From contig LDOQ01000071.1 in the NCBI GenBank assembly GCA_001887945.1, positions 62,001 to 126,000 of the forward strand: 64,000 nt of DNA. The letters are read 5' to 3'. The notes beneath the pieces are model-generated. The model made no database searches, had not been told where the DNA came from, and worked only from the letters and a program-made list of their open reading frames with translations. This stretch comes from Spraguea lophii. Its lineage: Eukaryota; Microsporidia; Spragueidae. Below, piece by piece: positions 1 through 64,000 of this stretch; the stretch's first letter is position 1; each line of letters begins with the position of its first letter. The position numbers and the translations under genes are program-made.

Positions 1-1239
1 CAACACATACTCTATAAATATGGCAACATATTAAAAGTGTATGACACCGAGAAAAATTACATACCATTTTTAATCGGATTGATAGAACATGAAGATAAAT
101 ATATAAAATATAAAAGTTTAGTAATATTAACAGAAATATATTCTGAACAAGAAATATTACAGAGTAATAATGAAATATCCAATACATTTAATACAACACC
201 TACTATCCCCCATAGAAATATTTTCATAAATATAAAACCTTCAAAAAAATATATTAATGCATTAATATCTGCTATCCTATACACAGATGATTACGACGAA
301 GCAAATTTCTTACTCTCATTAATTAATAAATTACTTAGTAGTTTTAATAAATACGTAGAAGAATTAAAAGTATACATAGTATTAACATGCAGTGATCAAG
401 TAGAACGTATAATAGGATATGTTAATATAAGGGAATTACAATATAATACACTTATATTCATATGGATATTAACATATAGTAAACATACCATACATGTAAT
501 AGAGGATAAGATAGAAATAATAGTAAATAGTCTTCAACAAAAATATAAAGAAAAGATATTGAGAGTATGTTATGGTATAATAAAGAATATAATAGATTAC
601 AATGAAAAATTAGATTATAATAGAAATGTAAAAAGAAGTGATAGCAGAGATATTAATAATGATAAAGAGATTAATACTATTGCTGATAACAATATTACTG
701 CTACTGACAATAAACCAGTAAAATCTTATAAAAAAATATTTATATCAATTATCAACTGTAATAAAATAATAGATATTTCTAAAACAATTACCAATGAATA
801 TAAAGACGTGGATATGTTAAATGATATAAATTACATAGTAGACAAATTATCATTACTTCTTAAAAACACATCCTCTATTAATAATTATATTTCAGAATTA
901 TTTTCAGGAAGATTAGAAGATGCCCCATATCATTATGATAATTCATTCTGGGAAAATAATATTCATGTATTATTAAACAATGGTAATTATAGTACCATAC
1001 AAGGTATATTTAAAGCATTAAAAAAATATTTATATAGAACTGATGATATTAGATCAGTATGCGTAGCAGCTAATGATTTATACAGAATTATTAAAATAGC
1101 ACCAGAAATATATCCAGTAGTAGATAAATTAAATATAAAACAAACATTAGTTAAATTAAGTGATAACAATAATGAAGATATAAGATTTCATGCACTACAA
1201 ACACTATCTACATGTATATTTACTGAATGGAGTTTATAA
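1..1239 (+). CDS. VMA13: V-type H+-ATPase subunit H (VMA13), 5' end outside window
   Basis: Regulatory subunit of the cytosolic V1 sector, which couples ATP hydrolysis to V0 proton pumping. The frame is open from base 1, so the start lies left of the window; 412 residues are visible (the family is about 450-480). The body is helical and armadillo/HEAT-like, for example KYIKYKSLVILTEIYS near the left end. The C-terminal 110 residues fit the subunit H C-terminal domain: an acidic/aromatic lead (FWENN), a long helix pair, then DIRFHALQTLSTC, matching the VRYNAL-type end of Vma13. An Asn/Asp-rich linker lies near bases 640-720. It is convergent with the cyclin gene. The assignment rests on the C-terminal pattern; the N-terminal half is poorly conserved. 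Confidence 0.72.
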   Translation, partial: QHILYKYGNILKVYDTEKNYIPFLIGLIEHEDKYIKYKSLVILTEIYSEQEILQSNNEISNTFNTTPTIPHRNIFINIKPSKKYINALISAILYTDDYDEANFLLSLINKLLSSFNKYVEELKVYIVLTCSDQVERIIGYVNIRELQYNTLIFIWILTYSKHTIHVIEDKIEIIVNSLQQKYKEKILRVCYGIIKNIIDYNEKLDYNRNVKRSDSRDINNDKEINTIADNNITATDNKPVKSYKKIFISIINCNKIIDISKTITNEYKDVDMLNDINYIVDKLSLLLKNTSSINNYISELFSGRLEDAPYHYDNSFWENNIHVLLNNGNYSTIQGIFKALKKYLYRTDDIRSVCVAANDLYRIIKIAPEIYPVVDKLNIKQTLVKLSDNNNEDIRFHALQTLSTCIFTEWSL

Positions 1240-1573
1240 GATAGAATAATAATAAAATAAAATGATTATGAAGTAATAACGATAGCATAATTATCGTGAT
1301 GGTATAATGAATGGAGTAATAAATTATTATTACTAAAATAAATAAAATATTTATTTATTTCTTAATGTTATTCATATAATTATTTTATTACTTATATTTT
1401 ATTATTTCTTAATGTTATTCATATAATTATTTTATTATTCTATTACGTTATTCTTTGTAATATAATTATTCTATTGCTTATATTTTATTATTAATAATAT
1501 AATTATCCTTATACGTTATTTTCTGTAATATAATTATTTATTATTACTCTTATTATTTTTATCGTTAATATAA
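1240..1573. other. Intergenic, AT-rich with short direct repeats
   Basis: Convergent intergenic DNA between the V-ATPase H and cyclin genes. It holds a near-duplicate of a 'ttcttaatgttattcatataatt' type segment at about 1360 and 1407 and the left part of the 40-bp tandem repeat that runs into the cyclin 3' end. No gene seen. Confidence 0.6.
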
Positions 1574-1624
1574 TTATTTATTATTACTCTTATTGTTTTT
1601 ATCGTTAATATAATTATTTATAAT
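1526..1624. repeat. 40-bp tandem repeat, 2.5 copies
   Basis: Copies at 1526-1565 and 1566-1605 are almost identical, followed by a partial third copy to 1624. The array covers the stop codon of the cyclin gene (1574-1576), so the last residues of the cyclin are encoded by repeat DNA. This probably arose by replication slippage. Confidence 0.8.
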
Positions 1625-3145
1625 ATCTTTATACCTATGAATATATTTTTTAATAAATGTAGATACTTTAAGAAACTTAGATGTACTGTATTTCTTATTG
1701 ATATATTCATATTCTATATCTTTCATTAATATTCTTAATAAATCTTTTATACATTCTTTATAATCTATATCTTTATATCCTATATAATAATATAATAGAT
1801 TATTTATAGATATATTATTGTTATTATTATTAGTATGTTTATTATTATTTTTATTATTCTCTATGGTTTTGCTATTACCTTTATTATTGTTATCATTATC
1901 TATGTCTTTATTATTATTGGTAATATTGGATAACGGAATATTACCTTTGTTCTCTATACCTTTATTGTCGTTATTATTTTTATTATTATTATTGTTCTCT
2001 ATACCTTTATTGTCGTTATTATTATTATTATTATTATTGTTCTCTGTATCTTTATTACTCTCAGCATTATTTTCTGTACTATTCTTATTTTCTTTCTCTT
2101 GGAGAATCTTACATGCTAGAGAGAATGCTGCTGTAGCTCTTATAGATAATTTATATTTAAGAAATATATTGGATACTAATGTAAGTTCTAATAGATATTT
2201 GGCTATGGTTCTAGTTTTTATATCATAATTATTAGCTTTGGAGCATAATCTTAAAAACGAGAGTGCTGGTGGTATATTGATATTATAATTTAATACATGA
2301 AGAATATATTTCTCATATTTTATTATATCATTATAAGATATATCATTATTGGTGGTATCATTATTATTCATCTTGCCACCTAATCCATTATCTTTATCAT
2401 TATCCTTATCATTATATTCTTTATAACATATATTTAATATAGAATCTATGGTTATTGTTGATACTTCTTCATATTTAGATGCTATAAATAATGCTGTAAT
2501 CCCTAATGGCTGTAATTTTGATACTGATACTATCTTTTTAGATAAAAATCTATCTATAATATTTACAGTTAAATATAATGTTTCTGGTGTAAGGTTAAGA
2601 CTCCAATGTATATCTATAAGATAATCTATTAATGAATTACGCATAGCCCACGTAATCTCTGGTTGCATATAAATATAATTATAATCTATGTATTCTTTGT
2701 TATTAATGTTATTCTTAGTGTTAGTGTTGTTATTAATATCTTTATTAATGTCTCTATTACCATTTACATTATTATTATTATTGTTATTTTTATTGTTATC
2801 TTTGTTATCGCTTAATTTATGGTCCACTTTAATAATACTATATTTTCTATCTTCTAATAATAGATTATATTCTATTACATCTTTTATATGCTGATTATAC
2901 ATTGTTAACGATAAAGAATCATTGAGGTTTCTAATATCTATAAATTTTTTCTCTTCTAAAGATAGATGTGCAGTATTGTTGGTAATACTTATATGTAGAT
3001 TATCTATGTTATTATCTACTATATTTATGTTATTGTTATTATCTATTGTATTCTTTATGTTATTATTATCAATTGTATTTTTTATATCATCATCTTTTAT
3101 GGTTTTATGTTTGTTTGTTATGTTGGATAATATTCTTTTATGCAT
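1574..3145 (-). CDS. B-type cyclin with large Asn-rich insertions
   Basis: Mitotic cyclin, activator of a Cdc28/Cdk1-type kinase. The N-terminal cyclin box starts near residue 160 with the B-cyclin signature MRNSLIDYLIDIH (168-180) and continues through IIDRFLS (197-202) and FIASKYEE (220-227). The second cyclin fold follows at about 290-375 (PPALSFLRLCSKA, ATAAFSLACKIL). Asn/Asp/Lys runs are inserted at 113-150, between helices of the first fold at 245-270, and at about 350-455. That makes it 523 residues, although the folds themselves are compact. The start is chosen because ACCCTTTT precedes the ATG. The insertions use AAT and AAC codons and look like slippage products. Confidence 0.85.
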   Translation of the reverse strand: MHKRILSNITNKHKTIKDDDIKNTIDNNNIKNTIDNNNNINIVDNNIDNLHISITNNTAHLSLEEKKFIDIRNLNDSLSLTMYNQHIKDVIEYNLLLEDRKYSIIKVDHKLSDNKDNNKNNNNNNNVNGNRDINKDINNNTNTKNNINNKEYIDYNYIYMQPEITWAMRNSLIDYLIDIHWSLNLTPETLYLTVNIIDRFLSKKIVSVSKLQPLGITALFIASKYEEVSTITIDSILNICYKEYNDKDNDKDNGLGGKMNNNDTTNNDISYNDIIKYEKYILHVLNYNINIPPALSFLRLCSKANNYDIKTRTIAKYLLELTLVSNIFLKYKLSIRATAAFSLACKILQEKENKNSTENNAESNKDTENNNNNNNNNDNKGIENNNNNKNNNDNKGIENKGNIPLSNITNNNKDIDNDNNNKGNSKTIENNKNNNKHTNNNNNNISINNLLYYYIGYKDIDYKECIKDLLRILMKDIEYEYINKKYSTSKFLKVSTFIKKYIHRYKDIINNYINDKNNKSNNK

Positions 3146-3327
3146 AAAAGGGTAATATTTTATTAATAAGTTATAAACATTATCAAATAATTATTGTTGA
3201 GATTATAATTAGGTGTTTAAACAATCTCAAAAAGGTAAAATCTGAAAAGTATAGAGACTATAAATTATTCTCTAATGAATTGAAATCTGTTTATAAGACA
3301 AATATAGACGTAATATTATTTATACTA

Positions 3328-3348
3328 ACCTAACCTAACCTAACCTAA
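3328..3348 (-). repeat. Interstitial telomere-like (CCTAA)4 tract
   Basis: Four consecutive CCTAA units (TTAGG on the minus strand) sit alone in AT-rich intergenic DNA. TTAGG is the arthropod-type telomere unit and, as I recall, is also reported for microsporidian telomeres. The tract is short and could be chance or a scar of a break repaired with telomere DNA. Confidence 0.55.
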
Positions 3349-3660
3349 ATTTAACAATAAGATTACGATTAAGCTTGAAAGAAAAAAATAATCGCATACA
3401 TTCAATTTATTATGATTAATAAAACAATTTAATTATGTGGTTTTAAAAGAAGGAATATTATAGAAATAAAATACTCTTGCATTAAGAATGAAAATAATAA
3501 AGAATATAAAATATTATTTTTATTTAATAAACATTCTTATACTTAACATCTTATTTTTAAACAATTAAAGTATAATAGAAATATTATTACCGTTTATAAA
3601 TATTTAATAAAAATAATGTATAAAGATTATTATATCGTTTATAATTATTATATTATTTAT

Positions 3661-3754
3661 CTTTATTACTTCATGATTATATTATTTATAATTATTGTAT
3701 AATATCGCTTTATTACTTCATGATTATATTATTTATAATTATTGTATAATATCG
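3661..3754. repeat. 47-bp tandem duplication
   Basis: Copies at 3661-3707 and 3708-3754 are identical by eye, each beginning CTTTATTACTTCATG. A few bases of a third copy follow. The array lies just downstream of the 58-residue membrane ORF. No coding role seen. Confidence 0.85.
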
Positions 3755-3783
3755 CTTTATTGTTTTTGTTATTATATCTATTG

Positions 3784-3960
3784 TTAGTTTCTTATTACTA
3801 ATTCTATACCTATATTAATTATAATATATGCTATACTAAAATTTATAAAAAGTAACATAGGTACTATAAATCCATAAAATGTTATATCATTATTTTTATA
3901 ATAAACAACAATAGGTAAAAGAAATATGAATAATAAATAATTCATAATAAATTTATTCAT
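3784..3960 (-). CDS. 58-residue two-helix membrane protein (micro-ORF)
   Basis: An uninterrupted 58-codon frame with the microsporidian start signal directly before it (TTTACCC then ATG). The protein opens MNKFIMNYLLFIFLLP. It has two hydrophobic segments (about residues 5-21 and 31-51) joined by a short polar loop (YYKNNDIT), and ends in a polar VIRN. Size and topology resemble small ER helpers such as DPM2-type subunits, with an LP in the first helix and a P in the second, but that is only a guess. The start signal and clean topology argue for a real gene in otherwise stop-rich DNA. Confidence 0.55.
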   Translation of the reverse strand: MNKFIMNYLLFIFLLPIVVYYKNNDITFYGFIVPMLLFINFSIAYIIINIGIELVIRN

Positions 3961-4095
3961 GGGTAAAATTATATTTATGATTATAGTTATTATATTTATA
4001 TTTCTTTTGATATTTTTTAGATGATTTACGATTGATCTGTTATTTAAAGAATGTAATATATTTTATATTACTTTATGTTATATAATAATAATTAT

Positions 4096-4110
4096 ATAAG
4101 ATTAATAAGA
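4096..4110 (+). repeat. Left target-site duplication of SINE copy A
   Basis: ataagattaataaga is repeated exactly at 4614-4628 on the other side of SINE copy A, a 15-bp duplication of the kind left by target-primed reverse transcription. Confidence 0.85.
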
Positions 4111-4111
4111 G

Positions 4112-4613
4112 AGTCCCGCCTGGCCCAGTGGTCGTGGGGTGGTAACCAAACCCCAAGCCTGGCGGGTTCGAATCCCTCATCCAGAAAAATTTTCAAAAAC
4201 AAAAAAATAATAATAATAAATACAGAAGAGAAGAAAAAGGTTGTTGAGTGGGTGAGGTTTCGATAGCGCAGCATAGCTGTGCCTTGTATGACGGCCCCGC
4301 TACTAGATTAAAGTAGTGTTCAGCTGATGTAGTTGCAATCCCTGTATTGATTTGTGACTCGGCCAATACTATGCAACGAAAGAGGCTGGGAATTCCTTAA
4401 GAGCTGGAAGTGGGGGCGGCGACGCGCACCAGACGCAAAATCCTAACACTCTGGAGCATAAGGTAAGATGAGATTAATGCATATCTGTAGCGAAACCAGT
4501 TAGTACAAGCCTAGATTCGCTCGAGGAACCGAAGGTCACGGACCATGGTAGGCCGCAACCGGGCAGGGAACTTTGATAAATAAAAGTTTCATTCGTAAAA
4601 AAATAAAAAAAAA
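4112..4613 (+). mobile_element. tRNA-derived SINE, copy A (full length)
   Basis: About 480 bp plus an A-rich tail, flanked by the 15-bp duplication at 4096-4110 and 4614-4628. The head (about 75 bp) is tRNA-like, with a Pol III A box (TGGCCCAGTGG at 4121-4131) and a perfect B box (GGTTCGAATCC, 4165-4175). It is degenerate as a tRNA: the arm GGGGT/ACCCC closes a nine-base loop and the T stem is mispaired. A GC-richer body follows (start gttgttgagtgggtgagg, end gataaataaaagtttcatt), then A-rich tail. No protein is encoded. Retroposition would need an unlinked LINE reverse transcriptase, and none is visible here. Confidence 0.88.
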
Positions 4614-4628
4614 ATAAGATTAATAAGA

Positions 4629-5504
4629 CAATAAATAGTTTTATATCATTAGGAGTTTAATATTTTTTTTGTAAATTTTATATAACTGAGTTTATTCTTT
4701 AAATATATTAACTTAATAATATTTTATGTTTTAGCGTATTATAAATATTAGTTATATTATTATTTTAATTTTAATGTAATTCTAATAATATTATAAGTGT
4801 AATTATAATGTGAATGTTCTATAAATTAAATATTTCCTTTTTATGTACTAGTTTTTTTTGTTTATCTTTTTTTATTTTGGAATCTTATAACATATTAAAA
4901 TATGTTTGGTTAAATATTTCTCTTGTTTAATACACATTTCTGGTCAATAATGATGTTTTTAAAAGCTTTGTGAGACGATTTTTTTTGATTAGTAATAATA
5001 TATATATATTTTAATAATTTGCAAAATTGGATTTTTCCTGTGAAGATTACAAATTAAAATATTGTTATATAATTCTGTTTATATAACAAATATAAAAAAG
5101 AGAAATTGATATGCAACTGAATATATTTCTAAACGATGTTAAATCTTATGTTATAATCATACCAACTTACTACTGCTTTACTTAAGTAATGAAACCATGC
5201 TATAAAATAAAAATATATTTTATCGTATTTTTATATGTTTACCTCACTTTTCATAAATTTTTGATTTTCTGGTTTGAAGATTTTTAGAATGAAGGATTTG
5301 AATTATCTAGTTCGGGAATTTTGGTATAACCGTTATCATTAAATTATAGTCACTTAAAAATAGAGGATATAAAAGGATGAATTATTGTATTAATGATTTT
5401 TATATGTCCAGATATCTTATGACTGGTTTACCAATTACGAGAGTAGAAAAATTAATTAGAAGATAAAATAATTTATTTAAATTTCCTTTATTATATATTT
5501 AATC
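4629..5504. other. Intergenic, nothing recognised
   Basis: AT-rich DNA with stop codons in all frames between SINE A and the Merlin relic. No start signal followed by an open frame was found. Confidence 0.5.
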
Positions 5505-6517
5505 TAGAATAAATTTATTCGGTAAAAGGGCTACTGGGATGGGAACAAAAAAGTATATTATTAAAAGAGATTGAGAAGTAAAAAAAACTTTAATTTAGTT
5601 TAAATAGAGCTAATAAATCCGAAATGGGACCTTTTATTTATTGATAGTCTAAAAATTCCTTAATAAAATTACTGATATTTTTATGTTTATTAATCTCTTT
5701 TGATTTTAAGTATTTCCATTTGTTTTTAATTCTTTAAGTATTCATTTCAGACTTATTTGGATCAACAAAGAATTTTTTTTGTGATTAACAATCACGTGCT
5801 TATGTGTTGATTTTTTTAAAAACCATACCCTTTCCCAATAATCTGTAATTAAGATTGTTTTTAATCTTACATTCACAAATACGATTTTTTGGAGTTTATC
5901 AGAACTTCTCTTTATTATTATTGCAAATAATATATCACCATTTTCTCTATATACACCACATTCAACCCAAATTTATTTTGTTATTTTACCCTATTATATT
6001 TCCTCTTAACGACAAAAGATTCATCTATTTCAACTATATGATACCTACTTTTAATTGATTTTTTAAAGATATTAGATAGTCTCTACTAATATATACTTTT
6101 TATTTTTTTAACTGTTTCCTTGTTTAAACCTGTTTCGTTAATTATTTTTTTTAATTTTGTTTTTTTAGAAAATTCATAAATTATTTCTAAAATTTTACTC
6201 ATAGGTATACGTAAATCATAAAAAAAAAGAATTTATTTTAAGTGGATAACGTTTCTTAATGCATAAATTTTTCTTATAATACAAATAGGACGCTTTAAAC
6301 GTATTGCCAACGTAAAGTATTTAACAAATTTCTACATTTATAACATTTTTTATTTTTTAGAATTATACCTTCTTCTCGTAAAAACGTAATGAAAGATGAA
6401 GTATTTCGGCTTAGTTGTTTTAAACTATCTCTGTTTTTAATTATCATTTTTTCCATAAGACTTTTAATAATATACTTTTTTGTTCCCATCCCAGTAACCT
6501 TTTTACCATTTATTCTA
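5505..6517 (-). mobile_element. Merlin (ISXO2-type) DNA transposon, decayed
   Basis: Inverted termini at 5505-5566 and 6461-6517 share the run ctactgggatgggaacaaaa, with a t for c in the right copy. Between them, on the minus strand, lie fragments of an ISXO2-type transposase in shifting frames: the N-terminal zinc stretch (CYKCRN) near 6330-6350, the first catalytic region (VEIDES then KRKYNR) near 5990-6045, the second (ILITDYW) near 5845, and NHKKNF...VDP near 5760. Frameshifts and stops separate them, so it cannot move on its own. The termini extend into the N-terminal coding region. Confidence 0.8.
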
Positions 6518-6528
6518 AACATTATCAT
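5640..6528 (-). pseudogene. Merlin transposase pseudogene 1
   Basis: The longest intact piece is the N-terminal 77 codons (6295-6528), with FLREEGI followed by a CxxC pair, the usual ISXO2-type transposase opening. Downstream pieces hold the first Asp (EIDES), the second Asp (TDYW) and the NHxxNFxxP stretch, then a final helix (IKNKWKYLK), in at least three frames. Order and spacing fit one ancestral DDE transposase of about 280-300 residues. Confidence 0.78.
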
Positions 6529-6721
6529 AAATTGTAATTTTTATCCGATAATAATGTTATTGAAAATAATAATAGATATCATCAATAAGGGGCCATTGGT
6601 AATTATATATATTAAATATCATATATCGATAGTGAATCCAACACATATAATTTTATAAAATTGAAAATATTTTTTTTTGATCTTTTTGATTTTTTATAAT
6701 TTTAAAATTCATAACCCCACG

Positions 6722-7945
6722 ATGAGAATCGCTAGAATATTTTATTTGACCTTAAATGTTTTATTGGTATCAAATAGATATTACATTAAAAGTAGTGGTT
6801 TAATGCTGGATAAGACAAATATGACTATTGGCACCAAAGCAGTATTTAATAGAAGATCGGAAGGAATTCAATTTGTTCTAGTTGAAAAGACTAAAAAATG
6901 GAGGGTTGCTAATGAAAAAGTTGCTTCTTGTGATTTGGAATTGACTAGTTTTGTTGTACAACAAGAAACAGAGTCGTTAACAGTTAAAGGAATGGTGTGC
7001 AAAGTAACCACAAAAAGATACCAAGTTAGCAAGGCCAGTTCACCTTATGCTCAGTATTATTATGCATATTTTACTTTGAAAGACAAACATATATTAGAAG
7101 ATCACGATTTTTTTAAAATAGCTGTTATTCCCAAAAATGCTAATATTTATTCTTTCGGTGAAAACCAAATTGATACAAACGAAGTAGTTAAAATAAATAA
7201 TCGTATATTGGAGTTAAAAGAAAAAAATAATACTATAATACTTCAAAATAATACTTGTTATTTAAAAATCTCAAAATCAGATAAGATATTTGATAAAATA
7301 TCGATTATGGTTCAAATAAATTCTAATTTAGTGTTGCAGAAGAAAGAGGATATGACTTCCGGAGGCAACCAAGACAATTATCGCGATTCACCCACATTGC
7401 ATTTAATAGAAAAGTTACTTCAAGATGAATCAAAGGAAACCGAAATTTCTGATGAACAACCAACTGAAATTAAAGGTCATGGCAACGAAAAGGCAACTGA
7501 AAATTCTGATATACAACAGACCCTCAAAAAGTCTGATGAGCAACCAACTGAAATTAAAGGTCATGACAACGAAAAGGCAACTGAAAATTCTGATATACAA
7601 CAGACCCTCAAAAAGTCTGATGAGCAACCAACTGAAATTAAAGGTCATGACAACGAAAAGGCAACTGAAAAATCTGATAATAGGGACATACAAAAGTCTG
7701 ATGAACAATCAAATGAAACTGAAAATTCTGATAACGAAGAGGCAACTGAAAAATCTGATAATAGGGACATACAAAAGTCTGATGAACAATCAAATGAAAC
7801 TGAAAATTCTGTAAACGAAGAGACAACTGAAAATTCAGACAATGGGAACATAAAAGAAACAAAGAACAAAAACGGATTTAAAAGCATCATATCTCTTATG
7901 TCGTACCCGCAAATTGTTTTGTCAATAATATTGATTTTTTCTTAA
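6722..7945 (+). CDS. Secreted, repeat-rich acidic protein
   Basis: 407 residues from the ATG after ataaccccacg; this CCCC signal is why I start here and not 45 bp upstream. A signal peptide-like N-terminus (MRIARIFYLTLNVLLVSNRY) is followed by about 200 residues of folded-looking sequence with a few Cys. Then comes an acidic repeat region: an 84-bp unit (repeated SDEQPTEIKGHDNEK) and an 81-bp unit (SDNRDIQKSDEQ type). The C-terminus is hydrophobic (SYPQIVLSIILIFS), suggesting a GPI anchor or membrane tail. It looks like a spore-wall or surface protein, but I recognise no family. Confidence 0.72.
   Translation: MRIARIFYLTLNVLLVSNRYYIKSSGLMLDKTNMTIGTKAVFNRRSEGIQFVLVEKTKKWRVANEKVASCDLELTSFVVQQETESLTVKGMVCKVTTKRYQVSKASSPYAQYYYAYFTLKDKHILEDHDFFKIAVIPKNANIYSFGENQIDTNEVVKINNRILELKEKNNTIILQNNTCYLKISKSDKIFDKISIMVQINSNLVLQKKEDMTSGGNQDNYRDSPTLHLIEKLLQDESKETEISDEQPTEIKGHGNEKATENSDIQQTLKKSDEQPTEIKGHDNEKATENSDIQQTLKKSDEQPTEIKGHDNEKATEKSDNRDIQKSDEQSNETENSDNEEATEKSDNRDIQKSDEQSNETENSVNEETTENSDNGNIKETKNKNGFKSIISLMSYPQIVLSIILIFS
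7448..7830 (+). repeat. Coding minisatellite, 84-bp and 81-bp units
   Basis: The 84-bp unit repeats about 2.5 times (tctgatgag at 7532 and 7616), then an 81-bp unit derived from it repeats twice (aatctgataa at 7671 and 7752). All unit lengths are multiples of three, so the frame is kept. Other frames on both strands also stay open across the array. Confidence 0.9.
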
Positions 7946-8144
7946 ATAAAAAAGATTGATATTTATTTTTTTAAAAATTAAAATAATTTATAAGTTTGAC
8001 TCTAAACCATAAACTTAATTTAAATTCTTGGGGATCTTTTCATAAACCTTATTGAAAGTTGTTGAAGAGCGAATAATATTTATTTATAATTTTTTTTCTA
8101 TATTCAAAGATCCTATGAATTACATTTAAGTACTTAATAATTGA

Positions 8145-8629
8145 TGTCCCGTTTGGCCCAATGGTCATGGTGTGGTAACCAAATCCCAAGCCTGGCGGGT
8201 TCGAATCCCTCATCCAGAAGAATTTCCAAAAAAAAAAATAATAAACGCAGCAGAGAAGAAAAAAGTTGTTGAGTGGGTGAGGTTTCGATAACGCGCATAG
8301 CTGTGCCTTGTATGACGGCCAGCTACTAGATTAAAGTAGTGTTTAGCTGATGTAGTTGTAATCCCTGTATTGATTTGTGACTCGGCCAATACTATGCAAC
8401 GGAAAAGACTGTGAATCCCTTAAAAGCTGGGAGAGGGGCGGCGACGTGCACCAGATGCAAAATCCTAACATTCTGGAGCATAAGGTAAGATGAGATTAAT
8501 GCATATGTGTAGCAAAACCAGTTAGTACAAGCTTAAATTCGCTCGAGGAACCGAAGGTCACGGACCATGGTAGGCCGCAACCGGGCAGGGAACTTTGTTA
8601 AATAAAAGTCCATTAGTAAAAAAAAAATA
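8145..8629 (+). mobile_element. tRNA-derived SINE, copy B (older)
   Basis: Full-length copy in the same arrangement as copy A but with many substitutions: head tgtcccgtttggcccaatgg, B box intact (GGTTCGAATCC), spacer A-rich, body with scattered changes, tail aaataaaagtccattagt then A-run to about 8629. I see no clear target-site duplication, consistent with greater age. It sits between the repeat protein and the SAM synthetase gene, 3' to both. Confidence 0.85.
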
Positions 8630-8803
8630 ATAATGTAATAATGTTATAAAAATTTTATTAATAATTTAATGAACGAAATAAATTTATCTTATGAATATTA
8701 ATATAAAATTAATTTGAAACAAAACGAACAGATACACACATTGGGAAATTAATATTCCTTTGAGTGGTTTATTAATATTTAAAAATCCATTAAAATTTAT
8801 TTT

Positions 8804-9973
8804 TTATCTTTCGATTGTCTTATCGAATTCGAGTTTTTTAGATTTCTCCCATGAGAATTCATTTCTTCCAAAATGTCCAAATACTGCAGTTTTTTTGTAT
8901 ATGGGTTTATTAAGTTCTAAACTCTTGATAATATCCCCTGGATTCAGTTTAAAATTCTTTCTGATAATTTCTATGATTTCTGCATCTAAAAGTTTAGATG
9001 TATTATATGTATTAATGTAAATTGATACGGGCTCTGGTATTCCTATAGCATAAGATATTTGTATAAGGGCTCTTTTACATATTTTACTGTCTACTAAACT
9101 TTTAGCTATCCATCGTGCTGCGTATGCCCCCGATCTATCCACCTTAGATGGGTCTTTACCAGAAAAACATCCACCACCATGACATCCAAAACCACCATAT
9201 GTATCTACTATTATTTTTCTGCCTGTTAAACCACAGTCTGCCTGTGGTCCGCCTTTGACAAATTTTCCAGATGGTAAAATATGATATTTTGTATTTATCA
9301 AATATTCTACGGGTATAACTTTTTTAATGATTTTTTCCATAATTGTTGTGCGTATTTCATCAAGACTTATATGTTCATCATGTTGTGCAGAAACCACAAT
9401 GGTATCTACTCTAAATGGTGTCAATATACCATTTATTTCGTCATATTCCACGGTCACTTGTGTTTTAGCATCTGGTCTAAGCCATTTTATTTGTTCCGAT
9501 CTTCTCATTTCTGATAATTTCATAATAAGTTTATGACTTAACATCAATGATAACGGCATTCTCTCTTCTGTTTCATCTGTCGCATACCCAAACATCATCC
9601 CTTGATCTCCTGCGCCCATATTTTCATCTAAACCACCCACTGCTCTATTTATCTCATCACTCTGTTTATTTACGTTTACTATGATTGTAGATTCTTCTAT
9701 GTTAAATCCATTTGTTTTATTATAACCAATTTCAGCAATTGTATCTTTAGCTATTTTTTCTATATTGATATGTACATCAGAATTATAATTAACCTCTCCA
9801 CATATTAATAGTAAATTTGGAGATATTGTTGCTTCAATTGCAACTTTAGCATACGGATCTATCTCTAAATAAGCATCTAATATCGCATCGGATATTTGAT
9901 CACATATTTTATCCGGATGACCTTCACTAACGGATTCAGAAGTAAATAGATATTTAAGACACATGGGTTTCAT
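8804..9973 (-). CDS. S-adenosylmethionine synthetase
   Basis: Makes S-adenosylmethionine from methionine and ATP in the cytosol. At 389 residues it is full length. Visible signatures: FTSESVSEGHPDKICDQ at the N-terminus (ATP and methionine site), GAGDQGMMFGYA (the hexapeptide region), and GGFGCHGGGCFSGKDPSKVD, the phosphate-binding loop. The start ATG is preceded by CCCATCATAA and a T-rich stretch, as elsewhere in the window. A second in-frame Met lies three codons in. The loop has GCFSGKDPSK where most homologues have GAFSGKDPTK, probably neutral. Confidence 0.95.
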   Translation of the reverse strand: MKPMCLKYLFTSESVSEGHPDKICDQISDAILDAYLEIDPYAKVAIEATISPNLLLICGEVNYNSDVHINIEKIAKDTIAEIGYNKTNGFNIEESTIIVNVNKQSDEINRAVGGLDENMGAGDQGMMFGYATDETEERMPLSLMLSHKLIMKLSEMRRSEQIKWLRPDAKTQVTVEYDEINGILTPFRVDTIVVSAQHDEHISLDEIRTTIMEKIIKKVIPVEYLINTKYHILPSGKFVKGGPQADCGLTGRKIIVDTYGGFGCHGGGCFSGKDPSKVDRSGAYAARWIAKSLVDSKICKRALIQISYAIGIPEPVSIYINTYNTSKLLDAEIIEIIRKNFKLNPGDIIKSLELNKPIYKKTAVFGHFGRNEFSWEKSKKLEFDKTIER

Positions 9974-10116
9974 TTATGATGGGAAAAAATTTTTTTAAAA
10001 AAATGATATCTAAAAAAAATATTTATTTATAGAAAATATTTATTTTTTCATTGAAATATTAAATGATTTATGAATATAACACAATATATTATTTTTAAAA
10101 TAATTTTTAATAACTA

Positions 10117-12294
10117 TTATTTTCCATTTATATGGCTATCACTATTATGTTCATCTTTATTTGTTACTTTTATTCTTAACGATTTTTTTGATACAACTGT
10201 TGGCTCAGATTCTATATCGGATTCCATCATTAAATTTTTTGTTAATTGAATTTTTGTACTTGTGGTTTTAATTATATTATCAGAAGAATCGCTATCATAT
10301 TCCATTACCCTTTGTATGTTTAATGGATGTTGGAAATTATTTTCTTGTTCCGTTGTTGCATGATTAAATGCATTTTGTTGGATGATACTTGGATTTATTC
10401 CAGTTTTAAGAGATTCTTGGGGTACGTAGATAAGCGAAGGTTTTATGACAAAATGTGGTTGGAATGGAAGAGGGTTTGATAATGGAGATTCATTTTTATC
10501 CTGTTTTTCATTTTTCTTTTTATCAATATTTTCAATCTTTTCTTTTTTTTGATTGTTATTTTTCAGTATTTCTTTTTTCTTCTCCTCTTTTTCTAATTTC
10601 TTCTTCTTTTTTTCTTTTGCTTTTGCTTCCTTTCTTTTTTTCTTTCCTTCTTCTATTATTTCTTTTCTTGTTTTTTTCTTATTACTCATTTTAGAATCAT
10701 TTTTTGATGCTTTTACATTATTCGTTTCTAATTTATTATTTTCTTTATCATCTCTGATTAATACCATAGGTGGTTGAAAACTTGGCCCGTCTTTCTTATT
10801 ATCATCTTTATCGATGTTATTTTGTTTTGATTCTTTTTTATCATCAGAATGTTTAGAAGCATTACCAAAATTTAATAACATTGGTAATATTGAGTTATTT
10901 ATCTCTTTTTTATTTTTATGTTCGTTATCTTCTACTTGTATAAAACTATTCATTATATCAGATTCTTTATTTTCCTTATTTTCTATTTGTTCTTGAGTAT
11001 CTCCAAGAAAAAATAATTCGGGGAGTGTGTTATTTTTCGCAGTTTTTTCTTCTTGGGGAATATCTTTCGTTGTGAATATAGAATTCATTGGTGGAATGTC
11101 TATTTGATCTTCATAATTAAATTTATCAGAATTCTTATTTTCTGGTGTTTTTAATTTTTTAGAATCCGAGAATAAAGGAAACGATGTGGTTTTGGAATTT
11201 TGTGCTCTTTTCTTTTCTTGATTTTTTTTATCACCGTTAACATTGTTTAACAAATTAGTCTTTTCACCTTTATTTTTATCTAAAGACGTCTTTTTATTTT
11301 CATTCTCAGAAAATTTTAAAAATATATTGGATGGATTTTCTACCTCCTTTTCAAATTTATTAAGTTTGTTTGAATCTTTAAAAAGTCTATTTTCCCTTCG
11401 ATTTTTTTCTTTTCTGTTCATAAGTTCTAAAGCACTAGGAAAAATAAAAGTTTTTTCTTTCTTCTCAGCAATATTTGCTTTTCTTCTTTTATCTTCTTCA
11501 TCAAATACATTCTTAGATTTACTAGCTTTCTTTTTATTTTTGAATATAAATTTATTATTTGGAATTGATTTTGCGTCTTCTTTCTTTTTATCTCCTCCAG
11601 TAATTATAATATTTGATTTCGTTTCGTCATCATTTTTATCTTTCCTCGTATCAAATATAACATTGTTATTATCTTTAATGAGTTTTGGATCATTGTATTC
11701 AATATCCCCATTAGGTTGAGGTGTAAATTCAATTTCCATTTTATCTTTATCATTTGGTAATGCGCCCATAAAAGAAGTCATCATTGTTAATAAATTATTA
11801 AAATGAATTAAATCAAACATTTTCTTAAACAACTCCTCAGGTGGCTCAACATTCTTTTTTTCATTTTCATCCTTAAGTTTATTTTCAGTCACAATATTAA
11901 AATCCATTTCTGGATTATAAACGCGCTCATTATCAGAAATCAATCCGGTAAACTCATCTCTTGGCTTCTGCGCATTATAATTATGTGCAAAATCATTATC
12001 ATACTCATGAGAATAACTTGATTTAAGAGAATCCAATAACCCTTGCTCACTAAAATCCATGTTGTCTCCAACTTTCTCCCTACGTTTTTTTTCCTTTTCC
12101 TCTTCTTTTTCTTTTACCTTATTTATCAAAGCACTCTCCTTATTGTCCATTTTATCAGATAATTTTTGTATTCCTTCATTTACTTCAATAAGGTTACTTT
12201 TACCTTTAGTACCAATATCTATGAATGCAAACACTCCAATAATAGCAATTACACATATACCCATAGTAATATAACTAATTCTTTCTTCTTTCAT
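10117..12294 (-). CDS. Large Lys/Asn/Glu-rich membrane-anchored protein
   Basis: 725 residues from the ATG at 12294, followed by MKEERISYITMGICVIAIIG, a single signal-anchor helix at about residues 8-27. The rest is highly charged and low in complexity, with runs of KKK/EKK, an unusual KEKKKKKLEKEEKKK stretch and a few Pro-rich spots (SNPLPFQPHF). No domain is recognised. No CCC triplet lies close to this ATG; alternatives are the Met 10 codons downstream (12264) or one 33 bp upstream. Possibly an ER or spore-structural protein. Confidence 0.6.
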   Translation of the reverse strand: MKEERISYITMGICVIAIIGVFAFIDIGTKGKSNLIEVNEGIQKLSDKMDNKESALINKVKEKEEEKEKKRREKVGDNMDFSEQGLLDSLKSSYSHEYDNDFAHNYNAQKPRDEFTGLISDNERVYNPEMDFNIVTENKLKDENEKKNVEPPEELFKKMFDLIHFNNLLTMMTSFMGALPNDKDKMEIEFTPQPNGDIEYNDPKLIKDNNNVIFDTRKDKNDDETKSNIIITGGDKKKEDAKSIPNNKFIFKNKKKASKSKNVFDEEDKRRKANIAEKKEKTFIFPSALELMNRKEKNRRENRLFKDSNKLNKFEKEVENPSNIFLKFSENENKKTSLDKNKGEKTNLLNNVNGDKKNQEKKRAQNSKTTSFPLFSDSKKLKTPENKNSDKFNYEDQIDIPPMNSIFTTKDIPQEEKTAKNNTLPELFFLGDTQEQIENKENKESDIMNSFIQVEDNEHKNKKEINNSILPMLLNFGNASKHSDDKKESKQNNIDKDDNKKDGPSFQPPMVLIRDDKENNKLETNNVKASKNDSKMSNKKKTRKEIIEEGKKKRKEAKAKEKKKKKLEKEEKKKEILKNNNQKKEKIENIDKKKNEKQDKNESPLSNPLPFQPHFVIKPSLIYVPQESLKTGINPSIIQQNAFNHATTEQENNFQHPLNIQRVMEYDSDSSDNIIKTTSTKIQLTKNLMMESDIESEPTVVSKKSLRIKVTNKDEHNSDSHINGK

Positions 12295-12887
12295 TACAAA
12301 CAATAACAGAACTATTTTTATACACATTTCTAACCAATGTCAGAGAATTTGATGCCCGTGTATCATAGTTTGATTATTTTAAAACAATGAAAGAAAATTC
12401 TACCAAGAATATAAAATAGCATAATCAATATTTTTTTATAAATAAATTATAAAATAATTTTATTATCAAAATCTATAATTGTTCTATGATAATAAATATT
12501 TTATCATTAATGTTTTATGATTGTTTTAGGATAATAAAAATATCTTATCATTAATATTAATGAATAAATAATTTTAAACAATAAATAAAATATCTTATAA
12601 TATTATTTTATTCTATTCCAATCGGTTTTATTACAATTATTATGGTAAATTATACCTTATGCATAATAACGTAGAAAATAATAAATATTCAATTCTCAAT
12701 AATTTATTATAAAAAATATATTCTATCATAATATTGTGTTATTGATTTATTACCTTATTATTTTATCTTATTTCCAGTTCTATCGTATAATTACTATATT
12801 TTACTATTTTATTGTTCTATCACATTATTATTTCATTTCATTTTCCTATTCTATTATTTCATCATATTTTATTGGTCTATAACCCTA
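12295..12887. other. Divergent intergenic, AT-rich
   Basis: Between the charged membrane protein and the NIF3 gene. It contains degenerate repeats of 'taataaatattttatcattaat' near 12490-12560. Only the CCC at 12885-12887 region before the NIF3 ATG looks functional. Confidence 0.5.
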
Positions 12888-13685
12888 ATGGAAGCAATTG
12901 AAGAATTTTTTAAATATTTTTCTCCTTTAGAAAATAGTCTCTCATGGGATAATGTAGGTCTGTTAATTCCTGGTAGTTCTGATATATCTAATATCCTTCT
13001 AACCATAGATCTTACAGAAGAAGTTCTTAATGAAGCTATACAAAAAAATATAAAATTTATTATTGCGTATCATCCTGTGATATTTAAGCCTTTAAAAAAT
13101 TTTAATGAACATGAGGTGGTTGTAGAATGTATAAGAAATAATATTTCTGTATTTTGTGTTCATACTGCATTGGATAGAAAAATAAATGAATATTTATTAG
13201 GTAAGATACTTAGTGCTGATATCGAAGATATTATACATTTGGATAAACTAAATATTGGTTCTAATGGCATTTCTACGTATACTGAAAAACCAGAAATATT
13301 TTTTAAAGATATGTTTACCTACGCTAAAAATAATACAAAAAGTATAAAAGATATTTTATTAATAATGAAGAAAATGTTTGGTACTTTTAGATATAGTATG
13401 GGTATAAGGGATATTTATGATAGTATAAAAAATAAAATAGTTGTGGCAGTAGGCTCTCCAGGATTAGAACCTTTGGAAAAAGATTCTATTTTGATTACAG
13501 GAGAAATGAGCCATCATAATTTATTATTCTACCGAAGAAAAAATGTTACTGTGATATTAACAGAACATTCCAAAGGAGAAAGGATATATTTACCAGAACT
13601 TAAACAGAAGTTAGAATTATATTTACCAGGTTCTGATATTTATATTTCAGAGTTTGATAAAGATCCTGTTAATTTTCTTCATTAA
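12888..13685 (+). CDS. NIF3-family metal-binding protein
   Basis: Member of the NIF3/DUF34 family (dinuclear metal proteins, biochemical role still uncertain). 265 residues. Metal-ligand stretches are in the right order: IIAYHPVIF (His 62), VHTALD (His 92, Asp 96), and near the C-terminus TEHSKGER (about 225-232). An N-terminal SWDNVGLL motif is also typical. The ATG follows ATAACCCTA. The family's optional middle PII-like insert is absent, giving the short form. Confidence 0.88.
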   Translation: MEAIEEFFKYFSPLENSLSWDNVGLLIPGSSDISNILLTIDLTEEVLNEAIQKNIKFIIAYHPVIFKPLKNFNEHEVVVECIRNNISVFCVHTALDRKINEYLLGKILSADIEDIIHLDKLNIGSNGISTYTEKPEIFFKDMFTYAKNNTKSIKDILLIMKKMFGTFRYSMGIRDIYDSIKNKIVVAVGSPGLEPLEKDSILITGEMSHHNLLFYRRKNVTVILTEHSKGERIYLPELKQKLELYLPGSDIYISEFDKDPVNFLH

Positions 13686-13816
13686 AAAGATTATTTAATA
13701 AAAAATATCTTTTTTCTTAAACAATTATTAAAAAATAATTTATTTAATCTCATATCAGACATTAACTTTTCAGATAATTTTATTACGATTAAAAAATTAT
13801 TTATAAAATAATCCTT

Positions 13817-14038
13817 ATGGAAATTGAATTTGATTCTTCCGTTTCTGATAATTTTGATGATCTTTTAATAAAAGATGGAATTAATTATGATTTAAATTAT
13901 GGTATATCATTATCTTTATCCGAAAAAGAGAAACCTACAGTATTACATCCATTGGAGTTGAAGATAGAAATAGATGAAGAAGTAAAAAAGTTTTTAAATA
14001 GTGAAATAGATATTTTTGATTATTTTATGAAAAAATAA
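13817..14038 (+). CDS. Small acidic protein of unknown function
   Basis: 73 residues, rich in Asp/Glu and Ile, no Cys, ending EIDIFDYFMKK. The ATG is preceded by AATCCTT, the same CCTT-type variant seen before MCM3 (GTCCTTAG). It lies in tandem between NIF3 and MCM3 with 131 and 332 bp spacers. I recognise no family; the middle HPLELKIEIDEEVKKF could form a short beta-helix unit. Possibly genuine. Confidence 0.45.
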   Translation: MEIEFDSSVSDNFDDLLIKDGINYDLNYGISLSLSEKEKPTVLHPLELKIEIDEEVKKFLNSEIDIFDYFMKK

Positions 14039-14370
14039 TTATTCAAAAAAAATAAATTTATAAAATATTAAATATAAACTATACACTTAATTATTGTGTA
14101 TCAAATAAGTATAGGATTTTGTGCTTATTTAATAAAAAGTAGAATCTGTTAACTTCTAAATTAATAATTCTTACAAATATATTTATTAGATAAATTTAAT
14201 TGGTTTTGTTTTATTTAAAAAAAATATTATAAAACAATAATTTAATGTATTTTTCTTTCATAACATAATTAAATAATTTTATATTACAATCAACTGAATA
14301 AATCTGCGTTTTATTCTCTGAAATATTAATTTTATTTTTTTAAATATTTTTTTGTTATTTTTGTCCTTAG
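14039..14370. other. Upstream region of MCM3
   Basis: AT-rich, no gene. The last 40 bp hold T-runs and GTCCTTAG immediately before the MCM3 ATG, the likely core start signal. Confidence 0.5.
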
Positions 14371-16311
14371 ATGGATTACGTCGGAAATTTTAAAGAATAT
14401 ATATCTGGTATTAATATAAACTTAGATGATGAAAGATTGATATTGGATATTAATAAAATACGTTTATTTAATAAAGATTTAGCAAAATCTATTTTGGAAG
14501 AACCATTGACTGTGATTCCATTATTAGAAGAAGAATTGGAAAAAAATTATGCAAAAAAAATATTTATTGGTCTTTCTGGTTGTTTTGGAGAATATTTTTT
14601 ATCTCCACGTAATATATGCACTGAACATTTGGGGAAGATGGTTGTAATAGAAGGAATAATGACTAGTTGTTCATTGGTAAGACCTAAGCTTATGAAGAGT
14701 GTGCATTTTTGTGAGAAAAATAATAATTTTTATGAAAAAGATTATAGGGATAGTACAATGATAACTAAACTACCAATTACAAATTTTTCATATCCTACAA
14801 AAGATGGTGAGGGTAATACTCTTAGAACAGAATATGGTATGAGTAGGTTTTTTGATCACCAGTCTATAATTGTTCAAGAAATGCCCGAGAATTCACCACC
14901 AGGACAGCTTCCAAGATCTTTAGAAGTTATATTGACATATGATTTAGTAGATCAAATAAGACCGGGTGATAGAGTGAGAGTTTATGGAATTTATAAAAGT
15001 TTGAATCATTCTGGAATAAATTTTCCTAAGGCGTTTAAAACTGTAGTAATCGCTAACAATATAGAAAAATTAAATTATGAAGAAAAAATAGAAGTTAGTT
15101 TGGATGAAATACAAAGATTGGGTGCTAATGAAAATGTTGTTGATTTAATTGTAGATTCTATAGCACCATCTATTTTCGGACATAAAGAAATAAAGTTGGC
15201 ATTACTTTTGATGATGGTCGGTGGAAATGAAGTGTTATTTAAGAATGGAGGTAAAATTAGAGGTGATATAAATATTCTGATCATTGGAGATCCATCTACA
15301 GCAAAGAGTCAGCTGTTGAGATATGTTATGAAAATGTCTCCTCTTGTAGTTTCTACTACTGGAAAAGGATCTTCAGGTGTAGGTTTAACTGCAGCAGTAG
15401 TCCAGGATAAAGATACTGGAGAGAAGAGATTGGAAGCCGGTGCTATGGTTCTTGCTGATAGAGGTGTAGTCACTATTGATGAATTTGATAAAATGGATTA
15501 TGGTGATAGAGTGGCTATCCATGAAGTTATGGAACAACAAACAGTTACAATTAGTAAGGCGGGAATACACACAACACTTAATGCTAGATGTTCTGTTCTT
15601 GCAGCAGCAAATCCTATATTTGGACAATATAAACAATTTCTTAAACCACAAGATAATATTAAGCTACCCGAGAGTTTAATGACAAGATTTGATCTTATTT
15701 TCATAACCTTAGACCATTCTGATACGGATTGGGACCGAAAAATCTCTGAGCATATTTTAAAACTTAGGAGTATTGAAGATGAGAATGCACAATTAAATCA
15801 AGATCTTATTAAAGAATTTATAAAATATGCAAAACAATTAAGACCTGTTCTTACTCCTGAAGCAGCTGAAATCATTACCAATTTTTACGTTAGTTTGAGA
15901 CAAAATCAAACAAAAGATCAAATAATCACTATTACGCCCAGAACACTTGAAACTCTTATAAGGTTGAGTACAGCACATGCAAAAGTTAGACTTTCTTTAG
16001 AAGTTAATACTGATGATGCTAAAATGGCTATAGAAGTATTTAATAATACATTTAAGAAAGAAGAAAAGACTGTTAAAAGAATTAAAACAAATGGAAAAGA
16101 AAATATAGAAAATATTATGGTTGTAAAGATAAAAGAAGCCATATTGAAAATTAGAGAAAATGATAAAGCTAATTTTATATCTGTGGATGATTTTATGAGA
16201 GATGAAAATGTAAAGGGATGGAATAAAGAAGAAGTAGAAAAAGTATTACAAGAATTAGATAGACAGGATCTCATTATGTTAAGAGATGGCTTAATAATCT
16301 TTATGGATTAA
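14371..16311 (+). CDS. MCM3: MCM3, subunit of the MCM2-7 replicative helicase
   Basis: Helicase subunit that loads at origins and unwinds DNA in S phase. 646 residues, shorter than the usual 720-970 because the acidic C-terminal tail is mostly missing. MCM3-type N-terminal stretches are present: GLSGCFGE, SLVRPK, then DHQSIIVQEMPE and GQLPRSLEV. Walker A is GDPSTAKSQ (about 306), Walker B VVTIDEFDKM (about 369), sensor NPIFGQY, arginine finger SLMTRFDLIF (about 434). A winged-helix-like end follows. MCM3 rather than MCM5 is favoured by the AKAGIH-like and ARCSVLAAANP text and the N-terminal pattern. Confidence 0.93.
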   Translation: MDYVGNFKEYISGININLDDERLILDINKIRLFNKDLAKSILEEPLTVIPLLEEELEKNYAKKIFIGLSGCFGEYFLSPRNICTEHLGKMVVIEGIMTSCSLVRPKLMKSVHFCEKNNNFYEKDYRDSTMITKLPITNFSYPTKDGEGNTLRTEYGMSRFFDHQSIIVQEMPENSPPGQLPRSLEVILTYDLVDQIRPGDRVRVYGIYKSLNHSGINFPKAFKTVVIANNIEKLNYEEKIEVSLDEIQRLGANENVVDLIVDSIAPSIFGHKEIKLALLLMMVGGNEVLFKNGGKIRGDINILIIGDPSTAKSQLLRYVMKMSPLVVSTTGKGSSGVGLTAAVVQDKDTGEKRLEAGAMVLADRGVVTIDEFDKMDYGDRVAIHEVMEQQTVTISKAGIHTTLNARCSVLAAANPIFGQYKQFLKPQDNIKLPESLMTRFDLIFITLDHSDTDWDRKISEHILKLRSIEDENAQLNQDLIKEFIKYAKQLRPVLTPEAAEIITNFYVSLRQNQTKDQIITITPRTLETLIRLSTAHAKVRLSLEVNTDDAKMAIEVFNNTFKKEEKTVKRIKTNGKENIENIMVVKIKEAILKIRENDKANFISVDDFMRDENVKGWNKEEVEKVLQELDRQDLIMLRDGLIIFMD

Positions 16312-18421
16312 ATTATTTTAAAAATATATTTTTAAAAGTTTTGAACATATTTATTTATTTTTATGATATTTTGATCACATGGAGATTAATTGAATTTTTT
16401 TATATTTTTATAAAAATTAAATATTTGATATACGAAGAAATTTTATCCTGCTTGGAAATTATTTTTTTTCTTTTTTTAAAAATATTTATTTTATAATAAG
16501 ATCTTTATTTCTCTCCACTTGGTTCTTGGACAAATAACAGAATAGAGTATGGGAAAGCAGAGAGTTATTATAAATGGAAATTTTTTAATTTTTAATAATA
16601 TTAATATCAGGATATATAAAAGATTTATGTACTTTTTGATGTAATTGTAACGATTTTAATATTTGTTTTTTACAAAAAATATAACTAATCCAATATAAAT
16701 TATAATTATTTATCTTTTAATATATTTATTAATAAATAATTATATAAGATCAAAATAATTATAATATATTTTGAATGAAGGTTTTATTAAGTTTATAATA
16801 TATTTTAGATATTACTCATATAAATAATAAATGATTTTAAAGTGATATACAATAAATTTTTATCTTTTGAAAAAATATCCATCATTTCTTGTTATGTAAA
16901 ATATTGTATTTGATTTACATGTATGAAATAATAATTTTCTTATAATGATAAAAAGCTATTAAATATTCTTTAAAATGTTTTATCTTCGGAAATAAAATTT
17001 GATAATTTGTGCATGTAAATGTTTAAGATATATTCTATAGAATTATTTCTTAAGTTTTAATAATTTGTATTTTATTTCCAAAAAACGGAAAAAAACATGG
17101 ATAAATTATTAGATATAGTAATTTTTTATTTTTAATGGGGAAAATACAGATCTTATTGTAATACGTTTTGTCTTTTTAACACTTAATCATATAATTATTT
17201 ATAATAAGAAGATAGAATGTAAATATGAATCAGTATCTTTTGAAATGTTTTATTTGTAATCAAATATATATTATATGATTTCTTTCATTTCAAAGTTTTC
17301 TTTTGGTCTTTTTTTGGTGTTTCATCAGGTTAAAATCGTGTATTTGATAAATAATGTTTAGTTCATATATTTTAACATAATAAAAATATTCTTATGGTAT
17401 GAGCAGCTTTCATGGCAAATGCGAATGTTGAAAACTAATAACATAATACTCTTTATTCCGACCCGATTTACTGTTGCGATAAAGACCCTGACTTATATGC
17501 GTTTTGCATTTTATTCATTTTTAATTTTTAATGACAAGATATTTTGAGTTTTTATAATTTATGTTCATGACGAGCAATAGTTCGACGTAATTCTTCTTAC
17601 GTTCATTGGGTACTAATGTATGCTCGTTGCTGTATATTGATTTTCTATAGCTAATATAACATAATATGTGAATTGTTATGCGTTAGATTGTTGTTTTGTT
17701 AACATGTGATAGGTAAACTCCAAAACCTTGTCATTGAATCTTTAAACCAGAAAATTTTACGGAATAAATAAATATTGTATGAATTATTTATTATTATTAT
17801 AAGCTAATGGATATGTAGATACTGTTATAATCGATATTAAGAATAATAATACAAGAAATATCCAAAACTATCTATTATGGTAATATGAATTTTAACCGAA
17901 ATTCCAAATTCATGTGCTAAAACCTTTATTTAGAATATTTTTCAAGATAAAATTATGATGCAAATGGTGAAAACAATGAGAGTTAAGTAGGTAAAGTTGG
18001 AAAAAATACGATCATTGTATATTCCGTGGCTATATCGTGATAAAATCAAAATAATAATGATAGATATAGGCATAATTTATATAATTGTTCGTGATCAAGA
18101 TAATATTATCTAAACAAACATTCTAATATTATATTAAAGTTATAAAATGTCGGCATCATTCATTGTACGTAAATATATAACGTGACACAATTTAAAATAC
18201 AAAGATATTAATAGATCCATGTGTAGATCAGATTATTACAAATATATTATGATCTAAATGACTAATACATTTATTCCATTGTAGATTGTAATATAGCCCA
18301 CCATTCGAGTTATCATCAAAAAGAATTATAATTAATTTTTTTTTGAAAAAGATACACTTAGGTAACAGTTCAATTGAAGAATTTTATTTACGGTATTTTT
18401 TGATTGATTGTAAGAAATCTG
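16312..18421. other. Long gene-free AT-rich stretch
   Basis: About 2.1 kb without a supportable gene. No open frame of 60 codons, no tRNA boxes, no recognisable SINE or Merlin fragment. The patch at about 17400-17720 is a little less AT-rich than its surroundings and may be a worn-out element or gene that I cannot identify. Confidence 0.5.
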
Positions 18422-19138
18422 CTATATATGTTTTATTTCAAATTTTGATGTATAAAAATAAGTAATTGGTTTTAACTCTTTATCTATATTCTTGTTATAA
18501 TCATTTATAGCTTTTTTTAAAAGTTTTTTTTGATGATCATCCATCTTCATACTATTAAGCATATTTGAAAAGATAGGTTCTATGTTTCTATAATTTTTTT
18601 CATATAAGTGAATAATTATACGAAGACTTGTTTCAATTCTATTACTCTTAAAATTCATAGAATTAGAAAATTTTCCCTTAGTGTAATTATCCAAGATAAA
18701 ATTTTTGGCCCAAGTAAGAATCATGCTTTTTGAACGAGTAACCATATTTACAGATCTCGTAAATGTTTTATCACCATCATAATCATCAAAAACATCTTTT
18801 ATAACATATAATATTTTATATGCTATATTTTCAGAGGCCTCTTTATTTGTTAATTTGCGAGCTAAGCCATATCTTAGAAAAAAATTTATTTTATCATATT
18901 CGTTAATATACATTCTATTGGCGACATCAAATGTTATTCGGAAAATATTTATATATTTTTTGGTCAGTTCTTCTATTCGCATGAGAGAAATTTTTTCCCG
19001 AGCCAATGATTTTTTAATACATGACTTTAATTTTTCGTTGTAATTAACGATTTTGTCTTTTTCATTTACAAACAACCTAAGTTTGCTACGTGCAGATAAG
19101 CAATAGCTTAGAAAAAATATCAAAATATTATTGAACAT
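18422..19138 (-). CDS. Secreted protein, paralogue 1 of a lineage family
   Basis: 238 residues with a signal peptide (MFNNILIFFLSYCLS). The rest is alpha-helical and basic. It shares clear blocks with the protein at 20551-21294: EASENIAYKILYVI, LTWAKNFILD, and a C-terminal LKKAINDYNKNID...LKPIT. Both lie on the minus strand, 1.4 kb apart, in otherwise gene-free DNA. No CCC lies just before the ATG, unlike the housekeeping genes. I recognise no domain; a role as a secreted host-interaction protein is inference from the signal peptide and duplication. Confidence 0.68.
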   Translation of the reverse strand: MFNNILIFFLSYCLSARSKLRLFVNEKDKIVNYNEKLKSCIKKSLAREKISLMRIEELTKKYINIFRITFDVANRMYINEYDKINFFLRYGLARKLTNKEASENIAYKILYVIKDVFDDYDGDKTFTRSVNMVTRSKSMILTWAKNFILDNYTKGKFSNSMNFKSNRIETSLRIIIHLYEKNYRNIEPIFSNMLNSMKMDDHQKKLLKKAINDYNKNIDKELKPITYFYTSKFEIKHI

Positions 19139-20550
19139 AAATATAACAAAAAAAATAGTTTATATGGTAATACAATAATTTAACTTTAGAATATTAAAAT
19201 AATAAAATTGTATTATATTTTCAATTTTTTGTTATCGTTTATTTAAATTAATTAACAACTATTTTCAAATAAAATCCGAAAAAAGATAATTATAAAACCC
19301 AAATTCAGTACAGACAATTAACTGTAATCATGGTTTATTAAAATTATAAATGGTTTTATTATATTTATTGTTGTTTATATAAACTCTTTTTGGCTAATGA
19401 TCATTCTAAACATTTTTCTATCTTGAGTTATTTATATGATTTTGGGAAATTGGAAAGGTTAAAAATACGACACTTTTAATATACAAGATTTATTAAACAA
19501 TTTCATATTAATTCTTTAGATGAACTACTCTTAAAATTGAAAGAAATGTTATCATGTGTTCGATAATGGATTATAACACAGGAAAAGAATTTAACATAAT
19601 TAAAAATATCAAATTAGAGAATAAAATGTTTTAATATGGCAAATGCGGGTTTTTTATGATATAAAAACATAGAAAATATATTAGAACATTATGTCTAAGC
19701 TATTACATAAGCATATCTAATAAATAATCAAAGATGCTAGATAATAAAACAATGTGAATGTTAAAGACTATAATTAATAATCACGTGTTTAAATTTATTT
19801 GAAACAAAGATATATATTTTTCATATGGTTTTATTATTTATAATTGCAAAGAAAAAAATATTTAAAATGTGAGCAAAATAAAAATAACGATTTACAATCT
19901 CATTAAATTTATTGAATGAATTAATAAATCTTGAAAATATGGAAAATAAATTTTTAACATTCTTTACCAGTGATAATTTAATGTTATTTTTATTTTATAG
20001 TTCATATTACAAATTTGGAAATATAATGTATCGTAATTTCTTTATTATGGAAAAATATATTTTAATATGACATTTTGATACATTTGACAATTAGTTGCGA
20101 AAATAAAAAAAGTTAGTCAAAGATAAATATTGTTTATAAGTTAACCAGAAATATTTACAATATAATATGATTATGGATAAGCAAATATAAGTGACAAGAA
20201 AAATTCAAACATAGATATTTAAAAAAATAAAGATTACACTTTTTTAAAAGGGAAATCAAATATATAATATATTTGATTTTTCTTGTTTATTTGAGTAAAT
20301 CCTTTAAATAAACATTGGTTATTTTCCACAATAAATATATTTTTTGAAAAGATTGTAATAATCATATAATAAAATCATAGATAAATATTTTATGAATAAC
20401 TAAATGGTTTGAAAATATGTGAATTACTAAAAGAAGTGATTTATCATAAAAAAAATAATTTATAAGTAAAAATGCTTATAATAAAATATAATACATTATT
20501 AAATTATTTGATTTGTAATATCCTATTGAAATACTTTTAAATTAGTTTAA
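19139..20550. other. Gene-free spacer between the two paralogues
   Basis: 1.4 kb of AT-rich DNA with no supported gene. A perfect 13-bp hairpin stem with a single-base spacer lies at 20253-20279. Confidence 0.5.
20253..20279. repeat. 27-bp near-perfect palindrome
   Basis: aaatcaaatatat, one spacer base, then its exact reverse complement. In DNA this AT-rich such palindromes arise by chance fairly often; it is downstream of the gene at 20551-21294 and might act in 3'-end formation. Confidence 0.45.
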
Positions 20551-21294
20551 TTAAAACTGCCATCCATATTTTATAGTACATTCTTTTATATAACATTTAG
20601 TAATTGGTTCTAAAGCAATATCTAAACTATTATTATAATTATTTATAGCCACCTTAAAAAGCCTTTTGTGGTATTCATTCAAATACATACTATTTAAAAA
20701 ATCCGAGAATGTTTTTTCTATAATTTTATATTTTTTGTTATACAATTGTATAATTTCACTAAGAGCAGCTTCTATATAAATATTTTTTAAATCTATCGTA
20801 ATCCTTGGATCATTCTTTTGATAATGATCATGTATAAAATTTTCAACCCAAGTAAGTACAGAACTTCTTGAATGAAACATTTTATATGTACATCTATACC
20901 ATATTTTTTCTTTACCATAGTGCTCGAGTACTTCATTTATAACATATAATATTTTATATGCCATATTTTCTGACGCTTCTTCTTTGCTTAATTCTTTACT
21001 TAAAGTAATTTTTGAAATGCATCTAACTTCGTCATATATTTCATTAAAATGGTATGTGGTAAAATTAAATGTCCTTATAAACATGCCATGATGACTACGA
21101 AGTGCTGAGTGTACTTTACCGAAACATTTATTTTTAGCATTTAGCGTCCTTTTGATAGCTATCACTAAAACTTCGTGGGGAAACAATTCCTTTTCTACAA
21201 TAACATTATTCTCTCCTTCTTTTAAATGAAAATCATTTTCAACACTCGCCAATAAACATAATCCTAGGAAAAATAATAAGCTAGTTTGGAACAT
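20551..21294 (-). CDS. Secreted protein, paralogue 2 of a lineage family
   Basis: 247 residues starting at MFQTSLLFFLGLCLLAS, a signal peptide; I prefer this Met to one 14 codons upstream because the upstream extension would bury the signal. It shares EASENMAYKILYVI, SSVLTWVENFIHDHY and the C-terminal FKVAINNYNNSLD...LEPIT blocks with the gene at 18422-19138. Cys positions differ between the two copies, so disulphides are not conserved. It looks like a tandem duplicate that has diverged strongly. Confidence 0.7.
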   Translation of the reverse strand: MFQTSLLFFLGLCLLASVENDFHLKEGENNVIVEKELFPHEVLVIAIKRTLNAKNKCFGKVHSALRSHHGMFIRTFNFTTYHFNEIYDEVRCISKITLSKELSKEEASENMAYKILYVINEVLEHYGKEKIWYRCTYKMFHSRSSVLTWVENFIHDHYQKNDPRITIDLKNIYIEAALSEIIQLYNKKYKIIEKTFSDFLNSMYLNEYHKRLFKVAINNYNNSLDIALEPITKCYIKECTIKYGWQF

Positions 21295-21617
21295 AAATGC
21301 ATCATTAACAATCCTATTATAATAAAGTAATATCACAAATTTAGAATATTAAACCAATTATATAACTTAAATAATTATACCTTGGTAAAATTCTGTATAT
21401 TTTGTTATTTTGAATGATCATAAAATAAAATCAATAAAAAATAAACAATCCAAAAATACATAAAGAATAAAAATTTAATATAATCGGTATATATTTATTA
21501 TTTCCTTATATGTCAAACATTACAACTATTCTTCCATTCTATTTCAATATTGAAATTTTATTCTATTATTTTATAACATAATTTATATAATACATTTTAT
21601 ATTTAGAAAGGGCTACG
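21295..21617. other. Intergenic between paralogue 2 and a Merlin element
   Basis: AT-rich, no gene or repeat recognised up to the left terminus of the Merlin element. Confidence 0.45.
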
Positions 21618-21789
21618 AGATACCTATATTGTACCGTTTTGAAAGAAATTATTTTTTTTTGGCCTTGTGGTGACAATAAAAAAAATATAAGAAAAGTAAT
21701 AAATTAATAATTTTATTAAAATACACTTCTTTATCTTCATTTCGTAAAAAAAACAACCAACGATAGATAATATTTTAATAATGATGAAT

Positions 21790-22310
21790 TATATGCTCCT
21801 TTTTTATATATTATTTAATCAACACTATGTTTCTTCTATATTATTTGTATGTATTCTTGAAATTGTATTAATGAAAGATATAGAATGGTTTATAATTAAA
21901 TGAGAATAATTTTTATGAACTTCTGTATAATTTCGCTACCAATTTATGTAAATAATGCCATTTTTTATAATATTTTTTTCATAAAACTTGTTTAATACAT
22001 CTTTATTTCTTTTAATAACAGGCTGTAATATTATTTTTCTTTTACCTGTTTTCTCTACAACTCCCAAAATCGAAGTCCCTTCTATTCTATGGCCTCTATT
22101 ATATTATCTCTTACCAAATTTGTATTCTTTAATTTCTACATTGACTTCTTTCATACTTAATTTATTATTTTTATTATATTTTAATACAATTTTCCTTAAT
22201 GTTTTTGTTTTTACGTTATATAATAATATAATACATTTGTTAATTATTAAAATGTTATATATTATTGAAATAACTTTATTACACTCTAGTTTTGAATTAA
22301 AAAAAATTTA
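21790..22310 (-). pseudogene. Merlin transposase pseudogene 2
   Basis: Minus-strand translation gives YNRGHRIEGTSILGVVEK, the stretch after the first catalytic Asp, then a region where the second Asp is expected (W*RNYTEVHKNYSHL), then NHSISF and NNIEET with the third acidic residue. Several stops interrupt it and the N-terminal zinc region is not recognisable. The plus-strand open frame in the same place is a shadow. Confidence 0.7.
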
Positions 22311-22386
22311 ATAATAGAAGTTTTAGTTCATATACATTTTATTAAAATTTTAACATTTTTTTACAGTGTTGCTTTCGTTGAAGCAG

Positions 22387-22401
22387 TGCATACACATTAT
22401 T
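22387..22401 (+). repeat. Left target-site duplication of SINE copy C
   Basis: tgcatacacattatt recurs exactly at 22901-22915, on the other side of the element. A 15-bp exact duplication shows recent retroposition. Confidence 0.92.
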
Positions 22402-22900
22402 TTTTTTTTATTTTTTTACGAATGAAACTTTTATTTATCAAAGCTTCCTGGCCGGTTGCGGCCTACCATGGTCTGTGACCTTCGGTTCCTCGAGCGACAT
22501 TAAACTTGTACTAACTGGTTTCGCTACAGATATGCATTAATCTCATCTTACCTTATGCTCCAGAGTGTTAGGATTTTGCGTATGGTGCGCGTCGCCGCCC
22601 CCACTTCCAGCTCTTAAGGAATTCCCAGCCTCTTTCGTTGCATAGTATTGGCCGAGTCACAAATCAATACAGGGATTGCAACTACATCAGCTAAACACTA
22701 CTTTAATCTAGTAGCGGGGCCGTCATACAAGGCACAGCTATGCTGCGCTATCGAAACCTCACCCACTCAACAACCTTTTTCTCTCTTCTCCGTTTATTAT
22801 TATTCTTTTTTTGTTTTGAAAATTTTTCTGGATGAGGGATTCGAACCCGCCAGGCTTGGGGTTTGGTTACCACCCCACGACCACTGGGCCAGGCGGGACT
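22402..22900 (-). mobile_element. tRNA-derived SINE, copy C (young, exact TSD)
   Basis: Full-length copy in reverse orientation: T-run (A tail), body, then the tRNA-like head ending in agtcccgcc on the minus strand. Exact 15-bp target-site duplications flank it. It closely matches copies A, D and E in the body and the Pol III boxes are intact. It was inserted into the older Merlin element, giving a relative date. Confidence 0.93.
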
Positions 22901-23174
22901 TGCATACACATTATTATAATTATTTTTCTTCCGTGAATATTGTCTTAAAATACTCGAATGTTCTTTCTTTTTTGTTCGTCATCACAAGGGTAAAAAAAAA
23001 TTAATTTCTTTCAAAAGGGTAAATCGTAGGTGTCTGAGTTCCTTTAGGAAATGTAGAATATAAATATAAAAAAATTTTAAATGTAATCGAAAGATTTAAT
23101 TATAATTTCATAATTGGATAATAAGTAACTAGGGTTTTTATCGAGTTAAACTATATTATAATATTTATAAAATA

Positions 23175-23399
23175 TTAATTTTTTTGCATTTCATCATATT
23201 TTCTCTTTGCTTTGGTATTTTCATCACCTTCATATGAAAATGTTTTTCTTCTACAAAAATAACTTCCAAATGTTGTCTGATTATATTTTTTATTATTATC
23301 AGTAATAAATTTATAATTCAAAGATTTTTTATTCGTAAAATCCATAAGGGTTATTATTCTTTTAAAAACATATTTGAAACATAATTTCATTTTATTCAT
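23175..23399 (-). CDS. Possible small basic protein
   Basis: 74 codons, Lys/Asn-rich, with GSYFCRRKTFSYEG near the C-terminus. It sits just downstream of the Merlin right terminus and 3' of the methyltransferase gene. No CCC precedes the ATG and I see no family. It may be a chance frame or a remnant; the C-terminal half looks more protein-like than the N-terminal half. Confidence 0.28.
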   Translation of the reverse strand: MNKMKLCFKYVFKRIITLMDFTNKKSLNYKFITDNNKKYNQTTFGSYFCRRKTFSYEGDENTKAKRKYDEMQKN

Positions 23400-23647
23400 T
23401 ATTTTAAAAATAATAATTTTATATGTTATTGGTTTTAAAGATGTTAAAAGTATTTAATTGTCTTTTAAAAAAAATTTAATTTTTTCGGTTATGATATCAT
23501 TTTCAAATTTAATAATTTTATATGTTATTGGTTTCAGGAATGTATTTTGTTTAATACATAATATTTGTTTGCTAATTAAATTATTCTATTCAGAAGTAAA
23601 ATGAATAGTAAATTAGATAATATTTTATAATGAATATAATTTTTATT

Positions 23648-25165
23648 TTATTCTAAAGAAGTTTTGATATCATTGTTTTCAAAACAAAATAACAACGAAT
23701 AACATTTTCTATGTTCCTTATTTATGAAGGTTTTTATCTTTTTGTCATTTGACCATATTGTTAAATCTATACCATTATAACATAATACGCCCATACCTTT
23801 ATTCGGTCTAACTTTTAAATATTTTAATTCTATTTCTTCTTTTTCGACCAAAATCTCAAAATCTTCCTTAGAAATTTCTATTGGATTTTGTATCAAATTA
23901 TAATTTTTTATCCTGTAGGATATTACATCAAATTTATTGAGAATAATACTTTTATTTCCTATAGAATATATTTTTAATTTACTATTAATGTATTCTAACA
24001 TTTTTTTATAAAGTAAATATAAATTCTTTTCTTCTGTTGCTACAAGAATTTCATCTATTTTTATTTCGTATTGTTCTTCTATTAAATTTTTAATCTCAGG
24101 TTTAATGGGTTTTAGTATAATATCATTCACATTGATTCCTTCTGTAATTTCAATATCATATTTTTGTAAATCTTTTTCTTTTTTCGCATCTAAACTATTT
24201 TTATTATTTATTTCTTTTTCGACATTGTTATAGATTCTTCTTAAAACACAAAAAAAGAATCCTCCAGAATTTAAATGATGAGGATAAACCCTTACACATT
24301 TTTTTAATTCTTCATTTCCATCAGATTTAAAGTTTTTACTAACTTCCCATTGTACCAATCCTTCAGAATGTTTAAATTTAGGAGATACTTGTTCTATTCT
24401 AATCTTTCCTTCTTTCAATACTTCCTGTATAACATATTCATTTTCTACAGGATTCAAAGAACATGTTGAATATACTATTAATCCATTCTCTTTACACAGT
24501 TCTATTCCTCTCTTCAATATTTTTGTTTGTAATTTTTGCATACCAATACCACCCGATATATTCCATTTTTTCATAATATCTTCATTTTTTCTCATCGTTC
24601 CATCTCCTGTGCATGGAACATCGCAAAGGATCTTATCAAATAATTTTGTATTTGGAAATTGATATGCATTATGTGCTGTTATTATATGCGGCTTATAAAT
24701 ATTATTTGTAAAGGATTTCAATACTTGCAAGCGATTAAAATTTATATCATTACTAATAAGAATACCTTTATCTATTTTTTCCAATATCTGCATTGTTTTA
24801 GAACCGGGTGCTGCACACATATCCAAAACAGCATCATCTGGTTGAACATCCAAAAATAGGACAGGTAGCATACTTACCATTTCCTGTCTATAAGCCATAC
24901 CACAATCCACCAAAGAAACCAAAAGTTTTCTAAATTCTTTTTTTTCTCTTAATTCTTTTTTACTTAACTCGACAAAATATCCATTTTCTATAAAATTTAT
25001 TTTTTTTACAAATGGATATTCTTCAAGTTTTTTAGAAATGATATCATTATTCTTAATAATTCTAAAAGAACATGGAAGTGGTGTTTTAATAATATTAGAA
25101 AAATTATCTAATTCATCTTCAGAAAGATTCAAATTTATTTTATAGTAAGATAAAAATTCATTCAT
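23648..25165 (-). CDS. TRM4: tRNA (cytosine-5) methyltransferase, TRM4/NSUN2 type
   Basis: SAM-dependent RNA m5C methyltransferase of the NOL1/NOP2/Sun family. 505 residues. GMAYRQEMVSMLPVLFLDV leads into the SAM site LDMCAAPGSKT (114-124). The two catalytic cysteines are C185 (DVPCTGDGTMRKN) and C235 (VYSTCSLNPVENE). The DGTxRKN text after the first Cys and the GMAYRQE lead are of Trm4/NSUN2 type and not NOP2 type. The start follows CGCCCATGA. The C-terminal third is Lys/Ile-rich and poorly conserved. Confidence 0.9.
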   Translation of the reverse strand: MNEFLSYYKINLNLSEDELDNFSNIIKTPLPCSFRIIKNNDIISKKLEEYPFVKKINFIENGYFVELSKKELREKKEFRKLLVSLVDCGMAYRQEMVSMLPVLFLDVQPDDAVLDMCAAPGSKTMQILEKIDKGILISNDINFNRLQVLKSFTNNIYKPHIITAHNAYQFPNTKLFDKILCDVPCTGDGTMRKNEDIMKKWNISGGIGMQKLQTKILKRGIELCKENGLIVYSTCSLNPVENEYVIQEVLKEGKIRIEQVSPKFKHSEGLVQWEVSKNFKSDGNEELKKCVRVYPHHLNSGGFFFCVLRRIYNNVEKEINNKNSLDAKKEKDLQKYDIEITEGINVNDIILKPIKPEIKNLIEEQYEIKIDEILVATEEKNLYLLYKKMLEYINSKLKIYSIGNKSIILNKFDVISYRIKNYNLIQNPIEISKEDFEILVEKEEIELKYLKVRPNKGMGVLCYNGIDLTIWSNDKKIKTFINKEHRKCYSLLFCFENNDIKTSLE

Positions 25166-26199
25166 GGGCGAAGAATCTTTGTGAAATAAAAAAAATATTT
25201 TGTTTTTTTAAATAATGGTTTATTGGATAAAGATCATAAATAATTATAAGAGACTATAATCAAAAAATATTAATTTTTTAAAATGTTTAGTCATCATGAA
25301 CTAACGTTTTCATTGTTTAGCAAATATTAAGAATCGAGTAGAAAAGTTAGAAAAATACAAAATAATTGTATTGTAATAATAATGTATTTTATTTTCTTAT
25401 GTTAAAAATTTTCTACTAATATACAGACGTCAAATTTATTTAACTTTCTATTCAAAATTTTAAAAATAATTTATGGATTTGTATACATTGAGTCTCTCGG
25501 CTTCTATAATTTATAATAATCTTTTGGGTATGAAACCACATAAGTTATTATGAGAAGAAAGATTGGGCCGAGCTAATCAAATAATATTTTAGTTTAGGAA
25601 TATTGTTAACGACAAGAAATAATCAGTTTACGCTATAAAACGCTCACGCACTCAATACATTTTTATTATTTACCTATTTCTTTATTTGATTATTCGGAAT
25701 ATCAACCCTATCAGCTTTAATGTTTGTTACAGTTATCGCTCTAAAAAACTTAATAATATTTTTTAGAATTAAAATATAATATCTCCTATAATTCATGATA
25801 CAATAAATACTTTAATATGATAACATTACGTTAATTGTTATCATTTATTTTAAAATAAACATAGTTACTTGGTAATATTACTAAAATAAGACATTCTGAT
25901 AATAGGTAAATAAAAGTTTCCTTTTTCCTTCGTAAAAAAATAATATAAAAATTGAAATACAAACAGCAATAATCATTTATTAAAATATTTTATTCTTTTT
26001 TTAATATATAAACATTGAAATACAAACAACAATAATCCTTTATTAGAATATCAGCTTAGTTTTAACACCATTTATATTACATCATATAACTTCTATTACT
26101 TATCTCGTTGGATACAAAATAAATATTGTTTTACTGAATATTAAATAAATATTTCTCGTAGTAACAAAAAAAACATTTCAAAATAAATATGTGTAAATT
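25166..26199. other. Intergenic with a SINE tail fragment
   Basis: About 1 kb with no supported gene. At about 25905-25950 the text aaataaaagtttc...cttcgtaaaaaaat matches the SINE 3' end in plus orientation, a probable 40-bp 5'-truncated fragment. A roughly 30-bp direct repeat (ttgaaatacaaacaRcaataat) lies at about 25950 and 26014. Confidence 0.5.
25905..25950 (+). mobile_element. SINE 3'-end fragment
   Basis: Matches the last 30-40 bp of the SINE (aaataaaagtttc, ttcgtaaaaaaat) with a small insertion between the two blocks. The match is short and could be partly chance. Confidence 0.4.
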
Positions 26200-27135
26200 T
26201 TATTTTATTATTGTGAATGTTTCTACTGTACCATCTCTATACAATATAGCTATACGTCTATCATCAATCATATCCATTTGTTTTAAATTTAATTTCACAG
26301 GTATTTTCTTTATAGAAAATTTTCTAAGATTCACATCTATTATTTCTTTATCTTTATTATAAATTAGATGGTTTTTATAAACAATAAATTTCGTGGATGT
26401 TTCATCGATGTAAAAATCATTTATAAATATTAAATCAGAGTTTATATTAGGCTTGTATATTTCTGTATCAAAATATGGTTTTATTATTGTTATTTTATTT
26501 ATAGATTGCGAAATAATCATTTTTCCAAAAAATGCGACTTTGGTAATATAGGATTTATGAACTTTATTCGTATTAAATATGGGATATATTATTTTTTGTG
26601 GATTTTCCATACCATTTTTATATGGCTCATTATTTTGATTATAAGGTATTTTCCACATTTTTATGGTATAATCCGTTGATGATGATACTAAATATTTTCC
26701 ACAAAGTGAAATATCTATAGACAATATATAATCTTCATGACCTACAAAACCTCCGAAAATAGCCACACATATACCTTTATTCCACATTCTTATGCTACAA
26801 TCTTCTGAACAAGTAAAAATATAATCTTTATATATTTTTATATCTGTTATTTTTCCACCATGTCCCGATAAACTGTATAAATATTTACCTTTACATGCAT
26901 CGATAATCTTTAATATTCCATTATTACCCGTAAGTAAAATATATTTATGATATAAAACAGCTGAAATAAATACCTCATTTATATTTTCATCCACATATTT
27001 TTGATGGATTTCTAAATCTTTTGTAAGAATTAAACATGTTCTTTTGTATGTAAGTATAATATATTTATGAGAAGAGAATATACGTGATATCTCTATTTTT
27101 GGTAGTTTAAATATCTTATCCGAAATAAGCTTCAT
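26200..27135 (-). CDS. EED/ESC-like WD40 protein (PRC2 subunit homologue)
   Basis: 311 residues from the Met after TTTTTTCACCCATTA; this CCC signal is why the start is placed 26 codons inside the longest frame. It is a WD40 propeller with an EED-like signature. VAIFGGFVGHEDYILSID then LVSSSTDYTIKMWKI matches EED's 'LVAIFGGVEGHRDEVLSAD' block. QKIIYPIFNTNKVHKSYI followed by FFGKMIISQS matches EED's linker between blades (QKIHFPDFSTRDIHRNYV). EED is the H3K27me3-reading subunit of Polycomb repressive complex 2. The propeller is compact and the last blades are degenerate. The chromatin role is inferred from these blocks alone. Confidence 0.75.
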   Translation of the reverse strand: MKLISDKIFKLPKIEISRIFSSHKYIILTYKRTCLILTKDLEIHQKYVDENINEVFISAVLYHKYILLTGNNGILKIIDACKGKYLYSLSGHGGKITDIKIYKDYIFTCSEDCSIRMWNKGICVAIFGGFVGHEDYILSIDISLCGKYLVSSSTDYTIKMWKIPYNQNNEPYKNGMENPQKIIYPIFNTNKVHKSYITKVAFFGKMIISQSINKITIIKPYFDTEIYKPNINSDLIFINDFYIDETSTKFIVYKNHLIYNKDKEIIDVNLRKFSIKKIPVKLNLKQMDMIDDRRIAILYRDGTVETFTIIK

Positions 27136-28010
27136 TAATGGGTGAAAAAACAAATAAATAATATATCTTATATTCTCCAAAGAATATTTAAATATTTTTT
27201 TAAAATGATACAATTCTATTTTAGTTTTAAAAATATTTTATTTGAATATATCTTTATTATTTAAAGAATAATTATAAAAGTAATACATAATCTTATATTC
27301 CTTTTTTTCGTTTTTTTAAATAAAACTTTTATATATAAAGTTTCCTTGTTGGTTACAACCTATTATGGTTATATACTTTTTTCAACCTTATATTACTGTA
27401 TTATTTAAAATAAATAATTTTCTTTCTATGTAATAATCTAATAGAAGAATAAAAATATAAATTATCATATAAAATACAAGTCTAACACATTTGTTTTAGA
27501 ACACAATGTATTTGTTATATATTTTATTAATATAGGATAATAATCAATATAACTTATTGATGTAAATACTATTAAATTTTAGAATGATAAAGATTCTTTC
27601 TTTAAGAGAAGTAAACTTTATTAGTTGGTTGAAAATAAATACATTAAATTTATACAAAAAAGATATTTAACTAAAAGTTAGATGTTTTAACAATAGACTT
27701 CGAGTTTTAAGACTTTAATATTTATAATGAAATAATAGTTAAATTAGGAAAGAAAATATAATCATTCTAATGGATCTCATCTATATTACACAGAAATGTT
27801 GTTAAAGTAGTTTAAATGTTGGAATATAATAAACAATGGAAGATTCTATCCTCCTCTGCTGGAAAATAAAAATAATAAATTAGAACATATCAATTAGTTT
27901 TATAAGATAATAAATAAGATAATACATATTCTCTTTGTAAAATATTATATTTTTATTATAAAAACTAAATGTAATATACGATGAATATAAAAATATATGT
28001 TAGATACCCT
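27136..28010. other. Divergent intergenic with a SINE remnant
   Basis: About 0.9 kb, AT-rich. It holds a 5'-truncated SINE fragment at 27302-27375 and the ACCCT before the CstF-64-like ATG. An ATG at 27981 is in frame with that gene but lacks the signal. Confidence 0.5.
27302..27375 (-). mobile_element. 5'-truncated, decayed SINE fragment
   Basis: T-run, then taaaacttttatatataaag, tttccttgttggtt and acctattatggt match the 3' 70 bp of the SINE on the minus strand with mostly G/C to A/T changes. The rest of the element is missing, as expected for incomplete reverse transcription. Confidence 0.65.
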
Positions 28011-28631
28011 ATGAATAAAAGTTGTACAATATTTGTTGGAAATATAGAATATGATATTCCAGAATCTAAAATAATCGACGAACTTAGTGTTGTTGGAAAA
28101 GTTGTAAGTTTTAAATTAGTAATAGATCGTGTTACAGGAAAATCTAAAGGTTATGGTTTTTGTGAATATGAATCTCCTTTGATAGCAGAGACTGCTATAC
28201 AAACATTGAAATTAGAATTTAATGGAAGACCTGTTGCTATAAATTATGTGGATACAGAAAATACTGTAAAAGCTAAGAAAGAAATGGAGTTAAATTCTAT
28301 TGTTAAGATATTAGAAAATATGGATAAAAGTAATATGAAGGAGGTGATATTTTATATCAAGAAAATGGCTGTTGATGAACCTTCGAAACTAAAATATATT
28401 TTAAAAAATAATGTTGAATTAACTGCGGCTATTTTACAAGCATTAACATTGTTAAATATTATAAAGCCTAAGCAATTAAAGGATATGCTTAGAAATTCAT
28501 TATCAGTAGAACATAATAAAATACAAATAATAGAAAGAATAAAAAATATGGATGAAACGGAGATCGAACAAGAAAATATAAAAGAAAAAATTTCAGAACT
28601 TAAGAAATTATTGCAAAATGATGAGAATTAA
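28011..28631 (+). CDS. CstF-64/RNA15-like RRM protein
   Basis: mRNA 3'-end processing factor candidate. 206 residues from the ATG after TAGATACCCT; the CCC signal favours this start over one 30 bp upstream. An RRM occupies residues 4-80: RNP2 IFVGNI (7-12) and RNP1 KGYGFCEY (46-53). The arrangement 'N-terminal RRM, hinge helices (LLNIIKPKQLKDMLR), C-terminal helical domain' is that of CstF-64/Rna15, where the hinge binds CstF-77. The usual Pro/Gly/MEARA middle region is absent. Its stop is 6 bp from the convergent uL24 stop. Confidence 0.75.
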   Translation: MNKSCTIFVGNIEYDIPESKIIDELSVVGKVVSFKLVIDRVTGKSKGYGFCEYESPLIAETAIQTLKLEFNGRPVAINYVDTENTVKAKKEMELNSIVKILENMDKSNMKEVIFYIKKMAVDEPSKLKYILKNNVELTAAILQALTLLNIIKPKQLKDMLRNSLSVEHNKIQIIERIKNMDETEIEQENIKEKISELKKLLQNDEN

Positions 28632-28637
28632 ACTTTA

Positions 28638-29033
28638 TTAAGCTTTTACTTCACTTTTCATTGCTTCTACTTTTTTATTGATTATTTCAGCTCTGTCTTT
28701 TTCCATTGATAATTTAATAATTCTTAGATTGGATGGATGTATTCCCTTATTTATTTTCTTACCGTCTTCTTTCTGAACGAAACATCCTTCTACCTCAATT
28801 TTGATATCATGTCTATTAACCTTCATAACAACTCCTTCTTTCTTCTTAAATTCTCCAGATACCACCTTTACCATATCACCTGGTCTTACAGCTATCCTTT
28901 TTATTCCATATTCTTCTTTAAGATCTTTTGAGAGTGGAGCATTCATTAATTTTGTACGTTCCAATCCAATAGAAGTGAAATGTGCTTTTCTGTTCTTACG
29001 ACGAGATGCAGTTACGTTTTTATTAAATTTCAT
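28638..29033 (-). CDS. RPL26: Ribosomal protein uL24 (RPL26)
   Basis: Large-subunit ribosomal protein. 131 residues, near normal length. The N-terminal MKFNKNVTASRRKNRKAHF and the KOW motif (VRPGDMVKVVSGEFKKKEG) followed by IHPSNLRI are diagnostic. The ATG is preceded by AAGCCCATA after a T-rich run. No intron is seen. It is tail to tail with the RRM gene (6 bp) and follows a 49-codon ORF on the same strand. Confidence 0.95.
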   Translation of the reverse strand: MKFNKNVTASRRKNRKAHFTSIGLERTKLMNAPLSKDLKEEYGIKRIAVRPGDMVKVVSGEFKKKEGVVMKVNRHDIKIEVEGCFVQKEDGKKINKGIHPSNLRIIKLSMEKDRAEIINKKVEAMKSEVKA

Positions 29034-29063
29034 TATGGGCTTAAAAAAATAAAAATAAAAAAA

Positions 29064-29213
29064 TTATTTATATTTTATATTTACTATACTATCATCATTT
29101 TCTTCTTCTAATATACTAAGTATACTATCATTATCACTGGGAATATATTTTGATGATGTTAATTTAATGGTTATTGGTGGAATGGTTTTTTGTTTTTTAA
29201 AAGATTTTTTCAT
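29064..29213 (-). CDS. 49-residue protein (micro-ORF)
   Basis: A 49-codon frame with TTTTATCCC directly before its ATG. The N-terminus is basic (MKKSFKKQKTIPPITIK), the C-terminus acidic (DNDSILSILEEENDD) and ends NIKYK. It lies 30 bp upstream of the uL24 start on the same strand. No family recognised; the charge-split design is protein-like. It is below usual ORF length cut-offs. Confidence 0.5.
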   Translation of the reverse strand: MKKSFKKQKTIPPITIKLTSSKYIPSDNDSILSILEEENDDSIVNIKYK

Positions 29214-29669
29214 GGGATAAAAATATATTTCATTATAACTAATTGTTAAGAATAAACAATTATAAATAGTTTATTGAGATAATTCAATATAATAAGTAAT
29301 TAATAAGAATATAAAGTTATATTTACATTCTATATAATTGGAATATTATAATATTAATATCTAATATCCAATAAGAATAAATTAATATTATTTTATAAGC
29401 GCAAAAAATAATGATGTAATAAAAAAATATAATTTGATAAGTGATAATTATACGAGATTGTGCGATATCAGTGATTTTAAATATGTTACACCAATAAAAA
29501 TATTTGTAGGTTGTTCATTGTTGAATACTTTTTTTACGATTGAAATCCGATTCAATATTTTCAGATGTAAAAAATAAAAAATCCAATTTTCTGGATAAAA
29601 TAAACACTGATTATAAAAATACTTATGTTCATTAGAATAACTTGGAAAATGGCTTATTAAAATTAAAAA
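29214..29669. other. Intergenic, nothing recognised
   Basis: AT-rich DNA between the micro-ORF and the broken gene. It probably includes upstream sequence of that dead gene. Confidence 0.45.
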
Positions 29670-30430
29670 ATGTCAGATTGGAAATTTGATTATAAAGCAG
29701 ATTGTAATAATTCTAAAAAACTATTATTTGAGAATTCAAATTATGATGCTACAATATGTTATGTAATTTTAAACAGTACAAAACGTGCAATGACAACGTA
29801 TAGGACTATTAATATAAAACTTACAATAGAATTTTTGAAAAAGAAAAAAATATATTTAAGAAATATGATATTTTTATTATATTTCTATTTTTATATTATG
29901 AAATACCAAAAGTTATAGATACTATATTCAACATGAAAAAATATATAAATTTATTAAGTTTATCACCTGTAATATATGTATATACATCATTTGATAGTTT
30001 AAACTATTCAATAAAACAATCTACATACACTATAGGAAATCATCAAGAATCTGAACATTTATTTAAATAAAATATAATTTAAAAAAAAGAACATCTATCG
30101 TTTGAATACATAAAATAAAAAGAAGATATGGAACACGGAAAAGATTATTAATTTTAATAATAATTTAAAAAATCAAGTTAAAAATAAACATTTATTTTAT
30201 ACAAATAATTTTAAAAAAACATTGTATTTATTTAATAGTAATGTTACAGAATGGTCATCACAGCAAATAAAAAAATCCGAATTTTCTAAATATGAAAAAC
30301 CATTACCAAGCGTTTAAATTTATATGAAGAGAATAAATTTTAGTTACATATGATGCAGATGATACATTTCTTTCAGGTGTTTTAGATAGAATTTCCCATG
30401 ATTTTAATGCTAAAGATATATTAGCTTTAA

Positions 30431-30441
30431 CTAATAGAGAT
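30431..30441 (+). repeat. Half of a swapped target-site duplication (SINE D 5' side)
   Basis: ctaatagagat directly precedes SINE D. Its partner is not after D but in inverted orientation at 31171-31181, next to the tail of SINE E. Confidence 0.88.
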
Positions 30442-30937
30442 AGTCCCGCCTGGCCCAGTGGTCGTGGGGTGGTAACCAAACCCCAAGCCTGGCGGGTTCG
30501 AATCCCTCATCCAGAAAAATTTTCAAAACAAAAAAAAAAAAAAGAATAATAATAAACGGAGAAGAGAAGAAAAAGGTTGTTGAGTGGGTGAGGTTTCGAT
30601 AGTGCAGCATAGCTGTGCCTTGTATGACGGCCCCGCTACTGGATTAAAGTAGTGTTTAGCTGATGTAGTTGCAATCCCTGTATTGATTTGTGACTCGGCC
30701 AATACTATGCAACGAAAGAGGCTGGGAATTCCTTAAGAGCTGGAAGTGGGGGCGGCGACGCGCACCAGACGCAAAATCCTAACACTCTGGAGCATAAGGT
30801 AAGATGAGATTAATGCATATCTGTAGCGAAACCAGTTAGTACAAGTTTAATGTCGCTCGAGGAACCGAAGGTCACAGACCATGGTAGGCCGCAACCGGCC
30901 AGGAAGCTTTGATAAATAAAAGTTTCATTGATAAAAA
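30442..30937 (+). mobile_element. tRNA-derived SINE, copy D
   Basis: Full-length copy with intact A box (TGGCCCAGTGG) and B box (GGTTCGAATCC), long A-rich spacer, body and tail. It is very close to copies A, C and E. The sequence after its tail (aggaatataataaaa, 30938-30952) is the duplication belonging to SINE E, so the copy is recombinant: its 5' part belongs to one insertion and its 3' part to another. Confidence 0.92.
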
Positions 30938-31181
30938 AGGAATATAATAAAACCAAATATCACAATAAAAAAATATTTAATACCATCTTTTAAAAATTAT
31001 AAGGAAAATTTTCTATAAAAAGAACATTAAAAAAATCCAAACTGTTTTATTTCATTATGTTAAATTCTTTTATTAATAATTTTAATATTAAAATAACAAA
31101 TATACCACATTTTACTGCTAAAAATATCTTCGTATATCTCAAGATTTTCAATAATTTTCTTTTTTATCCAATCTCTATTAG
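30938..31181. other. Segment inverted by SINE-SINE recombination
   Basis: Flanked by inverted SINEs D and E. Both target-site duplications are split across the segment: ctaatagagat at 30431-30441 and, inverted, at 31171-31181; aggaatataataaaa at 30938-30952 and, inverted, at 31687-31701. Flipping the segment restores each duplication to the two sides of one SINE and restores a reading frame of the dead gene. Confidence 0.82.
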
Positions 31182-31686
31182 TTTTTTTTTTTTTTACGAA
31201 TGAAACTTTTATTTATCAAAGCTTCCTGGCCGGTTGCGGCCTACCATGGTCTGAGACCTTCGGTTCCTCGAGCGAAATTAAACTTGTACTAACTGGTTTC
31301 GCTACAGATATGCATTAATCTCATCTTACCTTATGCTCCAGAGTGTTAGGATTTTGCGTCTGGTGCGCGTCGCCGCCCCCACTTCCAGCTCTTAAGGAAT
31401 TCCCAGCCTCTTTCGTTGCATAGTATTGGCCGAGTCACAAATCAATACAGGGATTGCAACTACATCAGCTAAACACTACTTTAATCCAGTAGCGGGGCCG
31501 TCATACAAGGCACAGCTATGCTGCACTATCGAAACCTCACCCACTCAACAACCTTTTTCTTCTCTTCTCCGTTTATTATTATTCTTTTTTTTTTTTTTGT
31601 TTTGAAAATTTTTCTGGATGAGGGATTCGAACCCGCCAGGCTTGGGGTTTGGTTACCACCCCACGACCACTGGGCCAGACGGGACT
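31182..31686 (-). mobile_element. tRNA-derived SINE, copy E (inverted partner of D)
   Basis: Full-length reverse-orientation copy with a long T-run (A tail) at its left and the tRNA-like head at its right (gacgggact). It is nearly identical to copy D in reverse, including the same 'ttaaagtagtgtttagctg' variant. The right flank ttttattatattcct (31687-31701) is the reverse complement of the sequence after D. Confidence 0.92.
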
Positions 31687-31885
31687 TTTTATTATATTCC
31701 TATCGATTAAAATAACAAATATATTTTTATTATCAATTACAACAGATATAATTTTATTTTATAATATTTATCACAATTAATCTCTAAATGAATATAACAC
31801 TATCAAGGTTTAAAGATAGTTAACTTCTTAAAAATGCAGATCAAATATAAAATCCGACGATAAAAAATATAAATGTTTTAAAAGT

Positions 31886-32962
31886 TTACTTATTCTCTGT
31901 TACTACCAATGTAAAATCATGTCCTGAAGCAATTGTTTTTATCTTTCCAAAATCAAACTCTATCTTCTTTGGAACAATTTGATTTCCACTGGGCTTATAT
32001 CCCAATTCACCATAATGATTAGCACCCCAAGAATACAGGCTATTACCTACTCTGCAGATATTAGAAAATGAAAATGTTGATATTTCTGATACATTTTTAA
32101 GATCTATTTTTGCAGGTATTTCCGATTCTTTTTGTTCTATACCCAATTGCCCAAAAAGATTGGTACCTGCAGCATATAAATCTCCTTTATTCGTTAAAAA
32201 TAATGTATGTCCTTCACCACCATTAATTTCTTTTACATCTGCAATATCTATTTTTCTTTTCAAATGAGATGTAATTTTATCTCCTGTTCCTAATTCACCA
32301 GTTATATTCTTTCCCCAGCCATATACTTCATCTTTTCTATTAATAAGAAAACTTTGAAATGCACCGCATCCAATATCTTTTATAGCTTTAACTTTCCCTC
32401 TTGAATGTGCTGCAGTTTTTACATTAAGTCCTTGTTTTTTAAACCTTCTTAAAATTTTATATCCCAATTCACCATATTGTCCTGAACCATAAGAATAAAC
32501 ATTATTTTTTCTATCCATCATAAGAATATGATTTTGCCCACCTTTTAAATCCACTATACCCTTCACTTTCAATTTTTTAGGTACTTTTTGAAATTTTGTA
32601 ACACCATCAAATCCCAACACTCCACCGGGCCCTCTAAAAGTACCCCATGCATAAACTTCCCCTTTATCCGTCAAGACAGCAGAATATGAATTACCACAAC
32701 ACATTTTTACTATATTACCCACGATTTCAACTTTACCTGGAACACTCTCATCCCCATCACGTCCCAATGCAAATTCATCATTACAACCAAATGAAAACAA
32801 GCCATCACTAGTATACACCAAAGAATGCAAACCACCCGCAGCAACACAAATAATATGTTTTCCATTAAAAAATGGATGTACCATTGGATTGTCAACAACA
32901 AGTACATCCTCGCCCAAACCTAATTGAGATACACTGTTAGAACCAAAAACATAAAGACCCAT
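31886..32962 (-). CDS. RCC1-like repeat protein
   Basis: Seven-bladed RCC1-type propeller, 358 residues, about the length of a single RCC1 domain. Repeats have the form YxFGxNxxxQLGLG, SFGCNDEFALG, AWGTFRGPGG, SYGSGQYGELGY, GWGKNITGELGTG, AAGTNLFGQLG and SWGANHYGELGY. RCC1 is the chromatin exchange factor for Ran, and this is the only candidate here. It could also be an ATS1-type protein. The ATG is preceded by CAGGGTC, the GGG form of the start signal. Confidence 0.82.
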   Translation of the reverse strand: MGLYVFGSNSVSQLGLGEDVLVVDNPMVHPFFNGKHIICVAAGGLHSLVYTSDGLFSFGCNDEFALGRDGDESVPGKVEIVGNIVKMCCGNSYSAVLTDKGEVYAWGTFRGPGGVLGFDGVTKFQKVPKKLKVKGIVDLKGGQNHILMMDRKNNVYSYGSGQYGELGYKILRRFKKQGLNVKTAAHSRGKVKAIKDIGCGAFQSFLINRKDEVYGWGKNITGELGTGDKITSHLKRKIDIADVKEINGGEGHTLFLTNKGDLYAAGTNLFGQLGIEQKESEIPAKIDLKNVSEISTFSFSNICRVGNSLYSWGANHYGELGYKPSGNQIVPKKIEFDFGKIKTIASGHDFTLVVTENK

Positions 32963-33279
32963 GACCCTGAAAATTTTTTGAAAATATAAAATGTAAGAAA
33001 AATATCAAATATTTTTTATATAAAAAGTAAACGTGTAAATAATAAAGAAAATATATAAAAATGATTATCTTATATATTTTATATTTAAACAAATATTTTA
33101 CTAACAAAGTTATACAATGATTTATATTTAAACAAATATTTTACTAACAAAGTTATACAATGGTTTATATCAAACAAATATAACATATAAAATATCATTG
33201 AATATAGAATATAAAAGATAAAATATTATACTAACGATTATAGAATAATTTAAATTTAAAGATAAAATATAATTTTTAT
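32963..33279. other. Intergenic with a 43-bp tandem repeat
   Basis: Between two minus-strand genes. It contains the duplicated 43-bp unit listed separately and no gene. Confidence 0.55.
33078..33163. repeat. 43-bp tandem duplication
   Basis: Copies at 33078-33120 and 33121-33163 (start tttatatttaaacaaat) are identical by eye, with a short partial third copy after them. It lies between the RCC1-like gene and the RING gene. Confidence 0.85.
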
Positions 33280-34047
33280 TTATTTGCTACAATCTTTCTT
33301 ACACAGAGGACATAAATATGAAAAATTATACCAATCTCTCACACATTTATAATGAAATATATATTTACAACACTTCATAACCACTACTCTATCATTACAC
33401 TTATATTTCTCATAACATATATTACATTCATTATTTTTCTTTCTTTTTCCATATTTTTTTCTTCTTAATTTATTTATAGCTAAATATTTCTTTGTTTCTT
33501 CTGTATACCTATTTTCAATTATATTTTCATTTCTTTCTATACTTAGTATAGTAACATCATTATCTCCATTTATAAGATTTTCAGGGTTATTAATAACTAT
33601 TCTTCTGTTAGGTGATATATGATTGTAGTTGGTTGTAATATTTAAAGACGATGATAACATAGAAAATATATTATTTATTATATTATTGTTATATCGTTGG
33701 TGTGTGGTAGTATTCATATGGAATAATGAATTATTGTTTATTTGTGGATTGTATCTGATGGTTGTATTATTATTATATCTGATTGTTGTGTTGTTATTTT
33801 GCGATGAAATATTATTGTTATTTAAAAATATTGTATTGTTATTTAAAGTATTATTATTTGGAGTGTTACTAATTGAAGTATTATTATTGGTAACACTGGT
33901 AGTTTGTATATTAATGTTATCTTTTTTGTTAAAACTAATAATTTCTATATCAGATTCTTCTTTTTCTGAATAAATAGTAGATATTTGCATATCTTTAATT
34001 TCTAATATTTGTTCTTTATTAAAATATTTATCTGATGGTTGTTTCAT
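33280..34047 (-). CDS. RING-H2 finger protein with Asn-rich N-terminus
   Basis: Candidate E3 ubiquitin ligase. 255 residues. The C-terminal 48 residues form a RING of the pattern C-x2-C-x(14)-C-x-H-x2-C-x(10)-C-x2-C: CNICYEKYKCNDR, KCCKYIFHYKC, RDW, CPLCKKDC. The tryptophan after the fifth ligand (RDWY) is the usual E2-contact position. Residues 50-120 are mostly Asn, Thr and Ile, encoded by AAT/AAC runs. The start follows CCATCCCTC. No membrane helix is seen. Confidence 0.82.
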   Translation of the reverse strand: MKQPSDKYFNKEQILEIKDMQISTIYSEKEESDIEIISFNKKDNINIQTTSVTNNNTSISNTPNNNTLNNNTIFLNNNNISSQNNNTTIRYNNNTTIRYNPQINNNSLFHMNTTTHQRYNNNIINNIFSMLSSSLNITTNYNHISPNRRIVINNPENLINGDNDVTILSIERNENIIENRYTEETKKYLAINKLRRKKYGKRKKNNECNICYEKYKCNDRVVVMKCCKYIFHYKCVRDWYNFSYLCPLCKKDCSK

Positions 34048-34384
34048 GAGGGATGGATATTCTAAAAAATAGAAAATATTTCATCATTCTTTTTATTTTA
34101 AAATAAATATCATTTTGGCTTTAAGCGTATTATAGATAGAATGAAAATAATAAATGATGATTTTATATATCACAATTATTTTTTTTGTATTTTCTATATT
34201 TTGTTCTTAGAGAAAAATATTTCTATTTATGAATAAGAGAGTATAAATATAAGGGAAGAAAGATTAATATAGATATTTTTGTTGATATAACCGTATTGTG
34301 TATTTTAGGGGATTATTTATTATGTATTTTAAAGAATCAGTTATGTTCCGATTATGCATACTCTGTAAATGTTTTTGATTCCAA
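34048..34384. other. Upstream of the RING gene, nothing recognised
   Basis: AT-rich, no gene seen apart from T-runs and the CCATCCCTC signal next to the RING gene. Confidence 0.45.
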
Positions 34385-35030
34385 TTAAAATATTTGGATA
34401 AAAGTGTTTATCAGTATATTTTTAAATGGAATAAAATAGATCGATAGTAAGTTTAAAACATTTATTTTATTATCATTAACATTTTGATGCAATATAAATT
34501 CTTGAAACTTTTTTTTGAATAGTAAATAGATACATATTGTTTTATTTGAATTCTTTTTTATTTTTAAATATATATTTTTTATCTTTTGCAATAAGTTCTC
34601 TATGTTTCGTATATGGATTTCCGTATTTTTTAAGCTTATAAAATATATTTTTTAATTCACAGTATCATATCAATTCATTTGTAATTATAATTAAATCCTT
34701 ATTAATTTTTTTTCTTTGCATATTTTTGTCGATTTTTTTAATATTCATATATCTGTTGTGTATAAAAAAAAGTTTGAATTCTGTTAAATTTACAAAATTT
34801 ATAAATTGAAGTGTTATTTATAAAATATATTCTATCATTACATCTACACTCAAATACATTCGGTTTAGAATTGGCTTTTAATTTCATTTTTCTTTTGAAT
34901 TTAAAACATTTTATTTTTTTGTAGAACTTCCTAATTAATAGGATAAAAGATTGATGTATATTATCATTATAAAGATTATATAAAGTTGTTTTATCATTAA
35001 TAGTTAAAATCCGATTATGTTCCATTCTAA
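34385..35030 (-). pseudogene. Merlin transposase pseudogene 3 (N-terminal part)
   Basis: The 95-codon frame at 34738-35025 has the ISXO2-type N-terminal layout: a helical lead, a decayed CxxC (KCFKFKRKMKLK), FECRC, then SIYKFCKFNRIQ in the place of the usual SI...S.F helix and a terminal Tyr-rich helix. The frame at 34385-34591 may be a further piece but is not recognisable. No termini were found. Confidence 0.5.
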
Positions 35031-35288
35031 ATGGATACTGATAGACGCTTTTATATCAAATATTTCTTTTAAGAAGAAAAAACAAAAAATAAATTAAAAC
35101 CAATAGAATTATATAGAATGAAAATAATTTATTTATAAAAAAATGTATGCACTCATACTATAAAAACAAAATTAAAATGCTTTTAACTCTCGTGTGCACT
35201 TAAGGGTAAAAAATATTTTTTTTTAAAAAGATAAAAATAGTTAGAATATTAAATGTTTTCAAAAGCAAATAACAATGATATAATGTAT

Positions 35289-36283
35289 TGGTAAGGTGTG
35301 CAAATAAAGACCATACAAAGAAGAGGTTAAAGAAGAAATGAAAAGGATAAAACAAATAAAATAATCATTTAATACATCTTAAACCGTTTAAGAGCTCACG
35401 AAAAAGAAAATTTTTTGATCTTGATTAAAAATAGAATAAGATTTGAGTTATTAATCCATTTATATTATGTATATGTTGGTTTTCTAGATATTTTTTTAAA
35501 TATCTCCACCCAATTTCAATGTTTTGAATGTGTATTTTTTTGTTTTGTGGGTGTACGAAGTTCTCTATGTGATTAATTGTTCCGTGTATATAATCCGGGT
35601 TTGATAACATTGAATAGTCTTTATAATCATTTATTATTATTTTTGTTCCTACATTAACGTTGTTTTTGATTATTTTTTCAATGGCTTCTGCATTTCTTTT
35701 ATTTTCAATATGATAAAATACTTCTTTCATGTTCATAGAAATGCACCCAATAACTTAAAATTGTTTTAGAGATATTCCAGTATTATAGTTAGTTTTTGAG
35801 ACTACTGTCTCGTCGATTTCTATTATCTTATCACATCCACCTATTTTATTTTTTCTATTTTTGATTAACACAGGTTTTAATTTATTTATTATAAAATTTA
35901 TGACTCTATAATTCAATTTTGTTTCTCCTATAATACTTTTATGTGTCGATTTTTTACATATTTCTAATAATACTTGAAATATTTCGTAGATATAAATTTT
36001 AAAACCATCAAAAATATTATTTTTTCTTATTGATACGGATTTTCTCTTGTATGCTAGGATAGAACATCTCCATGGAAATAGTTCGATTCGCTCACCGCGT
36101 TCAATTGACATAATGTTTTTACATTTTGGACATAACCTTTTGGATGAAATTAGTTCATGACTCTGAAGCTTACAAAAAAGCCCATACGTTTTTTTAGATA
36201 GTTAATATATTTTTATTTATATTTTTTTGTTGTAACCATTTGAGATTGTCTCTTTGTGGGGTCTTTATTTGTACACCTTACCA
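35289..36283 (-). mobile_element. Merlin element, about 1 kb, with terminal inverted repeats
   Basis: Terminal inverted repeats of about 34 bp at 35289-35322 and 36250-36283 (outer end tggtaaggtgtRcaaataaag, few mismatches). One minus-strand transposase frame fills the interior. I cannot see a matching 8-9 bp target duplication (flanks taatgtat and aaattttc). It is the best-preserved DNA transposon in the window. Confidence 0.85.
35425..36180 (-). pseudogene. Merlin transposase, complete except for one in-frame stop
   Basis: The open frame runs from about 36180 to 35425 in one phase, interrupted by a single TAA at 35755-35757. Order of parts: zinc pair LCPKCKN; WRCSILAYKR and SVSIRKNNIFDGF; first Asp in KIIEIDETVVS; then the stop; ENKRNAEAIEKIIKNNV; second Asp in IIINDYKDY; GTINHIENFVHP; final Glu in QNIEIGWRYLKKYL. 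All three DDE residues and the HxENFV motif are present. The stop sits where homologues have the Q-x-W-V stretch. Length about 250 residues. Confidence 0.82.
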
Positions 36284-36490
36284 AAATTTTCATTAAAAAC
36301 TATACGTTGGTTTTATAATTATATCAATATTTATTTATATAAGCAGTTATCAAAATAAATAATTATATTTACTTCTATATCAAATATGATTTAGAAATAA
36401 ATTATTGGCTATACTTTACCGTAGAATTACTCAATTAGAACATAGCATATTGATTACAGAATATAAAAAATTATCAAACGTACAATAAAT

Positions 36491-37475
36491 ATTGGTAAAC
36501 GTTGCTTTGGGGACCCCCCTTCTTTTAAAGTTTATATAAAACATACCCATTATCTACAGAATTGGAATTGTATGAGCATTCTAATCCATCGTATAAAGTT
36601 TTTAATTTCATTCCAATTTAGGAGCAATTTATAAAATTAGAAGATGTAAAAAGTCTAAAAAAGACATGCATTTAAAGAATAAAAAGTATCAGATAGATTA
36701 ATATGGATTTGTAAAGCCAAAAGATACAATAAAGCATCTATTTCAATACGATATGGTTCTCTATTTTCAGATATACGAACTCCACTAATAAAGTATAATT
36801 TTAATAATATATGAATGATCCATGAGAACAGATAAAGGATATTAAATATGAATTATAAATTGGATATAAACTAATTAACAAAGTTTTAGATCCTGTAAAA
36901 ATTGTTATTAATAAAACTGAATATGAAAAAGGAGGTGATAAAGATATAATAGAAGTTGAGGAAAGTTGATTCAGTAAAAGCAAACATAATGTTAGACGAT
37001 GGCTTAAACAATCATGGTGCATTGGTGGAATACCACGAACTTCGAAACGATAGTTTTTTGAAATATTACATACAAGAAACCGTGAAACCATCGAAAATAT
37101 AATGTTCAAAAAATATAAATGAAGATTCTACGATAATCACAGATGATTGGAGAAGTTACTTTAATTTCAAAAATATAGGATTTAAACTCTTTGGGTAAAT
37201 CATAAAATAAATTTTGTGTCCCCGAAAATAAAAAGATGCGTACTCAGAACATTGAAAACATGTGGTATAAACCAATGAATTATGTTAAAACATGATGAAC
37301 TGATGTTAAAAATAACCATGCAAGACATATTTCGGATTTTAATTTCTTAGACCTCAAATGAACCCGTTCGTGAAAATTTTACACGATTTTAAAGGAATGT
37401 AAAACAAATAAACACTAATTAAAAAATTTTTTATCTATATAAACTTAAAAAAGGGTCCAAGGCAATTTTTACCCA
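36491..37475 (+). mobile_element. Merlin element, decayed, with inverted termini
   Basis: Imperfect inverted termini at about 36491-36538 and 37431-37475 share ggtaaa, ttgc, ttgg and aagtttatata blocks. The length, about 985 bp, matches the neighbouring element, but the termini differ, so it is a separate family. A plus-strand transposase relic fills the interior. Confidence 0.7.
36590..37380 (+). pseudogene. Merlin transposase pseudogene 5
   Basis: Plus-strand pieces in order: KRYNKASISIRYGSLFSD (basic/SI-rich helix), KGGDKDIIEVEES (first catalytic position with Glu-Val-Glu in place of Glu-Ile-Asp), HNVRRWLKQSWCIGGI, RNRETIENIMFKKY, STIITDDWRSY (second Asp), VNHKINFV and a final QNIENMW. 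Stops and at least two frameshifts separate them. The minus-strand open frame here is a shadow. Confidence 0.78.
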
Positions 37476-37947
37476 AATTTCTTTTATAAATCATATACTT
37501 TGAACAAATTAATAATTAAAATGTATCAGATATTGATAGTCAAACATATTGAATTGACAAACAAACAATATTTCAATTATTTTGTTCAAATAATCGTGGT
37601 TCCGGTGTAAACCATATTTTACTTAACAATATTTTAATATTTTATATATCATAAATAAAAATTATAACTAGAAACGCAGGGAAATCTTTTTATTAAATAC
37701 GTACTCAATAGAATAGAATGTGATAACGGTAAAAATTGTTTTTAGATAATATTCTAAAAGCTAAAACGGATCCTATCTATGTACATTTAAATAAATACGG
37801 CTTGATTTGTTTCCCACATTCATGTTATATTATTTTTTTCTAATTTAAATAATCCGAATAACTGTTAATAAAAGTATCTTCTTTAAATTTTATTTATCAT
37901 ATTTTAACCCGTATACTTATAGGACATTTCATAACTTTTAAGAGAGA
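37476..37947. other. Intergenic, nothing recognised
   Basis: AT-rich DNA between a Merlin element and SINE F with no open frame, boxes or repeats that I recognise. Confidence 0.45.
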
Positions 37948-38404
37948 TTTTTTTAATGAAACCTTTATTAATAAAAGTTTTCTTGTCAACTGCAACATGT
38001 TGTGGTCTATGACATTTGGTTCCTAAAGCACATCTAACCTTGTATTAACTGATCTCGCTACATATCTGCATTAACCTCTTCTTACTTTATGTTCCAAAAT
38101 GTTAAGGTTTTGTGCATGGTATAATCATCGTTTTATTATCTTTAATAAGATTCCTAACCTCTTTTTGGCATAATATTGATCGAGTCACAAATTAATATAG
38201 AGGTTTAAATTACACTAATTAAACACGATTTTAATCTAGTAATAAGTCATTGTACAAGGCATAACCAATGTTACATTTTCGAACATCCACCCTATTATTT
38301 TTTTTCTTTTATTCCTTCTTTTTTTAAGAATCTTCTGGACGGTAGGTTCAAATCCATCGGGCTTGAAATTTGGGTACCACTCCACAACCACCCAGTTAAA
38401 CGGG
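37948..38404 (-). mobile_element. tRNA-derived SINE, copy F (old)
   Basis: Full length in reverse orientation but heavily mutated: T-run and aatgaaacctttattaataa, then ggtctatgacatttggttcc, cattaacctcttcttacttt, and a head with ggttcaaatcc in place of the usual B-box core. Most differences from the young copies are G/C to A/T. No target duplication visible. Confidence 0.8.
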
Positions 38405-38652
38405 CTAATCTAGGCATTAATAAAATATCTTTCTTTATATATCTACATTAAAAATTTATAATTAATTAAATAAAAATTCGAATGTTATAATTTCTCTTTT
38501 TTACTCTTATAATATCCATCGTTTATAATCTATTTCTCCCTTTTCAATCGCTGTTTTTGAAATCTCTCTAAAAGTTTATGAAATATTTGTATTACAATTT
38601 TTTTCAGAATCAATATGTGATTGTATAAATTCCATTATAAATATTTTTAAAT

Positions 38653-38835
38653 GTTTTTAAAAAAATATTTTAACTATTATCAAAACATTTCAGCCAATTG
38701 AGATTCGTTGTGGTATGAGATAATTGGTTCCTAAAAAGTAAAAAAAAATTGTACCAACTAACTTCAATATATATAAATTATTCTTGCCTTAACTTATGTA
38801 TTAAATGTTAGAATTTTACATATAATAAGTATATT
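38653..38835 (-). mobile_element. Very old SINE fragment
   Basis: Recognisable only by order of blocks: caaaacatttcagccaattg, gtggtatgagata, ttggttcctaaa, gtaccaacta, ttatgtattaaatgttaga, matching the 3' third of the SINE on the minus strand. Much of it has drifted to A and T. Confidence 0.55.
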
Positions 38836-38943
38836 ATCAATTTTGATATGATAATATTTCTAAATTTTTTAAAAAAAATTTCCATATGGGAATGTTTTAA
38901 CATAACTAAATTTTCTTCTACTTTTTAAATAATTTTTAATCGT

Positions 38944-40205
38944 TTATTTAGAAAATATTTCTTTCTCCATATCATGACTAGTAAAACGCTTATCAAACAA
39001 CATATCAAATATTTTTTTTGCTTTTTCAAGATTAAGATCTTTAATATGTATATCAGGCCATTTCCGTATGTCATCAATCTTATTAGTCATATTTGTACTG
39101 ATGTCGTTTTCATCTTCTTTTGCGGAGTATAAAATCGACATAGCATCCAATAAATTTTTGAGTAAGTTATTTTTAAAAAAATCCGATCTGATGTATTTAA
39201 GAGGAATTCCTAATATTTCACTTAAATTTATATTTTCTTGGCTAGTATAAAAATATTTTAAAAAATGTTTCATTTTTATAAAAGTCTTATGTAGCATAAT
39301 AAGAGAAAAAGAATAAAACCCTCGAGATTTTACACGTCCTTCTACACCTATATGTAGAATAATGTTGAAAAGATTATCCAACCATTGGAGACTGTCGGTA
39401 AATTCCTCTTTAATATTCTCGTGGAAAATATCGAAGAGATGCGGAACCATCTGTATTTGTGTAATTATATTAAGATATAACAATTCATAACCAATTATCC
39501 TTGTATATAATTGTGTAGTCTCTACCTTTTGCATTATAATAGACAAAGGTAAAAGATATTCTTTTAAAACAATAATAAAATCTTCTCGTCTTTTTAACTT
39601 TCTATAGTATATCATATGAGTAAAATGTTCTTTTGTTATAAGACAATTATCAGGTAATAAATTCGTACGATAGAAATACATTTTCATTCTAAAATATATT
39701 TCCCTAACCTTGGAGTTTAATATTGTATGGGATTTTGCAAAATAAGCTATAAGATTACAATATAATTCTTTAGTGGTTGTTGAATTGTGTATACACAATT
39801 CGAACTCTTTTGAAATATGCTTTGAGAAACTTATATGATCTTTATATTTACTATACAATCTCTGGTCACTTGGTATATCCAGGAAATCGGGCAGTAAATA
39901 ATCTATATGTAAATTGAATTCCTTATGTTCAATATATATTTCATCATATTTACTGAACCTAATATTTGTTAATGCAATACCATTATTTTCATATAATCCT
40001 ATTATTCTTTCTTATTAAAAGAGGTACAATTTATATAAAACATCCTAATGTTTAAATAAAATAAGAAATAACATAATGTATTACAAAATATTAATGAGAA
40101 TCTAATGGAAAAGTTATCACGATTGTATATTTTATGCTGTATGATTGTATTATTCGGGTTTAAAATATTTGTATAAAAATGGTTTGTCGTGTGTATTGAA
40201 CTCAT
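38944..40205 (-). pseudogene. Secreted-type paralogue (family 2), frame broken near 40005
   Basis: The main frame (38944 up to about 40004) has no in-frame ATG near its left end; a frame-shifted ORF (40002-40205) supplies the N-terminus with a signal-like RFSLIFCNTLCYFLFYLNI. One small indel would join them, so this is a recent pseudogene, a sequencing error or an unrecognised intron. The C-terminal part shares SLIMLHKTFIKMKHFL, then KAKKIFDMLFDKRFTSHDMEKEIF, with the partial gene at the right end of the window. No domain recognised. Confidence 0.6.
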
Positions 40206-40474
40206 AAAGAGGACTATGGAAGGAAATAATGGATATAATCCAGAAATGGAAAGAAATATATTTGTTTCCGGTATACCTTTTTAATAAAATAGGAAACACC
40301 CATTATTTCACTTTTCTAACATCTTTGAAAGTTTCCTCTAAAAAAAATCGAAATAAAAACATAAAATATTATTTAAATTTAATTTTCCATTGTTATTTAC
40401 CTTTTTTGTATTAAAAATTACCCTATTTTATATATATTTATTGTATTCTAAATTTTATTATTAATTAATATAAT

Positions 40475-40971
40475 ATTTTTTTTTTTTTTTTATGAATGAA
40501 ACTTTTATTTATCAAAGCTTCCTGGCCGGTTGCGGCCTACCATGGTCTATGACTTTTAGTTTCTAAAGCACATCTAAACTTGTACTAACTGGTTTCGCTA
40601 TTGTATGCATTAATTTTATCTTACCCTATGCTCCAGAGTGTTGGGGGTTTGCGTACGGTGCACGTAGCCGCCACTCTCCCAGCTTTCTAGAGATTCCCAA
40701 CCTCTTTTTTTGGCGTAGTACTGCCGAATCATAAATGAATACAGGATTGCAACTACATCAGCTGAACACTATTTTAATCTAGTAGCGGACCGTGATACAA
40801 GGCACAGCTATGCTGCGCTATCGAAACCTCACCCACTCAACAACCTTTTTCTTCTCTTCTCCGTTTATTATTATTCTTTTTTTGTTTTGAAAATTTTTTC
40901 TGGATGAGGGATTCGAACCCGCCAGGCTTGGGGTTTGGTTATCACCCCACGACCACTGGGCCAGGCGGGAC
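40475..40971 (-). mobile_element. tRNA-derived SINE, copy G (mosaic)
   Basis: Full-length reverse copy. Its two ends match the A/C/D/E type (cttcctggccggttgcggcc at the tail side; gcacagctatgctgcgctat and the head at the other). Its middle (about 40550-40800) matches copy H: gacttttagtttctaaagca, taccctatgctccagagtgt, gccgccactctcccagcttt. No clear target duplication. Confidence 0.88.
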
Positions 40972-41443
40972 GGTTAAGTTATAAATTATAAAATAATATG
41001 AGAGTAATATATCCATTGTAATATTAACAAATACAATTATAATATCATCATAATCCAAATATTACAGATTATTATAAGTTCCAAATGATTAAAAATTTCT
41101 AACTAAAAATAGTTCATAATATTTTCTTGTAAAAAAGATAAAATCTTTCATAAACCTATTATTATTATTATTTTACGATAATAAAAAATATATAATATAA
41201 TGATATGTTATTAAAGATAAAATAATGTTTTATTTTTAATATATGTCACAATAAAACATTTCATTTACAGAGAAGAAGATTAAAGAAAATAAAAGTATAA
41301 GTAAATATTTAATATAATCTTAAAAAATATTATTTGTATATTAAAAAAACATATAAAGATTATTCAATAATATTTTAATTATTATTTCATTTTAATAAAA
41401 TATATCTTCTACAAATAAAATGATATGTTTCCCTTTTTGTAAA
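40972..41443. other. Spacer between SINE G and tRNA-Ala
   Basis: AT-rich, no gene seen. Upstream of the tRNA there is no obvious TATA-like box beyond the general AT richness. Confidence 0.45.
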
Positions 41444-41515
41444 GGGGTGCTGGCTCAATGGTAGAGCGCCTGCTTTGCACGCAGGAGATTCGGGGTTCGA
41501 TTCCCTGGCACTCCA
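41444..41515 (+). tRNA. tRNA-Ala (TGC anticodon)
   Basis: 72 nt with a normal cloverleaf. Acceptor GGGGTGC pairs with GCACTCC, including the G3:U70 pair that identifies alanine tRNA. A box TGGCTCAATGG, anticodon stem CCTGC/GCAGG around TTTGCAC (anticodon TGC), B box GGTTCGATTCC, discriminator A. No intron, no encoded CCA. It is the only intact tRNA gene in the window. Confidence 0.96.
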
Positions 41516-41517
41516 TA

Positions 41518-41522
41518 TTTTT
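41518..41522 (+). terminator. Pol III terminator of tRNA-Ala
   Basis: TTTTT two bases after the tRNA 3' end, the usual RNA polymerase III stop. SINE copy H begins immediately after it. Confidence 0.8.
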
Positions 41523-41523
41523 A

Positions 41524-41985
41524 TGGCCCAGTGATCGTGGGGTAGTAACCAAATCCCAAGGTTGATGGATTCGAATCCTTCATCCAGAAGAATTTCCAAA
41601 AAAAATAATAATAAAACAGAAAAGAAGAGAAGAAAAAGGTTGCTGAGTGGGTGAGGGTTCGATAGCGCAACATTAGTTGTGTCTTGTATCACGGTCCGCT
41701 ACTAGATTAAAATAGTGTTCAGCTGATGTAGTTGCAATCCTGTATTCATTTATGATTCGGCAGTACTACGCCAAAAAAAGAGGTTGGGAATCTCTAGAAA
41801 GCTGGGAGAGTGGCGGCTACGTGCACCGTACGCAAACCCCCAACACTCTGGAGCATAGGGTAAGATAAAATTAATGCATACAATAGCGAAACCAGTTAGT
41901 ACAAGTTTAGATGTGCTTTAGAAACTAAAAGTCATAGACCACGGTAAGCCAAGAAATTTTGATAAATAAAAGTTCATTAAAAAAA
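41524..41985 (+). mobile_element. tRNA-derived SINE, copy H (head-truncated, second subfamily)
   Basis: Starts at tggcccagtgatcg, lacking the first bases of the head, one base after the tRNA-Ala terminator. The B-box core is altered (ggattcgaatcc). The body carries the subfamily-2 variants shared with the middle of copy G: aggttgggaatctctagaaa, gagtggcggctacgtgcacc, gatgtgctttagaaacta. Tail aaataaaagttcattaaaaa. Near the 3' end it lacks the ccgcaaccgggcaggg segment. Confidence 0.87.
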
Positions 41986-42289
41986 TATTTTTTCATAAAA
42001 TAAATATATTGGTCTATATGATAACCTGTAAAAATAACCTATGAAAATGATTTAAAAGAAATCAAATAGAAAGCTATAAAAATAATTCGAAGGAATATTT
42101 CATAAAAAAATAGCCTATAAAAATAATTCAAAGAAATATTTCATAAAAAAATAACCTATAAAAATAATTTAAATGAAACATTTCATATAAAAGATAACTT
42201 AAAGAAATAAAATGATATGTTTATTTTTTTCTAGAAAATATAATTTATCGACATAAAATATTTTTATTCAAAAAATATTTACCCTTTTA
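41986..42289. other. Upstream of PER1-like gene, short tandem repeats
   Basis: Degenerate 42-bp units (cctataaaaataattcaaag type) repeat about three times at 42071-42192. The TTTACCC before the ATG at 42290 is the likely start signal. Confidence 0.6.
42071..42192. repeat. Degenerate 42-bp tandem repeat
   Basis: Three adjacent units contain ctataaaaataatt, aatatttcat and aaaaaa blocks with substitutions between copies. Confidence 0.7.
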
Positions 42290-43162
42290 ATGCTAAAAGA
42301 AATATTATCAGATCCAAAGAAATTATCATTAATTAAATGTATGTTAGAAGATACTACCACAATAGAAACAACATTTGATAAAATTATAGGTAGAAGTAAA
42401 TTAGAAAAAACTTTAAAACAATGTCATATAAATGTTATAAAAGATTATGGATATAATAATTTTAAAGTAAATGGTAGATGGGGTTTTGAAATAATGTATA
42501 TGTGCACAGAAATATTTTCTGTTACACTTTCTCTTTCATGTTTATTAATAAGATTATTATTTTATTTCTTTTCCACTAGAAAACACATACATAAACATTT
42601 TATGGGAAAACTTTACAAAATACAATTTATCCTTGGTTGTATAGCATGGTCATCCAGTGCTATATTTCATGTTCATGAAACCACATTATATAGAAATATG
42701 GATTATTTTTCTGCACTTTTATTTATCATATATTCATTTTATATAACCGTAATGAGAGTGCTTGTTGAAATGAAGATAAATTACACTACACTAAGAAAAA
42801 TAGGAATAAGATTTTTTTCTATATTATTTGGTACATACATAATATTTGTATATCACATGGCATTTATAGATTTTAATGTTTATATACATAAAAGATTCTG
42901 TGCTACCATTATCTTTCTAACTGTATCATCATGGATGTATTTATATTTAAAAATAAGACATAAAAAACATTCTAAATATTTATTGTATAACACCATAATG
43001 ATGGTTATCTCCATCATAATAGAAAATTCAGATATTCCACCATTCTTTTATATATTTGATTCTCATGCATTATGGCATCTGATGGGGTGTATTATAGAAT
43101 ATACGTATTATAGGTTTTTTAATAACGATCTGATATATTTAGAATTAAATAAAGAGAAATAA
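42290..43162 (+). CDS. PER1/PGAP3-like GPI-lipid remodelling membrane protein
   Basis: ER/Golgi multispanning protein of the Per1/PGAP3 family, which removes an acyl chain from GPI lipids. 290 residues. Diagnostic blocks in order: VNGRWGFEIMYMCTEIFSV, WSSSAIFHVHETTLYRNMDYFSA with the conserved His and Asp, then DIPPFFYIFDSHALWHLMG near the end. About seven hydrophobic segments. The Cys-rich N-terminal lumenal region of other Per1 proteins is short, and no signal peptide is seen. Start follows TTTACCCTTTTA. Confidence 0.82.
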   Translation: MLKEILSDPKKLSLIKCMLEDTTTIETTFDKIIGRSKLEKTLKQCHINVIKDYGYNNFKVNGRWGFEIMYMCTEIFSVTLSLSCLLIRLLFYFFSTRKHIHKHFMGKLYKIQFILGCIAWSSSAIFHVHETTLYRNMDYFSALLFIIYSFYITVMRVLVEMKINYTTLRKIGIRFFSILFGTYIIFVYHMAFIDFNVYIHKRFCATIIFLTVSSWMYLYLKIRHKKHSKYLLYNTIMMVISIIIENSDIPPFFYIFDSHALWHLMGCIIEYTYYRFFNNDLIYLELNKEK

Positions 43163-43409
43163 AATATTTTTATTATAGATTATTTAATGTTTTATTATTT
43201 ATTTCTTTTATTTATTATTTAATGTTTCTATTATAGATTATTTAATGTTTTTATTATTTAATATTTCTACTCTAGATAATAAAACATTAAATAATAAAAC
43301 ATTTAAAGATAATATATTTTTTATAATTATAATAATATTTTATTTATATGTTACATTATATTACCATCGCTTTTATATTTTATTATATTATTACTGATTG
43401 TATTTCATT
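43163..43409. other. Convergent spacer with inverted AT repeats
   Basis: Contains repeats of agattatttaatgttt and their inverse (aaacattaaataat), able to form a hairpin at about 43225-43305. Possibly a shared 3'-end region for PER1-like and PRI1. Confidence 0.5.
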
Positions 43410-44198
43410 TTAAAAGTTATTGAGGAATGGTATTATAGCTGTATTATCTTTATATATTTCATGTATATCTGGTATATCTTCTAACATTAAATCTTTATAA
43501 TTTTGTAATGGTACACATATTTTTTTAGATCTAGGATGTACGCAAAATGGTGATTTTAATAAATGTTTTTTACTGCTGGTTATTTCAGCATCTAATTTAA
43601 TAAAATAATTATTAAAATCTTTATCATGGTAATCATAAACTAAATTTTCTATGATTCTTTGGTATTCTAATGGTTTGTCTTTGGGTTTTAAAAAATTAAG
43701 TATGGATCTTCTTTCTATGTCATCTAAGTATAATGCTGTTTTATCGGATACCCAGCAATGTACGCCACGTCCTCCTGAAAATATAAATTTTATATCTTTG
43801 AAGCCAAATTCTTCTTTAAGTGAATATTCTAGTAGGTTGATAGCTATTTTTACAAAAATGAAACATTCGTTGCACATTAATTTATCGGTACAGCAGGTTC
43901 TTTCGTAATCGGTAAGATCTACGTCAAATGTTAATTCTTTTTTTTTGGGATTGGTGATGTTTTTGTGGGGGATGGTGTAATACTCTGCGCCGATGTCTAT
44001 TTTTATGGGATTTTCTTTTATAACTTTTTCTTTGAATGAATCTGTGTCTTTGAATGAAAGGTATCTGCAGTAAATATTATTTTGGAGTGTAAATGAAAAT
44101 TCTCTATTTTCGTTGGTGTTAAGCCATTTGTAAATTTTATTGAATGGGTATATCTGTGAATAGTAAAATGGGAGGTACGAAAAATCATTATTTTCCAT
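43410..44198 (-). CDS. PRI1: DNA primase small (catalytic) subunit
   Basis: Synthesises RNA primers with the Pol alpha complex. 262 residues, short against the usual 340-420. Motifs: IDIGAEYY lead, catalytic LTFDVDLTDY (Asp-x-Asp), zinc-like CCTDKLMCNEC, then FIFSGGRGVHCWV (the SGGRGVH nucleotide-binding motif), and IKLDAEITSSKKHLLKSPFCVH with the third Asp. The usual C-terminal extension is missing. The ATG is preceded by GCCCT. It is divergent with uS19 across 50 bp. Confidence 0.9.
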   Translation of the reverse strand: MENNDFSYLPFYYSQIYPFNKIYKWLNTNENREFSFTLQNNIYCRYLSFKDTDSFKEKVIKENPIKIDIGAEYYTIPHKNITNPKKKELTFDVDLTDYERTCCTDKLMCNECFIFVKIAINLLEYSLKEEFGFKDIKFIFSGGRGVHCWVSDKTALYLDDIERRSILNFLKPKDKPLEYQRIIENLVYDYHDKDFNNYFIKLDAEITSSKKHLLKSPFCVHPRSKKICVPLQNYKDLMLEDIPDIHEIYKDNTAIIPFLNNF

Positions 44199-44248
44199 AG
44201 GGCTATTTTTTATTTTTTTAAAAAAATATTTTTTCCTGCCCTAAGAAA
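44199..44248. promoter_or_regulatory. 50-bp shared upstream region of PRI1 and uS19
   Basis: Both genes start at its ends. GCCCT lies next to the PRI1 ATG (minus strand) and TGCCCTAAGAAA next to the uS19 ATG, with a T/A-rich core between. All upstream signals for both genes must fit here. Confidence 0.7.
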
Positions 44249-44740
44249 ATGGCAAAAAAACAAAACTTTCAAAAAAAGAAGAAATCAGTAGCAGTAGAAT
44301 CTATGGGTGATGCTTCAGCACGTAGTAAACGTACATTCAAAGAGTTCAGTTACAAAGGAGTTAACCTTGAAACTCTTACAAGTATGAGTATATCAGAATT
44401 CAAAGAATTATTACCATCTAAACTCAGAAGATCAATTAATCGTGGATTTTCTGCAGCAGAAAGAGATTTTATCAAAAAATGCATAAAAGCAAGATCTGAA
44501 AATACAGGATTGGAAAGACCTGAACAAATAAACACCAATACTAGAAATTTACCAATACTTCCTACTATGATCGGATTACAAATCGGTGTTTACAGCGGAA
44601 GAGATTTCATGCCAATGGTTATTAAAGAAGAAATGCTTGGAAGAAGATTGAGAGATTACGTAGAAACAAGAAAATTGTGTACACACGGTAGACCAGGTGT
44701 AGGAGCAACATCATCATCTAAGTTTGTTCCACTAAAATAA
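44249..44740 (+). CDS. RPS15: Ribosomal protein uS19 (RPS15)
   Basis: Small-subunit ribosomal protein. 163 residues, with a Lys/Gln-rich N-terminal extension. KRTFKEFSYKGVNLETL, LRRSINRGFS, ILPTMIGLQIGVYSGRDF and the C-terminal HGRPGVGATSSSKFVPLK are diagnostic for eukaryotic RPS15. Start after TGCCCTAAGAAA. The next gene, RRP40, begins 44 bp after its stop on the same strand. Confidence 0.96.
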   Translation: MAKKQNFQKKKKSVAVESMGDASARSKRTFKEFSYKGVNLETLTSMSISEFKELLPSKLRRSINRGFSAAERDFIKKCIKARSENTGLERPEQINTNTRNLPILPTMIGLQIGVYSGRDFMPMVIKEEMLGRRLRDYVETRKLCTHGRPGVGATSSSKFVPLK

Positions 44741-44784
44741 ACGATTTATTTCGAAATTTTTTTATTCTTCATTTATTCTACCCT

Positions 44785-45354
44785 ATGGTAAAAAAAATAA
44801 AAAATGTTTTTCCTGGTGAAATTCTCACTCCCAATATTTTAGATTCCGCAGGCATAAAAAACAAAAAATCCACGATTATAGGAACATTACACTCAATCCC
44901 CAATGCACATTTCCTCCTATCAAAAACAAAATATTACACCCCATCAATAGATGATCTTGTTATAGGAGATATTATTTATGTATGTTCTGAATATTATAAA
45001 GTATCAATAGGTCATACAACCTGTGTACTCCCATCTCTATCTTTTTTCAACGCAACAAAAAGAAATAGACCAATGCTCAAAAAAGGAGATACTGTATTAG
45101 CAAGAGTTATAAAAACAGGAGAAGAACCATTAATTGGATGTGATATAGAAGGATTAGGACAAAAGAAAGGATATTTCTACAATCTCGATCAATATAAAAT
45201 AAAAATAATATATATGAATACAGATTTATTACAACATTTGGGAAGAAAATATAAATTTGATATTGCGTTAGGAATGAATGGTAGAGTGTGGATAGAATGT
45301 GATAATGGAATAACTAGTTTAAAAATTTATAATTATTTAAATTCTATAAAATAA
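44785..45354 (+). CDS. RRP40: Exosome subunit RRP40
   Basis: S1/KH cap subunit of the RNA exosome (3'-5' RNA decay and processing). 189 residues, near the small end of the family. VFPGEIL, then KYYTPSIDDLVIGDIIYV (S1 lead), FFNATKRNRPMLKKGDTVLARV, and the KH-end IALGMNGRVWIE, which favour Rrp40 over Csl4 and Rrp4. The ATG is preceded by TCTACCCT. Confidence 0.87.
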   Translation: MVKKIKNVFPGEILTPNILDSAGIKNKKSTIIGTLHSIPNAHFLLSKTKYYTPSIDDLVIGDIIYVCSEYYKVSIGHTTCVLPSLSFFNATKRNRPMLKKGDTVLARVIKTGEEPLIGCDIEGLGQKKGYFYNLDQYKIKIIYMNTDLLQHLGRKYKFDIALGMNGRVWIECDNGITSLKIYNYLNSIK

Positions 45355-45433
45355 ATTATAGAGTTTAAATAAAATATTCTAATTATCATTTATTTTTATT
45401 CTGTGTGTTTAATTTGAATTCTATAAAATAAAT

Positions 45434-45973
45434 TTATAATATTTTAATCATATCTGTATTTAGAAGATGTATTATACTTTTTCTTTTTACATAAAATATT
45501 TTATCTTTTTTTAATTCTATCATATCATCTCCATCTATGATTATTCCACAATCATCATTGGTATAAATTTGTATAAAATATTCTAATGGTGGTTCTTGTG
45601 TATAAAAATCTATATCAAAATTAGAAGTATATTCTTTAAGTGCATATTTATATTCTTTGAAATAATGTTCTTCTGTTTCTGTAAGCAGGTTTTCTAATTC
45701 TATGTTATTTAAATAAAATTCTTGTATTTTTTTTATTCTATGGAAGTGGTATGCTTTGTATATTCTTTTGTTTCTTTCTAATTTATTTTTTAAAAGTAAA
45801 TATTTTATAGATATTTCTTGTGTTATATTTTCTTGATCGATTGAATGATCAAATTCTTCTAGTTTTTTTTCTATGTGTTCTATTTCTGTTTTTAAATGTT
45901 TAATGTTTTTATTGTATTTTTTGAAACTGGGAGACAAAGAATCTTGTAATATTTCGTTTATATCTAAAACCAT
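45434..45973 (-). CDS. PSF1: GINS complex subunit PSF1
   Basis: GINS activates the MCM helicase within the CMG complex. 179 residues. The helical A domain has the family's ERNKRIYKAYHFHRIKKIQEF block (RNxR...YhxxR). The C-terminal B domain follows as EPPLEYFIQIYTNDDCG, DDMIELKKDKIFYVKR and IIHLLNTDMIKIL, fitting the Psf1 'PP...IxV...GxI...L.KxS...VR..DVE.LI..G.L..I' pattern. The start signal is weak (AACCTCG before ATG). Confidence 0.78.
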   Translation of the reverse strand: MVLDINEILQDSLSPSFKKYNKNIKHLKTEIEHIEKKLEEFDHSIDQENITQEISIKYLLLKNKLERNKRIYKAYHFHRIKKIQEFYLNNIELENLLTETEEHYFKEYKYALKEYTSNFDIDFYTQEPPLEYFIQIYTNDDCGIIIDGDDMIELKKDKIFYVKRKSIIHLLNTDMIKIL

Positions 45974-47429
45974 CGAGGTTATTTTATAATTTTTTTATTA
46001 TTTTAAATAAAAATGGCATCTGTGTTCGAATCACGAAGGGGATATTTTTTTATAACCAGTAAATAATAAAAATATATAAATAAAGGTATATCAAAGGTCT
46101 TATAGGTTTAAAAAAAAGTATCTTCTTATTTTTCAATATTTTTAATCTTATTATTTTGTAATACTTTATTGGTTTCAATATTTTATCTTATGATTTTATA
46201 ATACTATATAAATTAACAATTATAACAATATTCTATATATAAGTAATTACTATAATAATATAAAATATTAATTCATCATATAATAATGTTCATTAACATA
46301 AATTACTTATATTTTAACGAATAATAAAAATATATAATAATTTTGTATTAAATAAATACTAAGATTATCTGCTTGTGTCGTTTTTAATTTTTATTGCGAT
46401 GAAATTTGGAAAGTTATGAAATAATTTAATGTGTTAAAATCTAATACTGGTTATAATAATGATTACTTAGATAATTATATAATTATACTTATAATAAATA
46501 CTGGGTTTTGCTATATATTCAATTGCAAAAATTATAAACAATTTACAATTGATAATATACGTAATTATACTACTAGACGTGGTATATATTTGGATAAATG
46601 AAATATTTAAAACAAAAGATATTTTCAACACTTAATATATATGATCTTTTTTAATATTTCTTTTATTTATTAAAATACATTATTTGGTGATATTATAATC
46701 TAATTTGATTTCTTGTGTAGTATTTAACTAACAAAATTAGATATTGCTTTTTTCATTTTATGAAAAATAGAATATAGACATATAATTGTTATTAAAAATT
46801 CAGATTCTTGAAAATTATAATTTAATCAAATTTACTTGATATTCTTGTTTTTCCATTTTCGACCTATTCCATTAGAAAATGATAATTTTAATAGCTTTTT
46901 TGATTTTGTAATGGAAAACAAAAATTAAATATACAAGAAACCTATTAAAAAATTAAAATCTTTATGTTATACCAGGTTTCAATTGACGTTTTGTTTTATA
47001 ACCTTACATATATGTAATAATATGTTGATACTTTATATCTATTTCGTGTTATGATATCATATTGTTTAATATTCATATTACATCAATCTTTTTATACCAT
47101 TATCTGAATATCTATTTATTAAATGAAATATGGTATACCACATATTGATTAATTTTATAAAACAATTAATTATGAACAGATTAGATTAAATTAATATATC
47201 AATTTTAATCGTTTAACTAAACGTACAATTTATTAAAAAATAATATTTTGAAAATCTTCTTCAATTAAAGAAATTTGAGTGTTAATATTTATAATTTTAT
47301 CACATATAAGAATATCGTGGTATATTTTTAAATATTTATATATAGATAATAAAAAAATAATGGCTTATTCATAAATATGATAAAAACTAAATACCGTCAT
47401 AAAAATAAATAATCAAAAATATTTTATTT
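45974..47429. other. Long intergenic region with an orphan B-box
   Basis: About 1.45 kb without a supported gene. At 46016-46046 the plus strand reads like the T-arm and acceptor end of a tRNA (ctgtgttcgaatcacg), followed by a T-run, but no A box or 5' half precedes it. The remainder is AT-rich with nothing recognisable. Confidence 0.5.
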
Positions 47430-49478
47430 TTAAGATCTGATAATCACTTCCTTCAAAACTCCAGATTGTGCATCCAATCCTAATACATCTCTTTTATCTT
47501 TATTAGTGGTGTTTGAAATATTTTCCGATCTCAAAATTGATGGCCTTGACTTATTCAGCGTTTTATTACTATTCAAATATTCTAACTCTATACGAATCAA
47601 TGCCCACAAAAATCTTCTAAAAATTTCTGCTCCTAGAATTACCATAGGCCAAAAATACTTTGTAAGTATATTAAAATATGGTAATATCCAAATACATCTA
47701 ACAGGTATTGTATAAATTCCTATAATAACATACCAAAAAATAGGAAATATTTTTGTTTTCCTCCGAATATTCCATCCCATTTCAAAATCCCATATTATAT
47801 TAAAAATAGTTGTTATTCCAAATAAAATAGCGCCCGCATATTTAAGAGTTTTTGAAACATTTCGTAATAAAAAGAACCCTATTGTACAAATACTCAATAC
47901 ATACTTAATACTATTGATAGCATGTATAATATAATTTGCTCCATCATATATCTTTCTATAACATTGAATTAAACGAATAACAAAAGGCAATGCTGTAATA
48001 ATAAACACACCCAAAGTTTCATCATTAAAATAAACTAAATATAAATTTCTAAAACATCCACTGTATGAAGCCATTATTGATGTTAATATATAATATTTAA
48101 ATTTTACTTTGTAAAATGGTGTAGTGAATTGTTTACCAACAATATTATAAAAATACATCCTCGTAGGCCAAAAAGATTGAAAAGGGAGCAATATAACTGC
48201 TATAGTAAAACATATCATTCCACAATATAAATAATCCGTATGTTGCTTAAAATGAGATAGAATATAATATATTATATTATTATATAATAAAAAAATAGAA
48301 AATATTAATATATGAGTATACGGTGTCGACTTAGACGCTATGTTACATTCAAATAAAAATCCATAATCTATTTTATATTTTTCAAGTATTGCCATCAATA
48401 ATCCAAAGAGCCAAAATCCTATTAAAATATATTGAACATTCCAAAATAGTTGAAAAAGTTTGGTGGTTATATTTTTAGAAACTTCTTGTATAAGCATTAT
48501 AAAAGAAATTGTTGATATTCCACCTGCTACATATACTTTAAAGGGATTTGGATTTTTTCTTTGAAATATTCTATCTATTCTACCATCTGTATCATCCTCG
48601 CCGTTATTTATAAAGGTTCTTGCATAAAATTTTTTCGCTCTTTTTAAAATAATATTGGGGATTTGAGAAGTAGAAAACATAATCTTAGAAAGAATATATT
48701 TAATATCACCGGGAAATATGCGTGGAGAAAATATATCATTTTCACAACTCTTATTATGTATTTTTAACAGGTTAAGTATTATTTTTTTGTTAATCGACTG
48801 GAAATAGACCAAATCATTTAATGTTTTCATAAAAAATATAATTCTACTTTTACTCTCCTTATTTTTATCAATTTCTATAAAATACTTTTTTAATTCAATA
48901 TCAATTTCTCGAAGGAACTTTATTCTCCTATGCGGAGTATCAATGATTTCTTGGTTTCTTTTTTCGTCCAGATTCTTTTTATAATTAGAACATTTTAATT
49001 CTGATACATTCAAAAGATAATTGGGTTCGTTTTTTAAACGTATAATTTGATCACCATATTCTTTAATATTACTACTAAAAATATTTTTTTTCTGTGGCTT
49101 TTCGGATTTTCCAATATTCTTTTGCTCTAATTTTTGTTCTACAAATATTTTTTTATAAATTTTTTTTTCTCTCCATGTCAATGGAAGATCACTATATATT
49201 TTTAAATATATATTTTTCATAATCATGAGCCTCTTGTTAGTAAACAAGGAATCTTCTTTAATTTCTATCGTATTAGAATTACTATTATTCATAAATATTT
49301 TTAGGCACGTATTCAATCTTAATAAGAAATGTTTATTTAACTCGGATATATTATTAATTAAATGTTTTATAAACTTTTTTTTATCTTTTGCTGCCATTTT
49401 ACACATATGCTTATAATTTACACCTGATTTATTCCAAGAAGTAAATTTATTTTTCTCAAAATGTTTATAAAACCCCAT
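47430..49478 (-). CDS. SYG1/XPR1-like SPX-EXS membrane protein
   Basis: Inorganic phosphate exporter/sensor family. 682 residues. An SPX-like Lys-rich helical N-terminus (YKHFEKNKFTSWN, ISELNKHFLLRLN, LYLIKIY-type helices to about residue 260) precedes 6-8 hydrophobic segments and an EXS domain with PFVIRLIQCYRKIYDGANYI, WDFEMGWNIRR and RRFLWALIRIELEYL, the EXS signature. The ATG directly adjoins that of the divergent 75-residue gene; the upstream ATCCCCC is the complement of that gene's second codon region. Confidence 0.85.
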   Translation of the reverse strand: MGFYKHFEKNKFTSWNKSGVNYKHMCKMAAKDKKKFIKHLINNISELNKHFLLRLNTCLKIFMNNSNSNTIEIKEDSLFTNKRLMIMKNIYLKIYSDLPLTWREKKIYKKIFVEQKLEQKNIGKSEKPQKKNIFSSNIKEYGDQIIRLKNEPNYLLNVSELKCSNYKKNLDEKRNQEIIDTPHRRIKFLREIDIELKKYFIEIDKNKESKSRIIFFMKTLNDLVYFQSINKKIILNLLKIHNKSCENDIFSPRIFPGDIKYILSKIMFSTSQIPNIILKRAKKFYARTFINNGEDDTDGRIDRIFQRKNPNPFKVYVAGGISTISFIMLIQEVSKNITTKLFQLFWNVQYILIGFWLFGLLMAILEKYKIDYGFLFECNIASKSTPYTHILIFSIFLLYNNIIYYILSHFKQHTDYLYCGMICFTIAVILLPFQSFWPTRMYFYNIVGKQFTTPFYKVKFKYYILTSIMASYSGCFRNLYLVYFNDETLGVFIITALPFVIRLIQCYRKIYDGANYIIHAINSIKYVLSICTIGFFLLRNVSKTLKYAGAILFGITTIFNIIWDFEMGWNIRRKTKIFPIFWYVIIGIYTIPVRCIWILPYFNILTKYFWPMVILGAEIFRRFLWALIRIELEYLNSNKTLNKSRPSILRSENISNTTNKDKRDVLGLDAQSGVLKEVIIRS

Positions 49479-49485
49479 ATGGGGG
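49473..49485. promoter_or_regulatory. Palindrome holding two abutting start codons
   Basis: cccCATATGgggg: CAT (49476-49478) is the minus-strand start, ATG (49479-49481) the plus-strand start. The GGG after each ATG is, read on the opposite strand, the CCC signal before the other ATG. Confidence 0.8.
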
Positions 49486-49706
49486 ATACATACGGAACAA
49501 AGATAAATGATACGAATGAGGAATACATTAGAGATCTAAATAATGAAGTATTTGATAACACAGAAAATAACGTTAATACTAGTTTAGAAAGAGTAGAAGT
49601 AGAAATAAATAGAATAGAACAAAGTATAGAAACTATTAAAATGCAAATGGAAAAGATCACTAAATTTATGGAAAGACAGAAAAAAATATTTAAAAATAAT
49701 AAATAA
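49479..49706 (+). CDS. 75-residue coiled-coil protein
   Basis: From the ATG at 49479, preceded by CCCC; a Met 18 bp upstream lies within the other gene and is less likely. The N-terminus is polar (MGDTYGTKINDTNEEYI); residues 32-72 are a heptad coiled coil (LERVEVEINRIEQSIETIK). Likely a small structural or complex subunit; it is the size of several kinetochore or tethering subunits but no family is recognisable. Confidence 0.62.
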   Translation: MGDTYGTKINDTNEEYIRDLNNEVFDNTENNVNTSLERVEVEINRIEQSIETIKMQMEKITKFMERQKKIFKNNK

Positions 49707-50949
49707 AGATTTATAAAAAAAATCAATTTTTAATTTTTTCAAAAATATTAATTTGCTTTTAAAGTATACTGAAACTATTTTTTTATATATAATTAATTTG
49801 TTACTATTAAACCTATGAAATTGATTTATTTCCTCATAATCGTATTATGTTACAAATAATTTCCGACTGTAATCTTAAATTTATTATGTTCAAACTAAGA
49901 AAGATACTTCATGCGAATGTTTAAACTGTGGAAACTACATATGTTTTATTTACTCGATAAATATTTAAATTATTTGGTGATCTTTTCGAGCCGATTATTT
50001 AAATACAAATGTTTTTAGGTGAGTTCTATTCAATCCAAACATAACTGTAATATAGTAATTATTTGTAATTAATTTGCCTGTTTTTTGGAAAGAGGATAAA
50101 AGAAACATTAAATTAAAATTTTTAAAATATGTAATGTCACGATTTTTAAAATTAGATATTATGAACATAACGTTTATTTATTGTTTTATTTAAATAATTA
50201 CATAATCATTTTTCTTTTATATTGACCAAACATGATTTATAATATCTTAATGATATTACATTTTTAAATATACACATAATTTAATAAACTCGACAGATAT
50301 TATTTACACAATGAATAGGATTGTGTTATTGTAAAATATTTCCATTATAATTAATTTCTTCTTCGATATGTATAATACCTTAATTAAAATAAATTTATGG
50401 TATAAATTTTGTTGAAATTCGTAATACCAAGAATGACAGGTTTAAAAATATGAAGGCCGCTGAATTGAATCATCACGAATACATAAAATGATAACGGCAA
50501 CAATATAATATTATCTGTTTGCATATAACTTCATTGTTAGATTAGGACAATATTTGATTAATTTTTGAAAAATATCTGTATTGATTACTGATTAAATAAG
50601 TATCATGCTAAAAAGAATGTTAGAACATAATTAACTCCAGGTGAATTATCGGTGAATCATATGTTGAATACCAACATTCTAGGTATAATATAAAACGAAA
50701 TTAAATTATTCTTTTGTGACACCATCACGTATAAATCACAAGACTTCATTAGCCAAAGATTACACATTACAGTAAAGTACAGCTCGCCAAGAAGATTTTA
50801 TAATTTATATAAAAAATTACGAATTTTGGTAATAATGAATATTAATTACCTTAAAAATAATAATAAATTCAAATAAAAATATATTTTTGAATTCTTTCTA
50901 ATCACCCTGTTTAAATTTGAGAATTTTTTCTTTTATACAATATTCTAAT
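49707..50949. other. Intergenic, possible worn transposon
   Basis: No supported gene. A short plus-strand stretch at about 49890-49960 (KDTSCECLNCGNYICF) has a Cys pattern reminiscent of the Merlin N-terminus, too short to call. Confidence 0.4.
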
Positions 50950-51335
50950 TATTGTGAATTTGCTTCTATTATTTATGTGTTTATTTATCTATTTATTAGT
51001 TTTAAAAAGCTTCTCGAATAATTTAATTTATAATATTTATAATTTAGGTTTTAAAGATTTTTATATCTTTTCCGATAATCCGTTATTACCATTGAAACTT
51101 CTTTACATTTTTCTTAATAGCATATCTCATGAATTTTTTATTTCCTGTAATTGTTATATCAAAAAAGTTTCCCTGTTTGTTTTATCAATACTTACAATAA
51201 CTCACATTTGTTTATTAAGTCTTCCAACATTGTACATTCTGTTTGAAATATTGACTTGTCTATTTCAATTAATTTGTTTTTATCGCCTATATTTTTATTA
51301 TATAAGACTCAAAAATCGATATTACTGTTTTTACA
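50950..51335 (-). pseudogene. Merlin transposase pseudogene 6
   Basis: Minus strand: GDKNKLIEIDKSIF (first catalytic Asp), then in shifted frame CVIVSIDKTNRETFLI, then KKVSMVITDYRKRYKNL-type text (second Asp, frame-shifted). Stops separate the pieces. The 130-codon plus-strand frame here is a hydrophobic shadow of it. Confidence 0.65.
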
Positions 51336-51346
51336 CCATTAAATAA

Positions 51347-52514
51347 TATTCATATTTCTTTTATTATATCTTTAAAACATCTCAGTATATTCGTACGATA
51401 CCGGGATTAGATAATCAAAGGTAATTTAATATCAGTCATTACATTGTCAACTCCTACAAAGCTATCTGTTTATCGCATCTTTCACCATGATATCTTAAGA
51501 CAAAATCAACAGTGTATTTACTTTTTATCATTTTCATCTGTTCCTATATAGCGGATATCTATTGTTTTGCTTAAAAATTTTTAAATTTTGCATGAATAAT
51601 TTATCTTCTTTTCTAAATTTATTACATTTTTTATTATTATATTCACTTATTTAAACGTTGCTTTTCAGGGTAATTAATATTCATTATTACTCGGAATTTA
51701 ATTAAATTATTGAAAAAAAGCCAATTAAAATACTGAAAAAAAATAGTTAATCGGAAGCAAAATTATTAATAATTTTGTAAATCTTAATTACTGTCCGATA
51801 AATGTCATTGTTCTATCTATTTACTTGTTTGATCAAAGAAGGAAGAAATATCATATATGGAACATATTTGATAGTTATACAAGTAAATTATAACACTTCA
51901 CTACATTAATATTTGCTTTTATTTCGTTCCAAATTTTGTTATGAAATAAAAATCGATTTATTAAGAACTATGGTCGTAAAAAATGAAGAAAAGATATATT
52001 TTTTGTAATATACATACATTATCATTATTTTTAAAAGATATAAAAAAAGTTAGATTAATCAATTACATTGTAGGTTATTACAGAAATAAAAAATTGCTTA
52101 TAATAGTATGACATATTTATTTTATTACTTTTTATGGTTAATGAATAATTTATATTTTTATAAAAAAATATAAAAAGATTAAAAATAATATAAGAATCCT
52201 AAAACTCATTTTTAAAATAAGATAGCAGAACTAGTATCTTAATAAAATTTTATTAAAAATACTAATAATAATTAATATTTATCGTAATCTTATATACCCT
52301 ATATGCAATTAAAATAATATTTTAAATATAAATTGATGAATAATAAGGTAATACGATGATTATCATGACAATTATAAAAAAATATAACTCATTACCTCAA
52401 TATTTTCATAAAATCAATATTATCATTATACAATTAATATCGCTTTAAAAATTAATATTATTATACAATGAATAACTTTATAAAAATAATTTCTATTAAT
52501 TATTTTCTTAACCC
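51347..52514. other. Intergenic upstream of RPB6
   Basis: About 1.2 kb, AT-rich. The left part may hold the rest of the Merlin relic; I could not identify termini. TTAACCC precedes the RPB6 ATG. Confidence 0.45.
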
Positions 52515-52760
52515 ATGCAAGATCGTATTACTTCTTCTGTGATGACTAAATTTGAAAAAGCATATATACTCGGTGTACGTGCTCAACAGTTAAGTATGAA
52601 TGCACCACCATTAGTCGATATAGAGAATGAAACAGATCCACTCAAAATAGCAATGTTAGAATTAAAACAGAAAAAGATTCCATTTACAATAAGAAGAAAG
52701 CTTCCAGATAATACATATGAAGATTGGGATATTAAAGAATTAGAAATACCAGATATTTAA
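52515..52760 (+). CDS. RPB6: RNA polymerase subunit RPB6 (RPABC2)
   Basis: Subunit shared by RNA polymerases I, II and III, equivalent to bacterial omega. 81 residues: only the conserved core is left, without the long acidic N-terminal tail of yeast Rpo26 (155 residues). [38 protein letters not shown] and [13 protein letters not shown] are the family's core blocks. Start after TCTTAACCC. Convergent with GluRS, 48 bp between stops. Confidence 0.95.
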
Positions 52761-52808
52761 ATAAATTTTTTTAAAAAAAATAATATGAAAATATACTTTA
52801 AATAAAAT

Positions 52809-54725
52809 TTATTTCTTCCTTGCTTGTTTAGTATACGGTATAAGTATAAATACTCCTTCTGAATCACATCTATAAAAACCATTTCTTTCAAATTGTATTA
52901 TTTCTCCAGGAACTATATCATTGACACTATTTTCCGCTAAATATAATTCTTCTTCTTTTTTTCCATAAAATTCATTGTCTTTTAATAAATCTCCATATTC
53001 TACTAATTTTACTGTTATTGCTTTTCTTAGTGAAATAAAATTGATTATTTTTTTATTTCTGAAGTTTTTATCTTCTAAATCCAATTTAACTGAAATAGAA
53101 TCATTTTCTTTTTTTATCAATATTGCATTACCATAATTCATGAGTGCGAATTTTTCATTAATTTCCAATTGTTCTGAATCATCTTTTGAAATTATAATTT
53201 CATCAATGTAAATATTTCTATTTTTAAATATTGTTGGTGCAGCCGTATTTTCTTCAAGAGCATTGGTGTTTTCTTCTTTTATTATTTCTACTTTTATAAA
53301 ATTATTAAATTTTATGGCAGAATATCTTTTTGCTGTTTTTTCTATTTCTTTTTTATTTATTGCATATATTTTATCCCATGAATTAACTGTTATTTTCTGT
53401 GATGCACCCTGTAATAAAATATAATTTTTTAAAGCATCTACTGTCAATCCTCTTCTTCTGATGCCTCGTAATGTAGGTACTCTTGGATCATTCCATCCTG
53501 TTAATAAATCTTGATTTATTAAATTTCTAAGATTTCTTTTACTGATAATTGTATTTTCAAAGTTCAATCTTGAAAAATCGCAAATCTTAGGTTTCTTCAC
53601 TTTAAAAATCTTTTCTAATTCTAAATTTTCTACAAACCAATAATATTGTGGATTTCTATCTCTATATTCGTTGGTTCTAAGAGTATGTGTGATTCCTTCC
53701 AAGCAATCTACTACAGGACAACAAAAATCATACGTAGGATATATTTTATATTTATCTTTTGTAATATAATGTTCTTTTTCTATATGTCTATAAATCACAG
53801 GATCTCTTAATGCTTTATTAACATTTAAATAATCTATCTTTGCTCTTAAACAAAATCCTTTTCTCTCTCCATTTTTCATTTCATTAAATATTTTTTTGTT
53901 TTCTTCTACAGTAGTATTTCTAAATTTACTTTCAATTCCTTTATCCCTTTCTTCTCTCAATTGATCAACTGGTGTACCATCACAATATGCTAATTTCTTT
54001 TCTATCATCTGTTCAGCAATCTCCATAAGCTTATCAAACTGATCACTAGTCCTAGTTAATTTATATTTTTCTATACCAAGCCATTTCAAATCTTCAAGAA
54101 TTATAGTTTCAAAACTACCATCACCTTTCATCTGATTAGTATCATCAAATCTCACTATCAATTCACCACCACTTTTCTCAGCCAGATAATTATTAAGAAG
54201 GGCAGCCTTAGCATGACCAATATGCAAATAACCGCTAGGTTCTGGTGGAAATCGAGTAATTACCTTCGTTCCTGGTTCGATATCCCAATCTAAAAATCCA
54301 CCCTCTGTTTTTTTTTGCTTCATTTTCTGATATTCAGCCACAATCTTCTCATTCTTTTCTTTCATATGCATAAATATCCTATTTAAATTTTTATACGTTG
54401 GTTTTTTTATTAATCCCATAGCCACTTTACCCGTAGAAAAGAAAGCAAAAATAATATCTTCGAAAATAGTAATATTTTTACACTCACCACTCTCCTTGAT
54501 ACTCAACTTCTCAATACCATCTACCTGAGATACATAATTTTCTAACGTCTCCATAATACCTTTAACCTCATTATAACTCATATCAAATCTCCAATCCTTT
54601 AAAATATTCTTTAGATCCAAACTATCATCAAAAGAAAGATTTGAAAGTAAATCATTCAAATTGGAATAAGAAAAATTATACCTATGATTAAAATAATAAA
54701 ATATAAAATTTATATTATCTGCCAT
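52809..54725 (-). CDS. Glutamyl-tRNA synthetase, cytosolic
   Basis: Class I synthetase charging tRNA-Glu. 638 residues from the Met after TACCCT; the longest frame starts 27 bp further up but this ATG carries the CCC signal. An N-terminal GST-like helical domain spans residues 1-130. The HIGH motif is PPEPSGYLHIGHAKA (160-174), followed by VRFDDTN; the KMSKS loop is TIISKRNLR. TLRGIRRRGLTVDALKNYI and the C-terminal beta-barrels complete the eukaryotic GluRS/GlnRS catalytic type. FDDTN and the region around the loop favour GluRS over GlnRS. Confidence 0.87.
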   Translation of the reverse strand: MADNINFIFYYFNHRYNFSYSNLNDLLSNLSFDDSLDLKNILKDWRFDMSYNEVKGIMETLENYVSQVDGIEKLSIKESGECKNITIFEDIIFAFFSTGKVAMGLIKKPTYKNLNRIFMHMKEKNEKIVAEYQKMKQKKTEGGFLDWDIEPGTKVITRFPPEPSGYLHIGHAKAALLNNYLAEKSGGELIVRFDDTNQMKGDGSFETIILEDLKWLGIEKYKLTRTSDQFDKLMEIAEQMIEKKLAYCDGTPVDQLREERDKGIESKFRNTTVEENKKIFNEMKNGERKGFCLRAKIDYLNVNKALRDPVIYRHIEKEHYITKDKYKIYPTYDFCCPVVDCLEGITHTLRTNEYRDRNPQYYWFVENLELEKIFKVKKPKICDFSRLNFENTIISKRNLRNLINQDLLTGWNDPRVPTLRGIRRRGLTVDALKNYILLQGASQKITVNSWDKIYAINKKEIEKTAKRYSAIKFNNFIKVEIIKEENTNALEENTAAPTIFKNRNIYIDEIIISKDDSEQLEINEKFALMNYGNAILIKKENDSISVKLDLEDKNFRNKKIINFISLRKAITVKLVEYGDLLKDNEFYGKKEEELYLAENSVNDIVPGEIIQFERNGFYRCDSEGVFILIPYTKQARKK

Positions 54726-54832
54726 AGGGTATAAAAAATATTTCTTATTCAAATTTAAATATTTCCATCAAAATCACATAACCCCAACATTATTTTATCT
54801 TATTGATTTTAAAGCTTTTAATTTTCACCCCT
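54726..54832. promoter_or_regulatory. Shared upstream region of GluRS and small membrane protein
   Basis: 107 bp between the two ATGs. TACCCT precedes the GluRS ATG on the minus strand and TTCACCCCT the plus-strand ATG; a third AACCCC-like tract lies in the middle. AT-rich otherwise. Confidence 0.65.
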
Positions 54833-55126
54833 ATGCATTTTTTGCTTTATATTCTTATTGCAATTATTACATTAATATTACTTATAACACTATCAGTATA
54901 TCTCATTAAAAAATCCAAATTAGAAGATAAACCAGTGTTTATAATGGCTATGATAGGAGCACTTATATCAGCATTTATAGCATGGCTGGTAATATTCATG
55001 GCACATGTAAATCCATTGTTAACACCTACAAAAGAATCAGAAAAGGGAACAGAAACAAAAGAAGCAGAAGTAAAGGAAACAGGAATAAAAGAAACAAATG
55101 TGCAGAAAGAGGAAATTAAACAATAA
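54833..55126 (+). CDS. 97-residue two-pass membrane protein with charged tail
   Basis: Start after TTTTCACCCCT. Two hydrophobic helices (about 3-25, YILIAIITLILLITLSVYLI; and 37-57, IMAMIGALISAFIAWLVIF) separated by KKSKLEDKP, then an acidic/Lys tail of repeated KE-T-(G/N)-IKET type. No family recognised. Microsporidia have many small membrane proteins of this kind. Confidence 0.68.
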   Translation: MHFLLYILIAIITLILLITLSVYLIKKSKLEDKPVFIMAMIGALISAFIAWLVIFMAHVNPLLTPTKESEKGTETKEAEVKETGIKETNVQKEEIKQ

Positions 55127-55479
55127 AATTTTTTAATAAAATAATATTTATATGACATTGTTATTTTAAGAATATAAATAATAAAATAATATTTATATCA
55201 TTTATATTTTTTAAAGTAATATAAAATATTATTGTTATTAAAAAATTATATAATTAAGAAACTCTGAAGAAAAAATAATAAAAACATAATGAATTATAAT
55301 GTTATTTAGCATAATTTAAATTGTTTAAATTTTTTCACAATTAAAACTTTTTGATCCCAAATAAAAATATACTATAATTTGACTTTTAATATGTTTATAA
55401 TACGTTAAGTATATAGATGCGTCATAACTTACTAGAAATTATTTTTAAAAACTTTTATTTTTGAGATTGTTAATTAATC
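55127..55479. other. Intergenic, nothing recognised
   Basis: AT-rich DNA with no open frame; ends at the Merlin relic. Confidence 0.45.
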
Positions 55480-55800
55480 AGTTTCTACAATGCCATCATT
55501 ATCCCATATTTTATCTTTTTAATTATGTTACAATGTTCATGATTATAGAATATTACTCTATAACTGAATTTTATTTCTTTTATAATACTTTTATACGTCA
55601 ATATATTACGTATTTTCACTAAAACATAAAGTATTTCGTAATATAAATTTTAAAATTAGGAAAATTTTGTTTTTTTTATAGATATTATTATTGTCTTTGC
55701 GTTGATCTTTAAGCATTTTTCTTCGAAATAACACAATTTGATCATTATATATTCAGATAATATACCTCTTTTTACAATTAATACAATCTACTTGTTAACT
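55480..55800 (-). pseudogene. Merlin transposase pseudogene 7 (N-terminal half)
   Basis: The DNA resembles the element at 35289-36283 over the corresponding region (shared blocks such as actctataa, taatacttttat, atttcgtaatataaatttta). The minus-strand translation gives VDCINCKKR (zinc pair) and LILKFILRNTLCF aligned to the helix before the catalytic domain. Many stops; the catalytic part is missing or unrecognisable. Confidence 0.62.
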
Positions 55801-56811
55801 TTTTTTATTTTTCAAGGTTTCCCATTCTAGAAGGATTGAAAAGGATACTTAAAATTTATTACAAATATAGAATAATCATATTTATAAACTTTGAAAACTG
55901 AAAATAAAAATGAATTATTTGAGAAATTCAATTAAGATTTCAAAAAACATATTTTGAATAAGTAATTAATACATAAAAAGATGATTATAATATCAAAATA
56001 TATATAAAAAGGATTATAAAATAACAGATAGGTGTATATTTTTTTTTGTTTTTTCATTAGAGATAAAAAATACTTCTCGCACGTATTACAAAAGTCTTCC
56101 GATTAACCAATTATAAAAAAAATAAATAAAACCATTAGATCGTATTTATTATTTTTAAGTTTACAAAATATTATTTTCTATTCTCAGATGAAAACTTGGA
56201 AAATAAGAAATATATATTAAAAACAAAATTTTCCCGAAAAATGAAAATGTTATTATTTGCAAATCAACGTAAAAAATAAAATCCAGAATTTAGATGTAAC
56301 AAGTTTATATATAAAATTAAGGTGTGTTTATTGAATCTCACCATTTCCAACAAAAAAAGTTGTTGGAAGTTTACATACAATTAAATATTTTTTTAATTAA
56401 AAAAACAAATATTTTTAAAATACCATTTTATTTGATTAAATAAACAAAAAGAAATAAATATAAAAAGTTGCCGAATTCCTCCATAAACTATTTTTTATAG
56501 AAAGCGTAAAACTTTGAAGGATAGATTGTACATAATTTTTTAGAAACAATTAGATTATTATTTTTTAACTAACAAAAAAATACATATAATTATTTAATTG
56601 GTTTATCAAAAATATTTTAAACGTTATAAATATGTAGTATCGTTCTTTATAAAATATTTTTACATGTAAATTATATATTTTCTATAAAACCTTTACCATA
56701 TACTATAATTTATCTATTAACTGCTATTATATACCTCATTAATCTATTTTCTATTATTAAATCTTCTTATCTTAAATAATTTATATAAAATAATTTAAAC
56801 ACCAGCCCTAA
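55801..56811. other. Long intergenic before delta-COP
   Basis: About 1 kb, very AT-rich, no supported gene. CCAGCCCTAA before the ATG at 56812 is the start signal. Confidence 0.45.
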
Positions 56812-58185
56812 ATGATACAATCATTTTTTATATACGATACGATTACGCACGATATTATATACAGAACAATAAACAAAGAATTAAAAACAAAAGAAATGAT
56901 AATAAATGAATTTAAGAACAATATAAACGTTCAATCAATAAATACGCAATTAAGGGATTCTAATAATATTGTTATCAGTGGCTCTAATTTCACTTATATC
57001 AGTTACAATAATAAATTCTATGTTTTAGTTTCTATGGTAAATGATAATAATAATTATATTATCAGAATATTAGATACTATTTTTAATATTGTACAAAATA
57101 TAAAACTGGCAGAGTTTTATAAGATATTTTATGTTGTGGATGAAATCATATCTCCTAATAATATGTATTATATTCCATCTAATGTACAATGTTTGGTAGG
57201 TATGGATTCTAATGAAGAGAAAATATATGATATGATGATGAAAAATAAGGAGTTGGAGAGAATAGAAGCTTTTAAGGATATAAAAGCAAAAAATAAATAT
57301 AAGGAATTGGAGAGGGAGTATGGTAGAATGGATAGAACATATTCTGGTGTAATGGATCGTTCAGAGGAACAAGTGTATCAAGATAATAATAGAATGAATA
57401 CGGAGTATTCCAATACAATGGGTTATTCTGAAAATAAGGTATACGAAAATAAAAATAATGGCGCGGCTATAAAACCTGCGACGATGAAAAAATCTTTGGA
57501 AAAAAAGATGTTAAAATATAATTTTGTAAATGATGAAAACCAGAATGTAATTTTAAATGTTAAAGAAAGAATAAAAATTATAACTGATAAAGAGGGAAAT
57601 ATTAAGGATGGTAAAGTCGAAGGTAATCTTAATTTGATTGTTAACGATAAAGAATATAATAAAATAGAGATAGAAATAGAGAATAATGATAAATATAAAA
57701 TAAACCCTAATGTTAAAACAATAGAAAAAGATAATATTTTAATATTACAACCAAAAAAAGATTATCCATTACATAGAAGTATTAGCTTAATCAAATGGGA
57801 AAGAACATTAAATGAAAGTATTATAGATTTTGTTATATGGTTGAGTGAAATCGAAGATAACAAATATTCTTTAACATTTGAATATAACAGTAAAAGAGAT
57901 TTAAAAGAATTGGTATTTTATTTCAATTGTGATGGAGAAATAGATGATAATAGGTTAGAGAAGGGGGATTCTTTTATACAATGGAAAATCAAAAATAATG
58001 GTAAATATATTGAAAGAGAAGATAGTATAGAATTTATTACAAATACACCCAATGTTTATCCAATAGAAGTAAGTTTTATCTGTGATGGTATATTAAGTGA
58101 TTTTAATATAAAAAAGGTTGGTGATATAGGTGAGTGGAAAGAAGAGAGGGTAATGGAAGTAGAAAAGTTTAATATTGAGGAATAA
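56812..58185 (+). CDS. Coatomer subunit delta (COPI)
   Basis: COPI coat subunit acting in Golgi-to-ER transport. 457 residues. The N-terminal longin-like domain (1-130) is followed by a Lys/Glu-rich linker with poorly conserved repeats (RMDRTYSGVMDRSE, NRMNTEYSNTMGYSE, about 165-215) and a C-terminal mu-homology domain: VKERIKIITDKEGNIKDGKV-type start, KVEGNLNLIVNDKEYN, FPLHRSISLIKWERTL-type block and NVYPIEVSFICDG end. These blocks match delta-COP (RET2/ARCN1). Start after AGCCCTAA. Shorter than yeast (546) mainly in the linker. Confidence 0.85.
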   Translation: MIQSFFIYDTITHDIIYRTINKELKTKEMIINEFKNNINVQSINTQLRDSNNIVISGSNFTYISYNNKFYVLVSMVNDNNNYIIRILDTIFNIVQNIKLAEFYKIFYVVDEIISPNNMYYIPSNVQCLVGMDSNEEKIYDMMMKNKELERIEAFKDIKAKNKYKELEREYGRMDRTYSGVMDRSEEQVYQDNNRMNTEYSNTMGYSENKVYENKNNGAAIKPATMKKSLEKKMLKYNFVNDENQNVILNVKERIKIITDKEGNIKDGKVEGNLNLIVNDKEYNKIEIEIENNDKYKINPNVKTIEKDNILILQPKKDYPLHRSISLIKWERTLNESIIDFVIWLSEIEDNKYSLTFEYNSKRDLKELVFYFNCDGEIDDNRLEKGDSFIQWKIKNNGKYIEREDSIEFITNTPNVYPIEVSFICDGILSDFNIKKVGDIGEWKEERVMEVEKFNIEE

Positions 58186-58696
58186 ATAAAATAATGTATT
58201 CTTAAATTCTTTTATTTTAAAATAATTTATAAAAATTAGAAAGCCATATGTTTCATTAGTATTTTACATTAAAATAGTAATTAGTTGGTATAATTATAAT
58301 CGTTATTAGAAAGTTAGAAATATACTCCATACACATATTTCTAATGATATGAATCATAACATAATAATAATGTTAATGAGTAAATATAACAAAATTGATT
58401 ATTATAACTATATTACAAGATAAAGATTACGTTAGTAATAGATTGATGAAAAACTTTCTTTACCTCTGTTAAAAAACATTAGAAGATTATTTTGATTATA
58501 AATGTATTATTAAAAAATAAACTTACAAACTAATATTTTAATAAATATATTTTCTTTAAATAAATTATAAAAAATATATATTTATTATTTTCCGTATTGT
58601 TAAACAGGAGGTATAGTTTATTATAATTTAATAATTACTATAAAAAGAATACTATATAATTTATTATTTCTTATAAATATATTATTACAATTATTT
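58186..58696. other. Convergent intergenic, nothing recognised
   Basis: About 0.5 kb of AT-rich DNA between delta-COP and the gene at 58697-59338, both of which end facing it. Confidence 0.45.
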
Positions 58697-59338
58697 CTAT
58701 AAAACATAATCTTTTTTCTTCATCAATTTATTAATTAAACTTTTTAATTGTTCCATCCTCTTTGTATTTCTCACTGATGGATATTTCAATTGCTTATCTA
58801 GATGAAATTTTTTCAAAAAATTCTCTACACTCCTAGTACACATAGATTTACTTATTTTAATATTAGACCCCATATACACAGATGGTAACTGTTGTTTATT
58901 GGATATTATATTATAATTATTTAATCTTATATCTATAATACTATCAATAGTATTAGATGTAAATACATTACTTCTTTTAGTATAACTATCTAAAAAAAGT
59001 TCTCCTAAATACGTACGTATTATAGATAATCTTTTCATATAATTATTTTCTATATTTTTTATAAATTTATTTAATTCTTTTAAAAAATGCTTTTTTCCTT
59101 CTTTTTTCTTTTTTACTGTAATTTCATCATTGTAAAATTTATTTATATTTTTTATTATCTTTTCTTCTTCTGGTGTATATACAATAGGATCAGTATAAAA
59201 TATATTTTTTGTAAATTCTTCTGGGATTAACATACCTTCTTCCATAGGAATAATACTACCGTTTGTATTTAAAATATCATTATCAGATAGAAAACCGGAA
59301 CTTCCTTCAATAATAGGGGAATTATCAGATGTAGGCAT
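58697..59338 (-). CDS. Unknown 213-residue basic protein
   Basis: Acidic, Ser/Asn-rich N-terminus (MPTSDNSPIIEGSSGF), then helical and basic with many Lys/Asn and a C-terminal KRMEQLKSLINKLMKKKDYV. No Cys cluster or membrane helix; RTYLGELFLDSYTKRSNVF and ICxRSVENFLKKFHLDK-type text look like helical repeats. Start after ACCCTTCCT, the normal signal, so it is expressed. It could be a nuclear or spliceosomal helper; I recognise no family. Confidence 0.65.
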   Translation of the reverse strand: MPTSDNSPIIEGSSGFLSDNDILNTNGSIIPMEEGMLIPEEFTKNIFYTDPIVYTPEEEKIIKNINKFYNDEITVKKKKEGKKHFLKELNKFIKNIENNYMKRLSIIRTYLGELFLDSYTKRSNVFTSNTIDSIIDIRLNNYNIISNKQQLPSVYMGSNIKISKSMCTRSVENFLKKFHLDKQLKYPSVRNTKRMEQLKSLINKLMKKKDYVL

Positions 59339-59647
59339 AGGAAGGGTAAATATATTTTTTTGTTTTTTACCGAAGAGAAAGCTTTATTTATTATTCTAAA
59401 TAATTATTTTATTTTATTTTCAAAATAGTTAATCTATGATAAATGGTATATTGTCTATATTAAAGTAATATTTATATAATTTCATTATCATATATTCACT
59501 TATATTCATATAATCATATAATCTCCATTCTATCATATCATATATCCATTTATATTTATATATTCATAGAATTCTATTATCATATCATATATTCATTTAA
59601 ATTTATATTTTATTGTTTATAAATCAAAATAAATTTTACCCTAAAAG
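59339..59647. other. Divergent intergenic between two unknown genes
   Basis: 309 bp with ACCCTTCCT at the left end and TTTTACCCTAAAAG at the right, and degenerate tatcatata repeats between. Confidence 0.55.
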
Positions 59648-61216
59648 ATGAAAGATCTTATTTCTATTATGTCTCGAACAAGAAAAAAAGAACAAGAATA
59701 TTATGCATTATTATCTAAAAAATCAGAATTGGAAACAAAAATATATCAAAATAGATATAATGGTAGGTGTATGGAATTAAAGAAGATTGTGGATGATAAG
59801 AGTGATATAGAGAATAATATGGTGGAATATAAAAGTAAAATAATAGAATTGGAAAAAATGGTAAATGAAAAAGATATTGTTATTGATAATCTTAATGAGA
59901 TGTTGTATTCAGATAAAGAGAATGAAATAAATAATAAAATTAGCGAATTAAATGATGCATTGGAAAAATCTAAAGAAGAAAATAAAAAAGAAATAAAAAG
60001 ATTAAATGATGAATATAAAGTAAAAATAGATAAAATGAATGAAGAGAAGAAATCTATGAAAAAGAAAGATAATGTGATAGGAAAAATACAGGAATTGGAA
60101 AAAAAGAATGATATTCAACAACAAACAATAAGAGAGTTGGAAGAAGAAAATAATAATAATATAAATTATAATAAAGAATTGGAAGATGAATTAACAAAAA
60201 TAAAGAAACAGCATAATAAGCTTACTAAGGATTATAATGAATTGGATAAAGAATATAATGATATGAAAAAATATAATAATAAAGAAAATGGATCTAACAC
60301 AGAAAAGAGGTTATTAGAAAAAAATATATTATCTTTAGAAAAAATAATAGATAAGAATGAAGAAGAGATAAATAAACAACAGAGTATTATAAATGAATAT
60401 AAAGATAGAGATATACGATTGGAAAGAAAAATAAAAGAATTAGAAGGATATAAAAATAAATGTAATATGCAAGAAGAAATAATAAAAGAAAAAGATAATA
60501 CAATAGAATTATTGAAGAAATATGCAGATGGTAGAAATAATATACAAGAAAATAATATAAAAAATATTCAGAATATAAAAACTAAAAAAGGAAAAAATAG
60601 TATAAAAAATATTGTAGAAGAAAGAGATAGTTTATCATATAGTTCAGGATTAGAAGAAATGATACTTGTAGAAAAGAAGAAACCTATAACCAAACCAATG
60701 GGTGATAGTCTTGTAATAGAAAATATAAGTGATAATGAAAGTATAATAACCAGTAAAGTAAATCTTGGTGCTAAGAATAAAAATAAAAAAATAAAAGAAA
60801 ATGATGGTAATAAAAAAGAAATCAAAAGTAAAAACATAAAAAATAAAGCAAAAGATAATTTAAATAAAAGAAATGTTAAAAATCTTTATAATGAAGAAAA
60901 TAAGAATAACGTAGATATTGATAATACGGAATACACTAAAAGAAAAAAGACTGAAGATATAGATAGGAGAATAGCACAAAGATTATTACAGAGAGATAAT
61001 AAAAAAGAAAATGTAAAATATAAAAATACAGATAAAGATATTTTAGATATAAAAAATAAGAATGATAAGACAAAAGAGAGTAAGTATGAGAATAAAAAAG
61101 AAATTATGTATGATAGTAAAAAGATTAATGAATCCTTCTTTACTAATTTAACATTTATGGATAGTAGTCCTGTAATAAAAAAACCCATTTTTAAAAAACC
61201 TAAAAATAATAAATAA
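59648..61216 (+). CDS. Long coiled-coil protein with Lys/Asn-rich tail
   Basis: 522 residues from the ATG after TTTTACCCTAAAAG. Residues 1-310 are an almost continuous coiled coil (heptads such as IIELEKMVNEKDIVIDNLNEM, LEDELTKIKKQHNKLTK). Residues 310-522 are low-complexity Lys/Asn with a short ordered patch (DRRIAQRLLQRDN, about 440-452) and a C-terminal FMDSSPVIKKPIFKKPK. The architecture suits a spindle-pole, cytoskeletal or golgin-like tether. No family recognised. Confidence 0.7.
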   Translation: MKDLISIMSRTRKKEQEYYALLSKKSELETKIYQNRYNGRCMELKKIVDDKSDIENNMVEYKSKIIELEKMVNEKDIVIDNLNEMLYSDKENEINNKISELNDALEKSKEENKKEIKRLNDEYKVKIDKMNEEKKSMKKKDNVIGKIQELEKKNDIQQQTIRELEEENNNNINYNKELEDELTKIKKQHNKLTKDYNELDKEYNDMKKYNNKENGSNTEKRLLEKNILSLEKIIDKNEEEINKQQSIINEYKDRDIRLERKIKELEGYKNKCNMQEEIIKEKDNTIELLKKYADGRNNIQENNIKNIQNIKTKKGKNSIKNIVEERDSLSYSSGLEEMILVEKKKPITKPMGDSLVIENISDNESIITSKVNLGAKNKNKKIKENDGNKKEIKSKNIKNKAKDNLNKRNVKNLYNEENKNNVDIDNTEYTKRKKTEDIDRRIAQRLLQRDNKKENVKYKNTDKDILDIKNKNDKTKESKYENKKEIMYDSKKINESFFTNLTFMDSSPVIKKPIFKKPKNNK

Positions 61217-62044
61217 ATTTTATTAAAATATATAAATTATTTATTTACATTCTTTAAATAATCTTCTTATATCATTATAATTTAAGAGTAACCATTGGGT
61301 TTAAATTATAACAGAAAATTTTTATAACGAAACAAGGGTTTTTCTATTGCTGATGAAAAACAAAAAAAAAATAAAAACATTAATATTTGAATATTCATTT
61401 ATTCATTTATTCTTATTAGATGATATCTATTTATAATGTTATTCAATAATACTAAAAAATATCAAAGCTATTTATTTTGTAATTTATATTCATTTATATT
61501 ATTAACTACTTATAATATTTTTTAAATGATAATCATTTGATCTGTTGAAGTATAAAGATGATATAAAAATGTTATTTGAAATGATATCTGAAATGATATC
61601 AAAAGTATTTTATAATTTTTTTATATAAAATAAAATATTTTTAATAATAAAAAATATGACGTAATTATTAATTAAAATATATTTATTTATACATTTATGT
61701 TTTTATTGTAAAAATGATTATATCATTAATATTTCTTATTATAAATGTTTAATAAGTTATTGTAATTATAATAGATAATATTGTAAATATTTAAAATATA
61801 TAATATTATAATGTTTTTATATAAAATAATTATGATGTTATGATGCTATATTTATAATTTACTATTTTAGAATATATTCATTAAGAATTTATATTTATAA
61901 AATAAAATATTTTAAATAGTTTTGTAAAATTATCATGGATATTGATTTGTAAATTTAATATATCATTGACCTGTATTGAGTATTTTGATAATTCTATTTT
62001 TATATTTATTCATTAGTATATATATTCTGTTTTTTCTTTTTATC
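61217..62044. other. Long intergenic, possibly with a hidden leader for the next gene
   Basis: The reading frame of the membrane protein continues upstream of its first ATG (to about 61970) through a hydrophobic stretch without an ATG. No CCC signal was found nearby. Otherwise AT-rich and empty. Confidence 0.5.
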
Positions 62045-62791
62045 ATGACATTTGTTAAAGCAAGATATTACAAATATGATTTCGGAAAGAAGGTTGGACA
62101 TTCAATTTCTACTATGTCTACAATAGATATTTTTTCGGGTGTTGGATTGGCAGTAATTGCAATATCACTCTTGGTATGTTCATTCATGCCTACTTTGTTA
62201 ACAAGTGCCACGTTTATTGGTTTTATGAGATATTATAGTTTGGGATATATTATATTGTTTGTATTAGGACAAGGATATAAGATTATACAAGAAGATTCTG
62301 CTGATAAGAAACAACCTGGATTTTTACAGTATATTCTATTAGTTTTAGGAACTATTGTTGCATTATTGGGTGCGTTGTTTCTTATTATCGCGCACGATGA
62401 ATATATATACAATTATATCCATGGACTTTTTATTTCTTTGGTAACGTATTTCAATATGGTTGATATATGGAGTGGTCAAGAGATAAATTCATGGGATGTA
62501 TTTGTTACTAGTGTGACTATGGCGTTGTTGGTAGGTGGAATTATAGCTGAATTCTGTCATGTTCCTGTTCTTGGTTTGTGTATTGTGTTGGTTTTATTTT
62601 TACAGGTAGTCAACTATATATTCTTAGGTGATCAAAAGAAAAAAGATAATGATATTTGTCAATATCTCCCGGCAGTATTTGCATTGATATCGGTAATAGC
62701 AGCTCTTTATATCTGGTTTGGAAATATAGCTGATGAATATCCATGGCTTAGAACTACACCAACCGTTCCCGTCGCAGGTTCTGGATCGTAA
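62045..62791 (+). CDS. Multispanning membrane protein, unknown
   Basis: 248 residues from the ATG at 62045, starting MTFVKARYYKYDFGKK. Six or seven hydrophobic segments: IFSGVGLAVIAISLLVC, YYSLGYIILFVLGQGY, YILLVLGTIVALLGALF, VFVTSVTMALLVGGIIAEF, VPVLGLCIVLVLFLQVV and AVFALISVIAALYIWF. Loops are short and weakly acidic. The start is uncertain because an in-frame hydrophobic stretch lies just upstream with only a TTG. Base composition is slightly less AT-rich and Val-rich, unlike its Asn-rich neighbours. No family recognised. Confidence 0.65.
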   Translation: MTFVKARYYKYDFGKKVGHSISTMSTIDIFSGVGLAVIAISLLVCSFMPTLLTSATFIGFMRYYSLGYIILFVLGQGYKIIQEDSADKKQPGFLQYILLVLGTIVALLGALFLIIAHDEYIYNYIHGLFISLVTYFNMVDIWSGQEINSWDVFVTSVTMALLVGGIIAEFCHVPVLGLCIVLVLFLQVVNYIFLGDQKKKDNDICQYLPAVFALISVIAALYIWFGNIADEYPWLRTTPTVPVAGSGS

Positions 62792-63500
62792 ATAGTTGTG
62801 TATAATTAAAGTGCATTGTATGAAATAGTTAAATTTTATAAATAGTAAAATTATTGTCTGTAAATATCAGTTTTATAAAAATCGAGTATTTTTTTGGTTT
62901 AAATTTTATTACATCAAAAAAATAATTTTAATCCTTTTATTTTTAACAACTTAATACAATATACATTATAATGATTCTTTTACATTTTATTTATTTATAT
63001 CGTGTAACATATATTCAGTTACGATATATTTTAATGATATTTGTTATATAATTATTAGAACAAATATATCGGTATGGTCAATTAACTAATTATAGATTCA
63101 TGGGTTTTTTTAAATTGGAGACAGAATTTAATAAATCTGGGTTTTAGTAATATGATTGATTCAATTGATAAAAATCTTGCAAAAGGAGTTTTTAGAGTGT
63201 GTATTGCTACATGTATGTTTAACTTTAAGATTTTTAACTCATACAATCAATAGGCAGGTTATTAATTGCAGGCTTTTAGTAATATTTTGGCAAATTGTGT
63301 TCTTCCCCATTGGAAAAGAAATAAAACAGATGTCTTGAATTGTTTAATGAAATATTTATGGTTTTTTATCCATAGAAAACGTTTACATTTTTAGAAATAA
63401 AAAACTTTTATTTTGGAAAAAATGATAATGTTTTTAATTTCATTGAAAATTTTAATATATTTAATCCAACAGTTATAATTTTTACATGCATATTTAATAT
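62792..63500. other. Intergenic with a broken reading frame
   Basis: A plus-strand stretch at about 63090-63330 looks protein-like across two frames (SWVFLNWRQNLINLGF, then IDSIDKNLAKGVF, then ILANCVLPHWKRNKT), suggesting a degraded gene or element. I cannot name it. Confidence 0.45.
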
Positions 63501-64000
63501 TTATTCAAATAACTTTTTTTTCATATCATAAACAGTATATTTCTCATCGAAAGTCATATCAAAGAAATTTTTCATTTTTATTATATTTAGATTCTTTATT
63601 TCTATCGATTTACTAGTCCAAGTAAGAATAATTATTTTAAACTTAGTATCGATATTTTTATATAAACTTTTAGTATTCTCTAAATCCCTTAAAATCCACA
63701 TAATATCAGATACATTCTTAAATGTAAAATGTATTATATAATTTAATATATTAGAAGTATTTTCACGTATTAATATTTGCTTGAAATCTGGATTGTTTTT
63801 ATTTTTATAAAAAGGTACTAAAAATTGCTTCATATCTATAAGAGTATTATGTAACTTCATAAGAGATAAATAATGAGGACTATTCGCTCTTTTAGTTTGT
63901 TTTTTGTCCAAAAGAAACATTGCATTTATTATTTTATCTAAATTTACAACACCATCGATAAATTCTTTTTTGATATAATTTATAAAGGTGTAATAAAGAT
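63501..64000 (-). CDS. Paralogue of the 39-kb gene (family 2), partial
   Basis: The frame stays open to the window edge, so the N-terminus lies to the right. The visible part has FINYIKKEFIDGVVNLDKII, SLMKLHNTLIDMKQFL and, at the C-terminus, KMKNFFDMTFDEKYTVYDMKKKLF. Each has a counterpart in the gene at 38944-40205 (NIKEEFTDSLQWLDNLF; SLIMLHKTFIKMKHFL; KAKKIFDMLFDKRFTSHDME) in the same order. All-helical, Lys/Ile-rich, no domain recognised. The full protein is probably about 350 residues. Confidence 0.72.
   Translation of the reverse strand, partial: LYYTFINYIKKEFIDGVVNLDKIINAMFLLDKKQTKRANSPHYLSLMKLHNTLIDMKQFLVPFYKNKNNPDFKQILIRENTSNILNYIIHFTFKNVSDIMWILRDLENTKSLYKNIDTKFKIIILTWTSKSIEIKNLNIIKMKNFFDMTFDEKYTVYDMKKKLFE

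Follow-up and report, generated by a model that had tools for sequence, protein, structure and literature searches.

A SINE family with a Pol III-type head and a LINE-related 3' end in a microsporidian genome

A dispersed repeat of about 490 bp in a microsporidian genome is very probably a SINE, a non-autonomous retrotransposon with a type-2 Pol III promoter and a LINE-related 3' end that would be moved by LINE-driven target-primed reverse transcription. The repeat is short (SINEs range from about 100 to 600 bp), non-coding and dispersed, carries A and B boxes and an A tail, is flanked by target-site duplications of LINE length, and shares its genome with a LINE that has a related 3' end. The window analysed here is a stretch of 64,000 nucleotides (bases 62001–126000 of contig C45) from a genome of 5,273,041 bases (5.27 Mb) in 73 contigs; its GC content is 23.8%, and that of the whole contig is 22.6%.

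Anatomy of the repeat and its copies in the window

The SINE has a GC content of 46% compared with 22.6% in contig C45. In copy 30442 and other young copies, it opens with a head (positions 1–75, 63% GC) in which TGGCCCAGTGG and GGTTCGAATCC were located by sequence match; from the Pol III consensus, we take these to be the A box and the B box, respectively. In young copies the head is followed by an A-rich linker (positions 75–130, 18% GC) and by a body that reaches about position 400 (47% GC). A LINE-like 3' part comes next, closing with ATAAATAAAAGTTTCATTCGT and then an A tail. An earlier note on this DNA had described a head with A and B boxes, a GC-richer body, an A tail and no protein, and young copies agree with it in each respect, the longest stop-free stretch in copy 30442 being 69 codons. 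In addition, all four young copies examined in the window have TTTT at position 79, a possible Pol III stop; as the tRNA-Ala and tRNA-Arg genes are each followed by a run of five T's, the four T's of the SINE may perhaps be read through.

All eight copies reported in the window lie at their coordinates, on both strands, and all eight were recovered when 174 kb of C45 were searched with a profile (E ≤ 1e-5). Four are young, with identities to the young majority of 97% (4112–4613, forward, with an A tail), 99% (22402–22900, reverse) and 98% (30442–30937, forward, and 31182–31686, reverse, the left and right partners of an inversion described below). Two are middle-aged (8145–8629, forward, 90%; 40475–40971, reverse, 89%), one is old (37948–38404, reverse, 67%), and one is older with a shortened head (41524–41985, forward, 80%) and begins 8 bp behind the tRNA-Ala gene at 41444–41515. 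In copy 30442, the A box lies at 30451–30461 and the B box at 30495–30505 (both forward, by the consensus), while the LINE-like block common with the LINE 3' UTR lies at 30846–30905 on the same strand. The start of copy 41524 falls in or beside the T-run of the tRNA-Ala gene (41444–41524). No window ORF of at least 120 aa is overlapped by a SINE copy; a mechanical 101-aa ORF (41387–41692) extends across the tRNA-Ala gene into copy 41524. The three additional fragments that had been claimed, with no coordinates given, were not recovered as such: BLAST found one weak tail-like piece at 27311–27369 (E 1.6e-5), which is absent from the profile-search matches.

The A and B boxes are in line with the description of the repeat as tRNA-derived; ARAGORN (on the window, where tRNA-Ala is the sole call) and Rfam (on one young and one old copy) call no tRNA in the head. 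For the young copy, no Rfam family came near its gathering score, a T-arm match of 13 nt to the tmRNA model being all that was returned (E 0.088). A tRNA-like pattern search of the genome matched eight places, one of which, C72:84347–84402, overlaps an Rfam tRNA (C72:84334–84414) and is only a lead to a parent tRNA. By eye, the D arm of the oldest heads is presumably like that of a Val or Glu tRNA. The putative tRNA origin rests on the A and B boxes and is a weaker point of the classification.

The LINE and the shared 3' block

The earlier note had also predicted that the 3' end of the SINE would be matched by that of a LINE, and such a LINE was found, with a 3' block of about 60 bp common to both elements at up to 87% identity. 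In a database of 13 loci, SINE positions 409–463 (55 bp) matched the 3' UTR of the LINE copy on C63 at 87% (E 2.9e-14), with the shared block extending to about 60 bp; in a whole-genome search with the LINE as query, SINE copies were matched at 84% (E 4e-9). Behind the shared block, the SINE goes straight to ATAAATAAAA.TTTC..., a sequence similar to the bases that immediately precede the A tail of the LINE; in the LINE, about 95 bp that the SINE lacks separate these bases from the block. This terminal resemblance of about 25 bp scores 0–9 in 12 LINE copies (the C21 tail, cut at an incorrect A run, scored low), compared with a 99th percentile of 6 and a maximum of 13 in 1,160 AT-rich controls; because it is weak when taken alone, the link between SINE and LINE rests on the block of about 60 bp together with the position of both blocks. 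The shared block has no match in viral contigs. A two-hairpin fold of the same layout was predicted for one SINE block (z −0.57, no better than shuffles) and one LINE block (z −2.96), and a common fold over 27 sequences was unsupported by RNAalifold, which gave a different helix of four pairs (−0.28 kcal/mol); retention of a fold is not expected in decayed copies.

A search of the genome for reverse transcriptases (RT) gave nine matches. The matches on C73 and at C48:16630 lie in frames with retroviral-type protease domains, the two on C2 are telomerase, and that on C44 has RVT_1 only, the C56 and C5 matches being left out of the classification. The telomerase reverse transcriptase gene on C2 (about 65–69 kb; loci L013/L016) is a long open frame that contains both Telomerase_RBD and RVT_1. 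Loci L009 and L010 are RT frames with retroviral-type protease domains, the RT region of L010 being broken by stops, and L011 has RVT_1 only. A non-LTR element with a 479-aa frame lies at the start of C72. This frame matches LINE-1 ORF2 structures at E about 1e-9 (four of the five matched PDB sequences are LINE-1 ORF2 proteins), and its homologues are database proteins with endonuclease and RT domains, several of which carry Exo_endo_phos_2; against the Pfam endonuclease and RT models, the frame itself stays below the cut-offs (Exo_endo_phos_2, E 0.0019), and a search of the genome with the Exo_endo_phos_2 model returned nothing.

Decayed or short LINE pieces were found on C48, C1 and C21. Among the 40 candidates that were scored out of 109, the LINE 3' part lies on C21, C63 (both ends), C11, C61, C27, C67, C34, C8, C6, C5, C1, C2 and C4. 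In the decayed C1 copy, an RT piece of the C72 type is followed some 200 bp on by the LINE 3' part. One stretch of C61 has RT-like coding sequence, a C-terminal frame with a CPFC...H...C finger motif and the 3' block, with the frames in different phase; Pfam support is weak (RVT_1 on C61, E 0.26; zf-RVT on C63, E 0.11), and no homologue of the C61 RT piece came up at E ≤ 0.001. Since several LINE copies run into contig ends, the assembly breaks in the LINE, which is known here from incomplete copies. Under a rule that allows fuzzy starts, five of seven 5'-truncated LINE copies have exact duplications of 10–19 bp, one has 8 bp and one has none, compared with a maximum of 8 bp in 42 mispairings. 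The start of C21 (locus L032, 1–3560) carries the apparent remains of two LINE 3' parts, a LINE-like 5' region, a 68-bp LINE RT piece 99% identical to C72, and GGTTAGGTTAGGTTAGGG; it is perhaps a subtelomeric LINE array beside telomere-like repeats. Farther on, at about 3650–3890, lies a stretch that to the eye looks like a fragment of an IS1595/Merlin-type transposase.

The LINE is the likely partner of the SINE, and the functional dependence of one on the other is putative. Pol III would transcribe the SINE from its A and B boxes; the LINE protein would recognize the shared 3' end, nick the target and reverse-transcribe the SINE RNA from its A tail; and staggered cuts would give rise to the target duplications. 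The LINE-like 3' end and the missing stretch of about 95 bp would also fit an internally deleted, non-coding LINE derivative, as opposed to a SINE driven by a Pol III promoter of its own. Such an origin is highly improbable, because SINE positions 1 to about 400 match no 5' or coding piece of the partial LINE sequence on C72 and C21, and the head has both Pol III boxes.

Insertion, age and recombination

Movement of the SINE by target-primed reverse transcription is further supported by its flanks. The 15-bp exact target duplications reported for copies 4112 and 22402 were reproduced: that of copy 4112, ATAAGATTAATAAGA, stands at 4096–4110 on the 5' side and is repeated at 4614–4628 on the 3' side, and that of copy 22402 stands at 22387–22401 on the A-tail side and is repeated at 22901–22915 on the head side. 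Under a strict rule, by which a duplication must be exact, span at least 9 bp and abut both the head and the last base of the A tail, 12 of 25 SINE copies tested have duplications, all of 12–16 bp; ten of these copies lie outside the window, nine of them on other contigs, so that the duplications extend well beyond it. The set leans towards young copies, as seven of the 25 are best matches to a young query (loci L002–L008, eight copies). In the control with mispaired flanks, a duplication was found in 2 of 600 cases, both being the pair 30442/31182 taken reciprocally. A looser test, in which L006 and L034 are the same copy, placed 10 of 25 above the 99% level of its control. The strict rule scores zero for two visible duplications, at L005 (13 bp) and at the second L004 copy (14 bp, one mismatch). 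The 13 copies without a strict duplication comprise seven older ones (67–92%), the two of the swapped pair, two that are scored by the looser test only, and the young copies L033 (an offset match of 7 bp) and L037 (none), for which neither test gave a convincing duplication. In addition, near the start of C11 a filled site has a paralogous stretch on C63 that is empty and aligns straight across with one copy of the duplication, a single case that supports insertion.

Confinement of the copies to the window, which would have counted against the earlier note, was not seen: a 41-base body pattern, which with up to three mismatches detects young copies, gave 127 matches genome-wide (56 forward and 71 reverse) and none in the control. 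A profile built from 24 copies gave 28 matches of all ages in 174 kb of C45, some neighbouring matches possibly being pieces of one copy, and none in reversed sequence. These amount to 9,748 bp, or 5.6% of bases, a proportion not to be extrapolated as such, because C45 holds at least 7 of the 127 pattern matches in 3.5% of the genome. Contigs C3, C19, C35, C46 and C48 (at 117–157) and C63 and C11 (position 1) open at a common point of a SINE or LINE copy, and many contigs end within these repeats. The assembly breaks in the SINE and LINE repeats, and the copy counts are therefore probably low.

Sixteen young copies are 97.3–99.8% identical to their majority, and this near-identity is the basis for viewing the family as active or recently active; judged by copy identity, recent activity is probable. 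Among the 22 copies on C45 with at least 150 aligned bases, six are at 95% or more, four at 80–95% and twelve below 75%, which suggests one old and one recent wave of copying. In nine old copies, change is mainly C>T (0.34 per site) and G>A (0.28), compared with 0.08 for T>C and 0.06 for A>G. RIP-like mutation was considered as the cause and rejected, as C>T before A reaches only 0.235 against 0.295–0.425 before other bases.

A family of structural RNA genes in many copies, tRNA-like or of another ncRNA, that had spread by segmental duplication would share the A and B boxes, the GC-rich body and the many near-identical copies, and the earlier note had named a structural RNA family without A tails as what would refute it. 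It is scarcely credible here: young copies are A-tailed and lie between exact duplications with a near-zero control, an empty site exists, C>T and G>A account for most of the decay in old copies, and there is no significant Rfam family match. A short, MITE-like DNA transposon moved by cut and paste is exceedingly improbable, as the dispersed, short, non-coding nature of the repeat and the DNA-transposon-like remnant seen by eye on C21 stand against variable duplications of 12–16 bp, an A tail at one end only, a 3' end homologous to that of a LINE, and the absence from copy 30442 of a terminal inverted repeat (none of five short internal inverted pairs joins both ends).

The SINE has also served as a site of recombination. 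Copies 30442 and 31182 lie 244 bp apart in opposite orientation; the 13 bp at 30429–30441 are the reverse complement of 31171–31183, and the 15 bp at 30938–30952 are the reverse complement of 31687–31701. Because the flanking duplications are swapped between the two copies, the segment between them (30938–31181) is read as inverted by recombination, and the simplest reading of 30429–31701 would be two ordinary insertions, after which the two copies recombined and the middle segment was flipped. At least one inverted SINE pair has thus recombined in this genome.

The host genome and comparison with known systems

Six of eight scanned window ORFs were assigned to common eukaryotic families, namely a cyclin, MCM, the EXS family, a class I tRNA synthetase, an RsmB/F-type methyltransferase and V-ATPase subunit H, while the remaining two had no family match. 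The MCM3 protein is 53–55% identical to the best 10 of 120 matches listed (8000 scored), and the seven named among these ten are all microsporidian (Encephalitozoon, Ordospora and Astathelohania). By this protein comparison, the host is a microsporidian, as the earlier note had stated, without a close relative among those ten matches.

Microsporidia are models of genome reduction, and the smallest microsporidian genomes are generally considered to contain few mobile elements. A SINE that was recently active, its LINE partner and an inversion mediated by the SINE, all in a genome of 5.27 Mb, would represent a LINE/SINE parasite chain at work in a genome-reduced lineage. The SINE provides a way into the study of Pol III transcription and of retrotransposition in microsporidian parasites, its insertions are possible markers for strain typing, and similar families have perhaps been overlooked in the repeat annotation of other AT-rich microsporidia. 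The young SINE and the young LINE have about 46% and 43% GC against about 23% in the genome, old copies have decayed strongly towards AT, and SINE pairs in opposite orientation can invert the DNA that they enclose. It is conceivable, though doubtful, that the pair came into this lineage from a GC-richer genome, perhaps that of an animal host, and is now reshaping the compact genome of a microsporidian.

SINEs of this kind are known from other organisms and little described in microsporidia, so that the host is unusual; the SINE/LINE pair is well supported. Fungal tRNA-related SINEs include Foxy and Mg-SINE. AfuSINE2 of Aspergillus fumigatus is another, with target duplications of 4–14 bp (PMC5063351), and is alike, by description rather than by sequence, in being a SINE with short duplications in a genome of the fungal lineage. 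Compared with these fungal SINEs, the present family has a microsporidian host and a LINE partner found by 3' homology.

Within microsporidia, four non-LTR retrotransposon families have been reported from Anncaliia algerae (PMC4202319) and non-LTR retrotransposon transcripts from Spraguea lophii (PMC3749934), which likewise places LINEs in this group, as compared by description and not by sequence; the word SINE is absent from the main texts of both papers. The repeat table of Nosema bombycis has a 'SINE' row (28,669 bp, 0.18% of the genome), which shares the label, again by description and not by sequence, while beyond this row the main text gives neither the word nor an anatomy or a partner (PMC3614468). 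The view that a SINE is not a standard feature of microsporidia therefore stands in so far as the titles and abstract openings of the papers listed, a scope outside which subscription journals and preprints lie, contain no description of a microsporidian SINE family, and is qualified by the Nosema bombycis row (PMC3614468); no priority is claimed.

Also among the closest known systems are tRNA-related SINEs with LINE-derived 3' ends. Compared with such stringent-type pairs, as described in PMC3747384, about 95 bp of the LINE is missing here behind the shared block and the head was matched to no named tRNA, but the plan is the same, with an A/B-box head, an unrelated body, a tail and target-site duplications (PMC3747384).
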